From: Geodermatophilus bullaregiensis
Lineage (GTDB): Bacteria > Actinomycetota > Actinomycetes > Mycobacteriales > Geodermatophilaceae
Assembly (NCBI RefSeq): GCF_016907675.1
Contig: NZ_JAFBCJ010000001.1
Coordinates: 496,001 to 560,000, forward strand
DNA: 64,000 nt
Direction: 5' to 3'
Shown: positions 1 to 64,000 of the stretch, piece after piece
Position numbering within the stretch: the stretch's first letter is position 1
How the letters are laid out: each line of letters opens with the position of its first letter
Translations under genes and position numbers: made by a program
Notes under the pieces: generated by a model
What the model was told of the DNA's origin: nothing
The model's database searches: none
What the model saw: only the letters and a program-made list of their open reading frames with translations

Positions 1-732
1 CAGCACCCCGCTGCCGGTGCGCCGGCCCAGGAAGGAGCGCAGCGCGCGCAGGTACTCGTGCGGGTCGGCGAACACGTCCTCGTCCCCCTCCTGCGTCTCC
101 AGGAAGAAGGGGACGGCGTCGACGCGGAAGCCCGACAGGCCCAGCTGCAGCCAGAAACCCATGATCTTGGCGACCTCGTCGCGCACCCGCGGGTTGCTCA
201 CGTCGAGGTCGGGCTGCTCCTTGTAGAACCGGTGCAGGTACCACTCCCCCGTCTCCTCCGACAGCGTCCAGATCGAGTCCTCCTGGTCGGGGAAGACGAC
301 CTGGTCGCTGGTGTCCGGCGGCTCGTCGGCGCGCCACACGTAGAAGTCGCGGTACGGGGAGTCCTTGCTGGCCCGCGCCGACTCGAACCACGGGTGCCGG
401 CTGCTGGTGTGGTTGACGACGAGGTCGGCGATCACCCGGATGCCGCGGTCGTTCGCCGTGCGGATGACCTCGACCAGGTCGCCGTGCGTGCCCAGCCGCG
501 GGTCCACGCCGTAGAAGTCGGTGATGTCGTAGCCGTCGTCGCGCTCGGCGGTCGGGTAGAAGGGCATCAGCCACAGGCACGTGACGCCGAGGTCGGCCAG
601 GTGGTCGATCCGCTGGGCCAGGCCCGCGAGGTCACCGCACCCGTCGCCGTTCCAGTCCAGGTAGGTCTCGACGTCGAGGCAGTAGACGACCGCCGTCTTC
701 CACCACAGGTCGGCCGTGTCGGTGATCCGCAT
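1..732 (-). CDS. GH13 alpha-amylase/trehalose-synthase-like enzyme (3' end outside window)
   Basis: The first 244 codons of a gene that runs off the left edge, starting at ATG 732. The product is a glycoside hydrolase family 13 (alpha-amylase superfamily) protein, expected to hydrolyse or isomerise alpha-glucosidic bonds in the cytoplasm. The N-terminus WWKTAVVYCLDVETYLDWNG and the strand DLGVTCLWLMPFYP match the start of the GH13 barrel. The segment GFRVDAVPF near residue 205 holds the usual catalytic nucleophile Asp, preceded by the QPDLDVSNPRVRDE stretch typical of trehalose synthase and related enzymes. No signal peptide is seen. It lies downstream of an LLM oxidoreductase on the same strand and near malQ, suggesting alpha-glucan or trehalose metabolism. 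Trehalose synthase (TreS) versus a plain alpha-glucosidase cannot be settled without the C-terminal half. Confidence 0.85.
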   Translation of the reverse strand, partial: MRITDTADLWWKTAVVYCLDVETYLDWNGDGCGDLAGLAQRIDHLADLGVTCLWLMPFYPTAERDDGYDITDFYGVDPRLGTHGDLVEVIRTANDRGIRVIADLVVNHTSSRHPWFESARASKDSPYRDFYVWRADEPPDTSDQVVFPDQEDSIWTLSEETGEWYLHRFYKEQPDLDVSNPRVRDEVAKIMGFWLQLGLSGFRVDAVPFFLETQEGDEDVFADPHEYLRALRSFLGRRTGSGVL

Positions 733-815
733 GTCGAGCGAGCCTGTCGATCACCCGCACCGGTGGCAAGTGGACGCCGTCGGCTCGTTCCGGCCGCCCC
801 CCGCCAGTCGATCAT

Positions 816-869
816 CGGCTGCGTGCACGCGACACGCGCGGACACGCCGGCGCGAGCGGCACGCAGCCG
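816..869 (-). terminator. Hairpin after LLM oxidoreductase gene
   Basis: An 11-base inverted repeat (CGGCTGCGTGC at 816-826 and its complement at 859-869) starts a few bases after the stop of the LLM gene (874) and precedes the GH13 start at 732. There is no T-run. It probably ends the LLM transcript, which would make the GH13 gene a separate unit. I see no convincing promoter in the rest of the 141-base gap. Confidence 0.4.
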
Positions 870-873
870 AAGG

Positions 874-1947
874 TCAACGCGCGGGCGGCCGACCCTCCGG
901 CAGGACGGTCGGCTGCACCGGCTCGGGCTCCTGCCGCGGACGGCGGGGCCCACCCGGGCCGTCGAGCGCGACGGCGGGCGCCGGCCGGGTGACCCCCAGC
1001 TGCGGCAGCACGTGCTCCCCGAAGGCGTCGAGGAACGGCTTCTGCTCCTTGCCGACGTGGTGCAGGTAGACCTCGTCGAAGCCGAGCTCGACGTACTCGG
1101 CCAGCCAGGCGGCGTGCTGCCCGAGGTCGGAGCTGACCCGGACGGCGCCCTCGACCGCCTCCTGCGGCGTGTACCGGCTGGCCTGCTCGAAGGCCTCCGG
1201 GCCGTCGAGGTCCCAGCACAGCGGCGGCGGGAAGGTGTTGGTGAACCACTGGTCGTAGGCGATGGCCGTCGCGCGCTCCGGGTCGGGGTCCCAGCACAGG
1301 TGCACCTGGAGCACCAGCCGCCCCTGGCCGCCCGCGTCCCGGTAGGCGCCGACCAGCTCGCGCAGCGTGTCGTGCGGCTGGTTGATGGTGATGAAGCCGT
1401 CGGCCCAGTCGGCGTGCCGCCGCGCCGTCGGGACGCTCATCGCCGGCCCGATGAGGGCGGGCTGCTGCTCGGGCAGCGACCAGATCCTGGCCCGCTCGAC
1501 GTCGACCAGCCCGCGGTGGGTCACCTCCTCGCCGGCCAGCAGCGCGCGGATGACGTCGACGCACTCGCGCAGCCGGGCGTCGCGGACCCGCTTGGGCGGC
1601 CACGGCGTGCCGGTGATCCGCTCGTTCATCACCTGCCCGCTGCCGAGCGCCATCCAGAAGCGGCCGGGGAACATCGCCGCCAGCGTCGCGGCGCCCTGGG
1701 CGATCACCGCCGGGTGGTAGCGCTGCCCCGGGGCGTTCACCACGCCGCAGGGCAGGCCGGTGGTGGCCAGCGCGGCCCCGAGCCAGGACCAGGCGAACCC
1801 CGAGTGGCCCTGCGCGTGGTTCCAGGGCGCGAAGTGGTCGGAGCACATCGCCGCGGTGAAGCCGACCTCCTCCGCGTGCTGGACGGCGGCCAGGAGATCG
1901 GCCGGGTGCACCTGCTCGTGCGAGTTGTGGAAGCCGATCACTGTCAT
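874..1947 (-). CDS. LLM-class flavin-dependent oxidoreductase
   Basis: A 357-aa luciferase-like monooxygenase (LLM) family protein, a TIM-barrel enzyme using FMN or F420. It begins MTVIGFHNSHEQ and carries the family's CSDHF, GQRYHPAVIAQGAATL and MALGSGQVMNERI segments. From memory it most resembles the subgroup named probable non-F420 flavinoid oxidoreductase (TIGR03885); the cofactor is not shown by the sequence. The last roughly 25 residues after GVTRP are proline/arginine-rich and probably disordered. The start ATG 1947 is supported by a -10-like TAGGCA ending 6 bases upstream, so the mRNA is likely leaderless. It is followed by a hairpin and then a GH13 gene. The substrate is unknown. 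Confidence 0.85.
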   Translation of the reverse strand: MTVIGFHNSHEQVHPADLLAAVQHAEEVGFTAAMCSDHFAPWNHAQGHSGFAWSWLGAALATTGLPCGVVNAPGQRYHPAVIAQGAATLAAMFPGRFWMALGSGQVMNERITGTPWPPKRVRDARLRECVDVIRALLAGEEVTHRGLVDVERARIWSLPEQQPALIGPAMSVPTARRHADWADGFITINQPHDTLRELVGAYRDAGGQGRLVLQVHLCWDPDPERATAIAYDQWFTNTFPPPLCWDLDGPEAFEQASRYTPQEAVEGAVRVSSDLGQHAAWLAEYVELGFDEVYLHHVGKEQKPFLDAFGEHVLPQLGVTRPAPAVALDGPGGPRRPRQEPEPVQPTVLPEGRPPAR

Positions 1948-2007
1948 CGGTCGTGCCTACCGCAGCCGGGGCCCGCCGGCCAGGGGACGGCGAGGTGCCG
2001 CAGACGC

Positions 2008-2670
2008 TCAGGCCAGCAGGTCGGCCACCCGCGCCGGGGCGGTGGCGACGTCGAGGTGGGCGCCGCGGCCGTCCCCAGCCACCGCCCAGCCCCGCGCGCG
2101 GGCGGCCGCGGCGTCGCCGTCGTAGGCCGGCGACAGGTGCACGTACCGGGGCTCGCCGGACACCCCGGGCACCGGGACGCCGACCGACCACAGGTCCGCC
2201 GGCAGCCGGTGCCCTTCCGCGAGGACGGCGCTCCGCACGGCGTCGTCGGGCAGCAGCTGCGTCATCGCGTCGGGACCCCACCACGTCGTCCAGTCGGCGA
2301 CCCGGCCGTCGTCGGCGACCAGCGGCGCCACCAGCTCGCGCACCTCCGCCGGCCAGTGCCCCGTCCCCTCGTCGGGCAGGACGGCGTCGAGCCACACCAC
2401 CCGCCGGGCGCCGACGGCGGCGGCGACCAGCGGCAGGACGATGCCGGCGCCGGAGAACCCGACGACGACGTCCGCGGCGACGTCCACCGCAGCCGCCCAC
2501 CGCCGCGCCCAGCCGGCCGCCGACGGGCCCGGTGCCGCGGGGTCCTGGACCTGCCCGCGCAGGTCGGGGACGGCGGCCGTCGCACCGCGGCCGCGCAGCT
2601 CGGCGGCCAGGGGCCCGAGGACCGCGGGGCCGAGCAGCGGCGGGTGCACCAGCAGCCAGGTGTCGTCCAC
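2008..2670 (-). CDS. Alpha/beta hydrolase
   Basis: A 220-aa alpha/beta-hydrolase-fold protein starting at GTG 2670, five bases after the stop of the MerR regulator gene, so the two are probably co-transcribed and coupled. The N-terminal WLLVHPPLLGP strand-loop resembles the oxyanion-hole region. The nucleophile elbow is GFSGAG (G-x-S-x-G) near residue 66, and a late GAHLD supplies a candidate catalytic His. It is short for the family and has no signal peptide, so it is cytoplasmic. The substrate cannot be named. Its pairing with a MerR activator suggests it acts on the compound the regulator senses. The GTG start is chosen for its position after merR; the open frame continues further upstream inside merR without a better start. 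Confidence 0.75.
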   Translation of the reverse strand: MDDTWLLVHPPLLGPAVLGPLAAELRGRGATAAVPDLRGQVQDPAAPGPSAAGWARRWAAAVDVAADVVVGFSGAGIVLPLVAAAVGARRVVWLDAVLPDEGTGHWPAEVRELVAPLVADDGRVADWTTWWGPDAMTQLLPDDAVRSAVLAEGHRLPADLWSVGVPVPGVSGEPRYVHLSPAYDGDAAAARARGWAVAGDGRGAHLDVATAPARVADLLA

Positions 2671-2675
2671 GGACC

Positions 2676-3593
2676 TCAGGGTGCCCCGCGCAGGGCGGCG
2701 ATCCACCACTCCACGGCCGGCACCGCCGGCTCGAACGGTGGCCAGCCGTTGAGCACGCCGAGCAGCTGCCAGTACCGCTCGACGCGGGCGTCGGTGAAGG
2801 TGGCCAGCCGGTCGGCGAGCGCGGCGCGGCGTCCCGGCGCGGTCGTCCGGCCGTCGTCGAGCAGCTCGGCCACCAGCGCCTCGGCGGCCGGGCTGCCCGG
2901 CGCCACCCCGTCGGCCAGCGCGCGGCGGCCGAGGATCTGCAGGCGGCCGGCGTCCACCCCGGGGTCCGGCTCCCCGGGAGTGGCGCCGGCGCCGGCGACG
3001 GCCATCCGGCGCACCCGCGCGGCGAACGAGTCGTCGGCGACCAGGCGGGCCAGCTCCAGCCAGGCGGCGACCTGCTCCGGGCCGGGGTCCTCGGGCAGCT
3101 CGGCCGGCAGCGACCGCATGGGCCCGGCCAGCCCGGCGCCCGGGGCGTCGTCGGGCAGGCCGGCGAAGGCCCGGTCGACGAACCCGTCGATGATCTGCTG
3201 CCGCTCGCGGGCGGACAGCGCGGCCAGGTCGGACACGATCCTCATCTCCTCGGGGGTGGTGCCGGCGCGGGCGACGACCTGCAGCAGGGTCCGGCGCAGC
3301 CGCAGCAGGCGGATCTCGGCGTCGAGGGCGCGCACGTGCTCGGCGGCGACCTCGGCCACCGTGCGGCGGGCGGCGAGCAGCTCCCGCACGGCGGTCAGGC
3401 CCAGGCCCAGCTCGCGCAGGGTGCGCACCAGGTCCAGGCGGGCGACGGCGGCGGCGTCGTAGAGGCGGTAGCCGCCGGGCGAGCGGGCCGGCGGGTCGAC
3501 CAGGCCGGCGTCGGTCCAGAACCGCACCGTGCGCACGGGCACGCCGAGCCGGGCGGCCACCTCGCCGATCGTCCGGCGCGTCCCGTCGTCCAC
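2676..3593 (-). CDS. MerR-family transcriptional regulator
   Basis: A 305-aa regulator. Residues 1-70 are a winged-helix MerR DNA-binding domain (RRTIGEVAARLGVPVRTVRFW, then GGYRLYDAAAVARL), followed by a long helix for dimerisation. The C-terminal part of about 190 residues matches no effector domain I can name and has no cysteine cluster, so a metal sensor is unlikely and an organic effector more likely. The GTG start at 3593 lies seven bases from the -10 box of a promoter with a 19-base spacer and a perfect palindrome (see 3601-3631), which indicates autoregulation and a leaderless message. Downstream is an alpha/beta hydrolase gene; divergently upstream is malQ. Confidence 0.9.
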   Translation of the reverse strand: MDDGTRRTIGEVAARLGVPVRTVRFWTDAGLVDPPARSPGGYRLYDAAAVARLDLVRTLRELGLGLTAVRELLAARRTVAEVAAEHVRALDAEIRLLRLRRTLLQVVARAGTTPEEMRIVSDLAALSARERQQIIDGFVDRAFAGLPDDAPGAGLAGPMRSLPAELPEDPGPEQVAAWLELARLVADDSFAARVRRMAVAGAGATPGEPDPGVDAGRLQILGRRALADGVAPGSPAAEALVAELLDDGRTTAPGRRAALADRLATFTDARVERYWQLLGVLNGWPPFEPAVPAVEWWIAALRGAP

Positions 3594-3600
3594 ACCGGGG

Positions 3601-3631
3601 ACCCTGCACCCTCCAGTCGCTGGAGGGTCAA
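3601..3631 (-). promoter_or_regulatory. MerR-type promoter and operator of the merR-hydrolase unit
   Basis: On the minus strand, TTGACC (-35, 3631-3626) and CAGGGT (-10, 3606-3601) are separated by 19 bases, the over-long spacer typical of MerR-controlled promoters. The spacer region holds a perfect 9-base inverted repeat with a 3-base centre (ACCCTCCAG-CGA-CTGGAGGGT, 3608-3628). The start codon GTG 3593 is seven bases past the -10 box, so transcript and coding start nearly coincide. The malQ start is about 67 bases away on the other strand. Confidence 0.85.
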
Positions 3632-3697
3632 CCGGACGAGACCGGCACCACGTCCGTCTGCGCTGCGATCACCCCCGCGCCCCGTGAGGATCGGGGG

Positions 3698-5593
3698 GTG
3701 ACACGCACCCCCAGCACCGACCGGTGGGGCATCGACGCCACCTGGCTCGACGCCCTCGACGAGGAACACGAGGTCGCCCAGGCCACGATCGAGCGCCTGC
3801 GGGAGGTGATCGGCGAACCGCCCGAGGACCTCGACTCCCGCGCTCCGATCGTCGCCCGCCCCGGCGACGTCCTGGAGGTCGACGAGGCCGAGGTGACCCT
3901 CGAGGACGGCTCCACCCGGCACGTCGACGGCGAGCTGCCCGAGGACTTCCCGCTGGGTTACCACTGGCTGCAGGTCCCCGACGGCCCGCGGCGCCGGCTG
4001 GTCGTCTCCCCCGGCCGGTGCTGGCTGCCCGAGGACCGCGCCTGGGGCTGGGCGGTGCAGCTCTACGCCACCCGCAGCCGCGACAGCTGGGGCATCGGCG
4101 ACCTCGGCGACCTGCGCGCGGTCCGGGAGATGGCGGCCGGGCAGGGCGCCGGCTTCGTGCTCGTCAACCCGCTGCACGCCGTCGCCCCGACACCGCAGCA
4201 GGAGGCCAGCCCCTACCTGCCGGCCACCCGCCGCTTCCGCAACCCGCTGTACCTGCGCGTATCGGAGGTGCCCGGCGCCGACGCCGTCGACCTGGAGGAG
4301 GACGCCGGCCGGGCGCTGTCGGAGGGCGAGCTGATCGACCGCGACGCCGTCTGGGCCCGCAAGCGCGAAGTGCTGCGCCGGGTCTTCGACGCCACCGGCC
4401 GCGACGACCCCGCCTTCCCCGACTGGTGGTGGTTCCAGGGCCAGAAGCTGCAGGACTGGGCCACCTGGAGCGCCCTGGCCGACGTCCACGGCCCCGACTG
4501 GCACACCTGGCCCGAGGAGCTGCGCGACCCGCGCGGCGACGCCGTCGCCGCCTTCGCCGCCGAGCACGAGCACGACGTCGCCTTCCACGCCTGGCTGCAG
4601 TGGGCGCTGCACCTGCAGCTGGAGCGCGCGACCGAGGGCATGACCGTCATCCAGGACCTGCCGATCGGCGTGGCCGGCGGCGGCGCCGACGCCTGGACCT
4701 GGCAGGGCGTCCTGGCCGACGGTGCCTCGGTGGGCGCACCCCCGGACGCGTTCAACTCGCAGGGGCAGGACTGGGGCTCGCCCCCGCTGGTCCCGTGGCG
4801 GCTGCGCGAGGCCGACTACGAGCCGTTCGTCGAGTCCATCCGCGCCACCATGGCCGGCGCCGGCGGCCTGCGGATCGACCACGTCATGGGCCTGTTCCGG
4901 CTGTGGTGGGTGCCCTCGGGCGAGGGCACCGCCGCCGACGGCGCCTACGTGCGCTACCCGGCCGAGGACCTGCTCGACATCGTCGCGCTGGAGAGCCACC
5001 GGGCGCAGGCGGTCGTCGTCGGCGAGGACCTCGGCACGGTCGAGGACGGCGTCCGCGAGGCCCTCGCCGAGCACGGGATCCTCGGCTACCGGCTGCTGTG
5101 GTTCGAGGACGACGACCCGGCCGAGTGGCCCGCGGAGGCGATGGCCGCGATCAGCACGCACGACCTGCCGACGGTCGCCGGGCTGTGGAGCGGGGCCGAC
5201 GTCGAGGAGCAGCGCGAGTACGGCACCGGCACCGACGAGGAGCTCGAGCGCGGCCGGAGGTCGCTGCTCGAGAAGCTGCCCGGGCTGCGGAGGAACGCGA
5301 AGCCGGAGACGGCGGTCCGGCGGGCGCACGAGCTGCTGGCCCGCGCACCGTCGCTGCTGCTGTCGGCCACCCTGGACGACGCGGTCGCCGAACGGCGCCG
5401 TCCCAACATGCCGGGGACCACCGACCGGCCCAACTGGTCGCTGCCGCTGCCCGTGCGCGTGGAGGACCTGGCCGCGCACCGGCTGCTGCAGGAGGTGGCC
5501 CGGACGCTGGCCGAGGGCGTGGCCGCTACCCGCGACCCGGAGGAGGACGCCATCGGCGAGCAGCCCGGCGGGGAGGCCCGCGAGGGCGCCTGA
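3698..5593 (+). CDS. malQ: 4-alpha-glucanotransferase (amylomaltase)
   Basis: A 631-aa GH77 enzyme that transfers alpha-1,4-glucan segments between maltodextrins or to glucose, in the cytoplasm. An N-terminal region of about 115 residues precedes the catalytic barrel, which opens at WAVQLYATRSRDSWGIGDLG. Catalytic signatures are visible: GGLRIDHVMGLFRLWW (nucleophile Asp), VVVGEDLGTV (acid/base Glu) and ISTHDLPTV (transition-state Asp). The end has the RPNMPGTTDRPNWS motif of the family. It starts at GTG 3698. It diverges from the MerR unit and faces the nucH gene tail to tail. With the GH13 gene at 1-732 it suggests glycogen or maltodextrin turnover. Confidence 0.95.
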   Translation: MTRTPSTDRWGIDATWLDALDEEHEVAQATIERLREVIGEPPEDLDSRAPIVARPGDVLEVDEAEVTLEDGSTRHVDGELPEDFPLGYHWLQVPDGPRRRLVVSPGRCWLPEDRAWGWAVQLYATRSRDSWGIGDLGDLRAVREMAAGQGAGFVLVNPLHAVAPTPQQEASPYLPATRRFRNPLYLRVSEVPGADAVDLEEDAGRALSEGELIDRDAVWARKREVLRRVFDATGRDDPAFPDWWWFQGQKLQDWATWSALADVHGPDWHTWPEELRDPRGDAVAAFAAEHEHDVAFHAWLQWALHLQLERATEGMTVIQDLPIGVAGGGADAWTWQGVLADGASVGAPPDAFNSQGQDWGSPPLVPWRLREADYEPFVESIRATMAGAGGLRIDHVMGLFRLWWVPSGEGTAADGAYVRYPAEDLLDIVALESHRAQAVVVGEDLGTVEDGVREALAEHGILGYRLLWFEDDDPAEWPAEAMAAISTHDLPTVAGLWSGADVEEQREYGTGTDEELERGRRSLLEKLPGLRRNAKPETAVRRAHELLARAPSLLLSATLDDAVAERRRPNMPGTTDRPNWSLPLPVRVEDLAAHRLLQEVARTLAEGVAATRDPEEDAIGEQPGGEAREGA

Positions 5594-5644
5594 GGACGGA
5601 CCCTGCCCCCCGACGCTCGCGAGCGTCGGGGGGCAGGCGTCCTC
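5592..5644. terminator. Bidirectional terminator between malQ and nucH; copy a of the 3' repeat family
   Basis: A perfect 36-base palindrome (two 18-base arms, 5602-5637, apex GCTCG-CGAGC) is extended by outer 7-base arms GAGGACG (5592-5598) and CGTCCTC (5638-5644). The outer arms include bases of the malQ TGA (5591-5593) and the nucH TGA (5645-5643), so this hairpin closes both convergent genes. The malQ side starts GGACGGACCCTGCCCC, the same plan as the other stop-adjacent elements in this window. Confidence 0.8.
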
Positions 5645-8276
5645 AGGACTCCGCGCCCTCCTGGTCCGCGGTGCCCGCGCCGCGGCCCGGGGTCAGGGTG
5701 TCGGTGCCCGGACCGCCGACCAGCGTGTCGTCGCCGGTGCCGCCGTCGAGGGCGTCGGCGCCGAAGCCGCCGAGCAGCGCGTCGGCGCCGTTGTCACCGG
5801 CGAGCGTGTCGTCCCCGGTGCCGCCGCAGAGCACGTCGCCGGCGTTGCCGCCGGTGATCGTGTCGTCCCCGCCCAGGCCCATGACCACGTCGGCACCGGC
5901 GGTGCCGGTGAGGACGTCGTCCCCGGCGGTGCCGCGGATCGTCGGGAGGAGGCCGTCGCAGCGCTCCTGCAGGTCGATCCCGACCAGCAGCGGGTCGTGG
6001 TCGCTGGAGCGGTACGGGTCCGGCGCGTAGAGCCCCTCGTCACCGGTGTACTGGTAGGCGGAGGACTCCACCGAGTTGACGTTCCAGTGCACCGCACCGG
6101 TCACCTTGGCGGTCAGCTCGGCGGTGGCCAGCGCGTGGTCGAGCGATCCGGACAGCGCGTCGAAGACGTAGCTGAACCGCTCCGGGTCCGACACCGATCC
6201 CAGGTCGGTGAGCCCCGCGCGCCGCAGGGTCTCGATCGGGTCCTCCTGCGTGTAGGCGTTGTAGTCGCCGAGCGAGACGACGTCGGGGTCGCGTTCGCGC
6301 AGCTGCCCGATGAACGCGGCCAGCGACTCCGCCTGCCGGACGCGGTCGCCGTTCCAGGCACCCTGCCCGTCCCCGGCGTCCACGTCGTCGCCGGTGGCGC
6401 CGGCCGGGGAGCCCTTCGACTTGAAGTGGTTGGCGACGACGGTGAACAGGTCCCCGTCCTTGCCGAAGGTCTGCGCCTGCGGCTCGCGGGCGTTGTCCCA
6501 GACGTCCTCGTCGACCAGCCCGACCGGGTCGCCGACCGGCTGCACGACGCCGGCCTGGTAGATGATCGCGTTGCGGATCACGTCGCGGTCGACCGCGTAG
6601 AGCTCCTCCGGCATCGGGACGAACGCCCACTTCTCGTACCCGGCGTCCGCGTTCAACCGCCGCACCAGGTCGGCCAGGGCGGCGTCGGCGGTCTCGGCGT
6701 AGCCGGTGGAGGCGGTGTCCTCGATCTCCATCAGCGTGACGACGTCGGCGTCGAGCGCGTCGACGGCCGGGACGATCTTCCCCGCCTGCTGCTCGAGCTC
6801 CGCCGGGCTGGTCGCGCCGCGGGCGCTCGAGCCGCTGAGGGTGAGGAAGTAGTTGAGCACGTTGAACGCGCCGATCCGCACGTCGCCGCCGACCTCGTCG
6901 GGCGCGCCGGGCCGGGTGTCCTGCGGGTCGAACGTGCCCTCCGCGGTGCCGTCGGCCGGCTGCAACCGCCAGGCGCCGAAGCCGTGGCCCAGGACGAGCG
7001 GCTGCCGGAAGGTCAGGACGTCGCCGACGCGGACCGGCGTGGTCGGCGACAGGTACGGCCGGGTGGTGACCGACACCCGCGCGCTGACGCCGTCGTCGAG
7101 CGTGATGCTGCGCCGGGCGTTCTCGGCGGCGATGGCCGCGGCCTCGGGGCCGGGCCGGGCCAGCTCGGTGGGCTGCACGAGGACGCCGCCCTGCGACAGG
7201 GTCAGCTCGCCGAAGCTGGTGAGGTCGAAGACCTCGCTGACGGTGAGGTCGTCGACGGGGTCGACCAGCACGCCCTCGAGCCGCTCGCGGGCGGCGTCGT
7301 CGGCGGGCAGGTCGAGCGGCGCCGGGTCGGGCAGGTCGGCCTCGGTGCCGTCGGCACAGACCACCGCGCTGCCGCCGGCGCCGACCTGCGTCTGCCCCGG
7401 CTGCCCCGGGTCCCCGCCGAACTCCTGGGCCTGGCCGGTCACCACGACCGTGTCGCCGAGGCCGACCGCCACGGGGCTGAAGACGAAGATCCCGTCGGAG
7501 GTGGCCGCGTCGCCGTCGCCGTCGGCGTCCTGCAGGTAGAAGCCCGACAGGCCGGGGACGTCGCCCACCACGACGCCGCGGACGGTGACCTGCTGCCCCG
7601 CCAGCGGTGTCACGGGACCGCTGCCCTGGACCGCGCCGATCTCGTGGGTCGGCGGTGAGTCGCAGGTGGTCGTCGGGGTCGGCGTCGGCGTGGCGGCGGG
7701 GTTGACAGTGCCGCGCGTGGCGGCGGCCGGCCCGGCCCAGACCAGCGCGTCCGCCGCGGCGTCGTGGGTCCGTGACAGCGACTGGGTGGCCGAGGTGCCG
7801 TCGCCCTCGGCCACCCCGATGTCCGTGCTCGGGGTGGAGGCGGCCGGGCCGTTGGTCGCGGTGAAGGTCCCCTCGTAGGAGAGGAACTCCAGGACGCCGT
7901 CCGGGCCGACCAGCGCGAGGCCGTCCGGAGCACCGTTCTGGATGCCGGTCCCCGGACCGCTCACGGTGACCACGGCGGGGGCGTCGGCGGGCGCGGTGAC
8001 CGGGGGCAGCGCGAGCGTGCCGTAGGAGGCTCCGCCGGAGCCGTTGTAGAGGACGACCGAGAGGCCCGCGGAACTCGTGCCGGCCGGGAGCTGGACCTCG
8101 ACGAACTCGTTCGCGTCGGCACCGGCGTTGTCGTAGTGGATCTCGGAGATGAACGGCGTGGCCGGCGGGGCGGCCTGGGCGACCGCGGGGAGGCCGACGA
8201 CGGCGAGGGACGCGGCAGCGGTGCCGAGTGCGGCGCGGCGCGCGAGCACGCACCGGGAGCCGGGGGATGAGCGCAC
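5643..8276 (-). CDS. Secreted ExeM/NucH-type endonuclease with calcium-binding repeats
   Basis: An 877-aa predicted extracellular nuclease. An N-terminal signal peptide (RR pair, then a hydrophobic stretch ending AVAQAAPP) is followed by a lamin-tail-like domain (FISEIHYDNAGADANEFVEV), an OB-like segment (LAGQQVTVRGVVVGD), and an endonuclease/exonuclease/phosphatase domain. The last shows FNVLNYF, MEIEDT, VVANHFKSKGSP, SLGDYNAY and a closing SSDHDPLLV. The final 95 residues are RTX-like nonapeptide repeats such as GGLGDDTITGG and GGTGDDTL, which bind calcium and fold outside the cell. The start GTG 8276 is chosen because AAGGGG lies six bases upstream and it places the signal peptide at the N-terminus; the frame stays open much further upstream. 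It probably scavenges phosphate or nucleotides from extracellular DNA. Confidence 0.88.
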   Translation of the reverse strand: MRSSPGSRCVLARRAALGTAAASLAVVGLPAVAQAAPPATPFISEIHYDNAGADANEFVEVQLPAGTSSAGLSVVLYNGSGGASYGTLALPPVTAPADAPAVVTVSGPGTGIQNGAPDGLALVGPDGVLEFLSYEGTFTATNGPAASTPSTDIGVAEGDGTSATQSLSRTHDAAADALVWAGPAAATRGTVNPAATPTPTPTTTCDSPPTHEIGAVQGSGPVTPLAGQQVTVRGVVVGDVPGLSGFYLQDADGDGDAATSDGIFVFSPVAVGLGDTVVVTGQAQEFGGDPGQPGQTQVGAGGSAVVCADGTEADLPDPAPLDLPADDAARERLEGVLVDPVDDLTVSEVFDLTSFGELTLSQGGVLVQPTELARPGPEAAAIAAENARRSITLDDGVSARVSVTTRPYLSPTTPVRVGDVLTFRQPLVLGHGFGAWRLQPADGTAEGTFDPQDTRPGAPDEVGGDVRIGAFNVLNYFLTLSGSSARGATSPAELEQQAGKIVPAVDALDADVVTLMEIEDTASTGYAETADAALADLVRRLNADAGYEKWAFVPMPEELYAVDRDVIRNAIIYQAGVVQPVGDPVGLVDEDVWDNAREPQAQTFGKDGDLFTVVANHFKSKGSPAGATGDDVDAGDGQGAWNGDRVRQAESLAAFIGQLRERDPDVVSLGDYNAYTQEDPIETLRRAGLTDLGSVSDPERFSYVFDALSGSLDHALATAELTAKVTGAVHWNVNSVESSAYQYTGDEGLYAPDPYRSSDHDPLLVGIDLQERCDGLLPTIRGTAGDDVLTGTAGADVVMGLGGDDTITGGNAGDVLCGGTGDDTLAGDNGADALLGGFGADALDGGTGDDTLVGGPGTDTLTPGRGAGTADQEGAES

Positions 8277-8344
8277 GGAGGACCCCTTCGAGCGGTACCG
8301 GGACGTGAGCCGGGCTGACCGTCCACGGAGCCCTGCCCGGCAAC

Positions 8345-8366
8345 GGGACGTGACGGTCAGGTGACT
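8345..8366 (-). promoter_or_regulatory. Candidate PHO-box-like direct repeat upstream of nucH
   Basis: On the minus strand two adjacent 11-base units, AGTCACCTGAC and CGTCACGTCCC, share GTCAC at an 11-base period, the spacing of Streptomyces PhoP boxes (consensus units near GTTCACC). They lie 69-90 bases upstream of the nuclease start. The match is partial, so this is a weak inference. A small hairpin (CCGAGG-GCA-CCTCGG, 8385-8399) lies beside it. Confidence 0.3.
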
Positions 8367-8495
8367 CCGTGCGCTCAGTGTGACCCGAGGGCACCTCGGC
8401 ACGCCAGGTGGACGAGTCGACACGCGCCGTGACCAGCGCGAACGCCGGGACCGCCGACCCGAACACGTGTTCGACGGTCGTGCCAGACTGCCGGG

Positions 8496-8834
8496 GTGGC
8501 TGGCGGGATGCACCGGGGCAGGTCGCGACCGTCGCTGGGCGAGCGGGCCGCCGGCTCGGGCGTCGGCCCGCCACCGGGGTTCGACGCGCCCCCGGTCGAC
8601 CCCGCTCCCCCGCCGCTCCCGGTCGGCGGCGGGCCCTCCGCGCGGGAGGACCCCGGCCGGCACTGCTGGGTGCACGCCCCGCCCGGCGCGCCCGGCACCG
8701 TGCCGGGCCTCCTGGTGGAGTGGCGGCAGCGCCCCGGCGGCTGGCAGGGGCGGGTGGCCTACGCCGTGCCCGGCCCGCACGGCCCGGTACTGGTCGAGGC
8801 GTGGCTCCCGGCCGGGTCGCTCGAGCAGCGGTGA
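8496..8834 (+). CDS. Conserved hypothetical protein, 112 aa
   Basis: Unrecognised small protein. The N-terminal half is glycine/proline-rich and looks disordered. The second half (HCWVHAPPGAPGTVPGLLVEW, RVAYAVPGPHGPVLVEAWLP) has the alternating pattern of a small beta domain, and from memory similar short proteins occur in related actinobacteria. The start GTG 8496 follows a -10-like CAGACT (8484-8489) by six bases, suggesting a leaderless transcript; ATG 8508 is the alternative. No signal peptide or membrane segment is seen. It is followed 76 bases later by another small gene on the same strand. No function can be assigned. Confidence 0.6.
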   Translation: MAGGMHRGRSRPSLGERAAGSGVGPPPGFDAPPVDPAPPPLPVGGGPSAREDPGRHCWVHAPPGAPGTVPGLLVEWRQRPGGWQGRVAYAVPGPHGPVLVEAWLPAGSLEQR

Positions 8835-8910
8835 GCGGGTTTCCCCCGCGGCGGGGCGGCTATGGCCTCCGGTCGAGACCGATCGACGACGACGCAGCGG
8901 AGGTACCGCG

Positions 8911-9114
8911 ATGACCACCCCACCCGACCGCCCCACCCTCGACGACGTCATGGACACCGAGGAGTCGGCGCCCAGGGACCGCCAGGAGCACGGCAAGACC
9001 GACCCGCGCCCGAACGACGAGGCCCTGCAGCACCGCACCGAGCAGGAGCGCCAGGCGGTCGACTCCGACGACGCCGACCCGGCCGGCGCCGAGTTCCACG
9101 CGGCCACCGACTGA
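8911..9114 (+). CDS. Small acidic hypothetical protein, 67 aa
   Basis: A 67-aa highly charged protein (MTTPPDRPTLDDVMDTEESA at the start, DSDDADPAGAEFHAATD at the end), rich in Asp, Glu and Arg with almost no hydrophobic residues, so probably disordered. The start ATG 8911 has a good ribosome-binding site (GGAGG, about seven bases upstream), the main reason to accept the gene. Its stop is directly followed by copy b of the stop-adjacent repeat family, which in this window always follows real genes. The function is unknown. Confidence 0.65.
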   Translation: MTTPPDRPTLDDVMDTEESAPRDRQEHGKTDPRPNDEALQHRTEQERQAVDSDDADPAGAEFHAATD

Positions 9115-9256
9115 GGAAGGACCCTCCTGCCTCCACGCCTCGCAGGCTCGGCGCGGGCCCCTGCAGGACGGCCGTTCCAGCACCTCACCGGGCTCGGCGC
9201 GGGCCCCTGCAGGAGGGCCGTTCCAGCACCTCACCGGGCTCCGCGCGGGCCCCTGG
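9115..9256 (+). repeat. Stop-adjacent repeat element, copy b, with 46-base tandem duplication
   Basis: Two bases after the stop of the 67-aa gene begins AAGGACCCTCCTGCC, leading through CTCGCAGGCTCG to GGGCCCCTGCAGGACGGCC, the plan shared with copies at 21438, 30117, 33302 and 36018. The part GGCTCGGCGCGGGCCCCTGC and the following bases to CAGCACCTCACCG then repeats as a 46-base unit: 9145-9190, 9191-9236, and a partial third copy from 9237. CCCTCCTGC at the left pairs with GCAGGAGGG at the right (second unit), so a long hairpin can form. Confidence 0.75.
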
Positions 9257-9257
9257 A

Positions 9258-9291
9258 CGGGCGGGCGCCGGCCGGCGCCGGCGCCCGCCCG
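9258..9291 (-). terminator. Terminator hairpin of the MFS transporter gene
   Basis: A perfect 15-base stem (9258-9272 with 9277-9291) and a 4-base loop, starting two bases after the MFS stop codon. It is strongly GC and has no T-run. Together with copy b of the repeat it separates two convergent genes. Confidence 0.7.
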
Positions 9292-9293
9292 CG

Positions 9294-10448
9294 TCAGCGG
9301 CCCGGCAGGCTCCGGCTGCGGCCGAGCAGCAGGGCCAGCACGAGCGCGCCGCCCACCCCGGTCCCGGCCACGGCGACCGCCCCGGGCCACCCGGCGCTCG
9401 CCCAGGCCTCGCCGGCCAGGGTGCCGCCCACCGAGGACCCCGCGTAGTACCAGAACGAGTACAGCGAGGCCGCCTGCCCGACCGCCCGCCCGCCGAGCGC
9501 CGCGCGGGCGGCCACCCAGCCGCTGGCCACGCCGTGCGCGGCGAAGAAGCCGACGGTCAGGACCGCCAGCCCGGCGACGAACAGCGCCAGCGGCGCGGCC
9601 AGCGTGAGCAGCAGGCCGGCCCCGGTCACGACGATCGCGACGGGGACGACGACCCGCCGACCGACGCGCTCGGCCAGCCCCCCGGCCAGCGGCGAGCTCA
9701 CCGAGCCCAGCAGGTAGGTGAGGAACACCAGCCCGGCCAGCGTCGGCGACAACCCGTACGGCTGCGCCTCCAGCCGGAACGTGCCCGCGTTGTAGACCGC
9801 GACGTTGCCGCCCATGAGCAGCGCGGCCAGCCCGTAGAGCCCGAGCAGCACCGGGTCGCCGAACCCGCGGGCGAGCTGCTGCAGCACCGGCGTCCCGCGC
9901 GGCACCGGCACGAAGCGGCGGGACGCCGGCAGCAGCACCCAGACGGCGGCGGTGCAGGCCACCGCCAGGACCGCGATGGCGCCCAGCGCCGTCCGCCAGC
10001 CGCCGAGGTCGGCCAGCGCCCCGGCCACCACCCGGCCGCTCAGGCCGCCGATCGCGGTGCCGCCCACGAACAGCCCGATCGCCCGGGAGCTCACCGAGGC
10101 GTCGAGCTCCTCGCGCAGGTAGGCCACCCCGACGGCGGGCAGCCCGGCCAGCGCGAAGCCCTGCAGGCCGCGCAGCACCAGCAGCGGTTCCCACGCCGGC
10201 ACGAGCGCCAGCAGCACCGCCAGCCCGGTGGCCGTCGCGAGCGCGGTGCGCAGGACGCGGGTGCGGCCGATCCGGTCCGACAGCGGGCCGAGCACGAGGA
10301 GTCCGACCGCCAGCCCCGCCGTCGCCGCCGAGACCGACAGGGTCGCGGCGGCCGGCGAGACGCCGAAGGCGCGGGTCAGCTCGGGCAGCAGGGCCTGCGG
10401 CGCGTAGAGGAGGGCGAAGACGGCGAGCCCGGCGAGGAACACCGCCAC
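9294..10448 (-). CDS. MFS transporter (drug/sugar efflux type)
   Basis: A 384-aa integral membrane protein of the major facilitator superfamily with about 12 hydrophobic segments. The first is VAVFLAGLAVFALLYAPQAL. The loop GPLSDRIGRTRVL is the MFS signature between helices 2 and 3, repeated as GGLAERVGRRVVV in the second half. It resembles the YnfM/YgaY inner-membrane efflux group, but the substrate is unknown. The start is uncertain: the frame has no ATG, GTG or TTG between 10448 and codons well upstream. GTG 10448 would start the protein at helix 1, while CTG 10496, with GGGGGAGGG upstream, would add 16 residues (HGHRAGEPGLRR...) that look like a normal cytoplasmic N-terminus. Confidence 0.85.
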   Translation of the reverse strand: MAVFLAGLAVFALLYAPQALLPELTRAFGVSPAAATLSVSAATAGLAVGLLVLGPLSDRIGRTRVLRTALATATGLAVLLALVPAWEPLLVLRGLQGFALAGLPAVGVAYLREELDASVSSRAIGLFVGGTAIGGLSGRVVAGALADLGGWRTALGAIAVLAVACTAAVWVLLPASRRFVPVPRGTPVLQQLARGFGDPVLLGLYGLAALLMGGNVAVYNAGTFRLEAQPYGLSPTLAGLVFLTYLLGSVSSPLAGGLAERVGRRVVVPVAIVVTGAGLLLTLAAPLALFVAGLAVLTVGFFAAHGVASGWVAARAALGGRAVGQAASLYSFWYYAGSSVGGTLAGEAWASAGWPGAVAVAGTGVGGALVLALLLGRSRSLPGR

Positions 10449-10585
10449 CGACGCGCGGCGCAGGCCCGGCTCCCCGGCGCGGTGACCGTGCGGCAGCCCG
10501 GGCCCTCCCCCGGTCAGCGCCGCGGCCCGGGCGGGACGGGGAGGCGGCGCACGGCCCCATCGTGCCTGCCTGCTGGGATGGGCCG

Positions 10586-11014
10586 GTGCCCCGCCTGCTG
10601 CCCGCCGACGTCGCCTGCTGGGTGGTGAAGACCGCCCGCCCGCCGTCGGCCGTCGTCCCCGGCTGGCGCGCCGGCGAGGAGCACGCGTTCTCCCGCTGCC
10701 TGCGCCGCTCCTACCGGCTGGAGCTGATGGCACCCGGCCAGCCGGTCCTGCTGTGGCTCTCCGGCCGCGACCGCCCGGGCGTGCACGCCGCAGGCGTGGT
10801 GGCCGGGGAGGTCACCGAGGACGCGGGCGGGCCGTCGGTGCACGTCCGGGTGACCCTGCTGCCCGCCCCCGTCCCGCGGGCCGACCTGCTGGCCGACCCG
10901 GTCGCCCGTGACGCCGAGGTGCTGCGGATGCCGGCGGGGAGCAACCCCTCGTACCTGACGCCCGCCCAGTACGCCGCCGTCCTCGCCCACCTCCCCGGGC
11001 GCCGCCAGCGCTGA
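10586..11014 (+). CDS. Conserved hypothetical protein, possible EVE-like fold
   Basis: A 142-aa soluble protein with WVVKTARPPSAVVPGW near the start, then RSYRLELMAPGQPVLLWLSG and GVHAAGVVAGEV. The pattern of a short basic/aromatic N-terminus followed by beta strands with VLLWLSG and a small-residue turn recalls EVE/PUA-like domains that read modified nucleotides, but the resemblance is weak and no function is claimed. The start GTG 10586 is preferred over in-frame GTG 10562 because TGGGAT (10574-10579) sits six bases upstream as a leaderless -10 box. It diverges from the MFS gene, with 137 bases between the two chosen starts. Confidence 0.65.
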   Translation: MPRLLPADVACWVVKTARPPSAVVPGWRAGEEHAFSRCLRRSYRLELMAPGQPVLLWLSGRDRPGVHAAGVVAGEVTEDAGGPSVHVRVTLLPAPVPRADLLADPVARDAEVLRMPAGSNPSYLTPAQYAAVLAHLPGRRQR

Positions 11015-11050
11015 GGCACCACCCGGGGAGACCACGGGGAGGCTGGGACC

Positions 11051-11926
11051 ATGGACCGTGTGCCGATGAGACGGATCGCCGGGGGTGCCCTCGCCTGGCT
11101 GCTGACGCTGCAGTTCTTCGTCGTCGAGACGGTCGTCCAGCTGCGCGCCGGCCTGCCCTACTCCCGCTCGGCCGACGTCGTCAGCGCGCTCGGCGACGCC
11201 ACCTGGCCCGGCTCGGCGCTGATGAACGCCTCCTTCGTCGTGCAGGCCGGTCTCATCGGCGCCGGCGCGGTGGCCCTGCTCCCCGCGCTCCGCGGCAGGG
11301 CGGCGCGCCCGGCGGTGGCGCTGCTGGGGACGGCGGCGCTCGGCGTGCTGCTGGTCGGCGTCTTCCCGCGGCTGACCTCCCCGTCGCTGCACACCGCCGG
11401 CGCCGCCCTGTACCTCGTGGGCGGCGGGCTGGGGCTGATCGCGCTGGCCTACGCCGTCCGGCCGTGGTCGGAGGCGCTGGGCACCACGCTGGCGCTGCTC
11501 GGCCTGTTCGGGACGGCGATGACCGTCTTCTACGGCGCCGGGGTGGTCGGGTTCCTCGGCGAGGGCGGCACCGAGCGGGCCGCGGCCTACGTGCTGCCGG
11601 TCGGGCTGGCGCTGGCCGGGCCGACGCTGTGGCGGTTCACCCGCACCCGCACCCGCCCGACGCCCGACGCCGACCGCCCCTCCCGCCGGGAGCAGAAGGC
11701 GCGGCAGCGGGAGCAGGAGCGCGACGCCCGGGCCCGCGCCGCCGCCGAGCGCGACGACGCCCTCGAGGCCGCCGGCCGCCGGTCCGCGGCGACGCCGGAG
11801 CGCCCCGCCGCGCCGGCCGCGCCGGTGACCCGCACCGCCGCCGACGACCGCGCCGACGACCGCGCCGACGACGACCTCGACCCCGAGGACCCCTGGGCCG
11901 ATCCCCGCCGGCGCCGCGGGCAGTAG
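11051..11926 (+). CDS. DUF998-family membrane protein with charged C-terminal tail
   Basis: A 291-aa protein. The first about 195 residues contain five to six hydrophobic segments (ALAWLLTLQFFVVETVVQL, ALLGTAALGVLLVGVFPRL and others) and match the DUF998 pattern, including the early SADVVSALG stretch and the SLHTAGAALYLVGGGLGL helix. The last about 90 residues are a cytoplasmic, highly charged tail (REQKARQREQERDARARAAAE) with an alternating DDRADDRADDDLD motif; coiled coil followed by disorder is likely. The start ATG 11051 follows the previous gene by 36 bases, so they may be co-transcribed. The role is unknown. Confidence 0.8.
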   Translation: MDRVPMRRIAGGALAWLLTLQFFVVETVVQLRAGLPYSRSADVVSALGDATWPGSALMNASFVVQAGLIGAGAVALLPALRGRAARPAVALLGTAALGVLLVGVFPRLTSPSLHTAGAALYLVGGGLGLIALAYAVRPWSEALGTTLALLGLFGTAMTVFYGAGVVGFLGEGGTERAAAYVLPVGLALAGPTLWRFTRTRTRPTPDADRPSRREQKARQREQERDARARAAAERDDALEAAGRRSAATPERPAAPAAPVTRTAADDRADDRADDDLDPEDPWADPRRRRGQ

Positions 11927-11977
11927 CGCGGTCCGGAACCGGTCGCGGCCGGTCCCCGCCCCGGCCACGATGGGGGC

Positions 11978-12612
11978 ATGACCGCCGCGGAGACCGGACC
12001 CACGCTGGAGGAGCTCCCCGCCGACGAGTGCCACCGGCTCCTGGCCACCCAGGAGATCGGCCGGCTCACGGTCAACGCCGAGCACCACCCGCTGGTCGTC
12101 CCGGTCACCTACGCGATGGACGGCACGACGATCGTCATCCGCACCTCGCCGGGCACCAAGCTGGCCGCGGCCGACCACGCCAACGTCACCTTCGAGGTCG
12201 ACGAATCGACCCGCGCACCCGCAGCGGCTGGAGCGTGCTGGTCCGCGGCGTAGCCGAGGAGGTCGGCCCCGGGCACCGCGCCGAGCTGGTCGCGCGCACC
12301 GAGGCCACCGGCGTGCAGCCGTGGGCGCCGGTCGAGCACGGCCGCTGGCTGCGGGTCATCCCCACGTCGGTGAGCGGGCGGCGGATCGTGCCCGGCGAGC
12401 TGCCGCCGGCGGTCGACCCGCGCGCCTACCTCCAGGCCGCGGTCCCGACCTCGGCCCCGGCCACCGCCGGCGCCGGCCTGCGCACCCGCCCGCGGCTGCG
12501 CGCCAGGGCCACCCCGGCGAGGCAGACGGCGCCACCGGCGACCGCGAGCGCGGGCGGCACCTCGTCGAGCAGCAGCCACGACGGCAGCACCACCAGCGGC
12601 GGCACCAGGTAG
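11978..12612 (+). pseudogene. Pyridoxamine 5'-phosphate oxidase-like flavin-binding protein, frameshifted
   Basis: The first part (ATG 11978: LEELPADECHRLLATQEIGR, then LVVPVTYAMDGTTIVIRT) is a split-barrel FMN-binding PPOX-like domain. Near 12203-12205 the frame is lost and reaches a stop at 12251-12253. The expected continuation, IDPRTRSGWSVLVRGVAEEV to SGRRIVPGELPPAVDPRAYL, is found one frame over, consistent with deletion of one G (GACGAATCGACC where GACGAGATCGACC would restore the family sequence). The second frame stays open to 12612, overlapping the opposite-strand EamA gene by 187 bases, so the true 3' end is unclear and probably near 12440. A leaderless promoter box CACGAT ends six bases before ATG. 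This is a sequencing error or a genuine mutation. Confidence 0.75.
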
Positions 12613-13351
12613 GTGGTGACGCCGAGCCGGCCGGCCGGGGTCCGCGCCAGCGCGGAGGCCCACGTGCTGAACGCCAGCGCCGTCGGCACGACACCGGGGT
12701 AGACCGTCCCGAGCACCGACGACGCCGGCGCCGCGGCCGCTCCTGCGCCAGGACGCCGGCCCACGGCAGGCAGCGGACCGCGCCGATCGCGCAGGCGGTG
12801 AGCGTGACCTGCAGCGGCGGCAGCCGGCGCAGCACCGGCTCCTGCGCCACCACGCCGACCGCGTAGGTGACCGCCGCGACCAGGCACAGCACCACGCCGG
12901 CCAGGTCCGCCCCGCCGTCGCGCCCGGCCAGGCCGATCAGCAGCACCCCGGCGAAGGCGACGACCAGGCCGGCCACCAGCCGCCGCGGGAAGCCCTCGCC
13001 CAGCCACACCCCGGCGAGGACGGCGATGAGGATCGGGCCGGTGTTGACCAGCATCGCCGTCGTCCCGGCGTCGAGGTGCTGCTCGGCGGCGTTGAGGGCG
13101 ACGTCGTACACGCCGAACCAGGCCGCCCCGCAGACGGCGACCAGACCCCACTCGCGACGGGTCGGTGCCACCCAGCCGCGCCGCAGGGACAGCAGGGCGA
13201 GCACCGCCGTCCCGACCAGCAGCCGGCCCAGCGCCAGCGGCCCGGGCGAGAGGTCGTCGCCGACCGCGCGGATGCCGATGAACGCCGAGGCCCACGCCAG
13301 GACGGTGACGACGACGGCGGCCGGCACCGGCGCGGCAGGACTCCGGGTCAC
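12426..13351 (-). pseudogene. EamA/DMT-family transporter, frameshifted
   Basis: A drug/metabolite transporter with ten expected helices. GTG 13351 starts TRSPAAPVPAAVVVTVLAWA; the first EamA repeat and the start of the second are intact to AIGAVRCLPWAGVLAQE. Near 12735-12741 the frame breaks, and the normal ending (SSVLGTVYPGVVPTALAFST, then AGRLGVTTYLVPPLVVLPSW) continues in another frame to a stop at 12426. One missing base in a GG/CC run (CGGCC where CGGGCC would keep the frame) explains it. This is the second single-base deletion within about 540 bases. If it is an assembly error, the protein is about 309 aa and probably exports amino acids or small metabolites. Confidence 0.8.
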
Positions 13352-13439
13352 GTCCCGACCCCAGGTGCCGGGGACGACGGCCGGCCGGCGGTTCCCGGAC
13401 GTGGCAGCCCGGGTGCGGAGAAGGGCAGGGACGCCGCGC

Positions 13440-14189
13440 TCAGGCGCGGAGGTGCTCGGCGTAGGTGCGCCGTCCCCGCTCGGCGCGCGGCCCGGGCAGC
13501 ACGCCACCCTCGCGGAAGGCCGCGCTGAGCCGGCCGGGCAGCGGCGTGGCGACCACGTGCACGCCCGGCTCGCGGGCGGCCGCCCACGCCCGCGCCAGGT
13601 CGGCCGCCGTCAGCACCTCCGGCCCGCCGAACTCGACGACGTCACCGGTGGCCGGCCGTCCGGCCACCTCGGCCAGGAAGCCGGCGGCCTCGGCGACGTC
13701 GACCGGCGCGGCCTGCCAGCTCATCGGCACCGGCAGCACCGGCCCGCGGCGGGCGGTGGCGAGCATCTCGTCGACGAAGGTGTGGAACTGCGTGATCCGG
13801 ACCAGCGTCACCGGCAGTCCGGAGGCCAGGAGCACCTGCTCGGCGGCGAACTTGGCCCGGTAGTAGCCGTAGGGGACCCGGTCGACGCCGACGATCGAGA
13901 CGTACACCAGGTGCTGCAGCCGGCCGCGGTCGAGCGCCTGCACCAGCCGGCGGGTGCCGGCGACGTCGACCTGCCAGGGGTCCCCGCGCGGGTCGCTGGC
14001 GGCGTGCACCACCAGCTCCGCCCCGGCCGTCGCCTGCGCGAGGTCGCGGCCGGTGGCGAGGTCGCCGCGCACCCCGCCCGGCCCCGTCCCGCGGCGCGAC
14101 ATCTGCCGCACCCGGTGCCCCGCGCCCTGCAGCGCGGGGACCAGCGCACGGCCCAGCTGACCACTGCCTCCGGTGACCAGTACGTCCAC
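13440..14189 (-). CDS. NAD(P)-dependent atypical SDR / NmrA-like oxidoreductase
   Basis: A 249-aa Rossmann-fold protein. It starts MDVLVTGGSGQLGRALVPAL, whose GGSGQLG is the glycine-rich nucleotide-binding loop of atypical short-chain dehydrogenases. Later it shows VVHAASDPRGD, HLVYVSIVGVDRVPYGYYRA (a Y-x3-K-like motif ending YRAKFAAEQ) and LVRITQFHTFVDEM, the pattern of the NmrA/YlbE-type nucleoside-diphosphate-sugar epimerase-like group. It is cytoplasmic and the substrate is unknown. The start GTG 14189 lies six bases after a -10-like CACACT (14201-14196), suggesting a leaderless message. It diverges from the XRE-MurA gene with only 86 bases between them. Confidence 0.85.
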   Translation of the reverse strand: MDVLVTGGSGQLGRALVPALQGAGHRVRQMSRRGTGPGGVRGDLATGRDLAQATAGAELVVHAASDPRGDPWQVDVAGTRRLVQALDRGRLQHLVYVSIVGVDRVPYGYYRAKFAAEQVLLASGLPVTLVRITQFHTFVDEMLATARRGPVLPVPMSWQAAPVDVAEAAGFLAEVAGRPATGDVVEFGGPEVLTAADLARAWAAAREPGVHVVATPLPGRLSAAFREGGVLPGPRAERGRRTYAEHLRA

Positions 14190-14246
14190 TCCTGCAGTGT
14201 GGCCGGACCGGTCCGCCTCGTTCCACCGGCGCGCCCCTGCGGGGGC

Positions 14247-14267
14247 ATCTCACCTGCGAGATAACGT
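14247..14267 (+). promoter_or_regulatory. Inverted repeat and -10 box before the XRE-MurA gene
   Basis: ATCTC-ACCTGC-GAGAT (14247-14262) is an inverted repeat that abuts TAACGT (14262-14267), a -10 candidate eight bases before GTG 14276. A palindrome on the promoter of a gene whose product starts with an XRE DNA-binding domain suggests autoregulation. It could also affect the divergent SDR promoter. Confidence 0.45.
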
Positions 14268-14275
14268 GGCCTCCC

Positions 14276-15850
14276 GTGACGGCGACCGACCCGACCCCTC
14301 CCGCGACGTCCGCGCCCTCGGTCCTCGCGGCCGGCGCGACCCACCGGATCGGCCTGCTGGTGCGCGACGCCCGGCGGCACCGGGGGCTCACCCAGCAGCA
14401 GCTCGCCGAGCGGCTGGGCACCAGCCAGAGCGACGTCGCCCGCATCGAGCAGGGCGGGCAGCACCTCACCCTCGAGCTCCTCGGCCGGCTCTCCGACGCC
14501 CTCGACAGCGAGCTGGTCGCCGTCGGGCCCGCCGGTCCCACGCACCTGCGGGTCACCGGAGGCACGCCGCTGCGCGGCAGCGTCACGGTGAAGTCGTCGA
14601 AGAACGCCGCCGTCGCCCTGCTGTGCGCCTCGCTGCTCAACCGCGGCCGGACGACGCTGCGCAACGTGGCCCGCATCGTGGAGGTCGACCGGATCCTCGA
14701 CGTCCTCCGCTCGATCGGCGTCTCGGCCACCTGGGACGACGCCGGCCGCGACCTGACCCTGCAGGTGCCCGACGAGCTGGACCTGGCCGGCATCGACGCC
14801 GATGCCGCCCGGCGGACCCGCAGCATCATCATGTTCCTCGGTCCGCTGCTGCACCGGGCCCGCAGCTTCCGGCTGCCCTACGCCGGCGGCTGCGACCTCG
14901 GCACCCGCACCGTCGAGCCGCACATGATCGCGCTGCGCCCGTTCGGCCTGGCGATCGAGGCGCACGCCGGTGAGTACCACGCCCGCGTGGACCCGACGGC
15001 CACCGCGCGGCGCACGATCGTGCTGACCGAGCGCGGGGACACCGTCACCGAGAACGCGCTGCTGGCCGCCGCCCGCACCGAGGGCACCACGGTCATCCGC
15101 AACGCCAGCTCCAACTACATGGTCCAGGACCTCTGCCTGTACCTGCAGCTGCTCGGCGTCGGCGTCGAGGGCCTCGGGACGACGACGCTGACCGTGCACG
15201 GCTGCACCGTCCTCGACGCCGACGTCGACTACACGATCAGCGAGGACCCGGTGGAGGCGATGAGCCTGCTCACCGCCGGGATCGTCACCGGCTCCGAGCT
15301 GACCGTCCGCCGCGCCCCGGTCGAGTTCCTGGAGATCGAGCTGGCCGTGCTGGCCGAGATGGGGCTGCGCTACACGCTCTCCCCGGAGTACCGCGCCGAC
15401 AACGGGCACACCCGGCTGGCCGACGTCACCATCTCGCCGTCCCAGCTCAAGGCCCCGATCGACAAGATCCACCCGATGCCGTTCCCGGGCCTCAACATCG
15501 ACCACCTGCCGTTCTTCGCGGTCATCGCCGCCTCGGCCACCGGCTCGACGCTCATCCACGACTGGGTCTACGACAACCGCGCCATCCACCTGTCGGACCT
15601 GACCCGCCTGGGCGCCGACGTCCGGCTCATGGACCCGCACCGGGTGCTCGTCACCGGCCCGACCCGCTGGCGCAGCGCCGAGGTGGTCTGCCCGCCGGCG
15701 CTGCGCCCGGCCGTGTGCATCCTGCTGGCGATGCTGGCCGCGCGCGGCACGTCGGTGCTGCGCAACGTCGACATCATCGCCCGCGGCTACGAGCACCTCT
15801 ACGAGCGCCTGGTCGAGATGGGCGCCTCCATCGAGGTCTTCTCCGACTGA
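14276..15850 (+). CDS. XRE-type HTH fused to a MurA-like enolpyruvyltransferase
   Basis: A 524-aa two-domain protein. Residues about 24-82 are an XRE helix-turn-helix (RIGLLVRDARRHRGLTQQQL, then TSQSDVARIEQG). The remainder, from about residue 85, is a complete EPSP-synthase/MurA domain. MurA signatures are kept: SSKNAAV (Lys-Asn), YAGGCDLGTR with the catalytic-loop Cys and Arg, DYTISEDPVEAMSLL (Asp), LRPAVCILLA (Arg), and ARGYEHLYERLVEMGA near the C-terminus. MurA adds enolpyruvate to UDP-GlcNAc as the first step of peptidoglycan synthesis. Here it may be an active enzyme that also binds DNA, or a sensor using the fold. Canonical MurA is about 420 aa without HTH. The start is GTG 14276 with a promoter box eight bases upstream. 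Confidence 0.9.
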   Translation: MTATDPTPPATSAPSVLAAGATHRIGLLVRDARRHRGLTQQQLAERLGTSQSDVARIEQGGQHLTLELLGRLSDALDSELVAVGPAGPTHLRVTGGTPLRGSVTVKSSKNAAVALLCASLLNRGRTTLRNVARIVEVDRILDVLRSIGVSATWDDAGRDLTLQVPDELDLAGIDADAARRTRSIIMFLGPLLHRARSFRLPYAGGCDLGTRTVEPHMIALRPFGLAIEAHAGEYHARVDPTATARRTIVLTERGDTVTENALLAAARTEGTTVIRNASSNYMVQDLCLYLQLLGVGVEGLGTTTLTVHGCTVLDADVDYTISEDPVEAMSLLTAGIVTGSELTVRRAPVEFLEIELAVLAEMGLRYTLSPEYRADNGHTRLADVTISPSQLKAPIDKIHPMPFPGLNIDHLPFFAVIAASATGSTLIHDWVYDNRAIHLSDLTRLGADVRLMDPHRVLVTGPTRWRSAEVVCPPALRPAVCILLAMLAARGTSVLRNVDIIARGYEHLYERLVEMGASIEVFSD

Positions 15851-15862
15851 CGCCCCCGTCGA

Positions 15863-15916
15863 GATCGCGTGATCTCGTCCGTCCCGGGCACTCCCGGCGG
15901 ACGAGATCGCGCGATC
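15863..15916. terminator. Bidirectional terminator hairpin
   Basis: Two 19-base arms (15863-15881 and 15898-15916) pair with one mismatch around a 16-base GC loop, between the convergent XRE-MurA and DUF5995 genes. Each arm itself contains a GATCGCG[TC]GATC palindrome, so smaller alternative hairpins are possible. Confidence 0.75.
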
Positions 15917-15926
15917 CCGCCAGGGG

Positions 15927-16679
15927 TCAGCGCTCCTGGGCCGCCGGCAGCTCGACGCCGAAGCCGCGGACGGCCAGCCGCAGCAGCACCGGACCCGGAC
16001 GGCGCAGGTCGTGGACCCGCGCGGCGCTGACCGCCTCGAGCTGGGCGACCCGCCGGGCGTACGCCTCCGGGCCGGCCAGCCGCGCCTCGTGCAGCACCAT
16101 CGTGTTGGCCCAGACCTTGCGCCGGGACTCGCGCAGCAGCACCTTCGCCGCCGTCCGGTTGGCCCCGGCCAGGAGCCGGTCGACCGGCGTCCGCCGGCTC
16201 CCGGCCGCCTGCAGGGCGACGTCCTCCTCCGCCACCCGGCCGGCCAGGACGGCGTCGATGCGCTCGTGGTCACGGCGCCGGCGCTCGAGCACCGCCGCGT
16301 CGGCGAGGTCGGCCGGCCCGATCACCCGCACCAGCGACTGCGGCAGGTCGAAGTTGATGTGCGCGTTCATGCCGAGCAGCACGTGCCCCTCCGGCCGGGT
16401 GGCCGGGCCCGTGCCGAACGCCTCGCGCCAGGGCGCGGGCGGGGCGGCCGGGTCGCGGCGGTGCGCCTCCAGGGCGTCGAGGTAGAGCCCGGCGAAGTCG
16501 ACGTCCCAGGCGGTCACCCACTCCGGGTCCTCGAACAGCCCGCCGTCGATCGCGGCGTCGACCGCCCGGGTGGTGCGCAGGTAGGTGCCGAGGAAGAAGC
16601 GCCCCGGGTCGCCGGCGGCCTCCAGCGCCGACAGCAGCTCCTCCATCCGGCCGACGAGCTCCTCCACCGGTGCGGTCAC
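15927..16679 (-). CDS. DUF5995-family protein
   Basis: A 250-aa soluble, mostly helical protein. It has the arrangement I associate with DUF5995: an early GDPGRFFLGTYLRTTRAVDA segment, then GHVLLGMNAHINFDLPQSLV, where the Asn-Ala-His-Ile-Asn-Phe-Asp core is the family hallmark, and a C-terminal helical pair. The His, Asn and Asp residues in that core suggest a catalytic or metal site, but no activity is established. The start GTG 16679 follows a -10-like CACCAT by seven bases, so the transcript is probably leaderless. It has no signal peptide. The next gene on this strand upstream is the PucR regulator, stopping 46 bases away. Confidence 0.75.
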   Translation of the reverse strand: MTAPVEELVGRMEELLSALEAAGDPGRFFLGTYLRTTRAVDAAIDGGLFEDPEWVTAWDVDFAGLYLDALEAHRRDPAAPPAPWREAFGTGPATRPEGHVLLGMNAHINFDLPQSLVRVIGPADLADAAVLERRRRDHERIDAVLAGRVAEEDVALQAAGSRRTPVDRLLAGANRTAAKVLLRESRRKVWANTMVLHEARLAGPEAYARRVAQLEAVSAARVHDLRRPGPVLLRLAVRGFGVELPAAQER

Positions 16680-16725
16680 CCCGCCGATGGTGCCCGAGCC
16701 CGGGGGCACCCGCCCCCGGGCGTCC

Positions 16726-18651
16726 TCAGACCAGCGCGTCGAAGCCGTCGTCGGGCGGCAGCAGACCGGAGTCGACCGGCGGCCGGTGCGGCTGGTCCAG
16801 CCCGCGCATCCGCGCCGCGTGCAGCGCCAGCAGGAGGTTCAGCCGCAGCGTGGGGTCGGTGGTGAAGGGCCCGAGCAGCCGCTCGAGCTTGCCGATGCGG
16901 TAGCGCATCGTGTTGTAGTGGAAGTGCAGCCGGCGGGCCGACTCGGCCACGTTGAGGTTGGTCTCCAGCAGCACCCGCAGCGTCTCGCGCAGGTCGGCGG
17001 AGTCGGGGTCGGCGGCGTCGGCCAGCGACCCGAGCACCTCGTCGACGTAGGTGCGCAGCTCCGTGCTGTCGGGGATGAGCGACAGCAGCCGGAAGACGCC
17101 GAGCTGGTCGAAGTGGGTGACCGCGGCCGTCCCGTGGATCTCCTGGCCCACGCCGAGCGCCCGCTGCGCCTGCTGGTGGGCCTCCCCCAGCGCCGAGAGC
17201 GACAGCGCCGGGCGGCCGATGCCGGTGGCCAGCACGCGGCCCACCCGGCGCACCCGCGCGTTCACCCGCGAGGTGACCGCGGTGACCAGGGCGGTGATCT
17301 CCTCCGGCGACCGCTCGTCGAGCGGGAGCACCGTGACGATCTCGGTGGACAGCCCCGCCACCGCGGCGCCGGAGACCTCCGACTCCAGCGCCGCCCGCCA
17401 GCCGTCGGCCAGCCGGTCGAGGACGTCGAGCGCGCGGGTGGGGTCGGCCTGCGGATCGGCGGCGGTCTCGGTCGCGGTCACCAGGACGACGACCGGGCCG
17501 TCGAGCCGCCAGCCGAAGGAGCGGGTCTGGGCCAGGGCCCGCTCGGTGTGCCGCAGCGACCCGGCGACCAGCCGGCGCACCAGGTCGCCCTGGAAGCGCA
17601 GCTCGACCGAGTGCACGGCCTGCTGCCGGATGACCGACAGCGCCGAGACGACCGCGGCCCGCTCGAGGACACCGCCGGCGCCGACCACCATCTGCCCGGT
17701 CCGGTGGACGGCGACCAGCCAGCCGTGCCGCTGGTCCCCGGCCATGATCGGCGCGACGGCGTACTCCCCGATGCCGCCGGGCAGCTCGTGGTGGCCGGGG
17801 ACGAGCAGGATGCCGTCGGCCGGCGAGAGGTCGGCGTCGGCGAGCACGTCGGCCGGGGTGACGACGGTCTGGTCGGCGCGCACGCCCGAGACCCGGCTCG
17901 AGGGCGCCATGAGGGCCAGCTCGTCCTCGGCCTCGGCGTCGAGCAGCCACAGCCAGTCGCTGATCTCGGCGACCTCGCCCGGCGGGCCAGCGGTGGTGAC
18001 GATCTCGCGGTCGGGCCCCAGGCCCAGCACCGCGGCGCCCTCGAGGAAGGTGGCCAGCTGGTCGGTCACCTCGGCCAGCCCCCCGCCGGAGAGCGCGACG
18101 TCGATGAACTGGTCGTGCATGCGGGCCGAGAGCACGAGCGCCTCGCCCTGCTTGCGCACGACCGCGCCCAGCACCTCCGAGACCGCCTCGTCCAGCCGGA
18201 CGGTCGCGGGCAGGGCGACGACGGGCAGCCCGCGCCGGTCGGCCTCGGCGAGCACCTCGGCCGGGACCGGCGGCGGCCCCTCGGTGCGGCGGTAGGCCAG
18301 CGCGGCGGTGCCGAGCTGGTCGAGCCGCTCGACCAGCGCCCGGCAGTCGGCGGGGTCGGCCGGGGGCAGCCGGGCACCCAGGACGACGAGGACGTCGGGG
18401 GCCGCGGCGGCCAGCGGTGCCGCCGGGTCGTCGACGACCATGTGGCGGACGACCCGCTCCACGCCGGCCCGTCCGGCGACCACCTCGGCACCGGCCAGCC
18501 GGGGCAGGTGCAGGGCCTCGTCGACCCGCAGACCGACCCGGTCGCGCCACCCGGACCGCTCGTCGCGGGCCGCGGCGGTCCGGGCCGCGCCGGTGCCGTG
18601 CCACCTGCGCTGGAACGGCAGTGGTGCGGCGGCGTACAGCCCTGAGGTCAT
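16726..18651 (-). CDS. PucR-family transcriptional regulator
   Basis: A 641-aa regulator. An N-terminal PucR ligand domain (LRVDEALHLPRLAGAEVVAG, then APDVLVVLGARLPP) is followed by a GAF-like middle region. The C-terminal PucR/CdaR-type helix-turn-helix is visible as LRETLRVLLETNLNVAESAR then LHFHYNTMRYRIGKLERLLG. PucR-type proteins control purine or amino-acid catabolism genes. The start ATG 18651 is chosen because GGTGAGG lies five bases upstream; GTG 18672 in the same frame is an alternative. It is divergent from the AllH-like gene at 18936 and is its most likely regulator. A long open frame upstream of the start has no family similarity. Confidence 0.88.
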   Translation of the reverse strand: MTSGLYAAAPLPFQRRWHGTGAARTAAARDERSGWRDRVGLRVDEALHLPRLAGAEVVAGRAGVERVVRHMVVDDPAAPLAAAAPDVLVVLGARLPPADPADCRALVERLDQLGTAALAYRRTEGPPPVPAEVLAEADRRGLPVVALPATVRLDEAVSEVLGAVVRKQGEALVLSARMHDQFIDVALSGGGLAEVTDQLATFLEGAAVLGLGPDREIVTTAGPPGEVAEISDWLWLLDAEAEDELALMAPSSRVSGVRADQTVVTPADVLADADLSPADGILLVPGHHELPGGIGEYAVAPIMAGDQRHGWLVAVHRTGQMVVGAGGVLERAAVVSALSVIRQQAVHSVELRFQGDLVRRLVAGSLRHTERALAQTRSFGWRLDGPVVVLVTATETAADPQADPTRALDVLDRLADGWRAALESEVSGAAVAGLSTEIVTVLPLDERSPEEITALVTAVTSRVNARVRRVGRVLATGIGRPALSLSALGEAHQQAQRALGVGQEIHGTAAVTHFDQLGVFRLLSLIPDSTELRTYVDEVLGSLADAADPDSADLRETLRVLLETNLNVAESARRLHFHYNTMRYRIGKLERLLGPFTTDPTLRLNLLLALHAARMRGLDQPHRPPVDSGLLPPDDGFDALV

Positions 18652-18935
18652 CGAGACCTCACCCTGAGTCACGACTCGCCCTCCTCGTCGGCCATCGTCC
18701 TTGTCGAGTTGCAGGAACCTGGCAGGTGTGCCTGGACGGCCACCCTCATTCTTGGCCACATTCGCCATACGAGGACGTGCGACGCGCCGCTTAGCTTCGA
18801 GACCCGGTTCGTTCCGTCCGTCGGATGGTAGGCGGTCGCCGCACACGGCGCCCCGGCTGCCACGGCGGGAGGACCGGTCCGGGCGGGAGCCCCGAGTGGA
18901 GGGTCGCCCCGCCGAGCGACGGTGAAGGGCCTGCC
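18652..18935. promoter_or_regulatory. Divergent control region between pucR and the AllH-like gene
   Basis: 284 bases without a supported gene. It contains an imperfect inverted repeat GGCCACCCTCATTCTTGGCC (18739-18758) and lower GC than its surroundings in places (TTAGCTTCGAG, GGATGGTAGGC), as expected for promoters. I cannot assign -35/-10 pairs with confidence. It is the likely site of PucR binding. Confidence 0.4.
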
Positions 18936-19928
18936 ATGCGCACCATCGACCACACGACCACCGACTCCGAGGCCACCGTCCGCGGGCGCGCCGCCCGCGC
19001 GGGCGTCCCCACGATCCCCCTGCCCCGCGCCTCGGCCCAGGAGACGGTGCGCACGGCGGCACCGGCGCGCGCGGCGTCGGCCGTCCCGGCCTCGGCCAGC
19101 ACGGGCGTCGCCGACCTGCTCCGCGGACCCGTGCGCCCGGCGCGCGTGCTCATGAGCGCACCGGCCGCCGTGTACCTGCAGGTGTCCACCGACCGCGGCA
19201 GCGACGTCGTCGGCGTGCTGACCAGCGACGCCGCCCGGCTGCCCCTGGGCTGCGTGCTGTTCCGCCCGAGCAACGGCCGCCCGCTGGTGAACCTGCCGGC
19301 CGGTGCGCCCGCCGAGGTCGGCGGTGGCCGCATCGTCGTCGGCGACCTGGTCGTGCGTGCCGCGGCGTGGTGGGACCCGCGGCCGCGGCTGCCCAGCCTG
19401 CGCCCGGCGCTGCTGCCGGAGGGCGTGCGGCAGCTGCGCACCACGCTCTACGGCGAGGGCGTCCCGCACAGCGCGTTCACCCTGCCGGGTCTGCCCGCGG
19501 GGCCGGGCGGTCCGCTGGCCGCGCTGCGCGGCGCCGTCCGCCGGGCCGACCTCGACGCGGCGCTGCGCACCGCGGCGCGGCTCGTGGGCCTCGGTCCCGG
19601 CCTGACCCCGGCCGGCGACGACGTCATGGCCGGCTGCATGGCCGGGCTGGTCCTGCTGGGGCACCCGTCCGCCGAGCGGTTCGCCGCCGGTGTCTACGCG
19701 CTGGCCGCCGGGCGCACCACGGAGCTGTCCCGGGCGCTGCTGCGGCACGCCGCGGCCGGCCGGGTCAGCGGCGAGTACGCGGCGGTGCTGCACGGCCTGG
19801 TCGGCGAGCGCCCGCTGGGCCCGGCCATCGCCGGCCTGCTGGCCACCGGCTCCACCAGCGGCCGGGCCATGGCGCTGGGTCTGTGCACCGCCATCGACCT
19901 GGTCGACCGGACCACGCGGGTGCGCTGA
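18936..19928 (+). CDS. DUF2877 (AllH/YlbF-like) protein
   Basis: A 330-aa protein of the DUF2877 family. The hallmark LVGLGPGLTPAGDDVMAGCMAG lies near residue 224, followed by the helical C-terminal half (GRTTELSRALLRHAAAGRVS). In E. coli the family member YlbF (AllH) works with FdrA and AllG as an oxamate carbamoyltransferase in allantoin degradation; that role is known for the family, not shown here. The first about 60 residues are low-complexity and non-conserved. It starts at ATG 18936 with GAAGGG upstream. No fdrA or allG partner is present in this window. It is divergent from pucR, which supports a nitrogen or purine catabolism setting. Confidence 0.75.
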   Translation: MRTIDHTTTDSEATVRGRAARAGVPTIPLPRASAQETVRTAAPARAASAVPASASTGVADLLRGPVRPARVLMSAPAAVYLQVSTDRGSDVVGVLTSDAARLPLGCVLFRPSNGRPLVNLPAGAPAEVGGGRIVVGDLVVRAAAWWDPRPRLPSLRPALLPEGVRQLRTTLYGEGVPHSAFTLPGLPAGPGGPLAALRGAVRRADLDAALRTAARLVGLGPGLTPAGDDVMAGCMAGLVLLGHPSAERFAAGVYALAAGRTTELSRALLRHAAAGRVSGEYAAVLHGLVGERPLGPAIAGLLATGSTSGRAMALGLCTAIDLVDRTTRVR

Positions 19929-19942
19929 GCCGGTCCTCCGCC

Positions 19943-19974
19943 GCGGCCCCCTCCCCACCCGGGGCGGGGGCCGC
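19943..19974 (+). terminator. Terminator of the DUF2877 gene
   Basis: A GC stem of GCGGCCCCC (19943-19951) with GGGGGCCGC (19966-19974), the inner bases also largely paired, starting 14 bases after the stop codon. No T-run follows, as is usual at this GC content. Confidence 0.65.
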
Positions 19975-20023
19975 TGTCGTCTGCGCGACGCGCACGGCCA
20001 CCGGCGTCGCGACGACGTGCGCG

Positions 20024-20056
20024 GACGCCGCACCGCGGAGCCCGTCGTGCGGCGTC
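20024..20056 (-). terminator. Hairpin downstream of the SSI-like lipoprotein gene
   Basis: A perfect 10-base inverted repeat, GACGCCGCAC (20024-20033) with its complement at 20047-20056, lies 33 bases past the lipoprotein stop on the minus strand. With the previous hairpin it separates the two convergent genes; the rest of the 161-base gap shows nothing else. Confidence 0.5.
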
Positions 20057-20089
20057 GGCGCACCCGCTCGGCCGGGCCGGGCAGGCGGC

Positions 20090-20533
20090 TCAGTCGGGCA
20101 GCTGGTCGTCGACGCCGACCGGGCCGGGCAGCAGCGGGCCGAGAGAGTCCCACTGGCTGATCCGGCAGCCGTCGGTGCGCGAGAGCGCGAGGTCGACGCC
20201 GGACCCGCGCCAGGTCCCGGTCACGCGGGCGGTCTGCGGGCCGCCGTACTCCTCGGTGCAGACCAGGTCGGGCGCCAGCGGCGCGAACGGGTCGTCCATC
20301 GCGGCCAGGTGCGCGCAGGCCGCCTGCGGGTCCGGGTGGTCCCCGCCGGGGACCTCGCCGCAGGTCAGCGTGTACCGCTCGGGCGGGCTGCCGTCGCCGC
20401 GGTCGACCTCGACGACCAGCTCGTCACCGGTCGCCGTCCCCGGGCCGGTGGTGCCCGGTGCCGCGCCGCCGCCCTGCTCGGCGCAGGCCGCGCACAGCAG
20501 CGCCAGCGCGGCGAGCAGCAGCAGCCGGCGCAC
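20090..20533 (-). CDS. Lipoprotein with subtilisin-inhibitor (SSI)-like domain
   Basis: A 147-aa protein. A lipoprotein signal (MRRLLLLAALALLCAAC, lipobox Cys at residue 17) anchors it to the outer face of the membrane. After a linker, YTLTCGEVPGGDHPDPQAAC, VCTEEYGGPQTARVTGTWRG and LSRTDGCRISQWD match the Streptomyces subtilisin inhibitor fold, including its paired cysteines. Such domains inhibit secreted serine proteases; whether the reactive-site loop here is functional cannot be judged. The start GTG 20533 lies 12 bases after the hisG stop, so it may be the last gene of the rib-his operon, an unexpected partner. Confidence 0.8.
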   Translation of the reverse strand: MRRLLLLAALALLCAACAEQGGGAAPGTTGPGTATGDELVVEVDRGDGSPPERYTLTCGEVPGGDHPDPQAACAHLAAMDDPFAPLAPDLVCTEEYGGPQTARVTGTWRGSGVDLALSRTDGCRISQWDSLGPLLPGPVGVDDQLPD

Positions 20534-20545
20534 GGGGGTCCTTCA

Positions 20546-21412
20546 TCAGATCCGGCAGGCGTGGATGCTGGTCACCAGGATGGCGCGGGCGCCGAGCTCC
20601 CAGAGCTCGTCCATGACCCGGTTGGTGTCGCTCTGCCGGACCATCGCCCGCACCGCCGACCAGTTCTCCGTCTGCAGCGGGCTGACCGTGGGGCCCTCCA
20701 GCCCGGGCGTCAGCGCGGTGGCCTTCTCCAGCAGCTCGTTGGGGCAGTCGTAGTCGAGCATCACGTACTGCCGGGCGACCAACACTCCGCGCAGCCGCCG
20801 GCGCAGCTGGGCGACGGCGGGGACCTCCTCGGCGCCCGCCCGGCGGACCAGCACGGCCTCGCTGCTCAGCACCGGCTCGCCGATGATCCGCAGACCCGCC
20901 GCGCGCAGCGTCGTCCCGGTCTCGACGACGTCGCACACCGCGTCGGCCACGCCCAGCCGGCAGGCGGTCTCCACCGCGCCGTCGAGCTTGACCACCCCGG
21001 CCCTGATGCCCGACTCGTCGAGGAAGCGCTGCAGCAGCACCGGGTAGGCGGTGGCGATCCGCTTGCCGGCCAGCTGCTCGACCGCGTCGATGCCCGACTC
21101 CACGGGGCTGGCGAACCGGAACGAGGACCGGCCGAAGCCCAGCGGCATGACCTCCACCGCCGAGTGGCCCTCGCCGTCGGCCGGCGCGGTCTCCAGCAGC
21201 ATGTCCCGGCCGGTGATGCCGACGTCGAGCGTGCCGGCGGCGACGTAGACCGCGATGTCGCGCGGGCGCAGGTAGAAGAACTCGGTGTCGTTGTCGGGGT
21301 CGTACACGGCGAGGTCCTTGGTGCTGCGCCGCTGGCGGTACCCGCTCTCGTCGAGCATCTCGGCCGCGGGCTCGCTCAGGGCGCCCTTGTTGGGGACGGC
21401 GACACGCAGCAC
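20546..21412 (-). CDS. hisG: ATP phosphoribosyltransferase
   Basis: A 288-aa long-form HisG, which joins ATP and PRPP in the first step of histidine synthesis. MLRVAVPNKGALSEPAAEML is the family N-terminus. The middle has GRDMLLETAP, RIATAYPVLLQRFLDESG and VCDVVETGTTLRAAGL (PRPP-binding region). The C-terminal about 75 residues form the regulatory domain that binds histidine in long-form enzymes (LLEKATALTPGLEGPTVSPL), consistent with the length. The start GTG 21412 has GAAGGAG nine bases upstream. It lies 89 bases downstream of hisE with repeat copy c between them, so its expression may be set independently of the rib genes. Confidence 0.97.
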   Translation of the reverse strand: MLRVAVPNKGALSEPAAEMLDESGYRQRRSTKDLAVYDPDNDTEFFYLRPRDIAVYVAAGTLDVGITGRDMLLETAPADGEGHSAVEVMPLGFGRSSFRFASPVESGIDAVEQLAGKRIATAYPVLLQRFLDESGIRAGVVKLDGAVETACRLGVADAVCDVVETGTTLRAAGLRIIGEPVLSSEAVLVRRAGAEEVPAVAQLRRRLRGVLVARQYVMLDYDCPNELLEKATALTPGLEGPTVSPLQTENWSAVRAMVRQSDTNRVMDELWELGARAILVTSIHACRI

Positions 21413-21437
21413 GGTCTGTCTCCTTCGGGAAGCGGAT

Positions 21438-21501
21438 GGAACGGCCCTCGCGCAGGGGCCCGCGGCGCGCGGAGCGTGCCGTGGGGGGCGCGAGGGTCCT
21501 T
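21438..21501 (-). repeat. Stop-adjacent repeat element, copy c, between hisE and hisG
   Basis: Read on the minus strand it begins immediately after the hisE TAG with AAGGACCCTCGCGCCCC and ends GGGCCCCTGCGCGAGGGCCG. The outer arms CCCTCGCGC and GCGCGAGGG pair perfectly although their sequence differs from the other copies. The central CTCGCAGGCTCG motif is degenerate here. It sits inside what is otherwise a rib-his operon. Confidence 0.75.
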
Positions 21502-23622
<2,121 letters not shown>

Positions 23623-23626
<4 letters not shown>

Positions 23627-24246
23627 CGTCGCGCTCCCAGCAGGCGTTCCACGTACTTGGCGATCACGTCGACCTCCAGGTTGACCGGGTCCCCCGGGAC
23701 ACGCCCGCCCAGCGTGGTCTCGCGCAGGGTGGTGGGGATGAGGCTGACCTCGAGCCACGGGTCGGGGTCGTCGGCCGCGCTGAGCGCGCTGACGGTCAGG
23801 GAGACGCCGTCGACGGTGATCGAGCCCTTCTCGACGACGTAGCGGGCCAGCTCCGGCGGCACCCCGACCCGCACGACCTCCCAGTGCTCGCCCGGCGTCC
23901 GGGACACGACCCGGCCGACGCCGTCGACGTGGCCCTGCACCAGGTGCCCGCCCAGGCGGGTGTGCGCGGTGACCGCCCGCTCGAGGTTGACCGGGTCGCC
24001 GTCGGCCAGCGCGCCGAGGCTGCTGCGGCGCAGCGTCTCGGCCATGACGTCGGTGGACCAGACGGCGCTGCCGTCGGCGGCGGGCTCGACGGCGGTCACG
24101 GTGAGGCAGACGCCGTTGACCGCGATCGAGTCGCCCAGCGCGACGTCCTCGAGCACGCGGCGGGCGCGGATGCGCAGGACCGCGGCGTCGCCGGCGTCCT
24201 CGCGCGTGGCGAGGGAGCCGACCTCCTCGACGATGCCGGTGAACAC
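23623..24246 (-). CDS. ribE: Riboflavin synthase, alpha chain
   Basis: A 207-aa riboflavin synthase (also called ribC), which dismutates two lumazine molecules to riboflavin. The two lumazine-binding repeats are visible: [12 protein letters not shown] with [11 protein letters not shown] and [10 protein letters not shown], then [15 protein letters not shown] with [10 protein letters not shown]. The start GTG 24246 comes one base after the ribD TGA; the stop overlaps ribBA (ATGA). No FMN riboswitch or separate promoter is seen in front of it. Confidence 0.97.
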
Positions 24247-24247
24247 C

Positions 24248-25309
24248 TCAGCCCCTCTCGTGCGCGCGCGGTCTGTCCCCAGTGTGACGGGTGGGGCGCA
24301 GGCGGATCTGCACGTCCCCGCCCAGCAGGGTGACGTCCCGTACCTCGAGGGAGAGCGCCGCGGAGATCGTGCTGATTCCCAGGTCGCCCACCAGGGAGGG
24401 GCCGGCGCCGAGCAGCGTCGGGGCCAGGTGGACGACGGCCTCGTCGACCAGCCCGTCGCGCAGGAACGCCGCGGCCAGGGTGGGGCCGCCCTCCAGCAGC
24501 ACCCGGCGGACGTCGCGGTCGAACAGCTCGGCGAGCAGCTCCGCCGGGCCGGCCGCGGCGCTGACGTGCGTGGGGGCGGCGGCGTCGAGCACGCGCGCGG
24601 TGGCCGGCAGCCGGCCGCGGCGGTCGTGCACCACGCGCAGGGGCTGGCGGGCGGCGTCGCGGCCCTCGGCGTCGCGGACGGTCAGCTGCGGGTCGTCGGT
24701 CAGCGCCGTCCCCGAGCCGACGACGACGGCGTCACAGGTGGCGCGCAGCGCGTGGACGGCAGCGCGAGCGGTGGGGCCGGTGATCCAGCGGCTGGTCCCG
24801 TCGGCAGCGGCGACCCGTCCGTCGAGGGTGGCCCCGACCTTCCAGACGACCTGCGGCCGCTGCTCGCGCACGCCGGTCAGCCAGGCACCGAGCGCGCCCT
24901 CCTCGGCGGCCTCCCGTTCGACGCCGAGCTCGACGTCGACGCCGGCGGCGCGCAACCGGTCGGCCCCTCCCCCCGCCAGCCCGGTCGGCTCCGGGACGGC
25001 GACGACGACCCGGGCGACGCCGGCGGCCAGCAGCGCGTCGGCGCACGGTCCGGTGCGGCCGGTGTGCGCGCACGGCTCGAGGGTGACGACGGCGGTGCCG
25101 CCACGGGCGCGCTCGCCGGCCTGGCGCAGCGCGTGCACCTCGGCGTGCGGGCCGCCGGGCGGGGAGGTGGCGCCCTCCCCCACGACCGCGCCGGCGGCGT
25201 CGAGGACCACGGCGCCGACCGCCGGGTTGGGGCTGGTCGTGCCGAGGACCCCCTCCCCCAGCTGCCGGGCACGGGCCATGGCCGCCGACTCGGCCTCCGG
25301 GACGGTCAC
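24248..25309 (-). CDS. ribD: Bifunctional pyrimidine deaminase/reductase
   Basis: A 353-aa RibD, performing deamination and then reduction in riboflavin synthesis. The N-terminal deaminase has [20 protein letters not shown] (zinc His and catalytic Glu) and [20 protein letters not shown] (zinc cysteines). The C-terminal reductase begins about residue 150 with [20 protein letters not shown] and ends [19 protein letters not shown]. The start GTG 25309 overlaps the rpe stop (GTGA). The frame is open further upstream through rpe, but similarity begins here. Confidence 0.97.
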
Positions 25310-25977
25310 CCCGCCGCCGACGCGGCCTGGGCGCGCAGCGCGGCGATGGCCCGGGCGGGGTCGTCGGCGCCGTAGACCGCCGAGCCCGCGACGAAGACGT
25401 CGGCGCCGGCCTCGGCGGCCTGCTCGATGGTGTCGGCGTTGATGCCGCCGTCGACCTCGACCAGCAGCGTGAGGTGGCCGGTGTCGACCAGCTCGCGGGC
25501 GCGGCGGACCTTGGGCAGCACCTCGGCCATGAACGCCTGGCCGCCGAAACCCGGCTCGACGGTCATGACCAGCAGGGTGTCGAAGTCGCCGAGCACCTCC
25601 TCGTAGCGCTCCAGTGGGGTGCCCGGCTTGAGCGCCAGGCCGGCCAGGGCGCCGGCGGCGCGCAGGTCGCGGGCGACGTCGCGGGGGTCGCCGGTGCAGG
25701 CCTCGGCGTGCACGGTGACATTGCGGGCGCCGAGCTCGGCGTAGCCGGGCGCCCAGCGCTCGGGCGCCTCGATCATCAGGTGGCAGTCGAGCGGGACCGG
25801 GCTGACCGCCTGGATCGCCTCGACCACCGGGCGCCCGAGGGTCAGGTTGGGCACGAAGTGGGCGTCCATGACGTCGACGTGCAGCCAGTCGGCGTCGGCC
25901 ACGCGGGCCACCTCGTCGGCCAGCCGGGCGAAGTCCGCCGACAGCAGGCTGGGCGCGATCATCGGGGTCCGGGGCAC
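25306..25977 (-). CDS. rpe: Ribulose-phosphate 3-epimerase
   Basis: A 223-aa TIM-barrel enzyme interconverting ribulose and xylulose 5-phosphates. [59 protein letters not shown] and [11 protein letters not shown] are the family motifs with metal-binding His and Asp residues. The start GTG 25977 lies eight bases after TAGACT (25991-25986), a strong -10 box, so this is the leaderless first gene of the rpe-ribD-ribE-ribBA-ribH-hisE unit. ATG six codons or so inside is a possible internal start. It supplies the ribulose 5-phosphate used by RibBA. Confidence 0.97.
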
Positions 25978-26023
25978 GTCTGCCGAGTCTAGGTGCGCCG
26001 ATCACCCCTCCCGGCCGGTGGGA

Positions 26024-27244
26024 CTACGGCGGGGGCGCCCCGCGCAGCCGCCGTCCCAGGGCCAGCGCCCCGTCGACGGCGGGGAGCGCGAGGCCGGTCG
26101 CCAGCGCCCGGAGGACCGGTGAGGACAGCCGGCGCTGCCAGGCCAGCACGGGCAGCGCCTCCCGCAGGGCGGCCGGCGCCACCGCGAGCACCCGCTCCTG
26201 CGCGGCGGCCATCGCCTCGGGCAGCGGCCGGGAGAGCAGGTCCTCGGCCAGGCCCGCGGCGTCGGCCACCGCGGTGCTCGCGCCCGCCCCGGCGGTCGGG
26301 GGCACCGGGTGGACGGCGTCGCCGAGCAGCGTGACCCGGTCCGAGCGCCAGGGTGTCGGGCCCGCGGGGAGGACGAAGGGGAACGCGGCGACCGAGCCGG
26401 GCTCCGCCGCGGCGACCAGGTCGCGGAACCGCGGCGACCAGCCGGCCAGCGCCGCCCCCGCCGCCGCGCCCAGCTCCGCACCGGACGCAGCCGGCAGGCC
26501 GTCCGGCCACCGCGCGTCCGGCAGCGCGACCGACCACACGAGGTACGGCGTCTCGGGAACGGCACCGGGGACGGCCGGGCGCGGGCGCGGCAGGTGCGCG
26601 GCGAGGAAGACCCCGGCGGCGCCCGGACCGATCGCGAAGGCCGGGCCGCGCTCGAGCGTGCGCGGGAACGGCGGTGCGGGCCGGTCGAGCGGCACAGTGC
26701 CCGCGATGGCGGTGATCCCCGCCGGCCGGGCCGCCGGCGCTCCGGTGAGGCGCCGGGTGGTCCGTGAGCCGGCGCCGTCGGCCCCGACCAGGACGCCGAC
26801 GTCGACCTGCGCGCCGCCGGCGGTGCGCACCCTCACGCCGTCGGGGTGCTCGGTGTGGTCGGTGACGGCGTCGCCCCAGCGGACGGCGCCGTCCAGGCCG
26901 CCGGCCAGCACCCGCCGCAGCGCCCGGCGGCCGATGAGCAGCACCTCCCCCTCGTCGTCCACCGGCAGCCGCAGGCGGGTGCGGCCGCGGGAGTCGAGGA
27001 CGGCGAAGCGGGTGAACGCCTCGGCACCCACCCCGCTGGCGCGCAGGGCCTCGACCAGCCCGCCGGGGAGGACGCGGCGCAGCGCGGCCATGGCCGGTGC
27101 GTCCAGGTGCAGGCGGTAGCCGGCGGTCTCGGCGGCCGAGGCGTCCCGCTCGAAGACGGTGACCCGCACGCCGCGCGCCCGCAGCGCCTGGGCGAGGACG
27201 AGGCCGCCGATCCCGGCCCCGGCCACGCCGACGTGCAGGGTCAC
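26024..27244 (-). CDS. FAD-dependent monooxygenase
   Basis: A 406-aa PHBH-type flavoprotein monooxygenase. The N-terminal GVAGAGIGGLVLAQALRARG is the FAD-binding Rossmann loop. LVGADGAGSRTTR is the DG motif, and VTLLGDAVHPVPPTAGAG is the GD motif that closes the FAD site. Such enzymes hydroxylate aromatic or polyketide-like substrates using NAD(P)H; the substrate is unknown. The start GTG 27244 follows the rsmB stop by 13 bases, so it may be the last gene of def-fmt-rsmB. That is an odd partner, and read-through is possible. Confidence 0.88.
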   Translation of the reverse strand: MTLHVGVAGAGIGGLVLAQALRARGVRVTVFERDASAAETAGYRLHLDAPAMAALRRVLPGGLVEALRASGVGAEAFTRFAVLDSRGRTRLRLPVDDEGEVLLIGRRALRRVLAGGLDGAVRWGDAVTDHTEHPDGVRVRTAGGAQVDVGVLVGADGAGSRTTRRLTGAPAARPAGITAIAGTVPLDRPAPPFPRTLERGPAFAIGPGAAGVFLAAHLPRPRPAVPGAVPETPYLVWSVALPDARWPDGLPAASGAELGAAAGAALAGWSPRFRDLVAAAEPGSVAAFPFVLPAGPTPWRSDRVTLLGDAVHPVPPTAGAGASTAVADAAGLAEDLLSRPLPEAMAAAQERVLAVAPAALREALPVLAWQRRLSSPVLRALATGLALPAVDGALALGRRLRGAPPP

Positions 27245-27257
27245 GGCGTCTCCTCGC

Positions 27258-28649
27258 TCAGCGGGTGCGGCGCAGCAGGGCCATGAACATCGCGTCGGTG
27301 CCGTGCCGGTGCGGCCAGAGCTGCCCGTAGGGTCCCCGCTCGACGCCGGGCACGCCGTCGAACAGCGGCGCCACCGGCAGCACGTCGACGTCGTCGCGGG
27401 CGGCCGCGGCGTCGGCCACCGCGACCGTCTCCGCGGTGTGCGGCGAGCAGGTCACGTAGGCGACCACCCCGCCCGGCCGCACCGAGGTCAGCGCCGCGTC
27501 GAGCAGCGCGGTCTGCAGCTCCACCAGCGGGCCGACGTCCTCGGGACCGCGCCGCCAGCGCACCTCGGGCCGCCGCCGCAGCGCGCCCAGCCCGGTGCAC
27601 GGCGCGTCGAGCAGCACCCGGTCGAACGACCCCGGCGCCCACGGCGGCTGCCGCCCGTCGGCCACCAGCACCTCGACGTCGTCCTCGTCGCGCAGCGTCG
27701 CGCGCACCAGCTCGGCGCGGTGCGGCGCCCGGTCGGCGGCGGTCAGGTGCACGCCGGCCGGACGGACCGCGGCCAGCAGCCCGGCCTTGCCCCCGGGGCC
27801 GGCACAGACGTCGAGCCAGCGGCCGTCGGGGCCCTCCAGCGGCGCGCGGGCCAGCAGCAGCGCGGCGAGCTGGCTGCCCTCGTCCTGCACCGCGGCGGCG
27901 CCGTCGCGCACCGACGGGATGCGGCCGGGGTCCCCCCCGCCCAGCCGCACCGCGTACGGCGACCACGGTCCGGGCGTCCCGCCGGACTCCTCGGCCAGCA
28001 CCTCGCGGGGCACGCGGCGCGCGACCAGGTGCACCTCGGGCGGGGCGCCGTCGGCCAGCAGCGCGTCCTCGAGCTCGGCGTCGCCGCCGAGTGCGTCCCG
28101 CCACGCCGCGACGACCCACTCGGGGTGGTCGGTGGCCAGGGCCAGCCGCCGGTCGCCGTCGGTCCCGAGCTCGGCCAGCCACGCCGCCCGGTTCCCGCCC
28201 GTGGCCACCTTGCGCAGCACCGCGTTGACCAGTCCGGAGGCGCCCGCGCCGACGATCGCGCGGGTGAGGTCGACGGTGGTGGCGACGGCGGCGTGCGCGG
28301 GCACCCGCAGGTCGAGCAGCTGGTAGGCGCCGAGGCGGAGCAGGTCGAGCACGCGCCGGTCGAGGTCGGGCAGCGGCCGGTCGACCAGCCGCGCCAGGAC
28401 GGCGTCGAGCGTGCCCTGCGCGCGCAGCGCGCCGTAGGCGAGCTGGGTGGCGAAGCCAGCGTCGCGCGGCTCGAGGTGGCGCTCGCGCAGCAGCTGGGGC
28501 AGCAGCAGGTTGGCGTAGGCCTCCCGCGCGGAGACGCCGTCGAGCACGTCGTAGGCGGTCAGCCGGGCGCCGTCGAGGACCGGGCGGCGCGGCGAGCGGT
28601 CGCGGCGGCCGCCGCGGGGACCGGCCGGGCGCCGGGGCGGGCCTATCAC
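27258..28649 (-). CDS. rsmB: 16S rRNA m5C967 methyltransferase
   Basis: A 463-aa RsmB/Sun/Fmu, methylating 16S rRNA on cytosine with SAM. An N-terminal NusB-like RNA-binding domain ([20 protein letters not shown] to VNAVLRKVA) follows a short basic start ([17 protein letters not shown]). The methyltransferase domain has [17 protein letters not shown] (SAM loop), [20 protein letters not shown] (first Cys) and [16 protein letters not shown] (catalytic Cys). It starts at GTG 28649 in a GTGA overlap with fmt, the usual partner. Confidence 0.95.
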
Positions 28650-29572
28650 GCGCCCAGCCGCTCGTCCGGCGCCGGACGGGCCCCGCGGGCCCAGTCGGCG
28701 GCCGGCAGCACCCGCCTGCCCGCCGGCTGCACCTCGCCGAGCCGGACGGCGCCGCGGCCGGTGCCCACCAGGACGCCGTCGGGGCCCACCGAGAGCGCAC
28801 CGGGTCTCAGGGACGACGACGGCACGGGCTCGACCGGGCCGAGCCGCAGCCGGTCGCCGCGCCACGTCGTCCACGCGCCCGGCGCCGGGGTCACCCCGCG
28901 CACCCGGCGGTCGACGACGTGCGCGGGCAGCGTCCAGTCGACCCGCGCGTCGGCGGTCTCGATCCGCGGCGCCAGGCTGACCCCCTCGGCCGGCTGCGGC
29001 TGCGGCACGAGGCTGCCGTCGGCGATGCCGTCGAGGGTGGCCACCAGCAGCCGGGCGCCGCTGACCGCGAGCCGGCCGAGCAGGTCGCCGGCGGTGTCCC
29101 GCGGGCCGATCGGCTCGGTGACCACGCCGTACACCGGACCGGTGTCCAGCCCCTGCTCGAGCCGGAAGGTGCAGGCGCCGGTGACCTCGTCGCCGGCCAT
29201 GAGCGCGTGCTGCACCGGGGCGGCGCCGCGCCAGGCCGGCAGCAGCGAGAAGTGCAGGTTGACCCACCCGTGCGCGGGCAGGTCGAGCGCGGCGGGCGGC
29301 ACCAGCGCGCCGTAGGCGACTACGGGGGCGCAGTCGACGGCGAGGTCGGCGAGCTGCGCGAGGAACTCCGGTTCGCGCGGCGAGCGGGGCTGCAGCACCG
29401 GCAGGCCGGCGGCGTCGGCACGCTCCGCCACCGGCGAGCGGCTGACCCTGCGGCCGCGGCCGGAGCGGGCGTCGGGGCGGGTGAGGACGGCGACGACCTC
29501 GTGACCGGAGGCCAGCAGCGCCTCCAGCGAGGGGACGGCGGGCTCCGGCGTCCCGGCGAAGAGCAGCCTCAG
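28646..29572 (-). CDS. fmt: Methionyl-tRNA formyltransferase (probable CTG start)
   Basis: A 308-aa enzyme that formylates initiator Met-t[23 protein letters not shown] is the family N-terminus; [33 protein letters not shown] (catalytic Asn/His region) and [11 protein letters not shown] follow. The start is unusual. The family sequence begins right at CTG 29572, which overlaps the def TGA (CTGA) exactly as GTGA and ATGA do at other junctions, with GGAGGTGA ten bases upstream. The nearest in-frame conventional codon, GTG 29620, would add 16 residues encoded within def. A CTG start is therefore inferred, not proven. Followed by rsmB in a GTGA overlap. Confidence 0.93.
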
Positions 29573-30102
29573 TGGGGGCTCACCTCCACGCGCGGGACCC
29601 AGGCGCCCGCGCCGGTCCACTCGGCCTCGGCCAGCACCGCCAGCGCGGCCGCGCGCGCCTCCGGGTCGAGCCGGTCGACGAACAGCACGCCGTCGAGGTG
29701 GTCGACCTCGTGCTGCACCGCGCGGGCCAGCAGGTGCGAGCCCTCCACCCGGACCGGGTCGCCGTGCTGGTTCCAGCCCCTGGCCACGACGTGCAGGTGG
29801 CGGCGGCAGTCGAAGCGGTAGCCGGGGATGGACAGGCAGCCCTCCGGCGCCTCCTCGGTCTCCTCCCCGACCAGGTCGACCTCGGGGTTGACCAGGTGGC
29901 CGACCTCGCCGTCGACGTACCAGGTGAACACGCGCAGTCCCACGCCGATCTGCGGCGCGGCCAGCCCGGCGCCGCCGGCGGCGTGCATGGTCTCGGTCAG
30001 GTCGGCGACCAGCCGGCGCAGCTCGGCGTCGAAGTCGGCGACGGGGGCCGCGGGGGTGCGCAGCACCGGGTCGCCCATCAGCCGGATGGGGGTCACGCTC
30101 AC
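29569..30102 (-). CDS. def: Peptide deformylase
   Basis: A 177-aa iron/zinc hydrolase removing the N-formyl group from nascent proteins. All three family motifs are present: GAGLAAPQ (residues 44-51), EGCLSIPG (87-94, metal Cys 89) and QHEVDHLDG (140-148, metal His 141 and 145 with the catalytic Glu). The start GTG 30102 lies eight bases after CATAAC (30116-30111), a good leaderless -10 box, directly beyond repeat copy d. It is first in def-fmt-rsmB, so formylation and deformylation genes are coupled. Confidence 0.96.
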
Positions 30103-30116
30103 CGGTCGATGTTATG

Positions 30117-30176
30117 CGGCCCTCCTGCAGGGTCCCGCCCCGAGCCTGCGAGCGGCGGAGGGGCGGGAGGGTCCTC
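30117..30176 (-). repeat. Stop-adjacent repeat element, copy d, after priA
   Basis: On the minus strand, immediately after the priA TGA, it runs GAGGACCCTCCCGCCCC, CGCTCGCAGGCTCGGGGCG, GGACCCTGCAGGAGGGCCG. The outer arms CCCTCC and GGAGGG pair, with one mismatch further in; the central CTCGCAGGCTCG motif is intact. It separates priA from the def promoter. Confidence 0.75.
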
Positions 30177-32177
30177 TCAGAGCTCGAGGGGGTCGAGCTG
30201 CACCCGCACGTGCTCGGCGGCCTTCCGGGCGCTGCGCACGCCCTGCACCTCGGCCAGCGCCGTCGCGAGCGCCAGGCCCTCGCCGCGCGGCACCCGCACC
30301 AGGAAGCGCTCCCGCTCGCCCTCCTGGCCGGGCCGCGACGGCTCGGGCACGGGGCCGAGCAGGTCGGCGGCGTCGGGCAGCCGGGCGGCCGCGAGGAACT
30401 CCGCCAGCGCCGCCGGCGACCCCGACAGCGACGCCATCCGGGTCGCCGGGGGGAAGCCCAGCTCGCGGCGGTCGGCCAGCTCCCGCTCGGCCAGCCAGCC
30501 CGGGTCCCAGCGCACCAGCGCCTGGACGACGGGGTGGGCGGCGTCCGCGGCGACGACGACCTGCCCGGCGGGCCGGACGAGGGCGGCCGCGTTCATCCAG
30601 CGCCGCAGGGTCTCCTCCCCCGCCCGCAGGTCCGCGCGGCCCAGCAGCGCCCAGGAGTCGAGCAGCAGCGCCGCGCCGTAGCCCCCCTCGGCCACCGGCT
30701 CGGCGCCGGGCGTGGCGACGACGAGGGACGGCCCACCGGACACCGACGGCAGCACGCCCGAGCCCCGCCCCGAGACCCGGACGGCGGCCCCGGGGAACGC
30801 CCGGCCCAGCTCCTCGGCGGTGCGCGCAGCCCCGACGACGGAGGCCCGCAGCTTCGTCCCGTGGCAGTGCGGGCAGTCGAAGGTGGCCGCCGGGCGGGCG
30901 CACCAGCGGCAGGCGGGCACCCGCGAGCCGCCGGGGCCGGGCGCCGGCGCGATGCCCAGGGGACCCGAGCACACCGCGCACCGGGCCGGCGCGCGGCAGC
31001 GCTCGCACGACAGCCCGGGCGCGTAGCCGGCGCGGGGCACCTGGACCAGCACCGGGGCGCCGTCGGCGAGCGCCTGGCGGGCCACCCGGTGGGCGAGGCT
31101 GGGCAGCCGCGCGGTGCGCGCGGCGGGGTCGCGGGCCAGCTCGTGGTCCTCGCCGAGCGCCTGCACCCGCGGCGCTGCGGCGCGCAGGGTGGCGCGGTCG
31201 GCGGCCAGCTCGTGCGCCCAGCCGCTGGCCACGAGCAGCGCGGCCTCGGCGGTGCGCGCGGTCGCCGCGACGACGGCGGCGCAGGAGGCGAGGTGCGCGC
31301 GGTGCAGGAGCACGTCGCGGGCGTGGGCGTAGGGGGCGCGGGGCTCGGCGTGCAGGTCGTCGCCGTCGTCCCAGATCGCCACCAGGCCGAGGTCGGCGAC
31401 CGGCGCGAACGCCGCCGCCCGGGTGCCGAGCACCACCTTCGCGCTGCCGCGGGCGGCGTCGAGGAAGCGGCGGTAGCGGGCGTCGGGCGCGGCGTCGGCG
31501 CGCAGCACGACGAAGGCCCCCTGCGGCAGCGTGGCGCCGGCCGCGGCCGCCAGCCGGTCGAGGTCGCGGCCGTCGGGGACGACGACCAGCGCGCCGCGCC
31601 CGCCCGACAGCGCCGCCCGGCACAGCTCGGCGAGCCGGGCCGGCCAGTCCTCCCCGGGCAGGGCCGTCCACACCGCGCGGGCCGGCCGGCCCGTGGCGAC
31701 GGCGGCCAGCAGCGAGGTGCCGGCCGGGTAGCGGGCGAAGCCGGCCGGGTCCGGCGGCTCCGGCGGCGGCGGGGGCTCGGCCGGCGGGCGCTTCTCCGCG
31801 GCGGCGCGGCGCGGTGGGAGGGCCAGCCGCAGGACGTCGGTCAGCGTGCCTCCCCACCGCTGCGCGACCGAGCGGGCCAGCGTGGCCACCTCCGGGGTCA
31901 GCACCGGCTCGGAGGAGACGAGCTTGGCCAGCGGCGCCAGCTCCCGGCCGGTGTCGCTGGAGTCGGCCAGCTCGAGCACCACGCCGTCGACCAGCTGCCC
32001 GGCGAAGCGCACCCGCACCCGGCAGCCGGCCCGGACCTCGCCGGCCATGGTGTCGGGGACGGCGTAGTCGAAGGTGCGGTCGAGGTGGGCCAGGGGCACG
32101 TCGACGACGACCCGGGCCACCCGCGGCGCAGGGGCTCCCGCCCGCTCGGGAGCGGGGTCGTCGGGGACGGGCGGCAC
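30177..32177 (-). CDS. priA: PriA-family primosomal protein, helicase motifs degenerate
   Basis: A 666-aa PriA homologue, which in other bacteria restarts stalled replication forks. The N-terminal DNA-binding domain ([40 protein letters not shown]) is clear, and the zinc-binding cysteines are present ([17 protein letters not shown], then CRWC and CPHCHG). The ATPase motifs are not normal: the Walker A GxGKT is replaced by [17 protein letters not shown], and the DEEH box by [20 protein letters not shown]. This matches the putatively helicase-inactive PriA of actinobacteria. The start GTG 32177 lies eight bases after TAGCGT, so the message is leaderless. The stop is followed by repeat copy d. 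Confidence 0.92.
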
Positions 32178-32220
32178 GTCCCGGCACGCTACCGAGGGGC
32201 GGCGACAGGACCGGCGCGGC

Positions 32221-32859
32221 TCAGGCGTCGGTGCCGCGCGGGATGCCCAGGGTGGCCAGCAGGTCCTCGTGGAACTGGATCCAGACCAGGTGCAGCGAGT
32301 CCCGGTCGTGGCCGTCGACCCAGCCGCGCTCGCCGGCACCCACCCGGCGCAGGGCCGCGTCGTAGAGCCCGGCGTAGCCCTCGAAGCGGGCCAGCCGGGC
32401 GGCCAGCTCGGCGCAGAGGGCGGCGAAGGAGCCCTGGACCGAGGTCAGGGTCCGCAGCACCCGCTCGTCCCAGCGCCAGTCGGTGTGGTCGTTGAGGGCC
32501 ATCGGGTCCAGCCGGGTCGGGTGCACCTGCCAGTCGGTGCACGCGGCGCCGAAGCGGCGGTTGAGCGGCCGGAAGCGGGCGTGCACGCCGGCGACCTCGT
32601 CGCGGACGCCGAGCGCGTCCAGCTCGGCGGCGAGCCGGCGCTCACCCTCCCCGCGGCCGGCGTCGCTCAGCGACCAGCCCGTGCCGCCGCCGAAGGAGAG
32701 CCGGCGCACCCAGCCGCGCGCCTCGGCGTCGAGCAGGGCCTCCTCGACGGCGTCGTGGTCGAGCCGGAAGCGGCCGGCGACGCGCGCGGTCGTCGGGAAG
32801 CCCAGCACCCGGACGCCGTGCAGCGCGAGGTCCTCGACCGGGCTCGCGTGCGGCGTCAC
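32221..32859 (-). CDS. Winged-helix-type regulator-like protein, second gene of a regulator pair
   Basis: A 212-aa protein. The first about 75 residues (LALHGVRVLGFPTTARVAGR, LLDAEARGWVRRLSFGGGTG, WSLSDAGR) look like a winged helix of the MarR/PadR kind. The rest is a helical region with conserved tryptophans (ALNDHTDWRWDERVL, DRDSLHLVWIQFHEDLLATL). No enzyme motif is seen. The start GTG 32859 overlaps the preceding gene by four bases (GTGA), so the two proteins are made together and probably interact. The exact family is not recognised; similar proteins are often just annotated as transcriptional regulators in actinobacteria. Confidence 0.7.
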   Translation of the reverse strand: MTPHASPVEDLALHGVRVLGFPTTARVAGRFRLDHDAVEEALLDAEARGWVRRLSFGGGTGWSLSDAGRGEGERRLAAELDALGVRDEVAGVHARFRPLNRRFGAACTDWQVHPTRLDPMALNDHTDWRWDERVLRTLTSVQGSFAALCAELAARLARFEGYAGLYDAALRRVGAGERGWVDGHDRDSLHLVWIQFHEDLLATLGIPRGTDA

Positions 32860-33236
32860 GAGCGCTCCCCGACGCGGCCGCTCACCCGGTCGAGGCGCTG
32901 CTGCGCGGCCTGCGGGGAGGCCAGCCCGAGGGCGGCGGAGATGCGCGGCCAGGACAGGCCGGCGGCGCGCGCGGTGAGCAGGAGCCCCGCCTCGAGCTGG
33001 TCGGCCTCGGCGCGGACGGCGGGCAGCAGCGCGAGGGCGGCCAGCAGCACGTCGTGGTCGGCGCCCTCTCCCCCGGCCCGCCACAGGGCGAACCGGACGA
33101 GGTCGGCCGCCGACGGCGGCTGGGTGCCGTGCAGCCACGGCGGCCGGGGCAGGTCGGCCGCACCCGCCCCGAGGAGGAGGGCACGGGCACCCGCCTCGCG
33201 TGCCGCGCGGGCCTGGTCGTCGTCGGCGGGGGCCAC
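32856..33236 (-). CDS. Small HTH-like protein, first gene of a regulator pair
   Basis: A 126-aa mostly helical protein. Near the C-terminus, AGLSWPRISAALGLASPQAA followed by QQRLDRV reads as a helix-turn-helix recognition segment. The N-terminal half (LVRFALWRAGGEGADHDVLL) may bind a partner. The start GTG 33236 is fixed by a consensus promoter, TTGACA, 17 bases, CAGCCT, then seven bases to the GTG, so the message is leaderless. A double palindrome overlaps the -35 and spacer, suggesting autoregulation. It overlaps the next gene (GTGA). The function is not known. Confidence 0.7.
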   Translation of the reverse strand: MAPADDDQARAAREAGARALLLGAGAADLPRPPWLHGTQPPSAADLVRFALWRAGGEGADHDVLLAALALLPAVRAEADQLEAGLLLTARAAGLSWPRISAALGLASPQAAQQRLDRVSGRVGERS

Positions 33237-33243
33237 GACGACC

Positions 33244-33284
33244 AGGCTGGGACCTCAACGAGTCGTTGTCAACGACCCGTTGAG
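33244..33284 (-). promoter_or_regulatory. Consensus promoter with double AACGANTCGTT operator
   Basis: On the minus strand, TTGACA (33272-33267), a 17-base spacer and CAGCCT (33249-33244) form one of the best sigma-A-like promoters in the window. On it lies a 14-base-arm inverted repeat with a 3-base centre (33254-33267 and 33271-33284, one mismatch). Each half is itself a palindrome: CAACGAGTCGTTG (33256-33268) and AACGACCCGTT (33271-33281), centred 14 bases apart. This fits binding of two dimers that would block RNA polymerase. Confidence 0.75.
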
Positions 33285-33301
33285 GTTGAGTGGCGCACGC
33301 C

Positions 33302-33361
33302 GGCGGCCCCACTGCAGGGTCCCGCCGCGAGCCTGCGAGTGGCGGGGGGCAGTGGGGTCCT
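33302..33361 (-). repeat. Stop-adjacent repeat element, copy e, after metK
   Basis: On the minus strand, directly after the metK TGA, it runs AGGACCCCACTGCCCCCCG, CCACTCGCAGGCTCGCGGCG, GGACCCTGCAGTGGGGCCG. The outer arms CCCCACTGC and GCAGTGGGG pair perfectly and differ together from copy d. The central CTCGCAGGCTCG is intact. It separates metK from the regulator-pair promoter. Confidence 0.8.
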
Positions 33362-34558
<1,197 letters not shown>

Positions 34559-34639
34559 TCGGTTCTCCCTGCTTCGGTGACGGGGTCCCTCGGGGAACGA
34601 GGTCGCGGCCGGGTTCGCCCCGGCCACCCGGTGACGTTA
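34559..34639 (-). promoter_or_regulatory. metK promoter and structured leader
   Basis: TAACGT (34639-34634, minus strand) is a -10 candidate about 75 bases before the metK start. The leader contains two perfect small hairpins, GGCCGGG/CCCGGCC (34607-34625) and CCTCG/CGAGG (34588-34602), then the ribosome-binding site. I found none of the conserved cores of the SAM riboswitch classes I know, so control by structure is only a possibility. The remaining bases to coaBC (34640-34705) show no further feature. Confidence 0.4.
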
Positions 34640-34705
34640 CCGGCGTGGCCCGGCGGGCGGCAGCGCGCGGGGGTCGAGGAGGCGGTGGTCGGGGCGGGCG
34701 GCGGC

Positions 34706-35920
34706 TCAGGGCAGCCGCGGCAGGACGGTCGCCCACACGGCCGCGGCCACGGCGTCCTTGCTGCTGCGCGGGACCTCGGTGGCGCTGCCGTCGGCGGCGA
34801 GCACGACCGCGGCGTTGTCGGGCCGGCCGAACACGCCGCCGCCGGAGACGTCGTTGACCACGAGCAGGTCGCAGCCCTTGCGGGCGAGCTTGGCGCGGGC
34901 GTGGGCGAGCACGTCGCCGGCCTCGTCGCCGGTCTCGGCGGCGAACCCGACCACCAGCTGCCCGGGCGTGCGCTTGGTGACCAGCTCGGCGAGCACGTCG
35001 GGGTTGCGCACCAGCGGCACGTCGGGGACCTCGGAGGGGTCGTCCTTCTTCTTCAGCTTGGTGGCCGCGACCGTGGCCGGCCGGAAGTCGGCGACCGCGG
35101 CGGTCATGACGACGACGTCGGCGTCCGGGGCCTCGGCCAGCACCGCGGTCCGCAGCTCCTCCGCCGTCCCCACGGGCACGACGCGCACGCCGAAGGGGGC
35201 CGGCGCGTCGACGTTGGCGGCGACCAGCACGACCTCGGCACCGCGGGCGGCGGCGACCCGGGCCAGCGCCCAGCCCTGCCGGCCCGACGAGCGGTTGCCC
35301 AGGTAGCGCACCGGGTCCAGCGGCTCGCGGGTGCCGCCGGCGCTGACGACCACGCGGCGGCCGGCGAGGTCGGCGCGCAGCACGCCGGCGCCCGCGGTGA
35401 GCACGACCTGCGCCAGCGCGGCGACGTCGGCGGGCTCGGGCAGCCGGCCCGGGCCGGAATCGGGGCCGGTCAGCCGGCCGACCGCGGGCGGCAGCACGAT
35501 CGACCCGCGGCGGCGCAGCGTGGCGACGTTGTCCTGGGTGGCCGGGTGCAGCCACATCTCGGTGTGCATGGCGGGGACGAACACGACCGGGCAGTGCGCG
35601 GTCAGCAGCGTGGCGGTGAGCAGGTCGTCGGCGCGGCCGGCGGCGGCGCGGGCGAGCAGGTCCGCGGTGGCGGGTGCGACCACGACGAGGTCGGCGGTCT
35701 GCCCGATCCGGACGTGGGCGACCTCGGGGACGTGCGACCACACGTCGGTGGTGACGGGGTTGCCCGACAGCGCCTCGAAGGTGGCCGCGCCGACGAAGTG
35801 CAGCGCCGACTCGGTCGGCACGACCCGCACCTCGTGGCCCGCCTCGGTCAGCGCCCGCAGCAGCAGCGCCGCCTTGTACGCGGCCACGCCGCCGCCCACG
35901 CCCAGCACGATCCGGCTCAT
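34706..35920 (-). CDS. coaBC: Phosphopantothenoylcysteine decarboxylase/synthetase
   Basis: A 404-aa bifunctional enzyme for two steps of coenzyme A synthesis. The N-terminal CoaC flavoprotein has RIVLGVGGGVAAYKAA, VVVAPATADLLARAAAGRAD and VPAMHTEMW (active-site Met/His region). The C-terminal CoaB begins about residue 190 with VVVSAGGTREPLDPVRYLGN and has VVMTAAVADFRP, the ATKLKKKDD lysine motif and LLVVNDVSG. The start ATG 35920 has GGGAGG nine bases upstream. It is preceded by a terminator hairpin and repeat copy f, so it probably has its own promoter near 35930-35943. It lies upstream of metK. Confidence 0.97.
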   Translation of the reverse strand: MSRIVLGVGGGVAAYKAALLLRALTEAGHEVRVVPTESALHFVGAATFEALSGNPVTTDVWSHVPEVAHVRIGQTADLVVVAPATADLLARAAAGRADDLLTATLLTAHCPVVFVPAMHTEMWLHPATQDNVATLRRRGSIVLPPAVGRLTGPDSGPGRLPEPADVAALAQVVLTAGAGVLRADLAGRRVVVSAGGTREPLDPVRYLGNRSSGRQGWALARVAAARGAEVVLVAANVDAPAPFGVRVVPVGTAEELRTAVLAEAPDADVVVMTAAVADFRPATVAATKLKKKDDPSEVPDVPLVRNPDVLAELVTKRTPGQLVVGFAAETGDEAGDVLAHARAKLARKGCDLLVVNDVSGGGVFGRPDNAAVVLAADGSATEVPRSSKDAVAAAVWATVLPRLP

Positions 35921-35943
35921 GCGAACGATCCTCCCGCACACAC

Positions 35944-35977
35944 GACGACGCCCCTGGCACAGGCCAGGGGCGTCGTC
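35944..35977. terminator. Perfect 14-base-pair hairpin between rpoZ and coaBC
   Basis: GACGACGCCCCTGG (35944-35957) pairs perfectly with 35964-35977 around a six-base loop. It lies downstream of rpoZ and repeat copy f and upstream of coaBC, so it most likely ends the mihF-gmk-rpoZ transcript. Confidence 0.65.
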
Positions 35978-36017
35978 ACTCGCAAGGGACCGGAACGCCA
36001 GGTGTGACGCCACCAGC

Positions 36018-36080
36018 CGCGGCCCCGGTCCAGAGGCTCGCCCCGAGCTCGCGAGGGGTGAGGGGGACCGGGGTCCTTGC
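36018..36080 (-). repeat. Stop-adjacent repeat element, copy f, after rpoZ
   Basis: On the minus strand, just after the rpoZ TGA, it reads GCAAGGACCCCGGTCCCCC, CCCCTCGCGAGCTCGGGGCG, then GGACCGGGGCCGCG at the far end. The outer arms CCCCGGTCC and GGACCGGGG pair perfectly and differ from all other copies. The centre is CTCGCGAGCTCG, a close variant of CTCGCAGGCTCG. Confidence 0.75.
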
Positions 36081-36344
36081 TCAGTTCTCGCCGGCGGTGT
36101 GGGTGAGCAGGCCCTCGTTGATCTCGCGCAGCGCGATCGAGAGGGGCTTCTCCTGGGGAGCGGTGTCGACCAGCGGGCCGACGTACTCGAGCAGTCCCTC
36201 GGAGAGCTGGCTGTAGTAGGCGTTGATCTGCCGCGCGCGCTTGGCGGCGAAGATCACCAGGCCGTACTTGCTGCTGGTGCGCTCGAGCAGCTCGTCGATC
36301 GGCGGGTTGGTGATGCCCTCGGGGGCGGGTGCGACTCCGGACAC
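36081..36344 (-). CDS. rpoZ: RNA polymerase omega subunit
   Basis: An 87-aa omega subunit, which helps assemble RNA polymerase. [40 protein letters not shown] and [14 protein letters not shown] match actinobacterial RpoZ. The start GTG 36344 is preferred: it gives the usual N-terminus just before APEGI, and GAGGAG lies 11 bases upstream. An alternative GTG 36404 overlaps the gmk stop (GTGA) and would add 20 residues not found in the family. It follows gmk as in many actinobacteria and is followed by repeat copy f. Confidence 0.95.
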
Positions 36345-36400
36345 GGGCGGGCGTGCTCCTCGTTCGATCGGCGGGAGTGGTGGGGCCTCGGACGGCCCGG

Positions 36401-37006
36401 TCACTCGGAGGCGCCGACCGCTCTACCGGGCGACGGCGCAGTCAGCAAGCCTACCAACTCGTCGGCGGCCCGGGCGACGTCGTCGTTGACGACCACGGCG
36501 TCGAACTCCCCCGCGGCGTCCAGCTCGGCCTGCGCGATGGCCAGCCGGCGCTCCTGCACCGCCGGCGGCTCGGAGCCGCGGCCGGCCAGCCGGCTCTCCA
36601 GCTCGGCCCACGACGGCGGCGCGAGGAAGACCAGCTGCGCCTCCGGAGCGCGGGCGCGCACCTGGCGGGCGCCCTGCAGCTCGATCTCGAGCAGCGCCAG
36701 CGCCCCGGTGGCGAGTCGCTCGCGCACCGGGGCGGCCGGCGTCCCGTAGCGGTTGCCGGCGTACTCGGCCCACTCCAGCAGGCCGTCCTCGGCGACCAGC
36801 CGGTCGAACTCGGCGTCGGTGAGGAAGGAGTAGTGCACCCCGTCCACCTCACCGGGCCGGCGGGCCCGGGTGGTCACCGACACCGACACCCACACCTCGG
36901 GGTACCGGCGGCGGAGCTCGGCGACGACGGTGCCCTTGCCGACCCCCGAGGGGCCGGAGAGCACCGTCAGGCGCGCCGGGGCGGGGGGCTGGGGGGCACT
37001 GGGCAA
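36401..37006 (-). CDS. gmk: Guanylate kinase
   Basis: A 201-aa P-loop kinase converting GMP to [23 protein letters not shown] holds the Walker A (residues 18-25). [20 protein letters not shown] is the GMP-binding segment, followed by FLLTD-like [10 protein letters not shown] and [12 protein letters not shown]. The start is TTG 37006 with GAGG eight bases upstream; no ATG or GTG fits the family start. It sits 58 bases after mihF and before rpoZ, the conserved actinobacterial order mihF-gmk-rpoZ. Confidence 0.96.
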
Positions 37007-37064
37007 CGCGTCGTCCTCGTCCGTACTGCCGGCGTCGTGGAGCGGGTGTCGGGTGCGCTCCCGG

Positions 37065-37421
37065 TCAGGCGGTCGAGTCGGCGGGCACCTGCTCGGCGAC
37101 CACCTGCTCGCCGCCGAACTCCGACTCGAGCGCCCGGCGCTGGTTGGCGCCCAGGCCGCGCACCCGGCGGGTCGGGGAGATCTCGAGCCGCTCCATGATC
37201 TTCGCAGCCCGTGCCTTGCCGACGCCGGGCAGGCTCTCCAGGACCGCGGAGACCCGCATCTTGCCGATCACCTCGTCGGTCTCGCCCTGGCGGAGGACGT
37301 CACCGACCGTGGTGCCCTTGCTCTTGAGCCGCTCGCGGAGCTCGGCGCGCGCCTTGCGGGCGGCAGCGGCCTTCTCCAGCGCGGCGGCGCGCTGTTCCGG
37401 GGACAGGTCAGGGAGGGGCAT
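37065..37421 (-). CDS. mihF: Actinobacterial integration host factor
   Basis: A 118-aa basic DNA-binding protein, MihF/sIHF type, a nucleoid protein unrelated to enterobacterial [23 protein letters not shown] is the conserved N-terminus, followed by a basic helix ([20 protein letters not shown]) and the helix-two-turn-helix ([20 protein letters not shown], then [19 protein letters not shown]). It has about 12 extra residues at the C-terminus. It starts at ATG 37421 with a leader of about 90 bases from the promoter at 37518-37546. It is the first gene of mihF-gmk-rpoZ. Confidence 0.95.
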
Positions 37422-37789
37422 GGTGCGTCCGATCGTGTCGTCGCCGGGGACGGCCCCGGCGTCTCTGTGCGCTGTCTCGAGGGGTTGTCGGTGCCCGTGG
37501 TCTCGAGCCCGGCGATCAACCTAGTAACCGGGAATCCGCAGGTCACGCCCACACCGGCGCACGTCTTCGATCTCTCCGCCGACCGCCGATCACGCAGCGT
37601 GCGACCTCGCCGTCACGCTCCGGAATGGCTCCTGTTCAGCAAGTATACGAAACGCATTCGTTCTCCCGGCCGTCCGGGACACGCCAGGACGGCGACACGC
37701 CGGTGTGCCCGTGCGCGGGGGCCCGGAGGGGTGGGTCGGGCCCCCGCGGACCACCGACCGGGTGCTGCGTCCACCTGCGGCAGGGCGCC
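37422..37789 (-). promoter_or_regulatory. mihF promoter region and gap to pyrF
   Basis: 368 bases without a supported gene. On the minus strand GTGACC (37546-37541), a 17-base spacer and TAGGTT (37523-37518) make a good promoter about 90 bases before mihF. Further out, a perfect TATACT (minus strand, near 37641) lies in an AT-richer patch unusual for this genome but has no -35 partner I can see. The rest, next to the pyrF stop, shows no clear terminator. Confidence 0.6.
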
Positions 37790-38668
37790 TCAGGCGGTGA
37801 GCTCCGCCGCCCACCGGGCGGCGGCGGCGCGCAGCGCGGCGGGGTCCGGCCCGGCGGCGAGCACGTCGCGGGAGACGGTGGGGACGACGGCCCGGCCGGT
37901 GCCGAAGAGGCGGCGCAGGTCGGCCGCCGAGCCGCCCTGCGCGCCGAGGCCGGGCGCGAGCACCGGCCCGCCGAGGCCGTCGAGGTCGACGTCGAGGTCG
38001 CGCAGCGTCGCCCCGATGACGACGCCGACGCTGCCGGTCGCGGCGCCCCAGCGGCTGGACAGGTCCTGCACCGCGCCCAGGTCGGGCAGCGGGTCGCCGA
38101 CCACCCAGCCGGGGGTGTTCCAGCCGCGGACGGCGTCGACCACGGCCTGCGCGACGGTCCGCTCCCCCACCAGCGCGTGCTGCAGCGTGCCGGCGTCGGG
38201 GTTGGACGTCCTGGCCAGCACGAAGAGGCCGCCGCCGTGCCGGCGCGCGGTGTCGACGGCCGGCTGCAGCGAGCCGGGGCCGAGGTAGGGGCTGACGGTC
38301 AGCGCGTCGACGGCCAGCGGGTGGCCGGGGCGCAGCACCTCGGCGTAGGCGTCCATCGTCGAGCCGATGTCGCCGCGCTTGGCGTCGAGCAGCACCAGCG
38401 CCCCGGCCGCGCGGGCCCGGGCGACGGCGTCCTCGAGCACCGCCAGGCCGCGCGAGCCGTGCCGCTCGTAGAAGGCGATCTGCGGCTTGAGGACGGCGAC
38501 CTCGCCGGCCAGCGCGTCGACGACGGCGTCGGTGAAGCGGGCCAGCCCCTCCGGGGCGTCGGGCAGGCCCCAGCGCTCCAGGAGCGGCACGTGCGGGTCG
38601 ATGCCGACGCACAGCGGCCCGCGGGCGGCCACCGCGTCGGCGAGCCGCTGCCCGAACGGCGCGCTCAC
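37790..38668 (-). CDS. pyrF: Orotidine 5'-phosphate decarboxylase
   Basis: A 292-aa OMP decarboxylase, the last step of UMP synthesis. LCVGIDPHVPLLERWG, AVLKPQIAFYERHG and VLLDAKRGDIGSTMDAYAEV (catalytic Asp-Lys-Asp set) identify the longer PyrF type found in actinobacteria; APGLGAQGGSAADL is the phosphate loop. The start GTG 38668 overlaps pyrD (GTGA). It is the last gene of the pyr operon. Confidence 0.97.
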   Translation of the reverse strand: MSAPFGQRLADAVAARGPLCVGIDPHVPLLERWGLPDAPEGLARFTDAVVDALAGEVAVLKPQIAFYERHGSRGLAVLEDAVARARAAGALVLLDAKRGDIGSTMDAYAEVLRPGHPLAVDALTVSPYLGPGSLQPAVDTARRHGGGLFVLARTSNPDAGTLQHALVGERTVAQAVVDAVRGWNTPGWVVGDPLPDLGAVQDLSSRWGAATGSVGVVIGATLRDLDVDLDGLGGPVLAPGLGAQGGSAADLRRLFGTGRAVVPTVSRDVLAAGPDPAALRAAAARWAAELTA

Positions 38669-40016
38669 CGGGCCACCGCCCGCGGCAGGGTGTCGCCGAG
38701 CGCGGCGATGCAGTCGCGGGCGAGGAAGGGGTCGGCGAAGGCGCCCGAGGCCGACTGGACGGCGTCCGCGCCCGCCTCGTACAGCGCCGCGAACGAGGCG
38801 ACGTCGGTGACCCCGCCCATCGCCAGCACGGCGAAGGAGTGCCCGCCGGCCTCGCGCAGCGCGACCAGCCGGCGGGTGAGGTCGAGAGCGGGCCCGCGGA
38901 CCGCGGCGCCCGACAACCCCGCCACCGCGCGGCCGGGGAACGTCGGCTCCCCGTCGCTGCGCACCACCCGGCTCGGCACGGTGTTGATGCCCGCCACGCC
39001 GTCGACCAGCGGGCCCAGCCGCGGCACCAGCGCGGCCAGGCGCTGCTCGTCGAGCCAGGAGAGCTTGGCCACCAGGCCGGTGCGGTCGTCCAGCGCCCGA
39101 CGCACGCCCTCGACCACGGCGAGCGTCGCCCCGGCGTCCAGGCACAGCGGCGGCTTCACGCCGTCGGCGGTCGCGGCCAGCGTGTTGGGGCAGGACAGGT
39201 TGAGCTCGACCACGGTCGCGCCGGCCTCCTGCGCCAGCAGCGCCGTCCGCGCGAAGTCGTCGACCAGGGCCGTCCCGTCGCCCTCCCCCATGACGCTGAC
39301 CAGCAGCAGCTGGTCGTCGTCCACGGCGGCCAGCGACCGCTCGAGGTCGGGCCCCCACTCCTCCGGCGCCGGCGAGGGGACGCCGAAGGAGTTGACCGTG
39401 CTGACGCCCGGCGAGCCGGGCTCGACCCAGTCCCACGGGTCGGAGACGACCACGTCGCCCGGCGGCCGGGGCGCGAAGGTCCAGTTCGGCTGCGCGTTGG
39501 GCTCGTGGGCGCGGCTGCGCACCGTCTTGTAGGTGAGCACGCTGAAGCCGTTGCCGGCGTGGAGGCGCACCCACTCCTCGCCGCCGTTCAGCACGCACGC
39601 GGGCACGCCGACCGGGAACCCGACGTCGCGGCCGAGCACCCGCCAGCGGCGGTCGCCCGCGCGCGGCCGCTCGGGCAGCCGCGGCCCGATCGGCGTCCGC
39701 AGGTTGTCGCGGTAGGAGCCCAGCACGTCGTAGGACGGCGTCCGCACCCCGCAGGCGGCCAGCAGCCCACCGTGGCCGGCGGAGAAGAGCACGCGGGTGA
39801 GCAGCGGCAGGTCGTCCTCGCCGGCCTCCCCCGCGGCCAGCCGGGCGGCGAGCCCCTCGGCGGCCGCGGTCAGCCCGTCGAGCTCGGCCTGCGGCGGGCG
39901 GGCGAAGCGGGTGACGCCGGCGAGGAACGCCCGCGGCAGCCCGTCAACCAGCCCGCGGGCGACCAGCTCGCCCCGCACGTCCTCGACCGGGCCGCCGCCC
40001 CCGCGCGAGGGGCTGC

Positions 40017-40020
<4 letters not shown>
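38665..40020 (-). CDS. pyrD: Dihydroorotate dehydrogenase, divergent, class-1-like active site
   Basis: A 451-aa protein in the pyrD slot of the operon. Family features: [14 protein letters not shown] (flavin-contacting Lys), [37 protein letters not shown] and the phosphate-binding [20 protein letters not shown]. The catalytic position in NLSCPN is Cys, as in cytosolic class 1 enzymes, whereas quinone-linked class 2 PyrD of most actinobacteria has Ser there. It is much longer than either class (about 310-350 aa). An N-terminal region of about 130 residues includes [20 protein letters not shown], which I cannot match to the class 2 membrane helix pair. The start GTG 40020 overlaps carB (GTGA). 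The electron acceptor is unknown. Confidence 0.85.
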
Positions 40021-44487
<4,467 letters not shown>

Positions 44488-44491
<4 letters not shown>

Positions 44492-45774
44492 CGCACTGCC
44501 TTCCCGTCTCGCACGGTCGCCGTCCCCCGCAGGAACGTGGCGACCACCCGGCCGGGCAGCTCCCGGCCGGCGTAGGGGCTGTTGCGGCTGCGGCTGGCCA
44601 GCGCGGCCGGGTCGACGACGGCCCGGGCGGCGGGGTCCAGCAGCAGCAGGTTCGCCGGCTCGCCGGGCGCCAGCGGGCGGCCGTGACCGTCGAGGCGGCC
44701 GATGGCCGCGGGGCGCACCGACATCCGGTCGGCGACGCCGGCCCAGTCGAGCAGGCCGGGCTCCACCAGCGTCTCGACGACGACCGAGAGCGCCTGCTCC
44801 AGCCCCAGCATGCCGGGCCGGGCCTGCGCCCACTCGCTCTCCTTGTCCTCCACCGCGTGCGGCGCGTGGTCGGTGGCGACGGCGTCGATCGTGCCGTCGG
44901 CCAGCCCGGCGCGCAGGGCCTGCACGTCCTCGTCGGTGCGCAGCGGCGGGTTGACCTTGAACACCGGGTCGTAGCTCTGCGCGCAGGCCTCGGTGAGCAG
45001 CAGGTGGTGCGGTGTCACCTCGGCGGTCACCTGGACGCCGCGCGACTTCGCCCACCGCAGGATCTCCACCGACCCGGCGGTGGACACGTGGCACACGTGC
45101 AGCCGCGCGCCCACGTGCTCGGCCAGCAGCACGTCGCGGGCGATGACCGCCTCCTCGGCGGCGGCCGGCCAGCCGGTCAGGCCCAGCCGGGCCGACAGGT
45201 CGCCCTCGTTCATCTGCGCGCCGACGGTCAGCCGCGGCTCCTCGGCGTGCTGGGCGACGACGCCGTCGAAGGCCTTGACGTACTCCAGCGCGCGGCGCAT
45301 GAGCGCGGGGTCGGCCACGCAGTGCCCGTCGTCGGAGAACACCCGCACCCGGGCGGCGGAGTCGGCCATCGCGCCGAGCTCGGCCAGCCGCTCGCCGCGC
45401 AGCCCGACGGTGACCGCCCCGACCGGGACGACGTCGACCAGGCCGGCCTCCTGCCCGAGCCGCCACACCTGCTCGACGACGCCGGCGGTGTCGGCGACCG
45501 GGTCGGTGTTGGCCATCGCGTGCACCGCGGTGTAGCCGCCCAGCGCGGCGGCGCGGCTGCCGGTCTCGACGGTCTCGGCGTCCTCGCGGCCGGGCTCGCG
45601 CAGGTGGGTGTGCAGGTCGACCAGGCCCGGGAGCGCGACCAGCCCGCCGGCGTCGACGACGTCGGCCCCGGTAACGCCGAGCCGCTGCCCGACGGCGGCG
45701 ATCCGGCCGTCCTCGAGCAGCAGGTCGGCGGACTGCCCGCCGAGGACGCGCGCCCCCTTGATCAGCGTGGTCAC
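44488..45774 (-). CDS. pyrC: Dihydroorotase
   Basis: A 428-aa amidohydrolase closing carbamoyl aspartate to dihydroorotate. The metal site is visible as [42 protein letters not shown] and [14 protein letters not shown]. This is the class I type typical of Gram-positives. The start GTG 45774 overlaps pyrB (GTGA), and the stop overlaps carA (TTGA). Confidence 0.98.
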
Positions 45775-46691
45775 GAGGATGCGCCTCCGAGCAGCAGGTA
45801 GAGCACGGCCATGCGGACGCTGACGCCGTTGCCGACCTGCTCGACGATCGTCGAGCGGACCGAGTCGGCGACGTCGGCGGCGATCTCCATGCCGCGGTTC
45901 ATCGGGCCGGGGTGCATGACGATCGCGTCGTCGGAGAGCGCGGCCATGCGGTGGGCGTCGAGGCCGTAGCGGCGGCTGTACTCCCGCGCGCTGGGGAAGA
46001 ACGAGGCGTTCATCCGCTCGGCCTGAACCCGCAGCATCATCACCGCGTCGGCCTTGGGCAGGACGGCGTCGAGGTCGTAGGAGACCTCCACCGGCCAGGA
46101 CCCGACGCCCACCGGCAGCAGCGTCGGCGGCGCGACGAGGGTGACCTGCGCGCCGAGTGTGCTCAGCAGCCAGACGTTGGAGCGGGCCACCCGGCTGTGC
46201 AGCACGTCGCCGACGATCACGACCCGGACGCCGTCCAGGCGGCCCAGCCGGTGCCGGATCGTGTAGGCGTCCAGCAGCGCCTGGGTGGGGTGCTCGTGGG
46301 TGCCGTCGCCGGCGTTGACGACGCTGCCGCGGACCCAGTGCGCCAGCCGGTGCGGGGCGCCGGACGCGCCGTGCCGGACGACGATCGCGTCGCTGCCCAT
46401 CGCCTCGAGCGTGAGCGCGGTGTCCTTGAGGCTCTCGCCCTTGGAGACGCTGCTGCCCTTGGCGGAGAAGTTGATGACGTCGGCGGACAGCCGCTTGGCC
46501 GCCAGCTCGAAGGAGATGCGGGTGCGGGTGGAGTCCTCGTAGAAGAGGTTGACCACCGTGCGGCCGCGCAGCGTGGGCAGCTTCTTGACCTCGCGGCCGG
46601 CCAGCGCCTGGTCGATCTGCGCGGCGGTGTCGAGGACGAGCGTCGCGTCGGCCCGGTCGAGGTCCGCGGCGTCCAGCAGGTGCCGCTTCAC
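45771..46691 (-). CDS. pyrB: Aspartate carbamoyltransferase, catalytic chain
   Basis: A 306-aa enzyme joining carbamoyl phosphate and aspartate. [20 protein letters not shown] is the carbamoyl-phosphate site (STRTR), [20 protein letters not shown] follows, and [20 protein letters not shown] and [10 protein letters not shown] are further motifs. There is no pyrI regulatory gene nearby; control is through PyrR. The start GTG 46691 overlaps pyrR (GTGA). Confidence 0.98.
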
Positions 46692-47290
46692 GCGGCTCCC
46701 TCCGTGACGAGGACCTCGTCGGTGCCGTCGACCTCGGTCAGGTGGACCCGCACCTGCTGGGTGCGCGCCGTGGGCACGTTCTTGCCCACGTAGTCGGCGC
46801 GGATCGGCAGCTCGCGGTGGCCGCGGTCGACCAGGACGGCGAGCTGCACCGCCCGCGGCCGGCCCAGGTCGCGCAGCGCGTCGAGGGCGGCGCGCACCGA
46901 GCGGCCGGAGAACAGCACGTCGTCGACGAGGACGACCAGCCGGCCGTCGATCCCGGCGGGTGGGAGGACGGTGTCCTCCAGCGCGCGGACACCGCGCAGC
47001 CGCAGGTCGTCGCGGTAGAGCGTGATGTCGACGGTGCCGACGTCGACCGCGGTGCCGCTGAAGGCCTCGACGCGGGCGGCCAGCCGCCGGGCCAGCGGGG
47101 CGCCGCGGGTGGGGATGCCGACCAGGACGAGGTCGGCCAGACCGGCTGCGTCCTCACCCACCCCACCGCCCCCGGCGCACTTCTCGATCAGCTGGTGGGC
47201 CATCCGGTCGACCACGCGGGCGACGTCGGCGGGGGCGAGCAGCACCCCGGGAGCGGACTGGCTCTGGGCAGGCTCGGGCGAGCTGGCCAT
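46688..47290 (-). CDS. pyrR: Bifunctional pyr operon RNA-binding regulator / uracil phosphoribosyltransferase
   Basis: A 200-aa PyrR. It binds pyr mRNA when UMP is high and also has uracil phosphoribosyltransferase activity. [40 protein letters not shown] and [20 protein letters not shown] (PRPP loop) are typical. The start ATG 47290 has AGGAGG four bases upstream, next to a PyrR-binding loop (see 47291-47325). It is the first gene of pyrR-pyrB-pyrC-carA-carB-pyrD-pyrF, divergent from bldD. Confidence 0.97.
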
Positions 47291-47325
47291 CAGGCCTCCT
47301 TCCCCGCCTCACGGGACGGGTCGTT
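47291..47325 (-). promoter_or_regulatory. PyrR-binding RNA element over the pyrR ribosome-binding site
   Basis: On the minus strand the leader reads ACGACCCGTCCCGTGAGG then CGGGGAAGGAGGCCTG and the ATG. TCCCGTGAGG (47316-47307) matches the PyrR loop consensus UCCNGNGAGG and is flanked by pairing CCCG/CGGG. The stem ends two bases before the AAGGAGG ribosome-binding site. PyrR binding would hide that site, the translational mode reported for mycobacterial pyr operons. No intrinsic terminator follows, arguing against attenuation of the Bacillus type. TTTAAC just upstream (near 47325) is a -10 candidate. Confidence 0.75.
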
Positions 47326-47520
47326 AAAGGAGTGGGTGGACCGCCGCCGACCGTACTGCACCCGATGGTGTGACCGCCGTCGCGCATCGTGGGTGCGCAG
47401 GTGGGGAGGCTGTCCGAGGATGCACGTCCAGGGGACGGGCGCTGTCGCCGTTCCGGATCAGCAAGTACGCTGCGTGACGACTGACGGCCAGACACGACGA
47501 CGGACAGTGAGCGGACACCC

Positions 47521-48060
47521 ATGAGCACCGACTACTCGCGGGCCCTCGGTGCCCGACTTCGCGCGATCCGCAACCAGCAGGGCCTGTCCCTGCAGGGTGT
47601 GGAGGACAAATCCCACGGACGCTGGAAGGCCGTGGTCGTCGGCTCCTACGAGCGTGGCGACCGCGCGGTGACCGTCCAGCGGCTCTCGGAGCTGGCCGTG
47701 TTCTACGGCGTGCCGGTGTCGGAGCTGCTGCCCGACCCCCGGCCGTCGTCCGCGGTCACCTCGACGACGAAGATCGTGCTGAACCTCGAGTCGCTGGGCT
47801 CCCTGCCCGCCGACGAGGCCGGCCCGCTGGCCCGCTACGCCTCGACCATCCAGGCGCAGCGCCACGACTACAACGGCAAGGTGCTCTCCATCCGCGCCGA
47901 GGACCTCAAGTCGCTGGCGATCATCTACGACATGAGCCCCGACGAGCTGACCACCCGGCTCATCGAGTGGGGCGTGCTCAACCCCGGCATGGACAACGGC
48001 GCCGCCGGCCTCGACGACGAGGACGAGAACTGGGGCGACCGCCGCCGCTCCCCCCGCTGA
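47521..48060 (+). CDS. bldD: Developmental regulator BldD
   Basis: A 179-aa XRE-family regulator that represses sporulation genes in Streptomyces when bound to cyclic-di-GMP. The N-terminal helix-turn-helix is LGARLRAIRNQQGLSLQGVE to VVVGSYERGDRAVTVQRLSE. In the C-terminal domain the c-di-GMP signature RXD-X8-RXXD is intact: Arg114-His-Asp116 and Arg125-x-x-Asp128 within QRHDYNGKVLSIRAED, the same residue numbers as in S. coelicolor BldD. The acidic tail (DDEDENWGDRRRSPR) is a normal extension. It starts at ATG 47521; TACGCT near 47466 is a possible -10. Divergent from pyrR, as is common in actinobacteria. Confidence 0.96.
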   Translation: MSTDYSRALGARLRAIRNQQGLSLQGVEDKSHGRWKAVVVGSYERGDRAVTVQRLSELAVFYGVPVSELLPDPRPSSAVTSTTKIVLNLESLGSLPADEAGPLARYASTIQAQRHDYNGKVLSIRAEDLKSLAIIYDMSPDELTTRLIEWGVLNPGMDNGAAGLDDEDENWGDRRRSPR

Positions 48061-48110
48061 GGGAGGGCGGGGTCACGGGGACGGCACCGGGAACTGTCGG
48101 TGGGCGGACC

Positions 48111-48116
48111 TAGCGT
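48111..48116 (+). promoter_or_regulatory. -10 box of the small gene at 48153
   Basis: TAGCGT at 48111-48116 matches the -10 hexamers of priA and rarA exactly. It lies 37 bases before GTG 48153, leaving a short leader with a ribosome-binding site. No -35 element is recognisable. Confidence 0.45.
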
Positions 48117-48152
48117 CGGCGGCGCCGAGAACGCGCAGCCCGAGGAGCAGTC

Positions 48153-48302
48153 GTGAGCACCGTCCCGCCCGTCCCGACGTCCGACCGCGACACCCTGCTG
48201 GCCGCGAACCGCCGGGCGGCGCTGCGCCGCGCACAGCGGCGCGACGCCGGGGCCCGCGCGGTCGCGATGCTGGCCGCCGCCGAGGCCGGCTGCCGCTCCT
48301 GA
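48153..48302 (+). CDS. Small basic hypothetical protein, 49 aa
   Basis: A short gene (GTG 48153 to TGA 48302) between bldD and nusB. The product, STVPPVPTSDRDTLLAANRR and onward through LRRAQRRDAGARAVAMLAAA to AEAGCRS, is an alanine/arginine-rich amphipathic helix with one Cys near the end. Support: a clear ribosome-binding site (CGAGGAG, five to six bases before GTG), a -10 box 37 bases upstream, and use of the whole gap between two genes. The function is unknown. It could be a spurious ORF given the GC content. Confidence 0.5.
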   Translation: MSTVPPVPTSDRDTLLAANRRAALRRAQRRDAGARAVAMLAAAEAGCRS

Positions 48303-48309
48303 GCCGGGC

Positions 48310-48720
48310 TCAGGAGGAGGTGGGCACCTCGGCGTCGAGGATGGCGCCGAGGACGCCGTTGACGTAGGCCGGCGACTCGTCGGTCGACAGCGTCTTGGCC
48401 AGCTCCACGGCCTCGTCGATGACGACGGCGTCGGGCACGTCGTCGGCCCAGAGCAGCTCGAAGACCGCCATCCGCAGGATCGCCCGGTCGACGTCGGGCA
48501 GCCGCTCCAGCGACCAGCCCGAGGCGTGCCGGCCGATCAGCTCGTCGATCCGCCCGGCGTGCGCGGCCACCCCCTCGACCAGCCGGACGGCGTGGTCGGG
48601 CACCGGCGGCGAGGGGTCGGCGACCCGCTCCCGGAGCAGCTCGATCGGGTCGGCACCCCGCAGGTCGGCCTCGTAGAGGACGTCGACGGCGCGCTTGCGC
48701 GCCTTGGTGCGGGCGGCCAT
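48310..48720 (-). CDS. nusB: Transcription antitermination factor NusB
   Basis: A 136-aa all-helical protein that binds boxA RNA with NusE during rRNA transcription. AARTKARKRAVDVLYEADLR is the family N-terminus with the arginine-rich start, and MAVFELLWADDVPDAVVIDE and EAVELAKTLSTDESPAYVNG VLG (split here) are conserved. It starts at ATG 48720, 21 bases after efp. It is the last gene of aroC-aroK-aroB-aroQ-pepQ-efp-nusB. Confidence 0.97.
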   Translation of the reverse strand: MAARTKARKRAVDVLYEADLRGADPIELLRERVADPSPPVPDHAVRLVEGVAAHAGRIDELIGRHASGWSLERLPDVDRAILRMAVFELLWADDVPDAVVIDEAVELAKTLSTDESPAYVNGVLGAILDAEVPTSS

Positions 48721-48741
48721 GTCAGGAGGTCCGGGCGGGCG

Positions 48742-49302
48742 TCAGTTGGCGCGGCCGAGGTACCGGCCGTCGCGGGTGTCGACCTTGAGCCGGTCGCCGG
48801 TGTTGACGAACAGGGGCACCTGGATCTGCGCGCCGGTCTCCAGGGTGGCCGGCTTGGTGCCGCCGGTGGAGCGGTCGCCCTGCAGGCCCGGGTCGGTGTG
48901 CTCGACCACGAGCTCCATGGTCACCGGCAGCTCGACGTAGAGCGGCGTCCCCTCGTGGACGGCGACGACGGCCTCGGTGTTCTCCAGCAGGTAGTCCGCA
49001 CCCGAGCCGACCGTCTCCGCCGCCACCGGGATCTGGTCGAACGTGTCGCCGTCCATGAAGACGAAGTCGGTGCCGTCCTTGTACAGGTAGGTCATGTTCC
49101 GCTTGTCGACCGTGGCGGTCTCGACCTTGGTGCCGGCGTTGAAGGTCTTGTCCACGACCTTGCCCGAGAGCACGTTCTTCAGCGTCGTCCGCACGAACGC
49201 GCCGCCCTTGCCGGGCTTGACGTGCTGGAACTCGGTGACGGCCCACAGCTGGCCGTCGAGGTTGAGGACCATGCCGTTCTTGAGGTCGTTGGTGGTAGCC
49301 AT
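48742..49302 (-). CDS. efp: Elongation factor P
   Basis: A 186-aa EF-P, which relieves ribosome stalling at polyproline. The KOW-like N-terminal domain has the modification loop [13 protein letters not shown], with Lys at the tip position. Two OB domains follow, ending [20 protein letters not shown]. The length is normal. The start ATG 49302 immediately follows the pepQ TAG with no gap. The protein is in demand here, as several products in this window have long proline stretches. Confidence 0.98.
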
Positions 49303-50418
49303 CTAGAGGACCAGCAGTTCCTTGCTCGTGAGGGTCAACAACTCGGGCGCGTCCGCCGTGACGACGAGCGTGTCCTCGATCCGGACACCGCCGTGGCCGG
49401 GGAGGTAGACCCCCGGCTCCACGGTGACGGCCATGCCGGCGGCCAGGGTACCCGCGCCCAGCGGGCCGATGCCCGGGGCCTCGTGGATCTCCAGCCCCAC
49501 CCCGTGGCCGAGCCCGTGCGTGAAGTGGTCGGCGTGGCCGGCGGCGGCGATGACGTCGCGGGAGGCCGCGTCGACGGCGACGACGTCGGCGCCCACGGCC
49601 AGCGCCGCCCGCCCGGCCGCCTGCGCCGCGGCGACCAGCTCGTAGACCTCGCGCTGCCAGTCGGCGGCGTGCCCCAGGACGACGGTGCGGGTCATGTCGG
49701 AGTGGTAGCCGTCGACGGTCGCGCCGAAGTCCAGCTTCAGGAGGTCGCCCGGCCGCAGCTCGGTCCCGTCGGGCCGGTGGTGCGGGATCGCCGAGTTGGC
49801 GCCCGCGGCGACGATCGTCTCGAACGACGGCGCCTCGGCGCCCAGCGCGAGCATCCGCGCGTCGAGCTCGCGGCCCACCTGCAGCTCGGTGCGCCCGGGC
49901 CGCAGCGCGCCCTCGGCGGCGAGCTCGGCCAGCGCCAGGTCGGCCACCGCGCACGCCCGGCGCAGCGACTCGACCTCCTCGGCGTCCTTGACCGCGCGCG
50001 GCTCCTCGACCACCCGGCGCACCGACACCAGCTCGGGCACCGCCGCGCCGGCCGCGCCGTCGGTGAGCACGCGCTCCAGCTGGCCGAGGTCGTCGACGGT
50101 GACCTCGTGGCTCTCGTACCCGATCCGGCCCGCTCCCCCGCGCACGGCCTCGCGGGCCAGCGCCGGGACGGTGCCGCGGTCGACGAGCAGCGCGACGTCG
50201 GGCACCTGCGTGCCGGCCTGGGTGGTGTAGCGGCCGTCGGTGCCGAAGAGGTCCGGGTGGGCGGAGGACGGGTCGGTGCGCAGCAGCAGCGCGCCGTTGG
50301 AGCCGGTGAACCCGGTCAGGTAGCGCACGTTGAGCAGGTTCGTCACCAGGACGGCGTCCAGCCCCCGCTCGGCCGCCGTCGCCCGGAGCCGCTCCCGCCG
50401 CTCGGCCGCGCGGCTCAT
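49303..50418 (-). CDS. pepQ: Xaa-Pro peptidase, M24 family
   Basis: A 371-aa creatinase/aminopeptidase-P-fold metallopeptidase cleaving X-Pro bonds. After an N-terminal domain ([20 protein letters not shown]), the dinuclear metal ligands are visible: [19 protein letters not shown] (two Asp), [15 protein letters not shown] (His), [10 protein letters not shown] (Glu) and [11 protein letters not shown] (Glu). It could be called PepQ or PepP; the position before efp is the actinobacterial pepQ slot. The start ATG 50418 overlaps aroQ (ATGA); the stop abuts the efp start. Confidence 0.93.
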
Positions 50419-50849
50419 CGCGCGCCCTGCGCGGCGAGGTAGCGCAGCGCCAGCTCGTAGCCCTGCACACCGAGCCCGGCGATCACGCCGTCGGCGACCC
50501 CCGAGACGTAGGAGTGGTGCCGGAACTCCTCGCGCCGGTGGATGTTGCTGATGTGCACCTCGACGAGCGGGGCGGTCAGCGTCGCGAGCGCGTCGCGCAG
50601 GACGACGGAGGTGTGCGACCAGCCGGCCGGGTTGACCACGACGGCGTCCCCGGCGTCGGCCGCGGCGTGCACCCAGCCGATCAGCTCGCCCTCGTCGTCG
50701 GTCTGCCGGACCTGCACCTGCACGCCGAGCTCCCCGGCGACCTCCTCGACCCGTGACACCAGCTGCGCGTACGTCGTCGTCCCGTACTTCTCCGGCTCGC
50801 GGGTGCCGAGCCGGCCGAGGTTGGCGCCGTTGAGCACCTGGATGGTCAC
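50415..50849 (-). CDS. aroQ: 3-dehydroquinate dehydratase, type II
   Basis: A 144-aa type II dehydroquinase of the shikimate pathway, usually a dodecamer. [19 protein letters not shown] contains the active-site loop with Arg and Tyr, [19 protein letters not shown] the Asn and substrate site, and [18 protein letters not shown] the catalytic His. The start GTG 50849 overlaps aroB (GTGA), and the stop overlaps pepQ (ATGA). Confidence 0.98.
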
Positions 50850-51901
50850 GTCGTCTCCGATACTGCGGCCCACGCCGCGTCGAGCCAGGCCTGGTCGGGG
50901 TCGGCGAGGATCCGCGGGTTGCCGAGCCCGTCCAGGACGACGAACCGCAGCGTCGCGCCCCGGGCTTTCTTGTCCACCCGCATGACCGCCTGCAGCGCGG
51001 CCCAGTCGCCGGCGCAGCGGGTGGGCAGCCCCATCGCGGCGACCAGGTCGCGGTGCCGGTCGACGTCGGCGCGGCTCAGCAGCCCGGCCTGCCCGGCCAG
51101 CTCGGCGGCGAAGACCAGCCCGACGGCGACCGCCTCGCCGTGCCGCCAGCCGAAGTCCTCGACCCGCTCGATGGCGTGGGCCAGCGTGTGCCCGTAGTTG
51201 AGGAACTCGCGCACGCCCGTGTCGTGCAGGTCCTCCCCCACGGCGTCGGCCTTGACCCGCACCGCCCGCTCGATGAGCTCCTCGGTGTCGCGGCGGCCGG
51301 TCGGGTCGGCGTCGAGCAGGTCGAGGATGCCGGCGTCGGCGATGAGGCCGCACTTGACCACCTCGGCCATGCCGGAGCGGAACTCCGCCTCCGACAGGCC
51401 GCCGAGGGCGTCGGTGTCGGCCAGCACGCCGGCCGGCGGGTGGAACGCGCCGACCAGGTTCTTGCCCGCGGCGGTGTTGATGCCGGTCTTCCCGCCGACG
51501 GCGGCGTCGACCATGCCGAGCACGCTGGTGGGCACCTGGACGACGCGCACGCCGCGCAGCCAGGTGGCGGCGACGAACCCGGCGAGGTCGGTGACCGCTC
51601 CCCCGCCCACGCCGACGACGGCGTCCGAGCGGGTCAGCCCCAGGCGGCCGAGCTCGTCCCACACGCCGGCGGCGACCTCGGCGGTCTTGGCCGCCTCCCC
51701 GTCGGGGACGACGACGGCCTCGGCGGCCACCCCGGCGGTCTGCAGCGTCTCGACGGCGGCCCCGGCCAGCGCCGCCAGCGGCGGGGTGTGCACGACGGCG
51801 GCCCTCGGTGTCCCGGCCAGTACCAGGCCCAGCTCGACCTGCGCGCCGGGGCCGATGACGACGTCGTACGGCTCGTCCCCCGCGACGGTCACGCGCCTCA
51901 C
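50846..51901 (-). CDS. aroB: 3-dehydroquinate synthase
   Basis: A 351-aa NAD- and metal-dependent enzyme converting DAHP to dehydroquinate. [20 protein letters not shown] is the NAD loop, [20 protein letters not shown] the substrate site, and [15 protein letters not shown] and [17 protein letters not shown] supply metal-binding His residues. The start GTG 51901 overlaps aroK (GTGA). Confidence 0.98.
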
Positions 51902-52431
51902 CGGTCGGCTCCGGCGGGGAGGGCGGCGAGGACCTCGGCGACGACGTCCTGCGGGTCGCGGCCGCCGGTGGACACCACGACGGTGGCCACCTCGGCGTAG
52001 AGCGGCGCGCGCTGCTCGAGCAGGGTGCGCAGCATGGCCCGCGGGTTGACGCCGAGGATCGGGCGGTCGCGGGCCAGACCCGCCCGCTTGGCCGCCGAGG
52101 GCAGGTCGACGTCGAGGTGGACGACGGTCCCGCCGTCGCGGCCGTAGGCGACCAGCAGCTGCCGGCTGGCCGCGCTGAGCACCGCGCCGCCGCCCAGGGC
52201 CAGCACGCCGGCGTGCTCGGCCAGCGCCCGGGCCACCGCCTGCTCCTCCATCGCGCGGAAGTGCGGCTCGCCGTAGGAGATGAACAGGTCGGCGACGGTG
52301 GTGCCGGCGACGGCCTCGACGTCGGTGTCGGTGTCGCGGAACGGAGCGCCGAGCGCCGTCGCCACCGCCGTCCCGACGGTCGTCTTGCCCGAGGCCGGGG
52401 GGCCCACCAGCACCAGCAGCGGCGCGCTCAC
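51898..52431 (-). CDS. aroK: Shikimate kinase
   Basis: A 177-aa P-loop kinase phosphorylating shikimate. [20 protein letters not shown] has the Walker A (residues 10-17), [13 protein letters not shown] the Asp of the shikimate site, and [18 protein letters not shown] the GGG loop; ARDRPILG is the lid arginine region. The start GTG 52431 overlaps aroC (GTGA), and the stop overlaps aroB (GTGA). Confidence 0.97.
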
Positions 52432-53606
52432 CGGTACGGCAGCGCGTCGAGGTAGGCCCGCGCGTTGCGGCGGGTCTCGGCCACCGAGTCGCCGCCGAAC
52501 TTCTCCAGCGCGGCGTCGGCCAGGACGAGGGCGACCATCGCCTCCATCACCACGCTGCCGCGCGGCACGGCGCAGGCGTCGCTGCGCTGGTTGATGGCGA
52601 CCGCGGCGTCCCCGGTGGCGACGTCGACGGTGGCCAGGGCCCGCGGCACGGTGGAGATCGGCTTCATCGCCGCGCGGACCCGCAGCGCCTCGCCGTTGGT
52701 CATGCCGCCCTCGATGCCGCCGGCGCGGTCGGTGACCCGCCGCAGCCGGCCGTCCTCGCTGACGATCTCGTCGTGCGCGACCGAGCCGCGGCGGCGCGCG
52801 GTCTCCAGGCCGTCGCCGACCTCGACCGCCTTGACCGACTGCACGCCCATGAGCGCGGCGGCCAGGCGGGAGTCCAGCCGGCGGTCCCAGTGCACGTGGC
52901 TGCCCAGGCCCGGCGGCAGGCCGTGGACGACGACCTCGACGACCCCGCCGAGGGTGTCGCCGTTCTTCCGGGCGTCGTCGACCTCGGCGACCATCACCTC
53001 GCTGGTGGCCGGGTCGGCGCAGCGCACCGGGTCGTCGTCGATGCCCGGGTTGTCCTGCGGGCCGGGCAGCACGCCGTCGGGCACGGCGACCGGGCCGATG
53101 GCGACGACGTGGCTGACGACGTCGACGTCCAGCGTCTGCCGCAGGAAGGCCTTCGCGATGGCGCCGAGGGCGACGCGGGCGGCGGTCTCCCGGGCGCTGG
53201 CCCGCTCGAGCACCGGGCGGGCGTCGTCGAAGCCGTACTTCTGCATGCCGGCGAGGTCGGCGTGGCCGGGGCGCGGCCGGGTCAGCGGGGCATTGCGCGC
53301 CTGGCCGGCGAGCACCTCGGGGTCGACCGGGTCGGCGGCCATGACCGTCTGCCACTTGGGCCACTCGGTGTTGCCGACCTGCACCGCTATCGGGCCGCCC
53401 TGGGTGACGCCGTGCCGGACGCCTCCGGTCAGGGTGACGACGTCCTGCTCGAAGGACATGCGGGCACCGCGGCCGTGACCGAGCCGGCGGCGGGCCAGGT
53501 CGACGTCGAGGTCGGCGGTCTGGACCTGCACGCCGGCGGGCAGGCCCTCGAGGATGGCGGTGAGCTGCTGGCCGTGCGACTCACCGGCGGTCAGCCAGCG
53601 CAACAT
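52428..53606 (-). CDS. aroC: Chorismate synthase
   Basis: A 392-aa FMN-requiring enzyme making chorismate. [20 protein letters not shown] is the invariant start; [17 protein letters not shown] and the late [20 protein letters not shown] are further signatures. The start ATG 53606 lies seven bases after CACAAT (53619-53614), so the message appears leaderless and the operon aroC-aroK-aroB-aroQ-pepQ-efp-nusB starts here. A large terminator hairpin lies just upstream. Confidence 0.98.
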
Positions 53607-53657
53607 GCCTGGGATTGTGCCAGCCGGGCTGCTCGCGCCCTCCCGGGGCGCGGCCGA

Positions 53658-53733
53658 CACGATCAGGTCCCTGATCGTGCAGCGTCCTCCCCGACCGTGG
53701 GACGTCGGGGAGGACGCGCGACGATCAGGGACC
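53658..53733 (-). terminator. Large two-state hairpin between prepilin peptidase and aroC
   Basis: Two 30-base arms (53666-53695 and 53704-53733) pair with three central mismatches around an eight-base loop. It lies 27 bases past the prepilin peptidase stop on the minus strand. The proximal arm can instead fold locally as CACGATCAGG/CCTGATCGTG (53658-53679), which is mutually exclusive with part of the long stem. It most simply acts as the terminator of the alaS-to-prepilin-peptidase transcript. Confidence 0.7.
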
Positions 53734-53759
53734 CCGGTCATCGCGCAGGGCGGCCCGGT

Positions 53760-54425
53760 TCAGGGCAGCGGGCCCTGCACCGCCAGGGCGAGCGCCGCGC
53801 CGAGCAGCAGCGGCGGGCCGAACGGCAGCGCGGTGCGCCAGCCCGCCCGGCGGGTGGCCACCAGCAGCAGCGAGACGGCCGCGCCGGCCAGCAGGCCGAG
53901 GAGGACGCCGGCCAGCAGCACGCCCCACCCGGCCCAGCCCAGCACCAGCCCGAGCAGGGCGAGCAGCTTGACGTCGCCGAGACCGAGCCCGGCCGGGGCG
54001 GCCAGGGCGGCCAGCAGCGCGATGCCCCCGGCGGCGGCCCCGGCGAGCAGGGCGCGCAGCAGCGCGGGCCAGGTGCCGAGGAGGGCGGCGTCGGCCAGCA
54101 GCGCGGCCGCGCACACGGCCCCGGCCGGCAGGGTGACGCGGTCGGGCAGCCGGTGGACGGCGAGGTCGACCTGCGCGAGGACGACGCCGGCGCCGGCGGC
54201 CCAGGCCAGCGCGAGGCCGGCCGGGCGGGCGCCGGTGAGCAGGACCGCGCCGCACAGCAGGGCCGCCAGCAGGACACAGGTGACCAGCACCCGGGCGGCC
54301 GAGGGCCGGGCGGCGGCGTCGCGGGTGGCCAGCCGGACGGCGGCCCGGGCGAGCAGCGGCCCGACGAGGACGGCGGCCAGCACGGCGGCCGCGAGCAGCA
54401 CCTCGCGGGGGACGGCGGGGGTCAC
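53760..54425 (-). CDS. Type IV prepilin peptidase (A24), short form
   Basis: A 221-aa polytopic membrane protease with about six to seven hydrophobic segments. The aspartate pair of the family is present: QVDLAVHRLPDRVTLPAG (first Asp) and GLGLGDVKLLALLGLVLGWA (GxGD motif). The N-terminal methyltransferase domain of classical PilD is absent, as in actinobacterial Tad/Flp-type enzymes. It would process Flp or pseudopilin precursors, but no pilus gene is in this window. The start GTG 54425 follows aroE by 10 bases, an aroE-peptidase linkage seen in other actinobacteria. Confidence 0.9.
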   Translation of the reverse strand: MTPAVPREVLLAAAVLAAVLVGPLLARAAVRLATRDAAARPSAARVLVTCVLLAALLCGAVLLTGARPAGLALAWAAGAGVVLAQVDLAVHRLPDRVTLPAGAVCAAALLADAALLGTWPALLRALLAGAAAGGIALLAALAAPAGLGLGDVKLLALLGLVLGWAGWGVLLAGVLLGLLAGAAVSLLLVATRRAGWRTALPFGPPLLLGAALALAVQGPLP

Positions 54426-54435
54426 CGGTGCACGG

Positions 54436-55272
54436 TCACCCGGGGAGAGCGGCGTCCAGGGCGGCGCGCATCGGGCCGATCGGCGCCGGCTGGCCCGTCA
54501 TGAGCTCCACCTGGACGGTCGCCTGCCAGAACAGCACCTCGATGCCGCTGATGACGCGGGTGCCGGCCGCCGCCGCCCGCTCGGCCACCGGGGTGGGCCA
54601 GGGGGCGTAGAGGACGTCGAGCAGCGTCTGCCCGGCCCGCCAGCCGAGGCCGCCGAGGTCGGGGTGGGCGCCGATCGGCACCGTGCTGACGACCACGGGG
54701 GCGTCGACGGCACCCGGCGTGAGCCGCCGGACCTCCGCGGCGACACCGAGCGCGCCGAGCACCCGGACGACGTCGGCGGCGCGGTCGGGCGCCCGGACCA
54801 GGACGTCGACGTGCTCGGCACCGAGCTCGGCCAGGGCCACGGCCGCGGCGGCCGCCGTCCCGCCGGCACCGACGATCGCGGCGTGCGCGACCCGCTCGAC
54901 CCCGCCGGTCTGCAGCGCCATGCCGACGCCGTGGACGTCGGTGTTCTCCGCCCGCCACCCCGCGGCGGTGTGCACCAGGGTGTTGGCCGCACCCAGCAGC
55001 CGGGGCAGCGGCTCGACGGCGTCGGCGACGGCCACCGCCGCCTGCTTGCACGGCATGGTCACCGAGAAGCCGCGCCACTCGGGGCCGAGGCCGGCCAGCA
55101 GGACGGGCAGGTCCTCGGGACCGAGGTCGAGCGCGTCGTAGGTCCAGCCGGACAGGTCGAGCGCGGCGTAGGCCGCCCGGTGCAGCAGCGGCGACAGGGA
55201 GTGCGTGACCGGGCGGCCGAGGACGGCCGCCCGGCCGGCGGACGGGGCTGCGGGCACCGGCCGGTCAGCCAC
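54436..55272 (-). CDS. aroE: Shikimate dehydrogenase
   Basis: A 278-aa NADPH-dependent enzyme reducing 3-dehydroshikimate. AVLGRPVTHSLSPLLHRAAY holds the shikimate-binding Ser pair, GFSVTMPCKQAAVAVAD the catalytic Lys, NTDVHGVG the Asp, and IVGAGGTAAAAAVALAELGA the NADP loop. The start GTG 55272 overlaps mltG by eight bases. It is separated from the other aro genes by the prepilin peptidase gene and a terminator. Confidence 0.95.
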   Translation of the reverse strand: MADRPVPAAPSAGRAAVLGRPVTHSLSPLLHRAAYAALDLSGWTYDALDLGPEDLPVLLAGLGPEWRGFSVTMPCKQAAVAVADAVEPLPRLLGAANTLVHTAAGWRAENTDVHGVGMALQTGGVERVAHAAIVGAGGTAAAAAVALAELGAEHVDVLVRAPDRAADVVRVLGALGVAAEVRRLTPGAVDAPVVVSTVPIGAHPDLGGLGWRAGQTLLDVLYAPWPTPVAERAAAAGTRVISGIEVLFWQATVQVELMTGQPAPIGPMRAALDAALPG

Positions 55273-57022
55273 CGCACCCGAGGCCGGCGTCGGCGCACCG
55301 CTGCCGCGCGGCCTGGAACTCCGCGTAGTCGCTGGTGAAGAAGTGCCGGCCGTCCTCGGACTCCAGGACGTAGTACAGGAGGTCGCCGGTGGTCGGGGAC
55401 AGCGCCGCCTCGAGGCTCGCCTCGCCCGGGGAGCTGACCGGCGTCGGCGGCAGCCCGGCCCGCGTGCGGGTGTTGTACGGGCTGTCGGTCTGCAGGTCGG
55501 TGACGGTGAGGTCGTTGCCGTTCTTCTGCAGGCCGTAGGCCAGCGTGGCGTCGATGCCGAGCGGGATGCCCTGCGCGAGCCGGTTGTAGACCACCTGCGC
55601 GACGTCCGGGCGCTCCTCGTCCAGCCGGGTCTCCGACTGGATCATCGAGGCGACGACGACCACGTCGTAGGGCGAGCGGCCCGACGCGGCGGCGCGCTGC
55701 TCGAGCTGCAGGTCGGTGGCGACCTCGGTGAACCGGCCGACCATGGCGCGCAGCACCTCGGTGGCGGTGTCGTCGGGCTCGACGTCGTAGGTGGCCGGGA
55801 AGAGGAAGCCCTCCAGCTGGCCGTCGGCGTAGGCCGGCAGGCCGAGGGAGGCGGTGTCGGCGGCGGCCGCCTGCACCTCCTCGATCGGCAGCCCGGTGGC
55901 CTCGGCGACGCGCTGCAGGGTCGCCGCGACGGTGAAGCCCTCCGGGACGGTGACCCGCGAGACCAGCCGGCTGGCCGGGTCGAGCAGGAGGTCCAGCGCC
56001 GCCTGGCCGCTCATCTGCGCGCGCAGGGAGTAGACGCCGGGCTGGATGCCCATCGAGTCGGGATCGGCCTCGGCGGCGTCGACGAAGGGGCCGGCGGAGG
56101 CGATGACGTCCTGCTCGACGAGCGTGCGGGCGATGTCGCTGAGGGTGTCGCCACCCCCGACGCGCACCTCGACGGTGCCGGTGCCCGCGCCGGCGTAGTC
56201 CTCGTCCGCGGGGTTGACCAGGCCGATCAGCGCCCGTCCGCCGAGGACGACGCCGGCGATCACGCCGGCGAGCACGACCAGCGCGAGCAGGTTGGCCAGG
56301 GGGCTGCGACGGCGGCGTCCGGACCGGGCACCACGTCCGTGGTCGTCGTGGTGGCCGCCGAGGACGTCGCGGTGGTCGTCGTCGCCGTGGTGGTCGTCGT
56401 CGTGGTGGTCGGCGTCGGCGTGCTCGGCCGGCGCCGCGCGGCGGGCGCGGCGGCCGCGCCGGCGGCCCTCGTCGCCGCGACCGGAGCCGATGACCTCGAG
56501 CCCGCCGGTGGCGTCCTCGTCCCAGTGGTCGTCGGGGTTCGCGTCGTCGGGGTGCGCGTCGTCCCGGTGGGCGTCCCAGCGGGTGGCCGCGGGGGAGTCG
56601 TGCGGATCGACGGCCGGGTGCGCCTGGGTGGGCACGTCGACGGCCTCGATGTGGCGGGTCTCCGCCGCGTCGGGCGGGGCGGCGTCGCGGCGCTGCAGCC
56701 GCGACCACGCGCCCGCCGGGCGGGGCGGGAGCCCTGTCCCGGGCGGCATGGGCTGGCTGCCGCCGGGCAGCGGGCCGGTGCGGTCGTCGTCGCCGGGGGC
56801 GGAGTGCCGGCCGCTGAGGACCGGCAGGCCCCGCTCGAGCAGGCCCGCGCCGCGACCGGAGCCGCCGGGGTGGGTGGGGACGGGGCCGACCGGGAGGCGG
56901 GAGGTCGGGGGGACGTCGGCCGGCCGGCCGCGGCCCGGGGTGTCCCACAGGCTGCCGGTGCCACCGAGGGTGTCGGGCCCTGCGTGCCGGCCCCGCCCGA
57001 ACGGCGGCACCGGACCGGTCAC
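55265..57022 (-). CDS. mltG: Endolytic murein transglycosylase with long His/Asp-rich cytoplasmic region
   Basis: A 585-aa MltG (YceG), which cuts nascent peptidoglycan strands. One membrane helix lies about residues 241-263 (PLANLLALVVLAGVIAGVVL). After it come a LysM-like segment (GGGDTLSDIARTLVEQDVI) and the catalytic domain with LEGFLFPATYDV, ASMIQSETRLDEERPDVAQV (catalytic Glu in QSE) and GIPLGIDATLAYGL. The cytoplasmic region of about 240 residues is unusually long and disordered, with DD-repeats (DAHPDDANPDDHWDED) and a His/Asp tract (HHDDDHHGDDDH) at about 201-228. The start GTG 57022 overlaps ruvX (GTGA). The alaS-ruvX-mltG-aroE order is conserved in actinobacteria. Confidence 0.95.
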   Translation of the reverse strand: MTGPVPPFGRGRHAGPDTLGGTGSLWDTPGRGRPADVPPTSRLPVGPVPTHPGGSGRGAGLLERGLPVLSGRHSAPGDDDRTGPLPGGSQPMPPGTGLPPRPAGAWSRLQRRDAAPPDAAETRHIEAVDVPTQAHPAVDPHDSPAATRWDAHRDDAHPDDANPDDHWDEDATGGLEVIGSGRGDEGRRRGRRARRAAPAEHADADHHDDDHHGDDDHRDVLGGHHDDHGRGARSGRRRRSPLANLLALVVLAGVIAGVVLGGRALIGLVNPADEDYAGAGTGTVEVRVGGGDTLSDIARTLVEQDVIASAGPFVDAAEADPDSMGIQPGVYSLRAQMSGQAALDLLLDPASRLVSRVTVPEGFTVAATLQRVAEATGLPIEEVQAAAADTASLGLPAYADGQLEGFLFPATYDVEPDDTATEVLRAMVGRFTEVATDLQLEQRAAASGRSPYDVVVVASMIQSETRLDEERPDVAQVVYNRLAQGIPLGIDATLAYGLQKNGNDLTVTDLQTDSPYNTRTRAGLPPTPVSSPGEASLEAALSPTTGDLLYYVLESEDGRHFFTSDYAEFQAARQRCADAGLGCGG

Positions 57023-57687
57023 GAGCGCCCCCGCTGGGCGTCCAGATAGGCCTGGAGGATGACCACCGCGGCGGCCTGGTCGATCACGGGGCGCTGGGCA
57101 CGGCTGTCGAGCCCGTTCGCCCGCAGGGAACTGGCTGCGGTCACGGTGGAGAGCCTCTCGTCGACGAGGTGCACGGGCACGCTGCCGATGCGCCCGGCGA
57201 GTGCCCGAGAGTAGGCACGGGCCTCGCGCGCCGAGGCGCCCGACGCACCCGAGAGGTGCCTCGGCTCCCCCACGATCACCTCTGTCACCTCGTGTTCCAC
57301 CACGAGCGCCGCGATCCGCTCGAGGTCGGCGCCGTCGCGGGCGCGCTCCACGGTCTCCAGCGGGGTGGCCAGCGTGCCGGTGGGGTCCGACAGCGCGACG
57401 CCGACGCGCACGGTGCCGACGTCGAGCCCCAGCCGGCGGCCCTGGCGGGAGCGCCGCGGGGGCAGCGGCAGGCCGGCGGGCAGGCCCTGCGACAGGTCGA
57501 TCTCGGTCGTCTCGTGGCGGACCGGCGGGAAGGCCCCGCGCAGGTCGATCGCCTCGGTGGGGTGGTGCACCGGCTGCTGCGGCGGGGTCCGCCGCGGGCG
57601 CGACGGGGGTACCGCCGGGCGGCCCTGCACGCGCCGCTCGCCCATGTCGCCGGTCTCGTCGGGGCGCTGCTCGGGCACTCCGGTCAC
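57019..57687 (-). CDS. ruvX: Holliday junction resolvase-like RuvX (YqgF) with N-terminal extension
   Basis: A 222-aa protein. From about residue 83 it is a complete RNase-H-fold YqgF domain (GRRLGLDVGTVRVGVALSDP with the first Asp, VIVGEPRHLSGASGASA, VHLVDERLSTVTAASSL, DQAAAVVILQAYLDA), normally about 140-155 aa and implicated in rRNA processing and replication. The first about 80 residues are proline/arginine-rich and probably disordered. The start GTG 57687 overlaps alaS (GTGA), which supports it, but an internal start nearer the domain cannot be excluded. Confidence 0.92.
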   Translation of the reverse strand: MTGVPEQRPDETGDMGERRVQGRPAVPPSRPRRTPPQQPVHHPTEAIDLRGAFPPVRHETTEIDLSQGLPAGLPLPPRRSRQGRRLGLDVGTVRVGVALSDPTGTLATPLETVERARDGADLERIAALVVEHEVTEVIVGEPRHLSGASGASAREARAYSRALAGRIGSVPVHLVDERLSTVTAASSLRANGLDSRAQRPVIDQAAAVVILQAYLDAQRGRS

Positions 57688-60371
57688 CTCCCTGCGGCGG
57701 TCGCGACCGCCTGTTCACCCGCCTGGAGGGCGGCGGGGATGCCGCCCGGGTCCGTACCGCCGCCCTGGGCGACGTCGGTCTTGCCACCGCCGCGGCCACC
57801 GACCGGGCCGGCCGCGGCGCGCAGCACGTCGTTCGCCGACAGGCCGCGCTGCTGCGCGGCGGGGTTGAGCGCCGCGACGAGAGCCACCTTGCCCCCCGAC
57901 TCCGAGGCGAGCAAGACGACTCCCGGGCGGTCCCCGAGACGCCCGCGGACGTCGAGGGCGAGCGTGCGCAGGTCACCCCCCGACAGCCCGGACGGCGACC
58001 CCGCGACCACGGCGACCCCGCCGACGTCACGCGCCTGCGCGGCCAGCTGGCCGGCCGCGGCCTGGGACTGCTGGGCGCGCAGCTCGGCGATCTCGCGGTC
58101 GACCTCGCGGAGCCGGGACACGATGCCGCCCACCCGGTCGAGCAGGCCGTCGGTCGGTGACTTGAGCAGCTCGCCGAGCTGGCGGACCAGGTCGCGCTCG
58201 CGGGCGAGGTAGCGGAACCCCTCCAGCCCGACGACGGCCTCCACGCGGCGCGAGCCCGCGCCGACCGAGGACTCCCCGGTCAGCGCCAGCGTGCCGACCT
58301 GCGCGCTGCCGGCCACGTGCGTGCCGCCGCAGAGCTCGCGCGACCAGGGGCCGCCGATCTCGACGACGCGCACCTGCTCGCCGTAGGTCTCGCCGAACAG
58401 CGCCAGCGCGCCGATGGCCCGGGCCTCCGGCAGCGTCATGAAGGAGGCGCGGACCCGGTGGTCGGCGCGCACCGCGGCGTTGGCGACGTCCTCGATGTCG
58501 GAGCGCTGCTGCGCGCTGAGCGCACCCTGCCAGGCGAAGTCCAGCCGCAGGTAGCCGGGCCGGTTGTAGGAGCCCGACTGCAGCGCCTGCGGGCCGAGCA
58601 CCTGGCGCAGCGCTGCGTGCACCACGTGGGTGCCCGAGTGCGCCTGGCAGGCCGACAGCCGCCACTCGCGGTCGACCTCGGCGGTGAGCTCGGCGCCCTG
58701 GCCCAGCGCCCCCTCGAGCACCCGCACCTGGTGCACCACCAGGCCCTTGACCGGGCGCTGGACGTCGAGCACCTCGGCGCGGCCGCCGTCCCAGGTCAGG
58801 CTGCCGGCGTCGGCGACCTGGCCGCCGGACTCGGCGTAGAACGGCGTGCGGTCGAGCACCACGCGCACGACCTCGCCGGCGCCGGCCTCGGCCGGGCCGC
58901 CGTCCTCGCCGTCGAGCTCGGCCACCAGCCCGAGCACGCGGGAGTCGGTGCGCAGGGTGTCGTAGGCGCGCCAGTCGGTCGGGCCGTGCTCGGCCAGCAG
59001 CCGCCGGTAGGCCAGGACGTCGACCGAGCCGGTGCGCTTGGCGCGGGCGTCGGCGCGGGCGCGGTCGCGCTGCTGCTGCATGAGCGCCCGGAAACCGGCC
59101 TCGTCGACGGTCACGTCCTGCTCGGCGGCCATCTCGAGGGTGACGTCGATCGGGAAGCCGTAGGTGTCGTGCAGGGAGAAGGCCTGCTCGCCCGACAGCG
59201 CCGGGGTGCCGGCGGCCTTGGCCTGGGCCACGGCGGTGTCGAACAGCGCCGTCCCGGAGGTCAGCGTGCGGCGGAAGGCCTCCTCCTCGGCGTAGGCGAC
59301 CGCGGAGATGCGCTCGAAGTCGGTCGCCAGCTCCGGGTAGCTGCCGCTCATCGCGTCGCGGGAGACCGGCAGCAGCTCGGGCAGGGTGGCGGTGTCGACG
59401 CCGAGCAGCTTCATCGAGCGGACGGCGCGGCGCAGCAGGCGGCGCAGGATGTAGCCGCGGCCCTCGTTGCCGGGGGTGACGCCGTCGCCGATGAGCATCA
59501 GCCCGCTGCGGACGTGGTCGGCCACCACGCGCAGCCGGACGTCGGCCTCGTGGTCCTTGCCGTAGGTGACGCCGGCGAGCTCGGCGCCGCGGCGCAGCAC
59601 CGGCGCGACCTCGTCGATCTCGTACATGTTGTCGACACCCTGGAGCAGGAAGGCGACCCGCTCCATGCCCATGCCGGTGTCGATGTTCTTCTTCGGCAGC
59701 TCACCGACGACCCGGAAGTCCTCCTTGCTCCGGACGTCGGTGAGCTCGTACTGCATGAAGACGAGGTTCCAGATCTCGAGGAACCGGTCGCCGGCGGTGT
59801 CGACCAGCGGGCCGCCGTCCGGGCCGAACTCCGGGCCCCGGTCGAAGTAGATCTCCGAGCAGGGGCCGCCCGGACCGTCGGCGCCGGTGTGCCAGTAGTT
59901 GTCCTTCTTGCCCAGCCGCTGGATCCGCTCGACGGGCAGCCCGGCGATGCGGTGCCAGGCGTCGGCGGCCTCGTCGTCGTCGAGGTAGACGGTCACCCAG
60001 ATGCGGTCGGGGTCGAAGCCGAGCCCGCCCTCGGCCAGCGGCCCGGTCACCAGCTCCCAGGCGTGCCGGATCGCGCCGTCCTTGAAGTAGTCGCCGAAGG
60101 AGAAGTTGCCGTTCATCTGGAAGAACGTGCCGTGGCGGGTGGTCTTGCCCACCTCCTCGATGTCGAGGGTGCGCACGCACTTCTGCACGCTGGTGGCCCG
60201 CGGGAACGGAGCCGGCTCGCGGCCGGTCAGGTACGGGATGAACGGCACCATGCCGGCGACGGTGAACAGCAGCGAGGGGTCCGGCGACACCAGCGACGCG
60301 CTGGGGACGACGGTGTGCCCACGCTGCTCGAAGTGCTGCAGGAAGCGGCGGCGGATCTCGGCGGTCTGCAT
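57684..60371 (-). CDS. alaS: Alanyl-tRNA synthetase
   Basis: An 895-aa class II synthetase. The catalytic core starts MQTAEIRRRFLQHFEQRGHT and includes FQMNGNFSFGDYFKDGAIRH. The editing domain has zinc-binding HSGTHVVHAALR and RELCGGTHVAGSAQVG. The C-terminal oligomerisation/C-Ala domain ends VGGRGGGKTDVAQGGGTDPG, the usual glycine-rich close. The length is normal. It starts at ATG 60371, 64 bases after the upstream DUF6167-like gene, and heads alaS-ruvX-mltG-aroE-prepilin peptidase with a GTGA overlap to ruvX. Confidence 0.98.
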   Translation of the reverse strand: MQTAEIRRRFLQHFEQRGHTVVPSASLVSPDPSLLFTVAGMVPFIPYLTGREPAPFPRATSVQKCVRTLDIEEVGKTTRHGTFFQMNGNFSFGDYFKDGAIRHAWELVTGPLAEGGLGFDPDRIWVTVYLDDDEAADAWHRIAGLPVERIQRLGKKDNYWHTGADGPGGPCSEIYFDRGPEFGPDGGPLVDTAGDRFLEIWNLVFMQYELTDVRSKEDFRVVGELPKKNIDTGMGMERVAFLLQGVDNMYEIDEVAPVLRRGAELAGVTYGKDHEADVRLRVVADHVRSGLMLIGDGVTPGNEGRGYILRRLLRRAVRSMKLLGVDTATLPELLPVSRDAMSGSYPELATDFERISAVAYAEEEAFRRTLTSGTALFDTAVAQAKAAGTPALSGEQAFSLHDTYGFPIDVTLEMAAEQDVTVDEAGFRALMQQQRDRARADARAKRTGSVDVLAYRRLLAEHGPTDWRAYDTLRTDSRVLGLVAELDGEDGGPAEAGAGEVVRVVLDRTPFYAESGGQVADAGSLTWDGGRAEVLDVQRPVKGLVVHQVRVLEGALGQGAELTAEVDREWRLSACQAHSGTHVVHAALRQVLGPQALQSGSYNRPGYLRLDFAWQGALSAQQRSDIEDVANAAVRADHRVRASFMTLPEARAIGALALFGETYGEQVRVVEIGGPWSRELCGGTHVAGSAQVGTLALTGESSVGAGSRRVEAVVGLEGFRYLARERDLVRQLGELLKSPTDGLLDRVGGIVSRLREVDREIAELRAQQSQAAAGQLAAQARDVGGVAVVAGSPSGLSGGDLRTLALDVRGRLGDRPGVVLLASESGGKVALVAALNPAAQQRGLSANDVLRAAAGPVGGRGGGKTDVAQGGGTDPGGIPAALQAGEQAVATAAGR

Positions 60372-60435
60372 CTGGACTCGGGTCTCCTGCGAGGGGTGGC
60401 GGCGGTGCGCGGAGAGGCGCGCCGCCGCCGGGAGG

Positions 60436-60750
60436 TCAGCGGTCGGCGGCGTGGGCCCCGCGACCGGGCAGCTGGCGACCGGGCAGCTGCCGTCCGGGCA
60501 GCTGGACCTGGTCGCGCTCGGGCAGCGGTGCGTCGAGGCCGGTGCCGCTGCGCAGCTCCTCCTCGCGCACCGCCGCCGCGGCGCGCACGTCGGCACCGAA
60601 GTCGCCGATGGCGTCGGCGAGGTCGCGCAGCCCGTCGGCGATCGAGGCGCCGATGCCGGCGGGCGTCATCCGCTCGGCGGCGCGGGACAGCTTGCGGACG
60701 ACGAGGGCACCGATGGTGATGCCCATGGCCAGCCAGAACAGCCGGCGCAT
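60436..60750 (-). CDS. Small membrane protein, DUF6167-like
   Basis: A 104-aa protein with one N-terminal hydrophobic helix (RRLFWLAMGITIGALVVRKL), then an amphipathic region (IADGLRDLADAIGDFGADVR) and a flexible tail. The tail contains a triplicated LPGRQ-type repeat (LPGRQLPGRQLPGR), matched by a 15-base tandem repeat in the DNA at about 60478-60522. The start ATG 60750 overlaps the DUF948 stop by one base (TGATG), so the two membrane proteins are coupled. This pair commonly lies upstream of alaS in actinobacteria; the role is unknown. Confidence 0.8.
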   Translation of the reverse strand: MRRLFWLAMGITIGALVVRKLSRAAERMTPAGIGASIADGLRDLADAIGDFGADVRAAAAVREEELRSGTGLDAPLPERDQVQLPGRQLPGRQLPGRGAHAADR

Positions 60751-61187
60751 CAGGCGGCCCGCCGGGCATCGCGACGGGCACCGCGGCGCTCGCGGCGCGA
60801 GGCCTTGTCACGGGCGGCGGCCTCGGCGATCGCCTGCCCCTCGCGGCGCTTCTTCGTCGCGCTGCGCACGCCGTAGCTGAAGGCGGCGACCTTGATCAGC
60901 GGGCTGCCGACGGTGGCGGCGACGACGCTGGTCAGCGCCGCGACGTTGCTCGACACGTTGGCCGCGTTGCCGGTGATGTCGTCGACCCGCTCGAGGTTGC
61001 TGTTGACGTGGGCCACCGTCGTCTGCGCCTGGCTGAGGATCGGCCCGCTCTGCTCCCGCGTCTGCCGGATGGTCAGCGTGGCCTCGTCGAGGGTGCGCCC
61101 CAGCTTGAGCAACGGGACGGCGAGCAGCACCACCAGCAGCACCAGCGCCAGGGCGGCGATCAGTCCGGCCCACTCTCCTGCGGACAC
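60750..61187 (-). CDS. DUF948-family membrane protein
   Basis: A 145-aa protein with one N-terminal helix (GLIAALALVLLVVLLAVPLL), then a long amphipathic, probably coiled-coil segment (LDEATLTIRQTREQSGPILS, VNSNLERVDDITGNAANVSS), and a basic tail (KKRREGQAIAEAAARDKASR). This is the DUF948 pattern. The start GTG 61187 has AGAGGAG seven bases upstream. A TACTGT box near 61262 may be its promoter, and a short direct repeat (GACGAGCAAG twice) lies in the leader. It is coupled to the next gene (TGATG). The function is unknown; a cell-envelope role is a guess. Confidence 0.85.
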   Translation of the reverse strand: MSAGEWAGLIAALALVLLVVLLAVPLLKLGRTLDEATLTIRQTREQSGPILSQAQTTVAHVNSNLERVDDITGNAANVSSNVAALTSVVAATVGSPLIKVAAFSYGVRSATKKRREGQAIAEAAARDKASRRERRGARRDARRAA

Positions 61188-61278
61188 GCGGCGTCTCCTC
61201 TTGCTCGTCGGCTTGCTCGTCGCTGTCCGGGGTGGTCGCCCCGCCCCGGCGTGGTCACAGTAGTCGCGGGCCGATCCG

Positions 61279-62616
61279 TCACCGGGAGCGGCGGACGATG
61301 GCGCGCAGCTTCGCCAGCCGCGCCCCGATCGTCGCCTCGGCGCCGCGGTTGGTGGGCCGGTAGTAGTCCCGCCCGACCAGGGCGTCCGGCGGGTACTGCT
61401 GCGGCACCACGCCGTCGGGGTGGGCGTGCGGGTACACGTAGGTGCCGCCGTGGCCGAGCTTCCTCGCCCCCGCGTAGTGGGCGTCGCGCAGGCCCGCGGG
61501 CACCGGGCCGGCCAGCCCGGCGCGCACGTCGGCGACGGACTCGCCCATGGCCGTGGTGACGGCGTTGGACTTCGGCGCGGTGGCCAGGTGGACGACGGCC
61601 TGCGCCAGCGGGAAGTGGCCCTCCGGCATGCCGATGAAGGCGACCGCGTCGGCGGCGGCGACCGCGGTGAGCAGCGCCGTGGGGTCGGCCATGCCGATGT
61701 CCTCGCTGGCGGCGATGACCAGGCGGCGGGCGATGAAACGGGGGTCCTCCCCCGCCTCGACCATGCGCGCCAGGTAGTGCAGCGCGGCGTCGACGTCGCT
61801 GCCGCGGATGGACTTGATCAGCGCGCTGGCGACGTCGTAGTGCTGGTCGCCCTGCCGGTCGTAGCGCACCGCGGCCTGGGCGACCGCCGTCTCCAGCGTG
61901 GCGAGGTCGATCACCGTCTGCCCGGCCGCCAGCGCCGCCCCGGCGCCGGACTCCAGCGCCGTGAGCGACTTGCGCCCGTCCCCGCCCGCGATGCGGACCA
62001 GGTGGTCCTCGGCCTCCCCGGTGAGGGTCACCGCGCCGTCCAGGCCGCGGTCGCTGGTCAGTGCGCGGCGCAGCAGCGTGCGGACGTCGTCGTCGGACAG
62101 CGGCTGCAGGGCCAGCACCAGGCTGCGGGACAGCAGCGGGCTGACCACGGAGAAGAACGGGTTCTCGGTGGTGGCGGCGATCAGGCTGACGATCCGGTCC
62201 TCGACCGCGGACAGCAGGCTGTCCTGCTGCGTCTTGGAGAACCGGTGCACCTCGTCGATGAACAGCACCGTGCGCCGGCCGGCGTAGGTCAGCTCGCGCT
62301 TGGCGCTCGCGATGACCGCGCGGACCTCCTTGACCCCGGCGTCGAGCGCCGACAGCTGCACGAACTGGCGCTTGGTGGCCAGCGAGATGACGTGCGCGAG
62401 CGTCGTCTTGCCGGTGCCGGGCGGGCCGTGGAGGACCAGCGACATCGGCTCGTCGCCCTCGACCAGCCGGCGCAGCGGCGCACGGGGGCCGAGCAGGTGC
62501 GACTGGCCGACCACCTCGTCGAGCGAGCGGGGCCGCACGCGCACCGCCAGCGGCGCGCCCGGGTCGACGCCGGCGGGGCCGTCGTCCGGCGCCGGGTCGT
62601 CGAACAGGCTGGTCAC
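61279..62616 (-). CDS. rarA: Replication-associated recombination ATPase RarA
   Basis: A 445-aa AAA+ ATPase (MgsA/RarA/WRNIP1 family) acting at stalled forks. [20 protein letters not shown] has Walker A (residues 64-72), [20 protein letters not shown] has Walker B (Asp121-Glu122), and the sensor region is [10 protein letters not shown]. The C-terminal half ([37 protein letters not shown]) is the family's tetramerisation domain. The start GTG 62616 lies eight bases after TAGCGT (62630-62625), giving a leaderless message. It is divergent from the aldo/keto reductase with 36 bases between start codons. Confidence 0.96.
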
Positions 62617-62652
62617 GCTTGCCGACGCTACCCGCGGGGCACGACACCTCCC

Positions 62653-63510
62653 GTGCAGCAGCGACGCATCGGGGACGTGCCCGTCAGTGCCATCGGTCTG
62701 GGCGCGATGCCCCTCTCCAGCAAGACCGACCGACCCTCCCGGGAGGACGCGATCGCCACCGTGCACGCCGCGCTCGACGCCGGCGTGACGCTCGTCGACA
62801 CCGCCGACGCCTACGCCCACGACGAGTCGGAGTTCGGCCACAACGAGTCGCTGGTGGCCGAGGCGCTGGCGGCCTACGGCGACGGTGCCCGCGACGTGCT
62901 GGTGGCGACCAAGGGCGGGCACACGCGGCGCGGCAGCGACTGGCTGCTCGACGGGTCGCCGTCCCACCTGCGGCAGGCGTGCGAGGCCTCGCTGCGGCGG
63001 CTCGGCGTCGACTCGGTCGGGCTCTACCAGTTCCACCGGCCCGACCCGGACACGCCGTGGGAGGACTCGATGGGCGCGCTGCGGCAGCTCGCCGACGACG
63101 GCCTGGTGCAGATGGTCGGCGTCTCCAACGCCGACGTCGCGCAGATCGACGTCGCCCGGTCGATCGTCGGCCGGGCGCTGGTGAGCGTGCAGAACCAGTT
63201 CTCGCCGGGCTGGCGGTTCTCGGCCGACGAGGTGGCGCACTGCGCCGCGCACGGGCTGGCGTTCCTGCCGTGGAGCCCGTTCGGCGGGGTGAGCGCGGCC
63301 GGGTCGCTGCCGTCGACCGCGCCGGCCTTCGCGGAGGTGGCCGACGAGCTCGGCGTGTCGGTGTACCGGGTGACGCTGGCCTGGCACCTCGCGCAGGCCG
63401 ACGTCGTGGTGCCGATCCCGGGGGCGTCGCGGCCGGCGTCCATCCAGGACTCCGCCGCTGCCGCGGACCTGCAGCTGACCCCCGACCAGCTCTCCCGCCT
63501 GGACGCCTGA
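62653..63510 (+). CDS. Aldo/keto reductase
   Basis: A 285-aa NADPH-dependent aldo/keto reductase, TIM barrel. [20 protein letters not shown] is the N-terminal hairpin. The catalytic tetrad is visible as [20 protein letters not shown] (Asp and Tyr), [10 protein letters not shown] (Lys) and [15 protein letters not shown] (His). [11 protein letters not shown] and [16 protein letters not shown] (cofactor phosphate site) follow. It is short but complete. The start GTG 62653 is the first start that fits; the frame is open far upstream through rarA. The substrate is unknown. Confidence 0.92.
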
Positions 63511-63535
63511 CACAGCTGCGTTGCCGTCGCGTCGG

Positions 63536-64000
63536 TCATCGGCTCGTCGGCCGCCATCCCCGGCTGAGCAGCGCCCGCCGCGTGCGCCCGACCACGGCGG
63601 CCGGACCCGCCAGGTGCCGTCCGGCGAACCGCAGCACCAGCCACCCGTCCGCGGCCATGAGCGAGTACCGGTCGACGTCCCGGCCGAACTGGCCGACGTC
63701 GGCGTGGTGCCGCCCCTCGTACTCGACGGCCACCCGGTACCGCGCGTAACCGAGGTCGGCGTGCGCGACGACCCGGCCCCGGCGGTCGAGGACCGGCACC
63801 TGCACCTCGGGCGCGGGCAGGTCGCCGGTGGTCAGCCAGTACCGCAGCAGGCTCTCCGGCCGGGACACGGCACCGGGCGACAGCAACCCCGCGCAGGTCC
63901 GGGCGCTGACCACACCGCGGACCCGACCGGCCCTGGTGAGACGCCGCTGCAGGGAGGCCGCGTCCAGGGCGCCCGCGCGGAGGAGTGCGTCCCCCGTCGC
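63536..64000 (-). CDS. DUF559-domain protein (5' end outside window)
   Basis: The C-terminal 154 codons of a gene that enters from the right edge. Its frame is open through 64000, so the apparent GTG at 63913 is internal. The sequence has a DUF559 (Vsr/restriction-endonuclease-like) core: [40 protein letters not shown] and [16 protein letters not shown], where the Asp, Glu and the EGRHH segment fit the PD-(D/E)XK-like site. The part before it ([20 protein letters not shown]) is the usual AbiEi-like winged region. These proteins are widespread in actinobacteria; a nuclease activity is suspected but not shown. It is convergent with the aldo/keto reductase. Confidence 0.8.

Follow-up and report, generated by a model that had tools for sequence, protein, structure and literature searches.

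A palindromic repeat that adjoins stop codons in Geodermatophilus bullaregiensis, probably a REP-like mobile element of the Geodermatophilaceae

Short palindromic sequences lie directly behind the stop codons of several genes in the window, the 64,000-nt stretch of DNA analysed here (G000:C1:496001-560000; G+C 76%), which is part of a single-contig genome of 5.2 Mb. Do these sequences serve the genes that they follow, as terminators or as other 3'-end signals, or are they copies of a repeat that moves? The initial annotation had listed six such stretches as one family. All six were found where it had placed them, and five were recognised as one family by a covariance model (54.9-84.7 bits), whereas the hairpin behind malQ failed that model. 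The gene names malQ, hisE, hisG, priA, def, metK and rpoZ are those of the initial annotation or were assigned from the translations, and are putative.

Elements in the window and their fold

The covariance model was built from 35 clean copies of this genome and of relatives, picked for a length of 59 nt and an exact loop, and the window was scanned with filters off. The copy at 9117..9174 on the plus strand starts 2 nt past the TGA of a gene ending at 9114 (69.2 bits, E 2.2e-12). It is followed at 9176..9214, on the same strand, by a weak match (16.8 bits, E 0.31) that is likely a partial tandem repeat of the preceding copy's 3' half; the repeat is visible in the sequence of locus L002. The remaining copies are on the minus strand. 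The one at 21442..21501 lies directly past the TAG of hisE (gap 0) and ahead of hisG (54.9 bits), and the one at 30117..30176 directly past the TGA of priA (gap 0; 64.7 bits), where it precedes a -10-like TAACAT and then the GTG start of def. At 33304..33362 the TGA of metK takes its A from the first base of the element (gap -1; 84.7 bits), and the copy at 36020..36078 begins 2 nt past the TGA of rpoZ (gap 2; 71.2 bits). Two bases past the hisG stop and before the next GTG stands AAGGACCCCC (20534..20543, minus strand), possibly what a deletion left of a copy, or else no more than a ribosome-binding site; full copies were present at the hisG stop in the relatives G064 and G042. Rfam 15 gave 0 matches in the window at the gathering score.

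The malQ hairpin (5592..5644) occupies precisely the gap between malQ and a convergent minus-strand gene, from stop to stop. It is near-perfect, with a fold of -57.3 kcal/mol (z -8.7 vs shuffles) that is much stronger than those of the five copies, and it is a non-member by the model (E 0.024 for the minus strand and 0.41 for the plus). Each of its arms is similar to the family's 5' arm, which would fit a copying of one arm onto the other. Similar symmetric hairpins occupy the site in G063 and G044. Because the syntenic relative G042 has a true family copy at the same stop (+5590), which shares GACGCTCGCGAGC with the hairpin of the window, the latter possibly derives from a family copy as a symmetrised derivative.

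Read along the upstream gene, the element is an imperfect palindrome of about 59 nt that starts with AAGGACC and ends with GGCCG. It consists of an outer stem from which an A bulges, an interior loop that is asymmetric, an inner stem in which an A faces a C, and a 12-nt loop, CTCGCAGGCTCG. When the five window copies were folded singly, z-scores against shuffles ranged from -4.4 to +0.3; since single copies were not uniformly better folded than shuffled sequences, covariation is the evidence for the stem. In the 35 rows of the model, from this genome and from relatives, 96.6% of the cells were paired, and 64 had changed on both sides; shuffling gave 11.5 such cells and sliding 3 to 8. In 115 distinct rows from this genome, an alignment that was fitted to the covariance model and leans towards it, 95.6% of the cells were paired (97.1% in the outer helix), and 197 double-change cells were counted; the slid controls gave 8 to 39 and the shuffled ones 40.8 +/- 5.0, and in both comparisons shuffling leaves the relatedness among copies in place. 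The earlier observation that the outer arms vary between copies and yet pair within each thus stood, with compensatory changes far above shuffles. The loop and most of the stem letters are nearly fixed. In the outer stem about six pairs are conserved mainly as pairs; most of the changes fell in these six and in the uppermost part of the inner stem. One part of the element therefore seems to be recognised by its letters and another by its pairing alone. On the 3' side, 21/112 copies of this genome run on into GTTCCA (often GTTCCAGCACGTCACC; e.g. L006, L021 and L149), which suggests a subfamily with a longer unit.

Copy number, placement beside stop codons and taxonomic spread

A covariance-model search of the genome and its relatives, the check that the initial annotation had proposed, returned many further copies. 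With 150 of 16190 candidates scored, the genome had at least 149 model matches, 141 of full length and 8 partial units; two of the five window copies were absent from the matches listed. The exact loop 12-mer occurred 55 times genome-wide vs 3 times for its reversed control. Inside the window, the 12-mer with up to two mismatches gave 13 matches, which is rarer than in shuffles (mean 32.9). Twenty evenly spaced 20-kb stretches contained 8 copies at E 1e-5, which alone extrapolate to about 100 per genome, under the lower bound of at least 149; together with the five window copies there were 13 in 444 kb, or about 150 per genome, the window having been picked for having copies.

Placement was determined for 112 copies of this genome, a non-random sample from exact-loop loci, the surroundings of strong model matches and five sampled stretches, which remained from 119 matches after removal of partial tandem units, short ends and duplicates. 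Equivalent trimming reduced the 196 matches from relatives to 155. A home-made codon score, with 15 ORFs of the window as its training set, served to call gene ends, and some ends were visibly misclassified. The caller returned zero gene ends in the 20-kb stretch L113 (G000:C1:20001-40000), by unusual composition or by a fault of the caller.

Most of the 112 full-length copies lay beside stop codons: in 85 the distance from an in-frame stop to the start of the copy was -2 to +3 nt, with 46 exactly at +2 (TGA or TAG), 0 were at +4 to +10, and 27 lay elsewhere. Among the relatives' copies, 80/155 had gaps of -2 to +3, and nested copies were frequent among the remainder. A start 0-4 bases past the stop, always in the orientation of the gene, had been described before. 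The adjacency itself was confirmed, but the gaps reach -2 and 27/112 copies lie elsewhere; the orientation was mostly that of the gene, the exceptions being five inverted copies at rpoZ in relatives and one copy of this genome that touches a stop solely by its other end. Both ends abutted convergent stops in 11 copies, of which 8 were from this genome. Copies that were not placed at a gene stop still had a stop triplet at -2 to +3 in 32/102 cases vs 8.3 expected, a figure that includes a few missed gene ends, and 18 were directly adjacent. TAG stood directly ahead of the element in 9/165 stop-adjacent copies. C preceded the TGA in 45/45 gap-2 copies of this genome, compared with 169/206 other non-overlapping TGA ends. 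CTGA as a strict target (97/100 vs 188/307 initially) was dropped, as the difference shrank to a weak hint once overlapping gene pairs left the background. Replication-strand bias was likewise set aside: the copies follow the gene strand, with no clear additional signal.

Within the Geodermatophilaceae, 101/112 genomes had matches at E 1e-6, from 0 to at least 49 each. G001 and G029, members of otherwise rich genera, had none at this threshold, and for G001 no model match was found among the 150 candidates scored. Only 2 to 5 weak matches of 43-67 bits were obtained in G007, G017 and G075 (150 candidates scored per genome); such genomes suggest that the repeat is dispensable. At order level 76/397 genomes matched, and the three among these that belong to other families had 1-2 matches each. 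The copies of G164 and G173 lie near contig ends and the assembly of G248 consists of 240 contigs; contamination is possible behind these copies. Exact pattern matches elsewhere were mostly in Geodermatophilus, Modestobacter, Blastococcus and Goekera, with one in Arthrobacter and one in Isoptericola. Arthrobacter sp. HY1533 (L054, ~5988-6162, minus strand) has three tandem relatives of the element directly past a TAG, with one model match; the two lookalikes in Isoptericola (L099) gave no model match. At phylum level the pattern was present in 3/396 genomes, our own included, and by eye those in G448 and G540 were unlike the family. The 19-base pattern occurred in 4 viral contigs, with no model match at E 0.01, and plasmids gave no match. 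Our literature search, of partial coverage, found no description of such a repeat in Geodermatophilaceae.

No gene that could move the element was found, either by the Y1 domain in this genome and the family or beside the copies of this genome. PF01797 (Y1_Tnp, the RAYT domain) had matches in 0/112 family genomes and likewise none in our own, with control matches in 5/14 named genomes, and RAYT was therefore rejected as the mover. When 182 ORFs flanking the copies of this genome were clustered, no cluster lay beside more than three copies. Those that reached three were a protein that, from its letters, we take to be alpha-amylase-like, a DUF222-HNH protein, and two clusters from one locus counted thrice. 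The DUF222-HNH proteins were rejected as cognate gene: in three paralogues (L163:2556-2615, L168:5511-5569, L169:1501-1559) an inverted copy substitutes for 65 bp of HNH coding sequence that is intact in the paralogue of L271, and the two halves of the gene are in different frames. These genes therefore look like victims.

Filled and empty sites, and the readings they bear on

The ends of rpoZ, metK and priA were compared across 40 relatives. The last residues of RpoZ are nearly identical throughout. By eye, the rpoZ stop was filled in 24/25 same-genus genomes (our own included; one further same-genus genome is outside this count), with 19 copies forward and 5 inverted, and G045 was without a copy; in 16 other family genomes, also by eye, 5 were filled, 10 had no copy and G021 had an apparent remnant. 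The priA-def gap was filled in G000, G064 and G048 and, by a shorter copy, in G044; no copy was present, with a shared flank, in G041, G042, G046, G001, G017 and G007. In the copy-free gaps the flank of def with its -10-like TACGAT starts a few to some tens of bases past the stop, and in the filled gaps this flank comes after the element.

A comparison of 59 window gene ends with five syntenic relatives, in which 17 passed a loose filter, several of them by chance, gave clear filled/empty differences at +9111, +15847, -30636, -42496, -43452, -27917 and -33821, and in G042 also at the malQ stop. The stop at +15847 is empty in our genome and in G063, G044 and G045, and is filled in G064 and G042 by copies whose arms differ. 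The hisE copy is, by its sequence, apparently common to our genome, G044 and G045, the last with one compensated change from a T-A to a C-G pair; G063 and G064 carry other copies at this stop, and in G042 there are only 30 bases, without a copy, from the hisE stop to the hisG start. Since syntenic stops are filled or empty in sister species, with different arms or in either orientation, the copies look inserted rather than ancestral to their sites. No target-site duplication was visible in the filled/empty pairs, whose flanks are too diverged for exact ends.

Several copies (L001, L092, L096 and others) are nested inside older ones, and tandem copies occur as well. In the tandem arrays L049, L036, L134 and L063 the arms are identical within an array, and these arrays may be among the 'questionable CRISPRs' described for the family in PMC9686282.

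We concluded, with a probability of roughly two thirds, that the copies are those of a non-autonomous, REP-like mobile palindrome of Geodermatophilaceae; their movement itself we infer. An enzyme or a replication process would recognise the hairpin through its fixed positions and join its 5' end beside a TGA or TAG. Copies that landed in coding sequence would be lost, and the survivors would occupy the short harmless strip between stop and terminator. The stop would usually be the sole such triplet in this strip and so would also set the orientation of the copy, while the zone conserved only as pairs would drift by compensatory change or by copying of an arm. The mover need not be present in the genome today. 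Several findings count against the mobile palindrome, among them the lack of a mover gene in the searches of this genome and the family. Neither a target duplication nor a constant target was found, and C before TGA is near background. The gaps of -2 to +3 spread more widely than one fixed cut would give, and 27/112 copies lie away from stops; in the HNH genes, sequence was replaced and not simply interrupted. The strongest point against a purely neutral repeat is the near-constant occupancy at rpoZ: as 24/25 is far above the genome average, a random mobile repeat alone would not give this pattern, and a local benefit or a hot spot at the rpoZ stop is possible. A narrower proposal is that the mobile hairpin has insertion machinery of its own, by which stop codons are located and its 5' end is joined within a few nt of TGA or TAG behind unrelated genes, family-wide and without a REP-type transposase, with a zone of six base pairs free to vary if paired; it is put forward as a tentative and rather doubtful one.

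The initial annotation had favoured a lineage-specific terminator or processing hairpin, spread as a repeat and, on this reading, retained because it ends transcripts beside the stop. A conserved hairpin on the sense strand behind genes, with its pairing maintained, agrees with this, as do the 8 copies of our genome that are nearly the sole noncoding DNA between convergent stops. Close convergent genes followed 22/85 copies, compared with 51/333 background and 36/188 CTGA ends, and such a lean towards convergent ends would also be predicted by a bidirectional hairpin role. Other observations speak against it. By eye, relatives have a hairpin of the same type further downstream of rpoZ, whether a copy is present or not. 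Of 31 copies of this genome with noncoding DNA behind them, 18 had a strong hairpin in a window starting no more than 66 nt from the element, whereas 33/139 ordinary noncoding-followed gene ends had their strongest folding window in the corresponding range; read by eye, about half of the 31 were followed by an unrelated hairpin, a similar number by a tandem family copy, and some by both. At element-free ends the extra folding lay in 40-nt windows starting 6 to 24 nt past the stop. Close codirectional genes followed 32/85 copies vs 148/333 background and 57/188 CTGA ends, so that operon-like gaps are not clearly avoided, and one copy sits in the hisE-hisG gap, which is only 30 bases long in one sister species. 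The absence of a U-tract, noted earlier, held: the 3' flank has no T-run, and its T share rose above the rest only at bases one and two (0.32) and at one later base (0.29), from the GTTCC..GTCAC extension. Stops are filled or empty between sister species, and G001, of a genus rich in copies, had no match. The terminator claim was not supported; a general terminator role is unlikely, and the full reading, with processing included, we consider improbable.

The element may, however, have a function at the 3' end of the mRNA or in translation. The stem would then act, within few nt of the stop, on translation termination or on the mRNA stability of the upstream gene. This would suit the unusually tight spacing and the repeated occupancy of the rpoZ stop, and work cited in PMC12306157 found that REPs less than 16 nt from a stop reduce translation, an effect reported for E. 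coli REPs within 15 nt of a stop. Such an effect may be a by-product of insertion; occupancy varies between sister species, G001 lives without a match, and the copies in HNH genes and the inverted and nested ones do not have this geometry. As the explanation of the family it is improbable. A third alternative, compatible with a mobile repeat, concerns only the arms: their covariation would come mainly from template switching, one arm being copied onto the other in replication, and not from selection on the fold. The malQ hairpin, with two arms like the family 5' arm at a stop where G042 has a true copy, fits this, and so do the arms common to tandem copies. The A opposite C in the inner stem, kept in 30/35 rows (a partial test, with rows chosen for length and loop), and one compensated change in the apparently shared hisE copy argue against it. 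We regard template switching as the main source of covariation as unlikely.

Comparison with known systems

Integron attC sites, likewise, are hairpins that lie close to stop codons and vary in their arms; unlike attC sites in cassette arrays, the copies of the element are scattered among core genes. With MITEs it shares a short, non-coding nature and the presence of filled and empty sites, but no target duplication was seen (the flanks being diverged), and it is an asymmetric palindrome instead of a pair of terminal inverted repeats around filler. Like an intrinsic terminator it is a G+C-rich hairpin behind genes; it differs from one by having no T-run, by lying closer to the stop, by its conserved loop sequence and by the other hairpins downstream.

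The closest likeness is to REP sequences, partners of RAYT tyrosine transposases: these imperfect palindromes are short, numerous and extragenic, with some inside genes, have one conserved end, and often adjoin or overlap stop codons. The element, too, has many palindromic copies outside genes, and three inside HNH genes. It is longer (59 nt vs 20-40 bp), has a long, nearly fixed 12-nt loop, carries the 5' end AAGGACC in its consensus instead of a GTAG or CGTC tag, and was not accompanied by a Y1_Tnp match in the 112 family genomes. Length, tag and transposase set it outside the RAYT-linked REPs. According to PMC3733652, the ends of GTAG REPs often supply the TAG stop codon. Proximity to stops is sharper here, with 85/112 copies at -2 to +3 nt compared with 446/4,072 E. 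coli REPs within 15 nt (PMC12306157). The element may account for some of the repeats that crowd Geodermatophilaceae genomes, and its filled and empty sister sites are a natural experiment on what a strong hairpin behind a stop does to translation termination, mRNA decay and read-through. REPs are commonly tied to RAYT; a family-wide repeat with a sharper stop preference and no detectable RAYT calls for another mover.
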